Virus record (IMG/VR): IMGVR_UViG_3300032220_001580
Coordinates: 1 to 23,797 of that record
Length of the DNA: 23,797 nucleotides
Strand: one strand, 5' to 3'
Source: a virus
The position numbers and the translations under genes were made by a program. Below, piece after piece: positions 1 to 23,797 of this stretch. How positions within the stretch are numbered: the first letter of the stretch is position 1; the number at the start of each line of letters is the position of its first letter. The notes under the pieces are model-generated. The model ran no database searches, was not told the origin of the DNA, and saw nothing but the letters and a program-made list of their open reading frames with translations.

Positions 1-1
1 G

Positions 2-562
2 GTAATTGAAGCGGAACAGCCAGGACGGTATATCCGCACCAAGGTTCATCTTTCCGTGGATGATGGACAGACTTGGTTTGAGGAGGATAGCGTCTGGTCA
101 CTATATAACGTCAGTTATAATCTAATCAGCAATTATTATGACAATGGTTCCTCTTTTAATAAGGCGCTACTTGCAGCCCGTGAGGAATGGAGGCTTGCAC
201 GCCGCAAGAGACTTGACCGAGGTCGCCGTGAGCATTTTAATTCCCTTCCGCCGGAACAGCGTGCGGTAGTTAAGGCAGAACGGGCAGAGGCATGGAAGCT
301 TCGTAAGGAGCAAGCAGCCGAACGTAAGGCACAAAAGACTGCCCGTATTATGTCACAGATGCTTGAGATTGGACCGGAACTTGTCCGTCTTAAGGAAGAT
401 ATTGAAAATGCTATTCGCCTTATGGCGAAGGGCGGCGTTGATCGTGCATTTCCTTATTACCACAGTCGTCGCCGGTATCTTAGCACCGCTAAGTGGGCGG
501 TAAACGACATTCGGCGTCATATTGAAAACGCACAGAAGCGAGCAGAAGAAAAGAATAGCTGA
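2..562 (+). CDS. Hypothetical basic helical protein, 5' end outside window
   Basis: The frame is open to the left edge, so the gene starts upstream. The GTG at 56 is only an internal candidate, because in-frame coding (beginning VIEAEQPGRYIRTK) continues above it. The visible part is about 186 residues. It opens with a short segment of beta character (VHLSVDDGQTWFEED) and then becomes strongly charged and helical, rich in Arg, Lys, Glu and Ala (for example RRKRLDRGRREHF and KAERAEAWKLRKEQAAERK), suggesting a coiled coil or a nucleic-acid-binding surface. No catalytic motif or membrane segment is visible and I do not recognise the family. By eye its GC content and its use of CTT and CGT codons set it apart from the AT-rich structural genes downstream. 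It ends just before a strong hairpin. Confidence 0.75.
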   Translation, partial: VIEAEQPGRYIRTKVHLSVDDGQTWFEEDSVWSLYNVSYNLISNYYDNGSSFNKALLAAREEWRLARRKRLDRGRREHFNSLPPEQRAVVKAERAEAWKLRKEQAAERKAQKTARIMSQMLEIGPELVRLKEDIENAIRLMAKGGVDRAFPYYHSRRRYLSTAKWAVNDIRRHIENAQKRAEEKNS

Positions 563-583
563 ATATACCTTATAAATTTAAAG

Positions 584-619
584 AAACCTGTCTCATTATA
601 AACGATATGAGACAGGTTT
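584..619 (+). terminator. 13-bp perfect hairpin, probable intrinsic terminator
   Basis: The arms AAACCTGTCTCAT (584-596) and ATGAGACAGGTTT (607-619) pair perfectly across a 10-nt loop, and T-rich sequence follows (TTTTAATATTTTTA). This is the form of a rho-independent terminator for the gene ending at 562. The 3' arm is also the ATG and first codons of the lipoprotein gene, so the same structure could hide that start codon in any transcript reading through. Confidence 0.7.
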
Positions 620-1827
620 TAATATTTTTAGCGGGTTTGGTTGTTGGTTGTACCGATAGAACAACTGACGTATTGGATGCTGGAACATATGTTCCCGATG
701 CTGGCACGATATGTAGTGAGGATGGTGGAATTGATAACGACATTAACAATTGCGGCGGGTGCGACCACGTTTGTCCATTTACTATAACTGATCGTTGTAA
801 TTTAAACGAATGTAATTGTGGTAATAGTCCTGCGTGTGATTATAACACGGAAGAGTGTCGTTTTGGAGTTTGTAGACCAACCGATATTACTGGTGCGGTA
901 TGTGAGTTTGATGATCAATGTGGATATCCGAGTTCTGGATATGGATGCATTATAGGACATTGCACTCGTATAGAATGTGTTCCAGAAGTTTGTGATAATC
1001 TTGATAATGATTGTGATGGAACGATTGATGGAGATAGTCGTGGTCCAGTATCTCGTTGGTGTTACGATAGAGATTTAGGTGCGACAGAAGTATTAAATCC
1101 TCCATGTGAGCGTGGTGTTCAAGTATGTTATGAAGGCTATTGGGATGAATGCATAGGTTCTATTCCTCCTCGTATAGAGAGTGGGACATACGCTTGTGAC
1201 GACATAGATAATGATTGTGATGGTTGTGTTGACGGCGTGTTAAGTTCTACGGGTTGCGTTCCATTTCCCTCGGAGGGCTTTGACGTTGTTTATGCGATAG
1301 ATACGTCTGGTAGTATGGCATTAAGAATAGCAGCCGTTAAAAGGGCTACAGACGCCTTTACAAGCACGTTTAGTGGAGATACATCATTCCGATTTGGACT
1401 TGTATTGGTGCCGGGTTCCATAGACGGACAAGTTAGTGTAGTTACTCGTCTTGTTCCTTTTTCTATATTTAATCCAATATTGAATTCAAGCTTTCTTGGT
1501 ATTGGAGGAGGAAGTGAACCTTCATATGATGCGGTATATATGTTAGGGATGGATGATGAATTACGTATTGGATGGAGAGAGAATGCAGTAAGGATTATTA
1601 TATTGTTTACTGATGAAGCTGGGCAAAGTTATAGAGAGCCAAGAATAACGGAAACTGATATGTGTTCTGCATTAACTCATGGGGAAGTATTTGCATATGT
1701 TGTAGATCCTGTAGTTGCAAGAACATATAATGAATGTGGAATAGAGTTTGAGTTAACGAGTGATCCAATTGCAATGGCAGATGCATTAAGGGACATTATT
1801 CGTGATCCTTGCGATATAACTCCTTGA
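607..1827 (+). CDS. Secreted Cys-rich lipoprotein with MopE-like motifs and a VWA domain
   Basis: A 406-residue protein. Residues 1-15 form a lipoprotein signal ending in LVVGC, with Cys15 the expected lipidated residue; this fixes the start at 607. Residues 35-130 are Cys-rich and include NNCGGCDHVC (47-56). Two putative metal-binding motifs of the MopE type follow, CDNLDNDCDG (129-138) and CDDIDNDCDG (197-206). A von Willebrand factor A domain covers about 225-400, with the MIDAS DTSGS at 232-236 and a second strand IILFTDEAG near 331-339. Families like this are surface or secreted proteins of myxobacteria and relatives, binding divalent metals or partner proteins. It is not a known phage structural protein, so it is probably cargo acting on the host envelope after expression. 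There is no clear ribosome binding site, and the ATG lies in a hairpin arm. Confidence 0.85.
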   Translation: MRQVLIFLAGLVVGCTDRTTDVLDAGTYVPDAGTICSEDGGIDNDINNCGGCDHVCPFTITDRCNLNECNCGNSPACDYNTEECRFGVCRPTDITGAVCEFDDQCGYPSSGYGCIIGHCTRIECVPEVCDNLDNDCDGTIDGDSRGPVSRWCYDRDLGATEVLNPPCERGVQVCYEGYWDECIGSIPPRIESGTYACDDIDNDCDGCVDGVLSSTGCVPFPSEGFDVVYAIDTSGSMALRIAAVKRATDAFTSTFSGDTSFRFGLVLVPGSIDGQVSVVTRLVPFSIFNPILNSSFLGIGGGSEPSYDAVYMLGMDDELRIGWRENAVRIIILFTDEAGQSYREPRITETDMCSALTHGEVFAYVVDPVVARTYNECGIEFELTSDPIAMADALRDIIRDPCDITP

Positions 1828-1848
1828 TATTATTGAAGAATTAATACC

Positions 1849-1877
1849 TTGAAATATCTTATAATCAATGTTATGCT
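1849..1877 (+). promoter_or_regulatory. Possible sigma70-type promoter for the small-gene cluster
   Basis: TTGAAA (1849-1854) and TATGCT (1872-1877) are separated by 17 nt, the standard spacing. The predicted transcript start (about 1884) falls on the first ATG of the next gene, giving a leaderless message, or a 24-nt leader for the ATG at 1908. It lies in the short gap after the lipoprotein gene. The match is only moderate and AT-rich sequence gives chance hits. Confidence 0.35.
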
Positions 1878-1883
1878 GATTAT

Positions 1884-2138
1884 ATGAAGAATGAAAAGAG
1901 CCGGTTGATGAAGCACGTTTATATTGTGCGAGGGATCGTGAGTGACGTGTCGAGCGAGATCCTTAAGGTCTTTGAGCTTGAGCGTGATGCCGAGCGTTTT
2001 GTGAGTGAGTTTCCTCTGGACGAGAATGGTCTTCCGCAGGGCTATGATGATATTTACGTTGCACTTACTTGCGGCAACTTCGATTTCCATGGAAGACTGA
2101 AAATTGTCCCTGCCACGCTTTCCTCGGTGGAGGTTTGA
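1884..2138 (+). CDS. Small hypothetical protein
   Basis: Encodes 84 residues from the ATG at 1884, or 76 from the ATG at 1908 (MKHVYIVRGIVSDV), which may be the true start because the first eight residues look like leader sequence. The pattern is alternating beta strand and helix: a strand (HVYIVRGIV), a helix with an ELERDAERF heptad, then strands (DIYVALTCG). That resembles small phage proteins with a conserved 'VYVV.G......VFS....AE.FV' fold, but I cannot name the family. The next gene starts 2 nt after its stop. Confidence 0.65.
   Translation: MKNEKSRLMKHVYIVRGIVSDVSSEILKVFELERDAERFVSEFPLDENGLPQGYDDIYVALTCGNFDFHGRLKIVPATLSSVEV
2129..2133 (+). promoter_or_regulatory. Strong Shine-Dalgarno GGAGG
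   Basis: GGAGG lies 7 nt before the ATG at 2141 and fixes that start, although the frame is open upstream to 2069. It lies inside the end of the preceding gene, so the two are probably translationally coupled. Confidence 0.8.
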
Positions 2139-2140
2139 AC

Positions 2141-2302
2141 ATGGTTCGTGATCGTCGCAATCGTCGTATTGGGGATATTCAGCGTGATCTTCGTCCCGAC
2201 CAGGGTGGAGACATTCTTTCGGAGTTTATGCTTGAGTTTGTTTGGCCTCTTGCCACTTTTGTTGTTCTAATGGCTTTGCTTATTTTGGTAGTATATCTAT
2301 GA
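2141..2302 (+). CDS. Small protein with a C-terminal membrane helix
   Basis: Encodes 53 residues. The N-terminal 25 are hydrophilic and very basic (MVRDRRNRRIGDIQRD). The C-terminus is one long hydrophobic segment (WPLATFVVLMALLILVVYL), about residues 35-53, that ends the protein. The basic N-terminus suggests N-in orientation. Single-span small proteins in phages include holins, antiholins and superinfection factors; nothing here decides between them. The start is set by GGAGG seven bases upstream. The stop overlaps the next start in an ATGA arrangement (2299-2302). Confidence 0.75.
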   Translation: MVRDRRNRRIGDIQRDLRPDQGGDILSEFMLEFVWPLATFVVLMALLILVVYL

Positions 2303-2481
2303 GTAATATTAAACCGCTATATACGGAGAAGAACCGCACGGCGCTTGCAGAACTTATCGTTAACCGAATGTCATATGAGGAGTTGGTAGATTATGCAACT
2401 TATATGATTGCTTCTTCATATGATAAAAACGTAGATCATTTTAACACGGATTGGGAACTTGTTAACGAGGAAGATGTCTAA
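2299..2481 (+). CDS. Small hypothetical acidic helical protein
   Basis: Encodes 60 residues beginning MSNIKPLYTEKNRTALAE. The frame is open further upstream (to 2242), but there it would overlap the membrane-protein gene out of frame, whereas the ATG at 2299 forms the classic ATGA overlap with that gene's stop. The sequence is helical with an acidic tail (ELVNEEDV). The middle, MSYEELVDYATYMIASSYD, resembles short helical ORFs common in large phages and of unknown role. It overlaps the next gene by 8 nt. Confidence 0.65.
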   Translation: MSNIKPLYTEKNRTALAELIVNRMSYEELVDYATYMIASSYDKNVDHFNTDWELVNEEDV

Positions 2482-2725
2482 ATTTAAAGTTGGACAGCTT
2501 GTTCGTTTAAAGCACATTAACGTTAACGCTGTGCTTGATGATCTGCCTGACGTGCGTGTATATATCATTGATGGATATGGGCAAGAAACAAGGCAATTGC
2601 GTTGGGATTGGATGCCTATTAATAGCATTGGGATTATCGTAGGAGAATGGGACAAGAATTCTTTCGACGTATTGATCAATGAAAAGCTGATTAATATATC
2701 GTATACGTATTTGGAACCGCTTTAA
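2474..2725 (+). CDS. Small SH3-like fold protein
   Basis: Encodes 83 residues from the ATG at 2474 (MSKFKVGQLVRLKHIN), preceded by GAGG at 2467-2470. The pattern KVGQLVRLK ... GIIVGEW ... FDVLINEKLINIS ... YLEPL is that of small SH3-like/KOW-type beta barrels often found in phage accessory regions. The function is unknown, and the assignment is by pattern, not a catalytic motif. It is the last gene of the overlapping small-gene cluster. Confidence 0.7.
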   Translation: MSKFKVGQLVRLKHINVNAVLDDLPDVRVYIIDGYGQETRQLRWDWMPINSIGIIVGEWDKNSFDVLINEKLINISYTYLEPL

Positions 2726-2732
2726 TATTTAT
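2726..2732 (+). promoter_or_regulatory. TATTTAT element 5 nt before a start codon (late-promoter-like)
   Basis: TATTTAT sits immediately before the DUF192 gene, which has no Shine-Dalgarno sequence. The same heptamer occurs at the same distance at two other starts and further upstream of the tail tube gene. By analogy with the T4 late TATAAATA element it may be a -10-like box giving an almost leaderless transcript. This is inference. Confidence 0.3.
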
Positions 2733-2737
2733 CCCGT

Positions 2738-3136
2738 ATGCAAACAATGCGAGATATATTTTCCATATGGAAACAACGATCCAACTGTGAAGCCACGTTA
2801 GGAGGAATTCCTTTAAGACTACGTATGTTAACAACTCCAGAAGAGCAGGAAAAAGGATTTATGTTTGAGCCCGAGCCGGATGATGGCTTTGGGCTTTTTT
2901 TCGTTTATCCTGAGCCAAAGGCTTTAGGATTTTGGATGCGGAACGTTCCTTTTGATTTGGATCTTGTCCCTTTAGATGAAGATATGAGAGTGTTAGGAGT
3001 TCATCATTTATTAGCAGATGATGAAAGAACGTGTAAGATTAAACGTCCTTGTCGTTATGTGTTAGAATTAGCTAATGGTTGGTGTGAAAGAAATGGAGTA
3101 GGCGTTGGAGCAAAGCTTCATATCAATGAACGATAA
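2738..3136 (+). CDS. DUF192 (UPF0127) family protein
   Basis: Encodes 132 residues. The family signature is clear: TTPEEQEKGFMF (32-43), GFGLFFVYPEP (50-60) and GFWMRNVPFDLDLVPLD (64-80), followed by a C-terminal strand region (RYVLELANGWCERNGVGVGAKL). DUF192 proteins are small beta-rich proteins of unknown biochemical function; many bacterial ones are secreted, but this copy has no signal peptide. The family also occurs in large phages. The 3' end overlaps the converging HAD gene by 14 nt. An in-frame ATG three codons in (2747) is an alternative start. Confidence 0.88.
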   Translation: MQTMRDIFSIWKQRSNCEATLGGIPLRLRMLTTPEEQEKGFMFEPEPDDGFGLFFVYPEPKALGFWMRNVPFDLDLVPLDEDMRVLGVHHLLADDERTCKIKRPCRYVLELANGWCERNGVGVGAKLHINER

Positions 3137-3677
3137 GACGAGCAATAATTTTAACGCCAGGAACTTTTAATCTTTGAACGGCGGCTATATTCTTTGGACT
3201 ATCATCAAAGAACTCAATCTCTTTATATCCAAACTTCATAGCTACCATCTTAATCCATTGAGCTTTCATTTCCGGATCGCTATTGCCGAGGGCAACAACA
3301 GGAATTTCTGGGATATCGTTTAAACGAAAGAATTCCCGAGCTGGTTCTTCACTTCCACGTGCGGTAAGAATAACTGCGCTGTCAGTTCCATGTTTTGCAA
3401 TAACAAGCTTTAATATTTTTGTTGTCCAACGTATAGCTTTAGGATCTTTTAATCCTTGAAAGTCGGAATAATCAAATTCATCGCCGGGTTCTTTTTCATA
3501 TACCGCATATTCTGCTGGATTTAAATCTAACAGCTCACCCGAAGCTTTTTTAATATGAACTTTGCTATTTGTTTTTACAAGAGTATCATCAAGATCGAAT
3601 ATACGTAATTTCTTTCCAGCTTGCAACGTTTCTTTGATGATTTCATGTATATAAGTTTTTAAAATTTGATTGCTCAT
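3123..3677 (-). CDS. HAD-superfamily phosphatase with N-terminal tag
   Basis: Encodes 184 residues. HAD motif I is FDLDDTL (27-33; nucleophile Asp28, acid/base Asp30), motif II is LTARG (104-108), a candidate motif III lysine is at 138, and motif IV is FFDDS (156-160). These are all the residues needed for a phosphohydrolase. There is no obvious cap insertion large enough to identify the substrate; nucleotide or polynucleotide 3'-end phosphatase activity is possible. Residues 5-18 (ILKTYIHEIIKETL) precede the catalytic domain and match a segment shared by several unrelated proteins here, with an (L/I)-x-E step at I14-K15-E16. It is one of four minus-strand genes in the window. Its start lies 21 nt from the divergent neck gene. 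Confidence 0.88.
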   Translation of the reverse strand: MSNQILKTYIHEIIKETLQAGKKLRIFDLDDTLVKTNSKVHIKKASGELLDLNPAEYAVYEKEPGDEFDYSDFQGLKDPKAIRWTTKILKLVIAKHGTDSAVILTARGSEEPAREFFRLNDIPEIPVVALGNSDPEMKAQWIKMVAMKFGYKEIEFFDDSPKNIAAVQRLKVPGVKIIARLIVH

Positions 3678-3684
3678 AATATCA

Positions 3685-3696
3685 TACTAATTAGTA
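3685..3696. repeat. 12-bp perfect palindrome between divergent starts
   Basis: TACTAATTAGTA is perfectly self-complementary and almost fills the 21-nt gap between the HAD gene (minus, start 3677) and the neck gene (plus, start 3699). Such a site could be an operator for a dimeric regulator or part of a bidirectional promoter. With so short a gap, both messages must have very short leaders or start inside the opposite gene. Confidence 0.5.
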
Positions 3697-3698
3697 AT

Positions 3699-4970
3699 AT
3701 GTCAACATTTAATACAACAATGTCCCCAACTCCATTTGGATTTTTTGATAGTGATACGGCATTTCAAAATGATGCAGATAAAGTCGTTACATTCGTTTTA
3801 AGAAAGCTTGGAGAAGACGTATTAAGCGTTGAATTGACAAAGAAAATGATTTGGGCTTGTTTTGAAGAGGCTACCCTTTACTTTAACGCAGTCATGATTG
3901 AATATCAAGCCAAATCAAATTTATCTTCTCTTCTTGGAACCCCTACCGGAAGTATTGACCCTGCTACTGGCAAATATAACCTCAATTTAATTAATAACTA
4001 CGTTCAACCAAACTTTGAATTCATCATAAGACAAGCAGAGCCATATGCTTCAGAAGTTGGATACGGTCAATCTCTTCAAAGTTATTCTGGTTCTATTAAA
4101 TTGGAATTAGGTCGTCAAGATTATGATATATATGAAGAATTAAAAGATGAAGCAGGCAATCGTCTTGCTGCTTATATGGGCACCGGCTCCCTTGATGTTC
4201 GTGGTAGAATGAAAATATTTGAAGTATATCATTATGCTCCAATTCAATATGTATTTAATAGCAATCTTGCATCTAATTTCGTTGCTTCAGGTCTTCCAGT
4301 AGAAAGCTACGTTCCAGATACACGCTTCTACGTTCTTCCCTTGTTTGAAGACGTATTGAGAGCTGGAATGTTAGATATGGCTTCTCGTGTAAGACGTTCT
4401 CATTATACTTATAAAATATCTGGAACTGGTATCCGAATATTCCCAACTCCAAATAATCTTATTCCATTCTTTAATGATAAACTGTGGTTAAGAGTTGGCT
4501 TTCCACCCTCGGCTGCTCCAGGCATTGTTGGTACATACTTTAGCGGCTCATTAGAGGCGTCTGGAAGCCTCCAGGATCCTGCTACACCGTCCTCCGTGTT
4601 ATTCGGTGTCAGTAACCCAGGAAACATTCCTGCGGGCTTTATAACGTATTCTTCTCTCAACCCATGGAGTAGAAATTGGATTATTCTTTATACTTTGGCG
4701 GTTGCTAAAGAACTTCTTGGACTTGTTAGAACCAAGATGAAGACAATCCCAATCCCAGGAGCAGAATTAACTCTTAACGGTGATGAACTACTTGCTCAAG
4801 GAAGAGAAGATAAAAAAGACTTATTGGTTGGTGATACGGGCATTATAACTAAACTTGATGCCTTGACCTACGATAAACTTGCAGAGCTTGAAGCAAATAG
4901 AGCAGAAAATAATATGAAACTATTGCAACATATGCCTTTCCCCCCACGCTATACCTTATTTATTGGATGA
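3699..4970 (+). CDS. Neck protein, T4 gp13-like
   Basis: Encodes 423 residues from the ATG at 3699 (MSTFNTTMSPTPFGFF); the frame extends 11 codons upstream but that part overlaps the divergent gene's start. The N-terminal pattern (residues about 25-75: DKVVTFVLRKLGEDVLSVEL, then an FEEAT...AVMIEYQAK helix) and the C-terminal pattern (LAVAKELLGLVRTKMKTIPI, then PGAELTLNGDELLAQGREDK) are those I associate with the T4-like neck protein that sits between portal and tail. It is followed, after one inserted gene, by gp14- and gp15-like genes, the T4 order. Assignment is from remembered family patterns plus gene order, so moderate confidence on the exact orthologue. Confidence 0.7.
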   Translation: MSTFNTTMSPTPFGFFDSDTAFQNDADKVVTFVLRKLGEDVLSVELTKKMIWACFEEATLYFNAVMIEYQAKSNLSSLLGTPTGSIDPATGKYNLNLINNYVQPNFEFIIRQAEPYASEVGYGQSLQSYSGSIKLELGRQDYDIYEELKDEAGNRLAAYMGTGSLDVRGRMKIFEVYHYAPIQYVFNSNLASNFVASGLPVESYVPDTRFYVLPLFEDVLRAGMLDMASRVRRSHYTYKISGTGIRIFPTPNNLIPFFNDKLWLRVGFPPSAAPGIVGTYFSGSLEASGSLQDPATPSSVLFGVSNPGNIPAGFITYSSLNPWSRNWIILYTLAVAKELLGLVRTKMKTIPIPGAELTLNGDELLAQGREDKKDLLVGDTGIITKLDALTYDKLAELEANRAENNMKLLQHMPFPPRYTLFIG

Positions 4971-5043
4971 GTAGTCAAAAGCTCCCCTCTGATCCATCCA
5001 TATATAATGATAAGTGGAACGCTACCAATTAGAAGAAGAAGAT

Positions 5044-6123
5044 ATGAACCTATTAAAAGAATATATCCGTCTTATAATCAAAGAGCAATTGGAAGAAGAT
5101 ATTGATATCCAAAAATTATCTCCTGCAATGATCGGGGTTTATTCTTTAGCCCAAGCGATGAATAGATTGATATATGAGGGCGGTGCGTTACCTGGAGCTA
5201 TTCCAATCGACATAATAGATGCTGGTCAAAAACTACAATCTGCTCCAATGGCAACAGATACAGAAAGAAAAGCTGGGGTAAGTTTTCAATCTGATCGTAA
5301 TAGTTTCAAACTTTATCTTAATCCGAATTTAAAAAAACCTGAAATGATTGGCAATGACGAAACTCATGATCTTATTCATGCTTTTACCGGACATTTAGCT
5401 AAAAAATTTGGAAAAAGAAAACAGTCTATAGAGAAAAGTGGTCAATATTCTACAACTCCTACAGAATTTAATAGAACACGGCTTGATAAAGATGCTATAA
5501 AGCTTTACAATGATGCTTTTTTAAGAGCATTTAAATTTAATCCGCCGCAAGAAGTTTTTACAAAACCTTTTAATATGGACCAATCCGATTATATAAAATG
5601 GTTTATGGATATATTTGCTGACAAAAAAGAAAAAAATGTTAGTAGTAAATTTGATTTTGATATTAAGAATTTAGGTAAGGATACGTATTGGGCGGTTTTA
5701 GGTGACGATTTTTCACCAGGCAGACTTAGTAAAAGATATTATGTTGGTTATGAAAAATTTAAAAAACCTTTTAATTTCGTTGATTACAGTCAAGCAGATG
5801 TTCCTTTTCGTGCTCCATTGCCGCCTATAAAATACAATCAATCATTTGAAGATGAAGAAGAGCTGGGCGTTACTATGATTGCTGAAATTTCGAAATATGT
5901 AACCAAAGGAAAGATTATATCCAATCCAGCAAAGATGGCAAAAAAGATAAGAACTGAATATTCAAAATCTCTTGGATTAACAAATATAGATCCAGATGAC
6001 TTTAAACATCGTTATGATACTGCCGAAGTTGAAAATACAATGAAAAGATTATTTGAGTTATATAACGTATTTGTTGATAGATATAAGAAAGCTCAATCAA
6101 ATCCGTCTGCAATAACTGTTTGA
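5044..6123 (+). CDS. Tagged protein with HDxxH motif, unknown function
   Basis: Encodes 359 residues from the ATG at 5044 (MNLLKEYIRLIIKEQLEED). A GTG at 5014 would add ten residues, but the ATG follows a purine-rich AGAAGAAGAAG stretch and puts the tag at the extreme N-terminus, as in its relatives. Residues 1-18 are the cleanest copy of the shared tag, with (L/I)-x-E at I12-K13-E14. The body contains THDLIHAFTGH with His108, Asp109, His112 and His117, a plausible metal site reminiscent of the HDxxH of Coq4-type proteins, though no downstream Glu is at the standard distance. There is no signal peptide or membrane segment. It sits between two neck genes where T4 has none, so it looks like inserted cargo. 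Family not recognised. Confidence 0.7.
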   Translation: MNLLKEYIRLIIKEQLEEDIDIQKLSPAMIGVYSLAQAMNRLIYEGGALPGAIPIDIIDAGQKLQSAPMATDTERKAGVSFQSDRNSFKLYLNPNLKKPEMIGNDETHDLIHAFTGHLAKKFGKRKQSIEKSGQYSTTPTEFNRTRLDKDAIKLYNDAFLRAFKFNPPQEVFTKPFNMDQSDYIKWFMDIFADKKEKNVSSKFDFDIKNLGKDTYWAVLGDDFSPGRLSKRYYVGYEKFKKPFNFVDYSQADVPFRAPLPPIKYNQSFEDEEELGVTMIAEISKYVTKGKIISNPAKMAKKIRTEYSKSLGLTNIDPDDFKHRYDTAEVENTMKRLFELYNVFVDRYKKAQSNPSAITV

Positions 6124-6149
6124 AATTACATTAAAATGTCAGGTTGCCC

Positions 6150-6156
6150 TATTTAT
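6150..6156 (+). promoter_or_regulatory. TATTTAT element 4 nt before a start codon
   Basis: Same heptamer and near-same position as at 2726 and 15672, directly before the gp14-like gene, which has no Shine-Dalgarno. Possible late-promoter box with a leaderless message; inference only. Confidence 0.3.
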
Positions 6157-6160
6157 CTAT

Positions 6161-6901
6161 ATGTCAAGGTTATTCATAACAAGCCGAGAGATCCAGTTTA
6201 TCAATGACATTACCAAGGAATTGGTAAAAGACGTAATTGGGCAACAGATAATTTATTATCCTATTTCTACGATGAAGACCCAAATTCATCCAATATATGA
6301 AGAAGCAATTGAGAAGATATTTGAAAATCCAATTCGTTTAGATGTTATGGCTGGACAACCCAACTGGGAAACTAAATGGAACCAATTTGGTAATGAGCAA
6401 GTCAATAAGTTTGAGTTGTTTGTTCAAGCCCGTGACCTCTTAGATAAGGGCTATAACCTTAATGAAGGCGACTTCTTCCTTTATGGCGACCAACTATATG
6501 AGTTAGTTACTTTCGTTCCTATTAACAACATATACGGTCAAGTAGAATATACAACCGGTTATAAGTTAGAAGGCAAAGTAGCACGCAAAGGTCAATTTGA
6601 TGTTAATGTCTTTAAACAAATGCTTAAAGATCAAGGCGTTAAGTATATTGATAGTAATGTTACTAAGGTTTGGCAACAACAACGTGGTCTTACGGAGAAT
6701 ATTGAAGGAGAAACGTTGGACAAACGTCAGATGCGTAATAGATTGGCAGAAGATATGGCTCCAATAGCATTAGACGAAGGCGCTCGTATTATTAATATAG
6801 ATGCGGATCCAGATCCTACACATAAACCAGAGGAAGCAAGTTCTTTTGATAATAATAGTCCAACTTACGTAGAACCAACAGATATCTATAACGAAGACTG
6901 A
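6161..6901 (+). CDS. Neck protein, T4 gp14-like
   Basis: Encodes 246 residues, close to T4 gp14 (256). The middle region reads GDFFLYGDQLYELVTFVPIN, then NIYGQVEYTTGYKLEGKVAR, which parallels the gp14 arrangement of a 'GD-hydrophobic-L-F/Y-E-I' strand pair followed by a lysine-bearing strand. The C-terminal third is acidic and probably extended (ADPDPTHKPEEASSFDNNSP, then YVEPTDIYNED); T4 gp14 also has a YVEP-containing acidic tail. In T4, gp13 and gp14 form the neck that closes the filled head and joins it to the tail. The tail terminator gene begins 12 nt after the stop, supporting the assignment. Confidence 0.75.
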   Translation: MSRLFITSREIQFINDITKELVKDVIGQQIIYYPISTMKTQIHPIYEEAIEKIFENPIRLDVMAGQPNWETKWNQFGNEQVNKFELFVQARDLLDKGYNLNEGDFFLYGDQLYELVTFVPINNIYGQVEYTTGYKLEGKVARKGQFDVNVFKQMLKDQGVKYIDSNVTKVWQQQRGLTENIEGETLDKRQMRNRLAEDMAPIALDEGARIINIDADPDPTHKPEEASSFDNNSPTYVEPTDIYNED

Positions 6902-6912
6902 TACTTAGATAT

Positions 6913-8145
6913 ATGGCTGTTGACCCAAAAGAGAATGTCACAAGACAGAACATACCACAAGACCCAAGAAATCCTAAAGATCATCTTGATAGTGGTTATG
7001 AAAACCAGCCAAGCTTAGATTTCACTATCCCTCCAGTTGGTATAGAAGATATCGATTTTGCCATTCATCGTTTATTTGATAAGACTATTGGTTTTAATAC
7101 TTTCATGGTGAGCGCCGCAAAAGGTCCGCAAAATGTAAAGAAACCATATGTTATCTTTGCTACCGGTGAAAGATTTGCTCTTGCAAAACGTCTTAAACCA
7201 CCAAGAGATAAAAATAAAGTCCTTATTCTTCCAGCTATATCCATTCGTAGGACCGCTATAGAACAAGCTCCTGATGATATTACCGGTAGAGGCATGAACC
7301 AATATACTGGGGTTATAACAATAAAAAGAAAATTAGCTCCAGAAGATAGAGATTATCAAAACCTTGTTAACAAACAAGGATTAAAGAACTTACAAAGCGT
7401 TCTTTCTGGATTACCAGCTTCTAATAGACCTACCGGCGATGATAAAAATGAATTGGAAGTTGTTCAAGGTGGATTGTTACAAAATAGACTATCTGCAAAT
7501 AACATATATGAGATAATAACAATTCCGCAGCCACAGTTTTTTACTGCGAAGTATGAAGTTGTGTTTTGGACGAATTATACCCAACACATGACATATCTTA
7601 TTCAAACATATATGACCTCTTTTCTTCCACAGTTTAGAGGGCATAAATTAGAAACCGATAAAGGTTATTGGTTTCTTGCATACACAGAAGACAGTTTCTC
7701 CAATGGAGAAAACATCGATCAGTTTGAAGGTGAGGAGCGTCTTATAAAATATACCTTTAATATTAACGTTAAAGGTTATTTATTGGCTGCTCAAGCGCCT
7801 ACAAATGCTGTTCCTGTAAGACGTTGGATTAGTTGTCCAAACATCGTATTTGATATGAGTATTGCTGGAGATATACAACCAAAAGACGTTTTGGAAAGAC
7901 CTCCAATCAAAGATACTCCTAATGACGGTTTTACATTAACAGATATCGATATGGACCCCGTAACAAAACAAACTCCTACAACAAAACAGAAGTTTATGGT
8001 CAATAAAACAATATTTGATGCATCAACAGGAAAGAAAAGAAAGAAATACGTATCTATCTTAGATACCAATCAAAAAAAGGGGGAGACTGTTTTCGCCGCC
8101 TCAGATATTGAAACCTTGGAAGAATATTTAATATCATCCAAATAA
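6913..8145 (+). CDS. Tail terminator, T4 gp15-like
   Basis: Encodes 410 residues, longer than T4 gp15 (272). The core, about residues 195-295, has PQPQFFTAKYEVVFWTNYTQ, then a helix (HMTYLIQTYMTSFLPQFRG), then TDKGYWFLAYTEDSF and EERLIKYTFNINVKGYL. This is the tail terminator/gp15 layout: a strand, an amphipathic helix that packs in the hexameric ring, and a closing strand ending near 'V.GY'. Gp15 caps the finished sheath and tube and binds the neck. Extra length lies in the N-terminus (Pro-rich, probably disordered, about residues 1-40), an inserted loop and a C-terminal extension after about 300. Its position between gp14-like and sheath genes fits. Confidence 0.75.
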   Translation: MAVDPKENVTRQNIPQDPRNPKDHLDSGYENQPSLDFTIPPVGIEDIDFAIHRLFDKTIGFNTFMVSAAKGPQNVKKPYVIFATGERFALAKRLKPPRDKNKVLILPAISIRRTAIEQAPDDITGRGMNQYTGVITIKRKLAPEDRDYQNLVNKQGLKNLQSVLSGLPASNRPTGDDKNELEVVQGGLLQNRLSANNIYEIITIPQPQFFTAKYEVVFWTNYTQHMTYLIQTYMTSFLPQFRGHKLETDKGYWFLAYTEDSFSNGENIDQFEGEERLIKYTFNINVKGYLLAAQAPTNAVPVRRWISCPNIVFDMSIAGDIQPKDVLERPPIKDTPNDGFTLTDIDMDPVTKQTPTTKQKFMVNKTIFDASTGKKRKKYVSILDTNQKKGETVFAASDIETLEEYLISSK

Positions 8146-8228
8146 ACAGGAAATAGTAGAGCAGATGCCCCTAATTAGAAAAAGAAAAAGGCAAAAAGCT
8201 CGTATCTAAGATAAGAAGGATAAAATCA

Positions 8229-11200
8229 ATGCCGCAACAACTTTTTAATTTCCCAGGCTTTTTTGATCGTGAAATCGATCTAACCGCACGAACCGCCGGA
8301 CCTGTTGGTATACCAGCAGGTTTAATTGGCGCAGTCCAAAAAGGACCGGCGTTCGTTCCATACACACTTGGATCATTTAATGATTTCGTAACGAAGTTTG
8401 GTGGCTATGATCCAAAGTTACCAGCCCCATATGCGGCAGATAAATTTTTACAAAACCGGAATGCGCTTACATTCGTAAGAGTATTGGGAGCTGGCGCAAA
8501 TGTAACTGCTGCTGATATATCTGCAACAGATACGGCTGGCATTGTTAAAAGCGCCGGATTTAAATTAAGCGGCACGGTTGCAACAAATACAGGTGCTCGG
8601 GCGCATGGTGCGGTGCAGTTCTTGGCAGCACGCCATCAACTACAAGCAAATCAAGGCATTGGTTTCCCAATGTTTACTGATAATGATAGCTTTGCCGACG
8701 CCGCCGATGGTTCTGGATTTGTTAATCTTATTCGTGGTGTAATATTTGCAGCATCTGGTTCCCGGATTATGATCATGTCTGGTTCTGGCGAAACGTTTAA
8801 CCCACTTCTTGATGACGTTGCCGTTTATTCTACTCCAGCAGACAGTGAAGAACCATATTTCAAGATTGTAATCTCTACTTCTCTTGGTTCAACCTTTGGA
8901 AGCGCAGATGGATTAGCCGGGATTAGAATTCTATCTGCTTCCTTCAATCCAACATCCGATCTCTACTTTGCAAAGCTTCTTAACACAGATCCAGCAAAGT
9001 TTGAACAAGAACAACATTATGTTTATGCAGATTTTGCAGTAGACGATGAAGTTGCAACAGTCATTCAAAATACGGTATCTGGCGTTCTAATCGCTTCTGG
9101 TTCTGGCAATACTTCTGCTACATCAGGTTTGTCTTCAACTCGATTCATTGAGCTCTTTGGACGTTTTGACACACGTTTTAAAACGCCAAAAACACCAAGC
9201 TTCATTTCTCAACCATATGGTTCAACAGAATATAATCTATTCCACATTGAAGCCATTGATGATGGCGTATATTCAAATGATAAGATTAAAATTTCTATTC
9301 AAAATATTATTGCCTCTACCAATCCAACAAATCCATATGGTTCATTCACATTAACGGTTCGTCAATTTGGAGATACGGATTATAATCAAGCTGTTATTGA
9401 GCAATTCAATGATCTTACCCTTGATCCAGAAAGTGACAAATATATCGCCAAAGTTATTGGCGATGCAAAGGCATATTATAACTTTGACGTAGAAGATCCA
9501 AATGATCGACGCATCATTCGTTCTGGCAAATATCCAAATATGTCAAACTACATTCGTGTAGTTATGAATGAGATGGTAGAACAAAAGATGGTTCCTGGAA
9601 CCGTGCTACCATTCGGTTTCCGTGGTCCTCAACTATTAAATACAAATCCATTATTAACAGATGTAAGTTCTTCAACGGCAACAGACATTCGTCTTGCAGG
9701 AAGCGGTTCTGCTAATACGTTTGGTCTTAATGGTGCAATAGTTCCACCAATCCCATACCGTTTCAGAGTAACACGAGGCGCTGTTACTGGAAGTGGTCTT
9801 GTAACTCTACCAGGGGCACAAGAGATTACAGATGGAAGACTATATTGGGGCGTTAAGTTTGAACGTAACAACAATAACGTTCTTAATACTAATATTAACG
9901 GTGAGCTTAACAACATCATTCCATCCTTCACAAGATTTGCTGGCATTGAAAAGCTTGACGTTCTTGTGACCGGTTCTTCAACGGACGATTTTAATGATAA
10001 TAAGTTTACTCTTGCAAGAGTAGCTATTGGAACAACTGGATTTGCATTCCTTACATCATCTGTTGGAACTCAAATGAAGAATGCTGTATATGTTCGTAAT
10101 GGAGTAGTTGATCCTTCTGACTATACAGTAACCGGAAGTTGTGTTTCTGGCAGTCAACTTACTTTTGCAAGTCTTGTTCATAGCGGCACGCAACCAATCC
10201 AATTCAATAGATTTAATAACTTTGCCAAATACACAGTATTCATGTATGGTGGATTTGACGGTGTAAATCTTCTTGACCCACACGCACAAAATTTTGATGA
10301 TCGTTCTACTTCAACAGAAAATGGCATTGGCGGTTATGGCGGTGCAAATGCGAATTATGATAGCCCAGGATTTAATTTCAATCAAAATGGAGTTGGATTT
10401 GCAAATAACCAAATATATTCTTACAAAGTAGCTACAACTATTATTACAGATCCAATTGCTTCAAATATAAATCTATTGGCAATCCCAGGTCAACGTGAAC
10501 CATTTGTAACTGATTATGCTTCTGATGCCGCTGCTGGATTTGGTTTAGCTCTATATTCTATGGATATTCCAAATTACAACTCTGATGGTGATAGAATATT
10601 TGATGGAACAACAACTGGAACTGGAAGTTACATTAACGTTCAAAATACGGCAGATCAATTTGACAGCCGTGCAATAAACAATGATTTCGTTGCCGCATAT
10701 TTCCCAGATGTTGTCATGACAGATCCAGCAAGCGGGAAAAGAATTACGGTTCCAGCTTCCGTTGCTTCTCTTGCTGCAATCGCTTATAATGACAAGGTCG
10801 CTTATCCATGGTTTGCTCCAGCCGGATTTAACCGTGCTGCACTCAACTTCGTATCTCTTACAAGAACAAGAGTAAATCAGAATGAACGTGAGAAGCTATA
10901 TCAAGTAAGAATTAATCCAATCGTCAAGTTCCCAAATGAAGGTTACGTAATCTTTGCACAAAAGACGCTTAATGCTGAGAAGTCTTCTCTTGAGAGCATT
11001 AATGTTCAGCGCATGGTTATGGATGTTCAACGTCAAGTTATCGATATTGGAAATAGATTAATCTGGGAGCAACTAACTCCAGCTCTTTATCAAGATTTCG
11101 TTGCTAAAGTTTCTCCAGTATTAGCTTTGGTCCAATCCAGAGGTGGTTTGAGACAGTTCAAGGTTGTATGTGATGCAACTAATAACACAGAACTTGATCG

Positions 11201-11306
11201 TGAGAACAATAGAATGAATGCTAAGATTTACTTACTACCAGTTAAGGCAGTTGAGTTTATCGCAGTTGACTTTATTATCACCAGAGCAGGCGTTCAATTC
11301 GGCTGA
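8229..11306 (+). CDS. Tail sheath protein, first paralogue
   Basis: Encodes 1025 residues, much longer than T4 gp18 (659). The N-terminus carries the sheath signature GIPAGLIGAVQKGPAFVPYT with NDFVTKFGGYD and FVRVLGAG (residues about 27-95). The conserved C-terminal domain, about 850-1025, contains AYPWFAPAGFNR, INPIVKF, EGYVIFAQKTL, a long helix (QRMVMDVQRQVIDIGNRLIW) and an exit strand VEFIAVDFIITRAG; in sheath proteins this domain donates and receives the strands that knit neighbouring subunits. The Gly/Ser/Thr-rich middle is an expanded surface region. AAGGA at 8216-8220 gives a good ribosome binding site. The next gene is a clear paralogue. By family, six subunits per ring surround the tube and contract to drive the tube through the envelope. 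Confidence 0.95.
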   Translation: MPQQLFNFPGFFDREIDLTARTAGPVGIPAGLIGAVQKGPAFVPYTLGSFNDFVTKFGGYDPKLPAPYAADKFLQNRNALTFVRVLGAGANVTAADISATDTAGIVKSAGFKLSGTVATNTGARAHGAVQFLAARHQLQANQGIGFPMFTDNDSFADAADGSGFVNLIRGVIFAASGSRIMIMSGSGETFNPLLDDVAVYSTPADSEEPYFKIVISTSLGSTFGSADGLAGIRILSASFNPTSDLYFAKLLNTDPAKFEQEQHYVYADFAVDDEVATVIQNTVSGVLIASGSGNTSATSGLSSTRFIELFGRFDTRFKTPKTPSFISQPYGSTEYNLFHIEAIDDGVYSNDKIKISIQNIIASTNPTNPYGSFTLTVRQFGDTDYNQAVIEQFNDLTLDPESDKYIAKVIGDAKAYYNFDVEDPNDRRIIRSGKYPNMSNYIRVVMNEMVEQKMVPGTVLPFGFRGPQLLNTNPLLTDVSSSTATDIRLAGSGSANTFGLNGAIVPPIPYRFRVTRGAVTGSGLVTLPGAQEITDGRLYWGVKFERNNNNVLNTNINGELNNIIPSFTRFAGIEKLDVLVTGSSTDDFNDNKFTLARVAIGTTGFAFLTSSVGTQMKNAVYVRNGVVDPSDYTVTGSCVSGSQLTFASLVHSGTQPIQFNRFNNFAKYTVFMYGGFDGVNLLDPHAQNFDDRSTSTENGIGGYGGANANYDSPGFNFNQNGVGFANNQIYSYKVATTIITDPIASNINLLAIPGQREPFVTDYASDAAAGFGLALYSMDIPNYNSDGDRIFDGTTTGTGSYINVQNTADQFDSRAINNDFVAAYFPDVVMTDPASGKRITVPASVASLAAIAYNDKVAYPWFAPAGFNRAALNFVSLTRTRVNQNEREKLYQVRINPIVKFPNEGYVIFAQKTLNAEKSSLESINVQRMVMDVQRQVIDIGNRLIWEQLTPALYQDFVAKVSPVLALVQSRGGLRQFKVVCDATNNTELDRENNRMNAKIYLLPVKAVEFIAVDFIITRAGVQFG

Positions 11307-11355
11307 TAATAATAGTTAATACAAGAGAGTTTAATATAGAAAAGGCACAACAACA

Positions 11356-14340
11356 ATGACACAGATATCATTCAAATCAGCCGGTGTTTCAGCCAGAACA
11401 ATCGATCTAACAGGACCAACAGCAATACAACCATCCGGTATACCAGCAGGTATAATCGGCACGGCAATCGCTGGCCCAGCTTTCGTTCCTGTAACCTTAG
11501 CCACTACAAACGATTTTATAGCAACATTCGGAGAAACAACTAATGACATATATGTTGGTCCATTAGCTGTTTCTGAATGGTTAAGAAACGCTCAAGCTGC
11601 AACGTTTATTCGTGTTCTTGGTGCGGGTTCCGGCGCCGCCCGGCAGGTCAATTCTCCTCGTGGAAGGGTTGCTGGCGGTGGCTACGTAGTTGGCGAACAA
11701 CTTCCGGAAGGAGCAGGCGCTCTTGGTAACAATCCTTATGCTACTGTTGGTAATCCCCTCGGCAGAACATATTTCCTTGGCGCATTCATGAGCCAATATG
11801 AATTGCTTGGTGTAAATCCCGTTGTTAGTTCTTCGATATTTACAGATTCGGGTTTATCTGCTTCTGGTGTCCCAGTTGTTCGTGGTGTATTGTTTGCTGC
11901 CTCTGGAACTCAACTATTATTATCTTCTTCATTTGGCGGGGGCGTAGCACCAGCCGGTCACGTAACAGGCTCTGTCAATCTTCGAAACTCTCTTGAAGAA
12001 TTCGTCATGTTCGTATCCGGTCAAACCAATACGGATCCGATGTATAGAAATGTTATAACGGCTTCTTTTGATATTGATGCTCCAAATTATTTCGGAAACA
12101 TAATGAATAGAGATCCACTAAAGCTTGAACAGGCTGGTTACATGTTACAAACTGATTGGGTTATCCACCCATCATACGCAGTTGTAACTGGAGCTAACGT
12201 TATTAGCGGTTCTACCGAAGTATTGGCACTTAGAACATCTGGTTATGAAAACGTTGCATTCCTTATTACCGGTTCTCAAGCAAGAAATACTGGAACAACA
12301 ACGGCTCCAAACTATGAAAACTTTGAAGACCGTTATCGTTCACCAAAGAGTCCATGGATTATATCTCAAAAGTTCGGCGGCAAACCAGTTAATCTTTTCC
12401 GCATTCACTCTTTGGATGACGGTATATATGCAAACAATAAAGTTAAAATCTCAATTGAAAACATTGCGCCAAGCCTTTCTGACGTAAATCTTTATGGAAC
12501 ATTTGATCTTCTTGTAAGAGATTTTGCAGATAATGATAAAAAGAAAGTTGTTCTTGAAGCATATCGTGGATTATCACTTGATTCAACATCTCCAAACTAT
12601 ATTGCTCGTGTTATTGGTGATTATAATACTTTCTATAACTTTGATGCAAATGATGGAGATGCAAGATTAATCACTCTTGGAAACTATACGAATAACTCAA
12701 AATACATTCGTGTAGAGGTTGCTGATGCAGTAGATGCATCGGATGTTGATGCAACGGCTCTCCCAGTTGGTTTCCGTGGTCCAGCCCACTTAGTAACATC
12801 TGGTTCTGCTCCTCTTGCGGCGTTCAGCGCAGTTGGTCCAACTGGTTATACAGTCGCAAATCCATTCCAAAAGACTGTTCAAATCCCAGTTCCATTACGT
12901 GAGAACTTGGTTAGAGGCGAGTCTCCAAATACAGTAGCAGACAAGGGACTATATTGGGGCGTTCAATTTGAACGTAAAATAAACGCTCTTCAACCAAATG
13001 CAAGCACAATTCGTGAAACCAGCGTTGAAAGCTTTGCAGCTTACTTCCCAGACTTCCAACAAGACAGCGTTAACTTCGTAGTCATGGACAATGAAGGAGT
13101 TCTTGATACGGCAGCAAACGGAATTCTTGATGCTGACCGTTTCAATAACAACGGCTTCTCTCTTGAGAATGTTGAGATCGTAATAAACTCAACGACTGGA
13201 TTGGCTGATACTACGCAAGTAGTAGATTGGAGCTATGTAAGAAATGGAGCGATAACTCCAACTGTTACAACAAGAGCATTGACAGTAGCAGATCTTTCTG
13301 ACCCATCAACACGACAACTTGCCAAGTTCAATCTTTTCATCCAAGGCGGATTTGATGGTGTTAATATCTTCAACTATGATGAACGTTATTTGACAAACAA
13401 AGCAATCAATGAAGAACTTGATTACACTTCAAGACTTCTACAATTGGGACCAACTGTAATGGCATACAATACTGCACTTGATTTGATAGCTGATGCAACT
13501 GAAATTGATGTTCAAGCATTCATCGTTCCTGGTATTCGTAATCCAGTTATTACGGACAGAGCTTTGCAAATCGCTGAAGGTAGATTTGATGCCATCTATA
13601 TCATGGATATAGAAAAATATGATACAGTTAATATGCTTATCACAAGCAGTAATCAGGTTGAGTCTGTAAGATATACTGCTCTTAATTTCCGTGATCGTGG
13701 CATTAACAGCTCCTTTGGCGCTTGTTACTTCCCAGACGTAATAATGCAAGACGGCATCTCTAATACTCTTCGTGAAGTTCCATCTTCCGTTGTTGCTCTT
13801 GGAGCTTATTCTTTCAATGACTCGGTAGCATTCCCATGGTTTGCTCCAGCCGGCTTTGCAAGAGGCGCTCTTGCAACAACGGAGCGTTCAACTCTACAAC
13901 TATCCAGAACAAACATGGATGATCTCTATGAAGTTGATATCAATCCAATCGTATCCTTTGCAGGATCTGAAGGATTGGTAATCTGGGGTCAGAAGACAAT
14001 GTATGCACAACAATCTGCTCTTGATCGTGTAAACGTTCGTCGTCTACTTCTCTCCATCCGTAGACAAGTTCGTCAAGTTTCGAACAGAATTCTCTTCGAA
14101 CAAACTCTACCAGAGACGCTCGCACGTTTCTCACAGTTGGTTAACCCAATCCTACAAAGAGTTCAAAATCAACGTGGTGTTGATCGTTTCCTTGTTCGTA
14201 TCGATACATCTACAACAACTGAAGCAGACTTTGAGAACAAGACGATCCGTGGTAAGATTTACTTACAACCAACACGCACCCTCGAGTTCTTGTCTGTAGA
14301 CTTCGTAATCAACAACCCAAGCAACTTCGGTCAAGGTTGA
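11356..14340 (+). CDS. Tail sheath protein, second paralogue
   Basis: Encodes 994 residues and parallels the preceding sheath along its whole length: N-terminus SGIPAGIIGTAIAGPAFVPV with NDFIATFGE and FIRVLGAG; middle SPWIISQKFGGKPVNLFRIH followed by DDGIYANNKVKISIENI; GLYWGVQFERK; and C-terminus AFPWFAPAGF, INPIVSF, EGLVIWGQKTM, a helix (VRRLLLSIRRQVRQVSNRIL) and a final strand LEFLSVDFVINN. The two are well diverged, so the duplication is old and both copies look intact, without stops or frameshifts. It starts 49 nt after the first sheath with no terminator between, so the two are probably cotranscribed. Both may be built into one sheath or used in different regions of the tail. Confidence 0.95.
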   Translation: MTQISFKSAGVSARTIDLTGPTAIQPSGIPAGIIGTAIAGPAFVPVTLATTNDFIATFGETTNDIYVGPLAVSEWLRNAQAATFIRVLGAGSGAARQVNSPRGRVAGGGYVVGEQLPEGAGALGNNPYATVGNPLGRTYFLGAFMSQYELLGVNPVVSSSIFTDSGLSASGVPVVRGVLFAASGTQLLLSSSFGGGVAPAGHVTGSVNLRNSLEEFVMFVSGQTNTDPMYRNVITASFDIDAPNYFGNIMNRDPLKLEQAGYMLQTDWVIHPSYAVVTGANVISGSTEVLALRTSGYENVAFLITGSQARNTGTTTAPNYENFEDRYRSPKSPWIISQKFGGKPVNLFRIHSLDDGIYANNKVKISIENIAPSLSDVNLYGTFDLLVRDFADNDKKKVVLEAYRGLSLDSTSPNYIARVIGDYNTFYNFDANDGDARLITLGNYTNNSKYIRVEVADAVDASDVDATALPVGFRGPAHLVTSGSAPLAAFSAVGPTGYTVANPFQKTVQIPVPLRENLVRGESPNTVADKGLYWGVQFERKINALQPNASTIRETSVESFAAYFPDFQQDSVNFVVMDNEGVLDTAANGILDADRFNNNGFSLENVEIVINSTTGLADTTQVVDWSYVRNGAITPTVTTRALTVADLSDPSTRQLAKFNLFIQGGFDGVNIFNYDERYLTNKAINEELDYTSRLLQLGPTVMAYNTALDLIADATEIDVQAFIVPGIRNPVITDRALQIAEGRFDAIYIMDIEKYDTVNMLITSSNQVESVRYTALNFRDRGINSSFGACYFPDVIMQDGISNTLREVPSSVVALGAYSFNDSVAFPWFAPAGFARGALATTERSTLQLSRTNMDDLYEVDINPIVSFAGSEGLVIWGQKTMYAQQSALDRVNVRRLLLSIRRQVRQVSNRILFEQTLPETLARFSQLVNPILQRVQNQRGVDRFLVRIDTSTTTEADFENKTIRGKIYLQPTRTLEFLSVDFVINNPSNFGQG

Positions 14341-14364
14341 TATATTATCTAATAGGCATATAAA

Positions 14365-15069
14365 ATGAAAATTACATTAGAACAACTTAAACGTTTAATT
14401 CGTGAAGCTACTGAAGACGTTGACCGTGTTAAACCATATTCGGCGGCTGAATTATTGAAAGCTTTAGAAGATGCTCCTGACGAAGCTTTTGATGATGAAC
14501 CAAAAGAAGAAGGTGAAGAAGAAGACGTTGAAGATTATCATGATCCACGTCCTGGTGATTTTGCCCGCAGAAGACTTGAAGAGGGTGCCATAAGACTTGT
14601 TTATACAAATCATGGTATTCTTACAGAAGAACATGTTCGTGAACTAAAAGAATACGGATATGAAATGGAAGAATGTGGTTCTTGGGAAGTTGAAGGACCA
14701 AGCATGAGAACTCATCATGATGAGCCGGTAGCTAAAGTTGTTATTCTCGGTCCAGGACAAGAAGATGTGATTGAAGAAGGTGACACATCATCTCCTTCTG
14801 TTGGCGGTTCTGGACCTGGAACACAAGTAGCCGTAGGAATGCCAAGTGGTCCCGGAGGAGCTCCTTCACCATCTGGCGCTGCTGTGGTAGCAGAACGCTT
14901 TAATCGTCATGCAGAAGCTTTATTAGAAGCCTGGTTGGAAGAAGAACTTCATGGCGACCAAGATAAGCTTGATTTAGACGATGATGGTGAGATTGAAGCA
15001 AGTGATCTTGCGATGTTGCGCCATGGATTAACTGACAAACAAGTTGGCGAAGACAGAAAACGTAGCTGA
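14365..15069 (+). CDS. Tagged acidic protein with an EF-hand-type loop
   Basis: Encodes 234 residues. Residues 3-18 (ITLEQLKRLIREATED) are a copy of the shared N-terminal segment, with (L/I)-x-E at I12-R13-E14. An acidic stretch follows (40-58), then a possible small alpha/beta unit (75-130), then a Gly/Pro/Ser-rich linker (140-172) and a C-terminal helical region. Residues 203-214, DLDDDGEIEASD, form a canonical 12-residue calcium-binding loop (Asp203, Asp205, Asp207, Gly208, Ile210, Asp214), as in EF-hand and dockerin modules; only one loop is present. It lies between sheath and tube genes, so it is made with the tail, yet the tag suggests another destination. Family not recognised. Confidence 0.75.
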   Translation: MKITLEQLKRLIREATEDVDRVKPYSAAELLKALEDAPDEAFDDEPKEEGEEEDVEDYHDPRPGDFARRRLEEGAIRLVYTNHGILTEEHVRELKEYGYEMEECGSWEVEGPSMRTHHDEPVAKVVILGPGQEDVIEEGDTSSPSVGGSGPGTQVAVGMPSGPGGAPSPSGAAVVAERFNRHAEALLEAWLEEELHGDQDKLDLDDDGEIEASDLAMLRHGLTDKQVGEDRKRS

Positions 15070-15095
15070 AGTTTAAGAAAATCAGATTTCAAATA

Positions 15096-15102
15096 TATTT
15101 AT
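15096..15102 (+). promoter_or_regulatory. TATTTAT element upstream of the tail tube gene
   Basis: TATTTAT 24 nt before the tube ATG leaves room for a short leader carrying AAAAGGG (15111-15117), a fair ribosome binding site. If the element is a late-promoter box this would be a dedicated promoter for a highly expressed gene, which also has its own terminator. Confidence 0.3.
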
Positions 15103-15126
15103 TATTAAGAAAAAGGGTAAAAGATT

Positions 15127-15615
15127 ATGGCCGACACACTATCAGTAACAGATATGTTACCAACAAAGTTTGAACCACTTATTAAAAGACGGTTCGTATT
15201 TGCTATTGAAGGAGTAGATGCATTCTTAATCAAGTCTGCTGCACGTCCACAAATGACATTTGATGAAGTTACTATTCCATGGATCAATAGCACACGTTAC
15301 CTCGCTGGTAAGGGCACATGGGGAGAAATGAGCGTTACGCTTTATGACCCAATTGCTCCATCTGGTGCTCAACAAGTAATGGAATGGATCCGCACGTGCT
15401 TTGAAAGCGTTTCTGGTCGTGCAGGTTATGCCGATTTCTATAAGCGTGACATTCAAATCAAGATGCTTGATCCTGTTGGAACGGTAGTTCAGCTTTGGGA
15501 CGTTAAGGGTGCTTGGTGTAAATCTGCCAATTTCGGTGAAATGGCTTATGATGGTAACGACCCAGCAGATATTCAGCTTTCTATTCGCTTCGATAACTGC
15601 GTTCTTCAATTCTGA
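15127..15615 (+). CDS. Tail tube protein, T4 gp19-like
   Basis: Encodes 162 residues, almost the length of T4 gp19 (163). Recognisable family features are an N-terminal strand (RRFVFAIEGVDAFLIKSAAR), PQMTFDEVTIPWIN, then YLAGKGTWGEMSVTLYDP, a helix (SGAQQVMEWIRTCFE), YKRDIQIKMLDPVG and the closing KGAWCKSANFGEMAYDGND with IQLSIRFDNCVLQF. Hexamers stack to form the rigid inner tube that the sheath drives through the envelope. Only one tube gene is seen, although there are two sheath genes. It is followed by a terminator. Confidence 0.95.
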   Translation: MADTLSVTDMLPTKFEPLIKRRFVFAIEGVDAFLIKSAARPQMTFDEVTIPWINSTRYLAGKGTWGEMSVTLYDPIAPSGAQQVMEWIRTCFESVSGRAGYADFYKRDIQIKMLDPVGTVVQLWDVKGAWCKSANFGEMAYDGNDPADIQLSIRFDNCVLQF

Positions 15616-15641
15616 TTACAAATACAGTTATCCTTTCGTAG

Positions 15642-15671
15642 AAAACCTGGGAGAGTTCTCCTGGGTTTTTC
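15642..15671 (+). terminator. Intrinsic terminator after the tail tube gene
   Basis: AAACCTGGGAG (15643-15653) and CTCCTGGGTTT (15658-15668) pair over 11 positions with two G-U pairs around an AGTT loop, followed by TTTTT to 15670. It ends the sheath-to-tube transcription unit 27 nt after the tube stop. Confidence 0.85.
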
Positions 15672-15678
15672 TATTTAT
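15672..15678 (+). promoter_or_regulatory. TATTTAT element between terminator and next gene
   Basis: Directly after the terminator and 5 nt before the ATG at 15684. A promoter is expected here because the terminator separates the next gene from the upstream unit. Third instance of the heptamer 4-5 nt from a start codon that lacks a ribosome binding site. Confidence 0.35.
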
Positions 15679-15683
15679 AGCAT

Positions 15684-16043
15684 ATGGATATGATAGAACA
15701 ATCAATGAAACAATATGAGCGTATTCGTAAAGGATATCCTCGGTTATTCACAGACGCTCAAAAGATTGCAAAGCTCATTATAAAAGCCTCTAAAAAGGAT
15801 TTTGAGCCCATTAAAACTTGGCGCTACCTACAGAGGTTGAAGCAAATAGAAAGCCGTAAAAAGGGTTATAGCCCGGTTCCTGATATGGTTATTAACATCT
15901 TCTTTGATGCGAAGTTAACTCGTGATGAAGAACGTGCGAAGATAAAACAATATTATTTAGACGTTATAAGAGCTGGACAAAAAGATATTAACGATATGTC
16001 TTTAATAAAAGAATATATTCATCATATCTTAAAAGAACTTTGA
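15684..16043 (+). CDS. Small basic protein with the shared tag at its C-terminus
   Basis: Encodes 119 residues, helical and basic (for example MKQYERIRKGYPRLF and KAKLIIKASKKDF-like stretches around residues 8-40). The final 15 residues, MSLIKEYIHHILKEL (105-119), match the N-terminal segment of other proteins in the window, with (L/I)-x-E at L116-K117-E118, one residue from the end. The same tag at the opposite terminus argues that it is a transferable element and not part of a fold. The ATG two codons later (15690) is an alternative start. The family is not recognised. A strong terminator separates it from the tube gene, and the gp26-like gene follows after 74 nt. Confidence 0.7.
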   Translation: MDMIEQSMKQYERIRKGYPRLFTDAQKIAKLIIKASKKDFEPIKTWRYLQRLKQIESRKKGYSPVPDMVINIFFDAKLTRDEERAKIKQYYLDVIRAGQKDINDMSLIKEYIHHILKEL

Positions 16044-16104
16044 TTAGATAAACTGATTTATACAAACTAAGCTGTCATTATACAATTGAAGAGTTATATC
16101 AATT

Positions 16105-16110
16105 GGAGGA
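16105..16110 (+). promoter_or_regulatory. Strong Shine-Dalgarno GGAGGA
   Basis: GGAGGA lies 7 nt before the ATG at 16118 and selects it over the in-frame TTG at 16103. Confidence 0.8.
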
Positions 16111-16117
16111 AGAAATA

Positions 16118-17008
16118 ATGTCAGAAACAGATAATAGAGAGTTGCATAATGCGATTTTAGCAGCTCAAATGGCTTCACAAAACGTTGGTGCAACCGGTGG
16201 AGAAGGTCAACCAATATCCGCTCAACAATATGCTCGTCAAGAACTCGGCGTTGAGATTCCAGTAGATGCCGTTCCTTTACCATCAAAAGGTAGAGTTTAT
16301 CCACAAGGACATCCATTATGTGGAGCTGAGTCAGTTGAATATCGTGCAATGACTGCAAAAGAAGAAGATATTCTAATGTCTCAGGCTCTTATTAAGCGTG
16401 GAACCGTTATAACAGAACTTATCAAATCTTGTCTTATCAATAGAGATATAGATGTGCAAAGCCTTTTATCTGGGGATAGAAACGCTTTAATGATTGCAAT
16501 ACGTGCTACCGGTTATGGTAACATATATGAACCTCAATATTCCTGTCCATCATGTGAATTTAAAAATGATTTACAGATTGATCTTAATCAACTTGGAATT
16601 AAGCCTTTAACATTGGAACCAGTTGTTCCTGCTGGTAATCTTTTCAATTTCAACTTGCCTGTATCCAAGAAGACAATAACATTTAAGTTTCTAACCGGTA
16701 GAGAAGAAGAAGAGATTGTTAATGAGACTGAGATTAGAAAGAAAAAGGGTCTATTAAATTCTAATCTTATCACCTCTCGACTTTTACGTTCAATTGTTGC
16801 AATTGATGGTAACGATAACAAGAGCCTTGTCTCACGTTTCGTTCAATATATGCCAGCTCGTGATTCATTACTTCTTCGTGAACATATCGATACACATGAA
16901 CCCGGTGTAGATATGAAAGTTGAATTCCGTTGTTCAAGTTGCGATCACTTCGAGGAGGTTGCCCTTCCGATGGGTCCGACGTTTTTTTGGCCTAACTTCA
17001 AGCGATAA
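16118..17008 (+). CDS. Baseplate/hub protein, T4 gp26-like, with zinc ribbon
   Basis: Encodes 296 residues ending at TAA 17006-17008. After a flexible N-terminus, residues about 45-65 carry VPLPSKGRVYP; then VEYRAMTAKEEDILMSQALI and ELIKSCLINRDIDVQSLL form the helical core, and ALMIAIRATGYG precedes CPSC (Cys143, Cys146). A second pair CSSC (Cys272, Cys275) near the C-terminus completes a probable four-cysteine zinc site. This pattern is that of the T4 base plate protein family (gp26 type), needed for hub assembly. The short C-terminal end, PMGPTFFWPNFKR, is read through a run of seven T. A second frame opens there and continues for 89 codons, so a longer product may also be made. Confidence 0.8.
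   Translation: MSETDNRELHNAILAAQMASQNVGATGGEGQPISAQQYARQELGVEIPVDAVPLPSKGRVYPQGHPLCGAESVEYRAMTAKEEDILMSQALIKRGTVITELIKSCLINRDIDVQSLLSGDRNALMIAIRATGYGNIYEPQYSCPSCEFKNDLQIDLNQLGIKPLTLEPVVPAGNLFNFNLPVSKKTITFKFLTGREEEEIVNETEIRKKKGLLNSNLITSRLLRSIVAIDGNDNKSLVSRFVQYMPARDSLLLREHIDTHEPGVDMKVEFRCSSCDHFEEVALPMGPTFFWPNFKR
16982..16988 (+). promoter_or_regulatory. Candidate programmed frameshift site (T7 run)
   Basis: Codons ACG TTT TTT TGG contain seven T in a row. The P-site tRNA-Phe on UUU at 16985-16987 can re-pair perfectly after a +1 move (16986-16988) or a -2 move (16983-16985); either puts the ribosome into the frame of the following extension, 20 nt before the zero-frame stop. A GAGGAGG sequence at 16952-16958 could act as an internal stimulator, though 23 nt away is far for the known examples. 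Confidence 0.45.
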
Positions 17009-17258
17009 AGAAGCGGTTCTCCTTGAGCCATTCTTCTTATTAGGCTATTATTTCGGGATGGATTGGAATACATATTACAACTATCCAATCGCCTATAAGA
17101 GATGGCTCATTAAGAGAATAGAAAAAGAAATAAGTAAAGCTCACGAATCTCAGAATGATATCCCGAGTAAAGCGCCACATCACAATACCCCAGATATAAG
17201 ATCCCTTACTGGGAAAACAAGATCACAAGTTCCGCATAATTTACAACGCTTTACTTAG
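16989..17258 (+). CDS. Out-of-frame C-terminal extension or separate small helical protein
   Basis: Entered by frameshift at the T7 run, this gives 89 residues (GLTSSDKEAVLLEPFFLLGY and onward) fused to residue 290 of the gp26-like protein, 379 residues in all. No ATG, GTG or TTG lies in this frame between the T run and the ATG at 17058, yet the protein-like sequence (LLEPFFLLGYYFGMDWNTYY, then NYPIAYKRWLIKRIEKEI) begins well before that ATG. Starting at 17058 would cut off the first helix and give 66 residues. The arrangement resembles the frameshifted tail-assembly chaperones found upstream of tape measure genes. The alternative is one miscounted T in the assembly, which would make a single long gene. 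Confidence 0.55.
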   Translation, partial: GLTSSDKEAVLLEPFFLLGYYFGMDWNTYYNYPIAYKRWLIKRIEKEISKAHESQNDIPSKAPHHNTPDIRSLTGKTRSQVPHNLQRFT

Positions 17259-17303
17259 ATCAAACAAAACTATACCTGTGCCTCATAGACCAAATCTTAA
17301 CAA

Positions 17304-17849
17304 TCAAAAACGTATCTTAAGAAGACCCAGATGATGTAATGCCATATAGGCTCCATCTGGGTTTCTTATTTTTCCATCAAATAAAAGATTTTCTAAGTCT
17401 TCCATATCTACAACGGCAACTTCTAAAAACTCATTATCATCTAAGTCTAAATCTTTAGCTACCTTCTTGCATCCAGTAGATATATACACGTGTCGCAGAC
17501 CAGATGAATATGGGGAATAGCTTCGGCTTGATAAGAATTCTATATTGCCTTCATATCCAGTCTCTTCTAATAGTTCTCTCTCAGCGGCTCTGGAAGGCTT
17601 TTCTCCAGGGTCTATCATGCCACCAGGTAGTTCGAACTCTACTCGCTCTATGCCTGGCCTAAACTGTTTTACGAGCACTATTTGACCATCTTCAGTCATA
17701 GGAAAGATATTGACGCTATCTGGGGTTCTATCAATGAAAGAAGTATAAGGTTTGCCATTAGGCAACAAGAAGGTTTTTTGAATGACCTTTTTCTTGTAGC
17801 CGGTTGGTTTGTGTGAGAAGGTATAAAACTTTTCTTTTAACTTTTTCAT
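17304..17849 (-). CDS. NUDIX hydrolase, ADP-ribose pyrophosphatase-like
   Basis: Encodes 181 residues from the ATG at 17849 (MKKLKEKFYTFSHKP). A longer frame reaches 17921 but would overlap the upstream gene by 71 nt, whereas this ATG lies one base after that gene's stop, a typical coupled start. The NUDIX box is complete: Gly77-x5-Glu83-x7-Arg91-Glu92-Leu-Leu-Glu95-Glu96-x-Gly98. The N-terminal beta domain with VNIFPMTEDGQIVLVKQFRP and the RNPDGAYMALHHLGL C-terminus resemble the ADP-ribose pyrophosphatase subgroup. By family it would hydrolyse a nucleoside diphosphate linked to another group, perhaps ADP-ribose released from NAD breakdown. It carries no tag, unlike its operon partner. Confidence 0.9.
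   Translation of the reverse strand: MKKLKEKFYTFSHKPTGYKKKVIQKTFLLPNGKPYTSFIDRTPDSVNIFPMTEDGQIVLVKQFRPGIERVEFELPGGMIDPGEKPSRAAERELLEETGYEGNIEFLSSRSYSPYSSGLRHVYISTGCKKVAKDLDLDDNEFLEVAVVDMEDLENLLFDGKIRNPDGAYMALHHLGLLKIRF
17323..17370 (+). terminator. Possible + strand terminator inside the converging NUDIX gene
   Basis: ACCCAGATG (17325-17333) and CATCTGGGT (17354-17362) form a 9-bp stem, extended by two weaker pairs, with a 20-nt loop, followed on the + strand by TTTCTTATTTTT. It could end transcription of the gp26-like unit. It overlaps the 3' coding end of the minus-strand NUDIX gene, so coding constraint could explain part of it. The long loop lowers confidence. Confidence 0.4.
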
Positions 17850-17850
17850 T

Positions 17851-18438
17851 TCAGTCTTTTCTGGAACGTTTGCCAGAGCATTTCCATTTTTTTCTGGAAA
17901 GTCTGAGGGGACTGTTAGCATCTTTAGCGGCTGAAGGATGATCTTTCATTTGACCGTAAGAGCGAGCACAGTAGCTATCTCCCTTTGATGTTCCTGGAGC
18001 AATGGAATAACCTTTAGCTCCGTAACGAACTGTTTTCTTATTCTTGCCAGAACCGACAACCTTTTTATATTTCTTTGGACCTCTATAGCCCTTTTCTTCT
18101 TGAACCCCTTCATTGATTCCTTCAAAATCTAATCCGCCATAGTAATCTACAACAAATTCCGTTGCATCACCAATAGCATTATCTATTTTATCATTAAATT
18201 CTTGTTGATTTTTAACGATACCAGCGGCTTTTTGTATTTCTTCAAAAGGAATATAAATATTGACGTATTTGGTTATAAGGCTTTCAACTTTTTGAGTATT
18301 ATTTTCTTCTGCTGCCGTTTCTATTTCATCCACGGAGTCAATATAGTTCATTATTAGCCGAGTTAATGGATTTAAGCTTTCAATTTCATCATTGATGTTT
18401 TCAAGAAGATAAGATAATAGTTTTTTTAAGTTTTTCAT
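17851..18438 (-). CDS. Tagged protein with Cys/Lys-rich C-terminal domain
   Basis: Encodes 195 residues from the ATG at 18438, with GGAG seven bases upstream; the TTG at 18450 is an unlikely start. Residues 1-17 (MKNLKKLLSYLLENIND) are the most divergent copy of the shared segment, with L11-L12-E13. Residues about 18-110 are acidic and helical. The C-terminal 65 residues are very basic: KKTVRYGAKGYSIAPGTSKG, then DSYCARSYGQMKDHP and LRLSRKKWKCSGKRSRKD. I have a memory of this 'GDSYCARS ... LSRKKWKCSG' pattern recurring in proteins of large phages, but cannot name the family or a function. A basic tail after an acidic body would suit a DNA-binding internal head protein. It is second in a three-gene minus-strand operon. 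Confidence 0.75.
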   Translation of the reverse strand: MKNLKKLLSYLLENINDEIESLNPLTRLIMNYIDSVDEIETAAEENNTQKVESLITKYVNIYIPFEEIQKAAGIVKNQQEFNDKIDNAIGDATEFVVDYYGGLDFEGINEGVQEEKGYRGPKKYKKVVGSGKNKKTVRYGAKGYSIAPGTSKGDSYCARSYGQMKDHPSAAKDANSPLRLSRKKWKCSGKRSRKD

Positions 18439-18450
18439 TTTAAGCTCCAA

Positions 18451-18810
18451 TCAGAGTGGCCAAGCTTTGCCAGTTTTTTCTTCAAAAGCTTTTTTAGCAA
18501 CATTTTGAGCATTAAGTTTTTCCATTACGGTTTCAACTGTTGCGCCGTCACGTTTAAGTTCTTCTTGATATTCTTTTGAAGCACGAATTACTTCTTGGGT
18601 TGCTGCAATTTGTTCTGGAGTTCCTTGAAGCTTAAATGGAAAACCAATTTCTCCTTGTTCAGAACCTTCTTCTGCTTGTTCTTCCATTGAATTTGCAAGC
18701 TTTTTAAGTCCAACTTGAGCTAATCTTGCTGCGACACCTGCAAAGAATAATTTACCTGCCCATGATAGACGAATTTCGTTAAGTTGTTGTTTAGATTTTT
18801 TATCTGACAT
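18451..18810 (-). CDS. Hypothetical small protein, first gene of minus-strand operon
   Basis: Encodes 119 residues, with GAGG eight bases before its ATG (18810). Residues 4-14 (KKSKQQLNEIR) weakly recall the shared tag, but without the hydrophobic spacing; I do not count it. A glycine/alanine-rich amphipathic segment (WAGKLFFAGVAARLAQVGLK, 17-36) is followed by an acidic linker and a C-terminal block, GTPEQIAATQEVIRASKEYQ, EELKRDGATVETVMEKLNAQ and GKAWPL at the end. That block resembles a small helical domain I have seen in virion-internal or scaffold-like proteins of large phages, from memory only. The stop is 12 nt before the next gene's ATG. Confidence 0.7.
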   Translation of the reverse strand: MSDKKSKQQLNEIRLSWAGKLFFAGVAARLAQVGLKKLANSMEEQAEEGSEQGEIGFPFKLQGTPEQIAATQEVIRASKEYQEELKRDGATVETVMEKLNAQNVAKKAFEEKTGKAWPL

Positions 18811-18894
18811 TATATTGCCTCAATACCTTAAAATTTTAGATCCGATTGTAATTATGAGAAGACCGGATAAACACTACAAGTTAAATAGTAAAAC

Positions 18895-21800
18895 ATGGCA
18901 TCAAACATTGAAATAACGGCACAACTGAATAAAATGCTTTTAGAGCAAAATCAGTTATATCTTACGCAAGCTAAAATTCAGCGTGGACAATTGGCTATTA
19001 TGCAACAAATGGCTGAAGCCATGGGCAATGTTGATGTTTCAAAGTTGAATGAAAACTTTAAGCAAATCAATGATCAGATAGAAGCTGCTGATGCTGCTTT
19101 GAAAAAAATGGAAGAGAGCGGTCAAAATGCAGTAGGAAATGTTGCTGGCGGCAGCAAAAAAATGAAAGATGCTCTTAATTCCGCCTCGGATGCTGCTGGA
19201 CAAGCAGCTAAGAATATAGAGAAAATGAATGTAGCTGCTATGGCTATTGATGGAGCTATAGCCGGTTTTCAAACCACTTTCAATATATTAGGAGGTGTTA
19301 AAAATATATTGAAAAATGTTATTAGCACTTTTGGTCAGTTTGCGCTTTCAGTAATTAGATTTCCATTTGCTTTATGGAGTTTCTTGTTTGAAAAAGCTGC
19401 CGGTGACGGCGGAGGCGGAAGTGGCTTAAGAGAAGCTTTAGAAGCCATTAGAAAAGAATTTGGTGATTTAAGTACTAATGGTGCTAAAGCAATTCAAGAC
19501 TTAGCTAAAAGCATGAGTGGCACTCTTGGTCCAACTACATTATCTGTTTATAAAACATTTGGCAACTTAGCAGAAAGATTGAAGTATTTTACTGAACTTG
19601 CTAAAAATCTTGGAAACATGTTTGGTGTTATAGTTAGCGGCGGCTTAATAAAAAGTGCGGAAGCAGTAGGAGCTTTTCAAAAAGGTCTTAATATTAGTGC
19701 TGAAGGAATGAAAGCTGTTGCTCGACAATCTATTATATCTGGCAGAACCATGGATGAAGAGCTAAGGGAAACTGCCAATTATGCAATTCAAATGGGAGAA
19801 GCTTTTGGAATTAACGCTCAAGTAATTGGTCATGATATGGCTGAACTTGAGGCAGATATGAAACATTTCGGAGGAATGAGTAAAAAGGCTCTTTCAGAAA
19901 CTGTAGTATATGCACACAAACTTGGTATTGAAGTTAAATCACTTGCTGGTATTATGGATACCTTTGATAATTTCGATACAGCAGCCGAAGCCGCTTCGAA
20001 GTTAAATCAACAGTTTGGTATACAGATAGAAACTGAACGAATAATGAGGGCAGAGAACCCTGCTGAACGTTTAGATCTCTTGCGACAAGGACTTGAAAGA
20101 ACTGGCAAGAGTTTTGAAAGTTTAAGTAGGCGTGAACAACAATACTTGGCAACAACTGTTAATATGTCTCAGGAAGAGGCAGCGTTAGCATTTGCACAAG
20201 AAAACAGAGGATTAAGCTTAGATCAAATTAAGAAAAAATCTGGCGAAGCAGAAAAGAAACAATTGTCACAAGCGGAATCAATGCAAAAGCTTGCAGGATC
20301 AATTGAAAGATTAATTAAATCTGGTGGTGGATTGCAAAAAGGATTATTTGCAGCCTTCTTTGAAGGTTTTGAAAGAGGTATATTCCGAAGTAGGGACTTC
20401 TTGAAAGTCTTCAGGGAAATACGGCAAGTCTTGCGAACGGTAAGGCGAGCTGGCATACAGGTTGGCAGAGCATTCGTTGAAACATTCCCAGGAGTTCAAG
20501 ATATCGTAAAGGGTTTACAAGGCTTATTCAATCCTGCTCGTTGGAAAGCAATGATGGATAGAGTTGTTGGAGTTTTCAAAACCTTCTTCAAAGAGTTACA
20601 AACAAATCCAGAAGCTGGAATGAAAAATCTTTTTGATAGATTAAAAAGTATATTTTTTGATCATTTTGATGCATCAAGTGGTGCAGGCAGAAAGATAATA
20701 GAAGGTTTTAAAACATTCTTTAAAACTATATTGGCTGCTGGTGTCGCTGGACTTAAAATAGCCATACCTTTGTTATTTGATGGATTAACTAAAATTATCA
20801 AAGGCATTAACGGCTTCTTAAAAGGCGAAGCATTGCCTATAGATGTTAATGGGTTCGGTGGACAATTAATGGAGATATTGTCCGGATTATTCAAAGCAAT
20901 TAAGGATGCTGCGCCTCCTCTAATAGAAGCTCTTAAAGAACTGTTTAGCACCGCATTTGCAAAGCTTTCCGAGATGATTGAGCCATATAAGGGAAGAATA
21001 ATGTTACTATTATTTGGACCTGCATTATTTCGTAGTGCTTTAGGTGGTTTGACTGCTGGATTAAGTAATTTGTTTATTCAATCAATGGTTAAAGCAGCTA
21101 CTACAGCATCTGCCTCAACAGCAGCTCAAGGTGCAGTAGGAGGAATTGCAAGAAGAATGCCTCCTATGCCGCCACCTGGAAGAGCATTAAGCAGCATTCC
21201 TTTAAGTCCACGTGCAGCAGGGCAGATAGTTCAAACAAACGATGCTCTTGGAAGATTTGGAGTTACTGACGCTACTAAATTAGGATTAAAGTTAGTTGCT
21301 ATAGCTGCTGCATTAGCAGTTGGTGGCTATCTTTTGTCTATAGCAGTAAAAAAGATGGCGGACGAGCTTAAGGATACTCCAATAGAAGGAATTGTTAAAT
21401 CATTAGCTGTATTAGGTGCCGCAGCTATAGGAATAGCTGGATTAGGTGCCGCCTCTAAGCTTCTTTCAAAAGTTAATCTTGCAGATGTAGGAAAGGCATA
21501 TTTGACAGTAGGTGCCCTTATTCCAATGGTTATTATTATAGCTGGTGTTTTGGCTATAGTTTCTGAGATGCTTTTACAATATTCAATTGGGGATGTTATG
21601 AAAGCAGGAATAGCTATGGGTGCAGGTGTTATAATATTTACAGCCGCAATTCCTCTAATAGTTGCCGCTGGATTGCTTGGTGCCTTAATAGTCGCAACAG
21701 GCGGGGCGGCGTTGGCCGCCGCCGCTGTTGGGTTTGGAGCCATATTAGCCGTTGTTGGTGGAATGGTTTATAGTATTATTGGCTTTATAGATAAAATCAA

Positions 21801-23280
21801 AAATATCAACATAGGAAAACCAGCAGATTTTGCACCGAAGTTAGATGCATTTGTCAAGGTTTTTGGGGCTATAATTTCATTTGCAGGAGTTTTTTCTGCA
21901 ATAATGACTGCGGGAGCAATATCTTCAATTACTTCATTAATAACAAATCTGAGCCCGGCTGGATTATTAAATAATTTATTTGGTGCTGGAGATGGAGGTC
22001 CGCTCGCACAATTAAACAACATCATTAAAGGAATGACTGGTAGCATAACAGAAATAATAACTACTATATCTGGCAGTTTGAGTAATATAACTCCAGAACA
22101 ATTGAAAAGTCTTGAAGCGATTGGTCCAGTTATAACTGCCGTCGCAGCTTTAGCAGAAGCAATAAAACCACCAGAAGGTGCAGGAGGCGGGACCGAGGTT
22201 GGATTAACTGGAGTTAGCGTTCGTAGGGCAACCGATATTAATGCTTGGCTCATAAATATGAAAAATGTATTAACCGGTCGAGATGGCTTAATTAAAACTG
22301 CAAGTGAAGTTGTTAGAGAACTATCTACAATTCCAAATGTAAATGTAGAAGGGGTTAAGGCTTCGGGTTCTATATTGAGTGGAATAGTTGGTTTAGTAGG
22401 AAGCATTAAAGTTGATCCTGAATATGTAAAAGCACTATCAGAAGCCAGAGAAGGAAGACTTGGTGCTCTTCGAAGAGCTGCTTTGGATGCAATTGGCGAC
22501 CAAGTTAAGGGGGTTATAGCTATTATCGGTGCTGTAAAAAATGATCTTCCTGCATTGATAAGTGGAATAGTTGAAGTAACTAAAGGATTAACAGCAGGAC
22601 AATTAAACAGAGCTGTCAAAGGTGCAGAAATTGTTGGCTCTATCATTGGAACAGTTGTTAGTTTAGTAAACTCGGTTAAAGAAACTGGTTCTGTTGAAAC
22701 TAAAAGTGGCGGAACAACTTTTAGTGGAACTACTTTTAGAACTATATTTCAACAAGCCAAGCAGATGGTTGAAAGTTTATTTGGCACGGGTGGGGGTGGA
22801 GTTATAAAGACGATTGTAGATGCTATTAGTAATTCCGGAATATCCGGATTGCCAAGAGGAATAGATACTAAAGTTAAAGCAGTCTCAGAAATATTAAATG
22901 CAGTTATTAATATTTCTTCTTTGGGTCAAGAAGGCATAGGAAATCTTAGTAATGGAATTACTGCCATTAACAGTCAATTAAATAGCATTGCCGGAGCTGG
23001 CGGTCCTTTTGCTCAAATGTTAGATAGTATTAATGCTGTAGGAGGAATTCTGAACGAATCAAATCCTGTTAATATCAGCACAAGTCTTAATCGCTTCGTT
23101 AATAAAGCAGGACTTGCTACTGGAACATATACGATCAACAATAGAAACTTTACATTACAAGTTAACGTTGAAGTCAAACTGGATGCAGATAGATTTGAAC
23201 AAGCATTAGCAACCCGCCCAGGAGAGTCACGCTTTGTTCTACGTGCTCCACAAGGAGGCGGAGCAGCAAGGTTGCCGTGA
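18895..23280 (+). CDS. Tail tape measure protein
   Basis: Encodes 1461 residues, the longest gene of the window. The N-terminus (1-100) is coiled coil (LNKMLLEQNQLYLTQAKIQR). Long helical regions follow. Residues about 798-1010 hold a cluster of hydrophobic segments (LVAIAAALAVGGYLLSIAV, TVGALIPMVIIIAGVLAIV, FGAILAVVGGMVYSIIGFI, FGAIISFAGVFSAIMTAGA) typical of tape measure proteins, which set tail length and may enter the host membrane. The C-terminus is beta-like (RNFTLQVNVEVKLDADRFEQ). At about 0.15 nm per helical residue the length limit is near 220 nm. No ribosome binding site is visible. It sits 84 nt from the divergent minus-strand operon. Confidence 0.92.
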   Translation: MASNIEITAQLNKMLLEQNQLYLTQAKIQRGQLAIMQQMAEAMGNVDVSKLNENFKQINDQIEAADAALKKMEESGQNAVGNVAGGSKKMKDALNSASDAAGQAAKNIEKMNVAAMAIDGAIAGFQTTFNILGGVKNILKNVISTFGQFALSVIRFPFALWSFLFEKAAGDGGGGSGLREALEAIRKEFGDLSTNGAKAIQDLAKSMSGTLGPTTLSVYKTFGNLAERLKYFTELAKNLGNMFGVIVSGGLIKSAEAVGAFQKGLNISAEGMKAVARQSIISGRTMDEELRETANYAIQMGEAFGINAQVIGHDMAELEADMKHFGGMSKKALSETVVYAHKLGIEVKSLAGIMDTFDNFDTAAEAASKLNQQFGIQIETERIMRAENPAERLDLLRQGLERTGKSFESLSRREQQYLATTVNMSQEEAALAFAQENRGLSLDQIKKKSGEAEKKQLSQAESMQKLAGSIERLIKSGGGLQKGLFAAFFEGFERGIFRSRDFLKVFREIRQVLRTVRRAGIQVGRAFVETFPGVQDIVKGLQGLFNPARWKAMMDRVVGVFKTFFKELQTNPEAGMKNLFDRLKSIFFDHFDASSGAGRKIIEGFKTFFKTILAAGVAGLKIAIPLLFDGLTKIIKGINGFLKGEALPIDVNGFGGQLMEILSGLFKAIKDAAPPLIEALKELFSTAFAKLSEMIEPYKGRIMLLLFGPALFRSALGGLTAGLSNLFIQSMVKAATTASASTAAQGAVGGIARRMPPMPPPGRALSSIPLSPRAAGQIVQTNDALGRFGVTDATKLGLKLVAIAAALAVGGYLLSIAVKKMADELKDTPIEGIVKSLAVLGAAAIGIAGLGAASKLLSKVNLADVGKAYLTVGALIPMVIIIAGVLAIVSEMLLQYSIGDVMKAGIAMGAGVIIFTAAIPLIVAAGLLGALIVATGGAALAAAAVGFGAILAVVGGMVYSIIGFIDKIKNINIGKPADFAPKLDAFVKVFGAIISFAGVFSAIMTAGAISSITSLITNLSPAGLLNNLFGAGDGGPLAQLNNIIKGMTGSITEIITTISGSLSNITPEQLKSLEAIGPVITAVAALAEAIKPPEGAGGGTEVGLTGVSVRRATDINAWLINMKNVLTGRDGLIKTASEVVRELSTIPNVNVEGVKASGSILSGIVGLVGSIKVDPEYVKALSEAREGRLGALRRAALDAIGDQVKGVIAIIGAVKNDLPALISGIVEVTKGLTAGQLNRAVKGAEIVGSIIGTVVSLVNSVKETGSVETKSGGTTFSGTTFRTIFQQAKQMVESLFGTGGGGVIKTIVDAISNSGISGLPRGIDTKVKAVSEILNAVINISSLGQEGIGNLSNGITAINSQLNSIAGAGGPFAQMLDSINAVGGILNESNPVNISTSLNRFVNKAGLATGTYTINNRNFTLQVNVEVKLDADRFEQALATRPGESRFVLRAPQGGGAARLP

Positions 23281-23292
23281 GGATGAGGAAAT

Positions 23293-23475
23293 ATGTCATT
23301 ATTTGATGAATTAATGAAACAAGATCAATATTATCAGTTATTTGATCATTATCCTGATGATCAAAAGCAATTAATCATAGAAAAAATAAAAGAATTCATG
23401 GAAGATGCTGAAAAGCGAATTATCATTCCTTTACAGGAAGCATCTGATATAATTTCTACAACAAAAAAAATATAG
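23293..23475 (+). CDS. Small acidic helical protein
   Basis: Encodes 60 residues (MSLFDELMKQDQYYQLFDHY and onward), helical, with acidic and lysine-rich faces and no motif I recognise. A Shine-Dalgarno-like GAGGA (23284-23288) precedes the ATG, 12 nt after the tape measure stop, so it is probably cotranscribed and coupled. Small helical proteins next to the tape measure gene are often tail-assembly factors, but that is position-based inference. Confidence 0.65.
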   Translation: MSLFDELMKQDQYYQLFDHYPDDQKQLIIEKIKEFMEDAEKRIIIPLQEASDIISTTKKI

Positions 23476-23493
23476 AAGTAGTAGTTATACTAT

Positions 23494-23797
23494 ATGCCAC
23501 CAAGAGATCCAGTAATTCCATTAGTGCCACCGAATTCGGATGTATCGCCACGTAGCAATACATCAACGACATATCCTGCAAACGTTACAGAAGTATTAGC
23601 TACTCAAAACAAATCAACCATCTCAATTGTTCTTACAACTTCTGGAGAACGCAATACATTTAAGTTTGATTCAGATGATTATAACATTCAAACTTTAAGA
23701 ACCGCCCAAGCATATGCCGTTGGAACCACATCGGAAGCAAAAAACAAATATGGTATCGACTCGCAATTGACCGAAGGAGCTATATTGGGATCGGTTA
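23494..23797 (+). CDS. Unknown protein, 3' end outside window
   Basis: The frame opens at the ATG at 23494 (MPPRDPVIPLVPPNSDVSPR) and stays open to the right edge, giving 101 visible residues. The N-terminus is Pro/Ser/Thr-rich and probably extended; then STISIVLTTSGERNTFKFDS looks like a beta hairpin. It follows the tape measure region, where baseplate wedge or hub genes are expected, so a baseplate component is likely. No diagnostic motif lies in the visible part. Confidence 0.65.
   Translation, partial: MPPRDPVIPLVPPNSDVSPRSNTSTTYPANVTEVLATQNKSTISIVLTTSGERNTFKFDSDDYNIQTLRTAQAYAVGTTSEAKNKYGIDSQLTEGAILGSV

Follow-up and report, generated by a model that had tools for sequence, protein, structure and literature searches.

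An N-terminal peptide on unrelated small proteins as a probable capsid-loading signal in a clade of T4-like giant phages

A short N-terminal peptide carried by many small proteins of a clade of T4-like giant phages is, to judge from its sequence, most probably a propeptide by which proteins are loaded into the capsid. It has 14 residues up to a Glu, with the consensus M-K-[IL]-T-x-x-[QE]-L-[RK]-x-[IL]-[IL]-[KR]-E followed by [EAQTSC], and its core is of the type IIKE or LIRE. The tag stands at the N-terminus, is spread over unrelated bodies, and goes in relatives with a prohead protease gene and a matching site in the capsid protein. Dozens of unrelated small proteins are probably tagged in this way for packing into the head and carriage to the next host. 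The short helix of the tag would let a protein join the prohead core during head assembly, presumably by binding to the core, and it would end in the sequence that the gp21-type protease encoded by the same phage recognises. This protease is predicted to cut after the tag Glu, as in the capsid protein; mature cargo would be freed inside the head and may then be ejected with the DNA. An earlier note had proposed that a transferable tag loads cargo into the prohead from either end of a protein; the tag itself, its enrichment at N-termini and the protease have stood up, and together with the capsid-type site they point to packaging and cutting.

The window is the whole stretch of viral DNA analysed, 23,797 nucleotides long. 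Five copies of the tag had been reported from it, and all five peptides are present in their places (Table 1). They were scored with a profile built from other genomes alone, and from families that do not occur in the window. At a threshold of 8 the copies on the EF-hand-like, HDxxH and HAD-type proteins hold as one tag; the Cys/Lys-rich N-terminus, at 0.7, and the copy that ends the 119-aa protein, at -0.2, score so low that neither is supported as the same tag. Three of the 23 window ORFs score above threshold at their N-terminus against 0.40 expected from shuffled N-termini, and the bodies of the window proteins gave no match in 5,807 positions. Over the whole set, scored genome by genome with a separate leave-out profile for each, the EF-hand-like protein has the top score.

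Table 1. Reported tag copies, their genes and two neighbouring structural genes in the window, with leave-out profile scores
Feature	Position	Strand	Score	Remarks
N-terminal tag MSNQILKTYIHEIIKE of HAD-type phosphatase	3630..3677	-	8.5	
HAD-type phosphatase gene	3123-3677	-		tag is residues 5-18; predicted cut after Glu16
Ad2-type head-tail connector, neck gene adjoining HAD gene	3699..4970	+		PHROG head-tail adaptor Ad2, E=1.4e-6, over a short stretch
N-terminal tag MNLLKEYIRLIIKE of HDxxH protein	5044..5085	+	17.3	predicted cut after Glu14
HDxxH protein gene	5044-6123 from ATG 5044, or from GTG 5014	+		
N-terminal tag MKITLEQLKRLIRE of 234-aa EF-hand-like protein	14365..14406	+	34.5	
EF-hand-like 234-aa protein gene	14365-15069	+		predicted cut after Glu14
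Tail tube gene	15127..15615	+		PHROG tail tube, E=9.8e-28; tagged gene before, 119-aa gene after
C-terminal LIKEYIHHILKEL of 119-aa protein	16002..16040	+	-0.2	
119-aa protein gene	15684-16043	+		C-terminal copy is residues 107-119
N-terminus MKNLKKLLSYLLE of Cys/Lys-rich protein	18400..18438	-	0.7	cousin motif
Cys/Lys-rich protein gene	17851-18438	-		

Homologs of the HAD-type protein, which itself matches PHROG polynucleotide kinase (E=2.9e-10), carry a Glu-ending tag (IIKE, IVKE, LIKE, ILRE, LINE or FIHE) in 13 of the 17 listed rows, window included, the four rows without it being L011, L012, L017 and G027. The longest ORF of the HDxxH protein begins at GTG 5014 and its tag at ATG 5044; the tag was found in 6 of 7 aligned sequences, again including the window, and the seventh is without the N-terminal part. 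Searches of Pfam and PHROG gave no match for the body of this protein. Its AlphaFold model has a mean pLDDT of 62, with tag residues 1-17 below 50, and since the best Foldseek hit against PDB has E=0.6 no fold is assigned. The 234-aa protein owes the name EF-hand to the label of the earlier reader and has no Pfam match at E<=0.001. Tagless homologs of it lie directly downstream of a tag-bearing ORF in L018 and L051, and are without a tag-bearing neighbour among the ORFs listed in L042, L047 and L048. In L051 an 81-aa protein (8624-8869) has the motif at both ends. The Cys/Lys-rich protein, rejected as a tag member on its score, is retained as a cousin, the motif common among its homologs being LLxYLLSE, FLLNE or FLLHE.

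Homologs of the 119-aa protein retain an xLKEYIxxI-like segment. L009, L045, L047, L048 and L049 have it, like the window, at the C-terminal end or close to it, and in L040, L042 and L046 it is internal, with a further domain following; in L042 that domain is repeated and the segment leads each copy. Because the segment precedes a further domain in some homologs, the C-terminal copy may represent the N-terminal tag of a following domain that the window protein lacks, and is possibly a relic of a junction rather than a working C-terminal tag.

Related loci, 38 in number, were fetched with the Ad2-type connector gene. Genes were called by a longest-ORF script that prefers the first ATG, with no gene finder, and families were formed from the bodies, after trimming, by single-linkage BLAST clustering; one 20-kb piece of G025 was left out, and the near-identical contigs G016 and G017 count twice at the protein level and once at the family level. 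A tag profile trained on unrelated families of other genomes matches 120 of 2,700 N-termini, in 92 of 1,757 families, where shuffled termini would give 8.4 matches and protein bodies 7.6. In a second set, of proteins that show no similarity to the first, 31 of 410 N-termini matched (28 of 306 families), with 2.2 expected from shuffling and 1.2 from bodies; the profile used for this set and for outside phages leaves out the window families only and has one LR756508 gene among its seeds. The predicted enrichment at termini is thus borne out, at the N-terminus only, and is about 14-fold over shuffled N-termini in both sets. One 278-kb record has 28 N-terminal matches against 2.4 expected. LR756508, an uncultured record, has 14 tagged proteins among 78 scanned, and the named phages covered have few, with 4 of 236 in Mel-JY01 and 1 of 52 in immuto. 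At C-termini the first set is at background, with 9 matches against 8.8 for shuffled ones, so that use from either end, as had been proposed, fails as a general rule; the 3 matches against 0.8 at C-termini of the smaller second set make rare C-terminal use of the tag possible.

Stretches of T4, RM378, P-HM1 and immuto have at most one match each. Together with the excess in both sets, this refutes for the set as a whole a chance likeness of common amphipathic N-terminal helices, an explanation that is scarcely credible even with two of the five reported copies scoring at background. A composite tag peptide run against a phage collection found LR756508 as the sole record, at E=5, short peptides having little power in such a search. 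Published literature gave no account of the tag among the matches listed (titles and abstract openings, with subscription journals mostly outside the scope), and spelled-out tag strings had no occurrence in the literature searched. Small size is typical of the tagged proteins, with matches in 3 of 255 sequences of at least 500 aa and in 117 of 2,445 shorter ones. Their genes also lie outside the head module, and in G008, with head genes at 84-98 kb, tag matches are spread from 2.5 to 266 kb.

The bodies behind the tag are unrelated, as the earlier note had it. Mean column identity is 6% over 75 proteins of 74 body families (HAD is represented twice), the 92 tagged families having been reduced by the omission of 4 representatives that cross a piece border and 14 mostly low-scoring ones. 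In these 75 proteins Glu14 is the sole column at 90% or more, keeping in mind that the selecting profile itself favoured Glu. The seed pattern demanded both Glu and K/R, and profile-based conservation of these residues is therefore partly circular; counts on homolog pairs are less so, with a query that was also anchored on the Glu-ending motif. Between homologs the Glu is conserved best of all tag positions, being identical in 87% of 93 pairs drawn from 24 families. Two residues before it there is mostly I, V or L, the K/R directly before it is identical in 67%, and residues of different kinds follow it (C, E, A, Y, F, S, T, Q).

Identical tag residues often have different codons, in 122 of 352 same-residue comparisons for G003 and 144 of 244 for G008; selection acts here at the protein rather than the DNA level. 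The tags are found where genes begin, and frequently on genes that form tandem arrays (G003 50640-54659), as would be expected if a conserved DNA or RNA element, be it a promoter, a translation signal or a recombination hot spot, were located there and the peptide were its by-product. That origin is very improbable, being already strongly disfavoured by the frequent synonymous differences and by the upstream sequences, where a TATAAAT-like site precedes 1 of 120 tagged genes and 79 of 2,515 others, and the best 7-mer upstream of tagged genes has an uncorrected p=1.5e-4. A common late promoter of the tagged genes was rejected on the same site count.

A gp21-like protease, which the earlier comparison with T4 had anticipated, is indeed encoded in relatives: T4 gp21-type Peptidase_S77 is present in 21 of 31 related records (13 of 15 and 8 of 16), several of the ten records without it being fragments. 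It is found in the close relatives G015 and G017-G020, and in G017-G020 its gene (28816-29421 in G019) lies some 9-13 kb upstream of the neck gene. The window, a 23.8-kb fragment, has no prohead protease (0 of 1), and HK97-type Peptidase_S78 was also not found in that fragment (0 of 1), S77 being carried by 21 of the 31 related records. In 25 of 30 distinct cases a tag is borne by one or other of the two genes that follow the protease, a count that takes the better of two genes and so has two chances, and the other five proteases have no tagged follower; none of ten such tagged genes checked was a training seed of the profile concerned. Of 13 proteases, 9 carry near their own N-terminus a segment of the IIKE, LIKE, TIKE or QVKE type.

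The tag core is of the same type as the maturation site of the major capsid protein. T4 gp23 is cut between FLTE and AEIGG, and at the aligned site the clade proteins have LLKE, LLRE, ILKE and the like, followed by S, A, T, Q or N. All 38 distinct sites are L/I-x-E, with K/R before the Glu in 25 as in the tag, a count that omits capsid proteins whose N-terminus missed the search pattern (45 of 80 loci gave one). The G007-like branch has MLNE at its capsid site, though G007 tags keep K/R, and the immuto site is IVSE.

The tag could also direct proteins to the prohead and stay on them uncut, with the Glu kept for packing of the helix against the core. A binding helix would need the conservation seen for the K/R before the Glu; still, this is unlikely, since the Glu persists whatever kind of residue comes next, and since the same core recurs in the capsid protein, at the site that aligns with the T4 one. 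The tag forms a short, charged helix, and tagged genes of the window, G003 and LR756508 lie among tail and neck genes, features that would also suit an assembly or docking helix for a target other than the head (tail, neck, membrane or an intracellular compartment). Such a role is decidedly improbable in view of the tagged genes at most two genes after the protease, the tag-like segments of the proteases themselves, the co-occurrence of the tag with the scaffold-tail peptide described below, and the window sheath, tube, tape-measure and baseplate proteins, which have no tag. Capsid loading with removal of the tag is the reading followed here.

A peptide RWxxLAGI closes the protein encoded directly upstream of the capsid gene, in strict form in 35 of 43 distinct termini and in lax form in 8, with none having neither. 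It differs from the peptide described in the earlier note. The scaffold gene that the note had suggested looking for thus has a counterpart before the capsid gene in relatives, identified by position only; the G019 protein at this position, the sole one tested, had no scaffold match in PHROGs. Other families have RWxxLAGI too, six of them C-terminally and three N-terminally, and 3 of the 6 non-scaffold families ending in an RWxxLAGI-like peptide also start with the tag (p=0.0025). The peptide probably marks other core or cargo proteins by way of a partner that the scaffold tail binds. Chances are about even that packing uses two addresses, the tag helix with its capsid cut site and the scaffold-end RWxxLAGI at either end, some proteins having both. 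Many small proteins would then enter each head, a dozen or more in some genomes, in a clade that is large and mostly uncultured.

Among known systems the T4 CTS, carried by IPI-III and Alt and cut by gp21, resembles the tag in being a short N-terminal peptide on unrelated bodies, with an L/I-x-E end and a gp21-type protease. The first 10 residues of IPIII are described as all that targeting needs (PMC9026906). The clade tag has 14 residues to the Glu where ipII and ipIII have 10, the sequences differ, and K/R stands before the Glu where T4 has Ala. IPI-III and Alt are given as the T4 core proteins that lose small N-terminal peptides (PMC9958956), in contrast to the 28 N-terminal matches of a single clade record. 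Of 224 T4 proteins a single one scores with the clade profile, and it is none of the internal proteins; ipI-III have other sequences at their N-termini. With the internal proteins missed, descent from the T4 CTS is not supported, and the tag would be like the CTS in how it works. P1 DarB also has an N-terminal capsid targeting signal and anti-restriction cargo; its N-terminal 30 residues are reported to suffice for bringing a reporter into the capsid, and the cargo to counter restriction (PMC9024508). Whereas BLAST is reported to find no consensus among Dar N-termini (PMC9024508), the clade tag has a clear one over 92 families. SPN3US and phiKZ are likewise giant phages with N-terminal propeptides, which gp245/gp175, a diverged relative of gp21, is described as removing after Glu (PMC5694885, PMC9026906, PMC10052503). 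Several SPN3US propeptides are reported to exceed 100 residues, that of gp45 alone being as short as the T4 CTS (PMC5694885), and the phiKZ site is given as S/A-x-E (PMC9026906); the clade leader, in contrast, is about 14 residues long and has I/L-x-E. The gp22 proteins of T4 and P-HM1 end otherwise than in RWxxLAGI.

Tagged bodies include superoxide dismutase (SOD), PAP2 and HAD phosphatases and a Lar-like anti-restriction protein, all of which would be of use early in the infection of a new host. T4-type internal proteins have been described as diverse defence proteins with only the CTS in common (PMC3012670). If the capsid-loading reading is right, T4-style protein packing, known from few cargoes, would have been elaborated independently, or much enlarged, in this other branch. 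If two addresses are indeed used, the virion would be a general vehicle for protein delivery, of superoxide dismutase, phosphatases and anti-restriction proteins among others, and the proteins that a phage injects could be listed through their tags from sequence alone. Many nameless small genes of giant phages would become predicted head cargo, delivered when host defences act first, and what a phage injects besides its DNA would become a question that its genome sequence can answer.

The tag, a peptide of some 14 residues that opens several proteins of the window, recurs at N-termini among relatives of this virus, and the enrichment over shuffled termini that the earlier note proposed to look for is clear. 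Counted simply as a pattern in the 1,257 distinct proteins from the first loci, [IL][IL][KR]E has 39 starts at residues 11-15, where 2.6 would be expected in a bin of five residues. The main set comprised 14 related records (29.7-320 kb, whole or nearly so), Microcystis phage Mel-JY01 and 40 kb of LR756508, with 2,700 called proteins including those of the window, grouped into 1,757 families by comparison without protein ends. The 16-residue profile applied to each genome was built from tagged N-termini of other genomes, from families absent from the genome under test. This leave-out profile gave 120 N-terminal matches in 92 families, against 8.4 from shuffled N-termini and 7.6 at the body rate, the strongest case being G008 with 28 against 2.4 expected. 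In a second set, 80 loci surrounding the capsid gene with 410 proteins, none similar to the 2,700, 31 N-termini in 28 families match (2.2 shuffled, 1.2 from bodies). LR756508 (75 kb) has 14 matches in 78 proteins; the outgroups reach one at most in the stretches covered, T4 (150 kb) having 1 in 224 (0.2 expected shuffled, 0.55 body) and, from 50 kb each, RM378 1 in 55, P-HM1 0 in 60 and immuto 1 in 52.

The window is a 23,797-base fragment with T4-like myovirus neck and tail genes, its content including an Ad2-type connector, two sheath-sized paralogs, a tail tube, a T4 baseplate-family protein and a NUDIX gene; the first paralog, the one scanned, matched tail sheath. With the connector as query 38 related viral loci were found; the tail tube gave at least 599, and 80 of these were retained. 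The named phages reached through the connector, Mel-JY01, four Flavobacterium immuto records and an uncultured 484-kb record, are all distant (<60% identity).

Coordinates and tag scores (leave-out profile, threshold 8) in the window and in related records (G), loci (L) and LR756508
Record	Position	Feature	Score
Window	607-1827	406-aa protein, lipoprotein-like start, repeated CDNLDNDCDG-type motifs, DTSGSM (VWA-like) motif (by eye); unusual in phage	
Window	3123-3677 (-)	HAD protein, N-terminus	8.5
Window	3699-4970	connector	
Window	5044	HDxxH protein, N-terminus	17.3
Window	8229-11306; 11356-14340	tandem proteins, ~1,000 residues each, ends sheath-like; comparable pair in G003	
Window	14365-15069	EF-hand-like protein, N-terminus	34.5
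Window	15684-16043	119-aa protein, C-terminus	-0.2
Window	17851-18438 (-)	Cys/Lys-rich protein, N-terminus	0.7
G002	187655-188146	tagged gene ~600 bases from scaffold-position gene	
G002	198231-205099	at least three genes whose N-terminus is the scaffold-tail peptide, in RWxxLAG[LV]-type form	
G007	183502-184317	tagged superoxide dismutase (Pfam E=1.1e-14)	
G017	13739-15151	extra HDxxH-gene paralog, absent from window (window 2738-3677 and 4970-5044 compared with G017 13739-20480)	
G017	17074-20480	three genes with RWxxLAGI-type endings	
L042	10558-12084	508-aa fusion: 119-aa domain followed by a domain in duplicate (no PHROG match), both copies preceded by a tag-like segment	
L051	8624-8869	81-aa protein, tag motif at N- and C-terminus, directly upstream of tagless 14365 homolog	
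LR756508 (L237)	12697-18576	gene run after capsid gene with shorter leader M[KR]xKxLLxE, about the length of the T4 capsid targeting sequence; long-tag genes further on	

The earlier note's transferable capsid-loading tag was right in kind, but two of its five examples in the window, the Cys/Lys-rich N-terminus and the 119-aa C-terminus, fall away by score while the other three hold, and its claim that the tag works from either end was over-extended, C-terminal enrichment being absent in the main set (9 matches, 8.8 expected); the second set has 3 at C-termini with 0.8 expected. In L042 the 119-aa domain continues via LLKEYIKTILE into a further domain, repeated behind LIKEYISLIIE; in L046 and L040 a domain of this kind is present once. 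Because these run on and the window protein stops just past the segment, its C-terminal copy may be a leader whose downstream domain has been lost or is missing. Ending there, more or less, is shared by L009, L045, L047, L048 and L049, and as the short form is so widespread its segment possibly has a function of its own. The L042 fusion could be cleaved into pieces by the protease. Elsewhere the tag is gained or lost on the same body: L018 and L051 have a tag-bearing ORF directly before a 14365-body homolog that is itself tagless (the L051 double-motif protein is perhaps an adaptor), and 4 of 17 HAD rows, the window's among the 17, are without the tag.

Opposite T4 gp23 FLTE|AEIGG, cleaved after Glu65, the clade's capsid proteins align LLRE|S, ILKE|N, VLKE|S, ALRE|S and MLNE|S, and immuto IVSE|A; RM378 has no clear alignment there. 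All 38 distinct capsid sites, found by search pattern, are L/I-x-E, the sequence after which T4 gp21 is described as cleaving (PMC9026906). Since K (16) or R (9) mostly precedes Glu in these sites (N 8, Q 3, M 1, S 1), the tag core IIKE/LIRE is a putative cut site in the clade's own form, K/R included, where T4 has Thr. Among 93 homolog pairs from 24 families the tag Glu is identical in 87%, above every other tag position, and the position following it in 59%, with many different residues. The 13 tagged HAD rows all keep Glu, with IVKE, LIKE, ILRE, LINE and FIHE as variants of IIKE. Same-residue codon comparisons differ in codon in 122 of 352 cases in the G003 array and 144 of 244 in G008, and upstream of tagged genes neither a late-promoter motif nor a striking common word was found; to judge from sequence, selection on the tag acts at the protein level.

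The gp21-type protease (Peptidase_S77) that the earlier note suggested looking for occurs in 13 of 15 and 8 of 16 related records, including G015 and G017-G020; from G016, a 29.7-kb fragment as close to the window as these, it is absent. In G019 the portal gene (PHROG E=4.4e-73) is followed in turn by a gene for 287 aa, the protease gene (1.5e-48), a small gene with the tag, a gene for 161 aa, a long gene at the scaffold position and the capsid protein gene (2e-73). The better of the two genes after the protease is tagged in 25 of 30 distinct protease loci, and none of ten such tagged genes looked up was a training seed of that profile. The loci without a tagged follower are G002, which has a similar tagged gene close to its scaffold-position gene instead, Mel-JY01, L288, L291 and L299.

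A second peptide, RWxxLAGI or a near form, terminates the gene directly upstream of the capsid gene (43 distinct termini: 35 strict, 8 lax), with related endings in immuto and Mel-JY01 and looser ones in LR756508 and RM378; none was found in gp22 of T4 and P-HM1. Beyond the scaffold-position family it is C-terminal in six families and N-terminal in three, with six matches elsewhere in 520,358 residues, and three of those six C-terminal families bear the first tag at the N-terminus (p=0.0025). G017, whose connector is identical to that of the window, has three genes ending in this way between its 129-aa and HAD genes, all absent from the window. With the extra HDxxH paralog of G017, they are candidate cargo gained or lost at the level of strains. 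At residues ~25-40 the clade's capsid propeptides have a conserved KWxxTGLLxG resembling RWxxLAGI; the likeness may be either coincidence or a sign of a shared partner.

The candidate cargo, 75 tagged proteins in 74 families, is mostly without a match of known function. Pfam gives nine families, one occurrence each: superoxide dismutase, PAP2 (E=7.8e-9; by motif most likely a G008 245-aa protein), acid phosphatase (the window HAD protein), EF-hand, DUF5661 and four helix-turn-helix models. PHROGs gives 12, including two polynucleotide-kinase-type HAD proteins and a Lar-like restriction-alleviation protein, by motif most likely the 85-aa LR756508 gene product with zinc-finger-like cysteines. 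The tag is all but absent from large proteins: 3 of the 255 with at least 500 aa have it. As the profile misses the T4 internal proteins (among 224 proteins in 150 kb), common descent with their capsid targeting sequence is unsupported and the likeness is in the proposed working. The N-terminal tag is most plausibly a capsid-loading propeptide, which would work like that targeting sequence and for which we infer a binding partner, cutting and packaging.

Follow-up and report, generated by a model that had tools for sequence, protein, structure and literature searches.

Comparison of a phage contractile-tail module with its relatives suggests that the gp26-like gene of this module very probably yields two products by a +1 slip of the ribosome at TTTTTTTGGCCT. 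We consider it highly likely that the gene encodes a tail assembly chaperone (TAC) and that the +1 slip, promoted by a hairpin, adds a 379-aa fusion to the 296-aa short form. As read in the sequences, the pattern is far beyond chance, since it recurs in about 120 non-redundant relatives that include sequenced phage isolates.

The window (the whole stretch of DNA analysed, an IMG/VR virus record of 23,797 bases) carries a contractile-tail module with two large tail sheath genes, a gp19-like tail tube gene, the gp26-like gene and a tape measure gene (Table 1). The start of the gp26-like gene is most likely the ATG at 16118, which has GGAGGA upstream and replaces TTG 16103, a candidate considered for this role. 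The large sheath-like genes lie in tandem (8229-11306, 1025 aa, and 11356-14340, 994 aa), the second matching tail sheath families, and three minus-strand genes (a NUDIX hydrolase and two unknowns; 17304-18810) lie between TAC-C and the tape measure gene. Unrelated proteins have in common a short helical stretch resembling LLKEYIRLIIKE, perhaps a shared targeting tag: it is N-terminal in those encoded at 3123-3677 (minus strand), 5014-6123 and 14365-15069 (plus strand) and C-terminal in that encoded at 15684-16043 (plus strand). Elsewhere in the window are a gene for a DUF192 protein (2738-3136; E 9e-21) and, at 607-1827, one whose cysteine-rich product gives weak matches to MopE (metal-binding) and von Willebrand A; such a protein is unusual for a phage and may hint at the host group.

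Table 1. Features of the tail module and of the frameshift region (window coordinates).
Feature	Position	Strand	Basis
Tail tube protein (gp19-like)	15127..15615	+	phrog_4542, E 9.8e-28
Shine-Dalgarno GGAGGA of gp26-like gene	16105..16110	+	sequence
TAC-N, gp26-like zinc-ribbon protein, short form, 296 aa	16118..17008 (including stop)	+	PF12322, phrog_150
GAGGAGG, internal Shine-Dalgarno-like element	16952..16958	+	sequence
Small upstream RNA hairpin (predicted)	16957..16977	+	folding of window; class-wide signal
Shift site TTT TTT TGG CCT	16982..16993	+	sequence; conserved among relatives
TAC-C, +1-frame helical domain	16989..17258	+	sequence and profile comparison
Zero-frame stop TAA, 6 codons past P-site codon	17006..17008	+	sequence
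Tape measure protein	18895..23280	+	phrog_58, E 5.5e-05

Across the junction the zero frame reads ACG TTT TTT TGG CCT AAC TTC AAG CGA TAA, exactly as described in the initial annotation, which had it pass ACG TTT TTT TGG and stop at 17008. No stop interrupts the +1 frame between 16917 and its own stop at 17256-17258, and TTTTTTTGGCCT, with its run of seven T residues (16982-16988), is found once in the whole window. A tRNA leaving the P-site codon at 16985-16987 would re-pair on 16986-16988, the next codon being GGC (16989-16991), and the predicted fusion (TAC-NC) measures 379 aa counted from ATG 16118. As TAC-C lies in the +1 frame, the window does not conform to the canonical -1 arrangement, in which the new frame is -1.

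The gp26-like ORF matches PF12322 (E 3.3e-18; 66.6 bits for a cut-off of 24.5; profile positions 14-219 of 219) and phrog_150 (80.9 bits, E 2.1e-22). The latter profile has 282 columns and the match ends at column 236; the C-terminal part missing from the ORF is the +1-frame stretch that runs to 17258. The gene is most likely a TAC gene, whose long form would arise from the shift, because it sits between the tail tube and tape measure genes. Among the +1 loci described below, a tube gene is found upstream in 168 of 173 and a long ORF downstream in 143 of 173. At the level of gene architecture, overlapping frames and a conserved site provide the short and long forms, with a shared N-terminal part, of a TAC. 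Single-sequence AlphaFold prediction of the window protein gave a pLDDT of 31, and a model of TAC-N built from 62 relatives (pLDDT 94.9) was used instead. Among solved structures the HK97 tail assembly chaperone (gp13, 2ob9) scores best against this model (75 aligned residues, rmsd 2.9, next best Z 4.1), but its Z of 5.9 is under the level that would exclude a common arrangement; Foldseek gave an E of 3.1. Many phage sequences appear to confirm as a tail assembly chaperone the family PF12322, long annotated as "baseplate hub".

The same junction is present in the best 80 IMG/VR relatives with one clear exception, L071, whose TAC-C sits in the -1 frame at TTTCTTCTGGCCTTCCCGG (positions 2500-2600); this locus falls outside both classes defined below and may reflect a sequencing error or a changed site. 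Extra groups of relatives were added and every locus was scored with profile models. TAC-C was reached via TAC-N, because tblastn with TAC-C alone against phage records returned zero matches. TAC-N was recognized in 287 loci and TAC-C as well in 268, where it occupies the +1 frame in 173 loci and the -1 frame in the other 95, never the zero frame. Clustering left 125 non-redundant +1 loci and 53 non-redundant -1 loci. Isolates with the site include Microcystis Mel-JY01 (TTTTTTTGGCCT) and Flavobacterium immuto (TTTCTTTGGCCT). The same tail genes and shift site also turn up in contigs assigned to bacterial MAGs (Halobacteriovorax, Methylococcaceae and WOR-3; for example L303, L304 and L313), which for that reason are probably phage sequence within those assemblies.

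In 119 of the 125 +1 loci the P- and A-site codons are YTT TGG, that is, a P-site YUU followed by U as in RF2; the other six (Gram-positive, Streptomyces and jumbo phages) have UUU followed by C, A or G. The sites divide into TTT TTT TGG CCT (98), TTT CTT TGG CCT (10), TTC TTT TGG CCT (6) and others (5), so that TGG CCT follows one of these three codon pairs in 114 of 119. The A-site codon is UGG throughout (119/119), and a zero-frame stop occurs 3-6 codons past the site in all 119. The P-site codon likewise ends in T without exception (119/119), while TTC accounts for 21% of Phe codons upstream in the same genes; the nominal P for this bias (1e-14) is too small because the loci are related, the direction being plain. 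The most variable codon position is zero-frame position 3 before the site and position 1 after it, corresponding to +1-frame position 3, as expected if selection acts on the +1 frame past the site. With both frames and the slippery site kept, the initial proposal that a programmed shift ahead of the tape measure gene fuses a gp26-like protein to a small helical domain receives strong comparative support.

A run of seven T residues in a metagenome-derived contig could be an artefact of sequencing or assembly within a single continuous gene, an alternative raised at the outset. It is refuted and its probability is next to nil: the same junction is seen in about 120 non-redundant loci and in isolates, it is also formed at TTTCTTTGG and TTCTTTTGG, which have no T7 run, and the domain is in the zero frame in 0 of 268 loci. 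The T7 run, present in most sites, would also suit slippage of RNA polymerase in place of ribosomal frameshifting; this we find hardly credible, as 17-18 of the 119 sites lack such a run (TTT CTT, TTC TTT, TTC CTT) and the conserved TGG and upstream hairpin have no obvious role in polymerase slippage. The frame alone is equally consistent with a shift of -2 at this site, of the kind used by phage Mu: the -2 product, with one extra Phe, enters the same frame, and U7 in the commonest sites permits perfect re-pairing in either direction. Seven of the 119 sites (TTC TTT TGG and TTC CTT TGG) speak against it, for there a -2 shift requires a middle-base mismatch and +1 re-pairing is still possible; re-pairing at all sites, as in a Mu-type shift, is thus not found. 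Moreover, stable downstream structure of the kind seen in the -1 class was looked for in the +1 class and is at most weak there (mean z -0.5 to -1.0), and a hairpin upstream favours forward movement (PMC6321510). A -2 shift is accordingly improbable, and of the two directions left open by the initial annotation ("+1 or -2") the seven TTC YTT TGG sites favour +1.

That TAC-C might be an independent gene, separately initiated or translationally coupled, is suggested by the presence of ATG 17058 in the window, by the annotation of Mel-JY01 as two genes and by two relatives (L291 and L297), the only ones to have TAC-C behind its own ATG just past the TAC-N stop. We judge this explanation very improbable. 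No ATG, GTG or TTG is available for TAC-C in 29 of the 119 loci and none with a Shine-Dalgarno core in 76 more, leaving only 14 of 119 with such a start; the slippery codons, besides, are constrained beyond the protein sequence. The claim that no usable start precedes ATG 17058 needs qualification in that TTG 16920 and TTG 16959 exist, but both are poor, the latter abutting GAGGAGG with zero spacing. Protein-like sequence does begin upstream of that ATG, as previously noted, the conserved FFGL... stretch being already under way there. In L291 and L297 the ATG is a few bases past the stop and adds about 25 residues, and L297 retains TTC CTT TGG CCA; this layout is possibly a third way of expressing TAC-C.

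The +1 slip that we favour is accompanied by a constraint at the nucleotide level just upstream of the site. Folding of a long segment (-60..-4) gave a z of only -0.58 and masked a hairpin that shorter segments and synonymous controls revealed. For positions -21..-3 the mean folding energy in the +1 class is -5.03 kcal/mol compared to -1.03 kcal/mol in synonymous controls (mean z -3.3), and the signal at -21..0 has a mean z of about -3.3 to -4.6. The same folding elsewhere in the gene yields a z near 0, and in the -1 class about +0.2. The signal persists when one locus is retained per 60% identity group (44 loci; -4.23 vs -1.83 +/- 0.26) or per 50% identity group (19 loci; -4.07 vs -1.56 +/- 0.36). 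A strong stem is predicted in 68% of +1 loci and in 6% of controls, mostly 4-7 nt from the P-site codon, and is absent at some +1 loci (L019, L050). In the window, a core stem (16961-16964 with 16972-16975) is extended by pairing of 16957-16958 with 16976-16977; the stem is modest (-4.8 vs -1.46 for -24..-3, P = 0.04) and lies 7-9 nt from the P site, not 4-7 nt. A Shine-Dalgarno-like stretch is conserved 18-39 nt upstream of the site in the +1 class, pairing of -39..-18 with the anti-Shine-Dalgarno reaching -10.2 kcal/mol compared to -5.5 kcal/mol in synonymous controls. It is represented in the window by GAGGAGG, the element singled out in the initial annotation; at 27 nt before the P-site codon it is, however, too far for a role of the RF2 type, and a Shine-Dalgarno about 3 nt before the P-site codon was sought in the +1 class with none found.

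On the evidence of the sequences, the protein does not account for which codons are used immediately before the +1 site: GAG encodes Glu at -24 in 73 cases against 2 (GAG 34% elsewhere), and CCG encodes Pro at -18 in 82 of 117 (14% elsewhere). Such strong preferences near the site, together with stem registers that vary among groups, raise the question of whether, granted a real frameshift, the hairpin signal is no more than codon bias or another nucleotide-level constraint. Codon-order shuffles, which retain the favoured codons, already fold to -3.1, and against them the signal is weaker. Still, the observed value of -5.6 is beyond both sets of controls, registers -24 and -27 occur several times more often than in shuffles, and between some groups the arms of the stem change in pairs (GCCC/GGGT in the window, ACCC/GGGT in L003, ACCG/CGGT in L004 and GCCT/AGGC in L011), covariation being limited by the differing registers and by near-invariance in the largest group. 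Codon bias as the whole explanation of the hairpin signal is therefore possible but doubtful.

These data lead us to envisage that the majority of ribosomes would read to the zero-frame stop and produce the 296-aa TAC-N. In a minority, as the Trp codon UGG waits at the A site, the tRNA-Phe that sits on UUU in the P site would slide one base forward (YUU to UUU; UUU to UUU in the window) and GGC would be read next, giving the 379-aa fusion that carries the helical TAC-C; both the fusion and its ratio to the short form we infer. While UGG waits, the small mRNA hairpin would refold behind the ribosome and promote the forward slip, a step perhaps also promoted by the Shine-Dalgarno-like stretch ahead of it, which the folded hairpin might, conjecturally, draw nearer the P site. 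In designed constructs on 70S ribosomes, a hairpin that refolds beside the E site has been shown to raise +1 shifting and lower -1 shifting, acting like an internal Shine-Dalgarno duplex (PMC6321510); by analogy, the +1 class hairpin looks like a natural case of such stimulation. The tape measure protein would then be coated by the short form, with the rare long form bringing in tail tube subunits, roles suggested by analogy with lambda gpG/gpGT (PMC5009743), by the position of the gene and by the moderate HK97 fold match.

Loci with TAC-C in the -1 frame have T TTT TTC as their site in 49 of 53 non-redundant cases; stable structure follows the site (mean z -2.3 to -2.8) and a Shine-Dalgarno core precedes it. 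These loci include the cyanophages S-PM2, P-SSM2, S-CAM1 and S-RIM2 and the vibriophage KVP40; by eye, the jumbo phages PBECO4, PA5oct, Atu_ph07, XacN1 and RAS14 have the same look. TAC-C of the two classes is related (hhalign 99.2%, E 2e-19). That of the -1 class matches the T4 gp51 C-terminus (hhalign 90.7%); comparison of +1 TAC-C with the single T4 gp51 C-terminus gave 1.2%, not significant. Both T4 gp26 and gp51 match PF12322 and phrog_150, the former ending at column 235 and the latter continuing to column 280, like the predicted short and long forms of the window gene. The shift is reportedly retained in several T4-like groups, T4 itself having separate genes (26 and 51). A tree of 116 TAC-N sequences requires four changes of direction, at least three of them by well-supported branches, its deep order being unsure because of long branches. 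Cyanophage gp51, which was noted in 2010 to be some 20% as long as usual (PMC3037559), is TAC-C. Taken as a whole, we lean slightly toward a widespread class in which a natural E-site hairpin, possibly with a Shine-Dalgarno-like stretch drawn closer, would stimulate +1 shifting at YUU UGG C, the direction having flipped at least three times with the two products kept.

The small ORF usually labelled "hypothetical" (or, in cyanophages, a truncated gp51; PMC3037559) appears to be the C-terminal half of a TAC, and [CT]TTTGGCC near the end of gp26-like genes provides a simple annotation rule. The +1 class offers more than 100 natural variants of one shift site, and natural candidates for upstream-hairpin stimulation, which rests until now on designed constructs. 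With +1, -1 and two-gene solutions for one gene, the family makes a good system for studying the evolution of shift direction.

TAC shifts of -1, -2 and +1 are on record in tailed phages, +1 being likely in archaeal HSTV-2 (PMC5009743). For T4-like phages, TAC frameshifting has been published (Vladimirov, Gautam and Davidson 2022, Virology 566:9-15, as cited in PMC10885494 and PMC12846349), and passages of the citing papers mention -1 signals with poly-T. Contrary to what had been supposed, use of the shift by a gp26-type protein is thus not unusual; it is seen throughout the PF12322 family. Because TAC frameshifting itself is already on record, we claim as new only the +1 class; its combination of a sense-codon site, an upstream hairpin and a Shine-Dalgarno-like stretch appears new, and part of it may be in Vladimirov 2022. 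As far as these sources convey, the T4-like TACs share protein family and role with the window gene and have short and long forms made by frameshift or, in T4, unlike the window, by two separate genes with no frameshift. Lambda G/GT (Xu 2004; PMC5009743) is similar in its low-frequency shift near the end of a chaperone gene between the tube and tape measure genes; it differs in shifting -1 at GGGAAAG, in a chaperone sequence that is unrelated or very distant and in having no upstream hairpin described. The E. coli prfB (RF2) site, CUU UGA C, resembles YUU UGG C in its P-site YUU followed by U and re-pairing on UUU; it has a stop codon in the A site and a Shine-Dalgarno 3 nt upstream, whereas the window has a Trp codon, a hairpin and a Shine-Dalgarno-like stretch much further upstream. 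Finally, the designed hairpins of Huang, Cho and Chang (2018; PMC6321510) adjoin the E site as the window hairpin would, mimic an internal Shine-Dalgarno duplex and are active on 70S ribosomes. Their construct combines a designed 12-bp GC-rich stem with CUUUGA in the absence of RF2, the +1 class natural stems of 4-7 bp with a sense codon.
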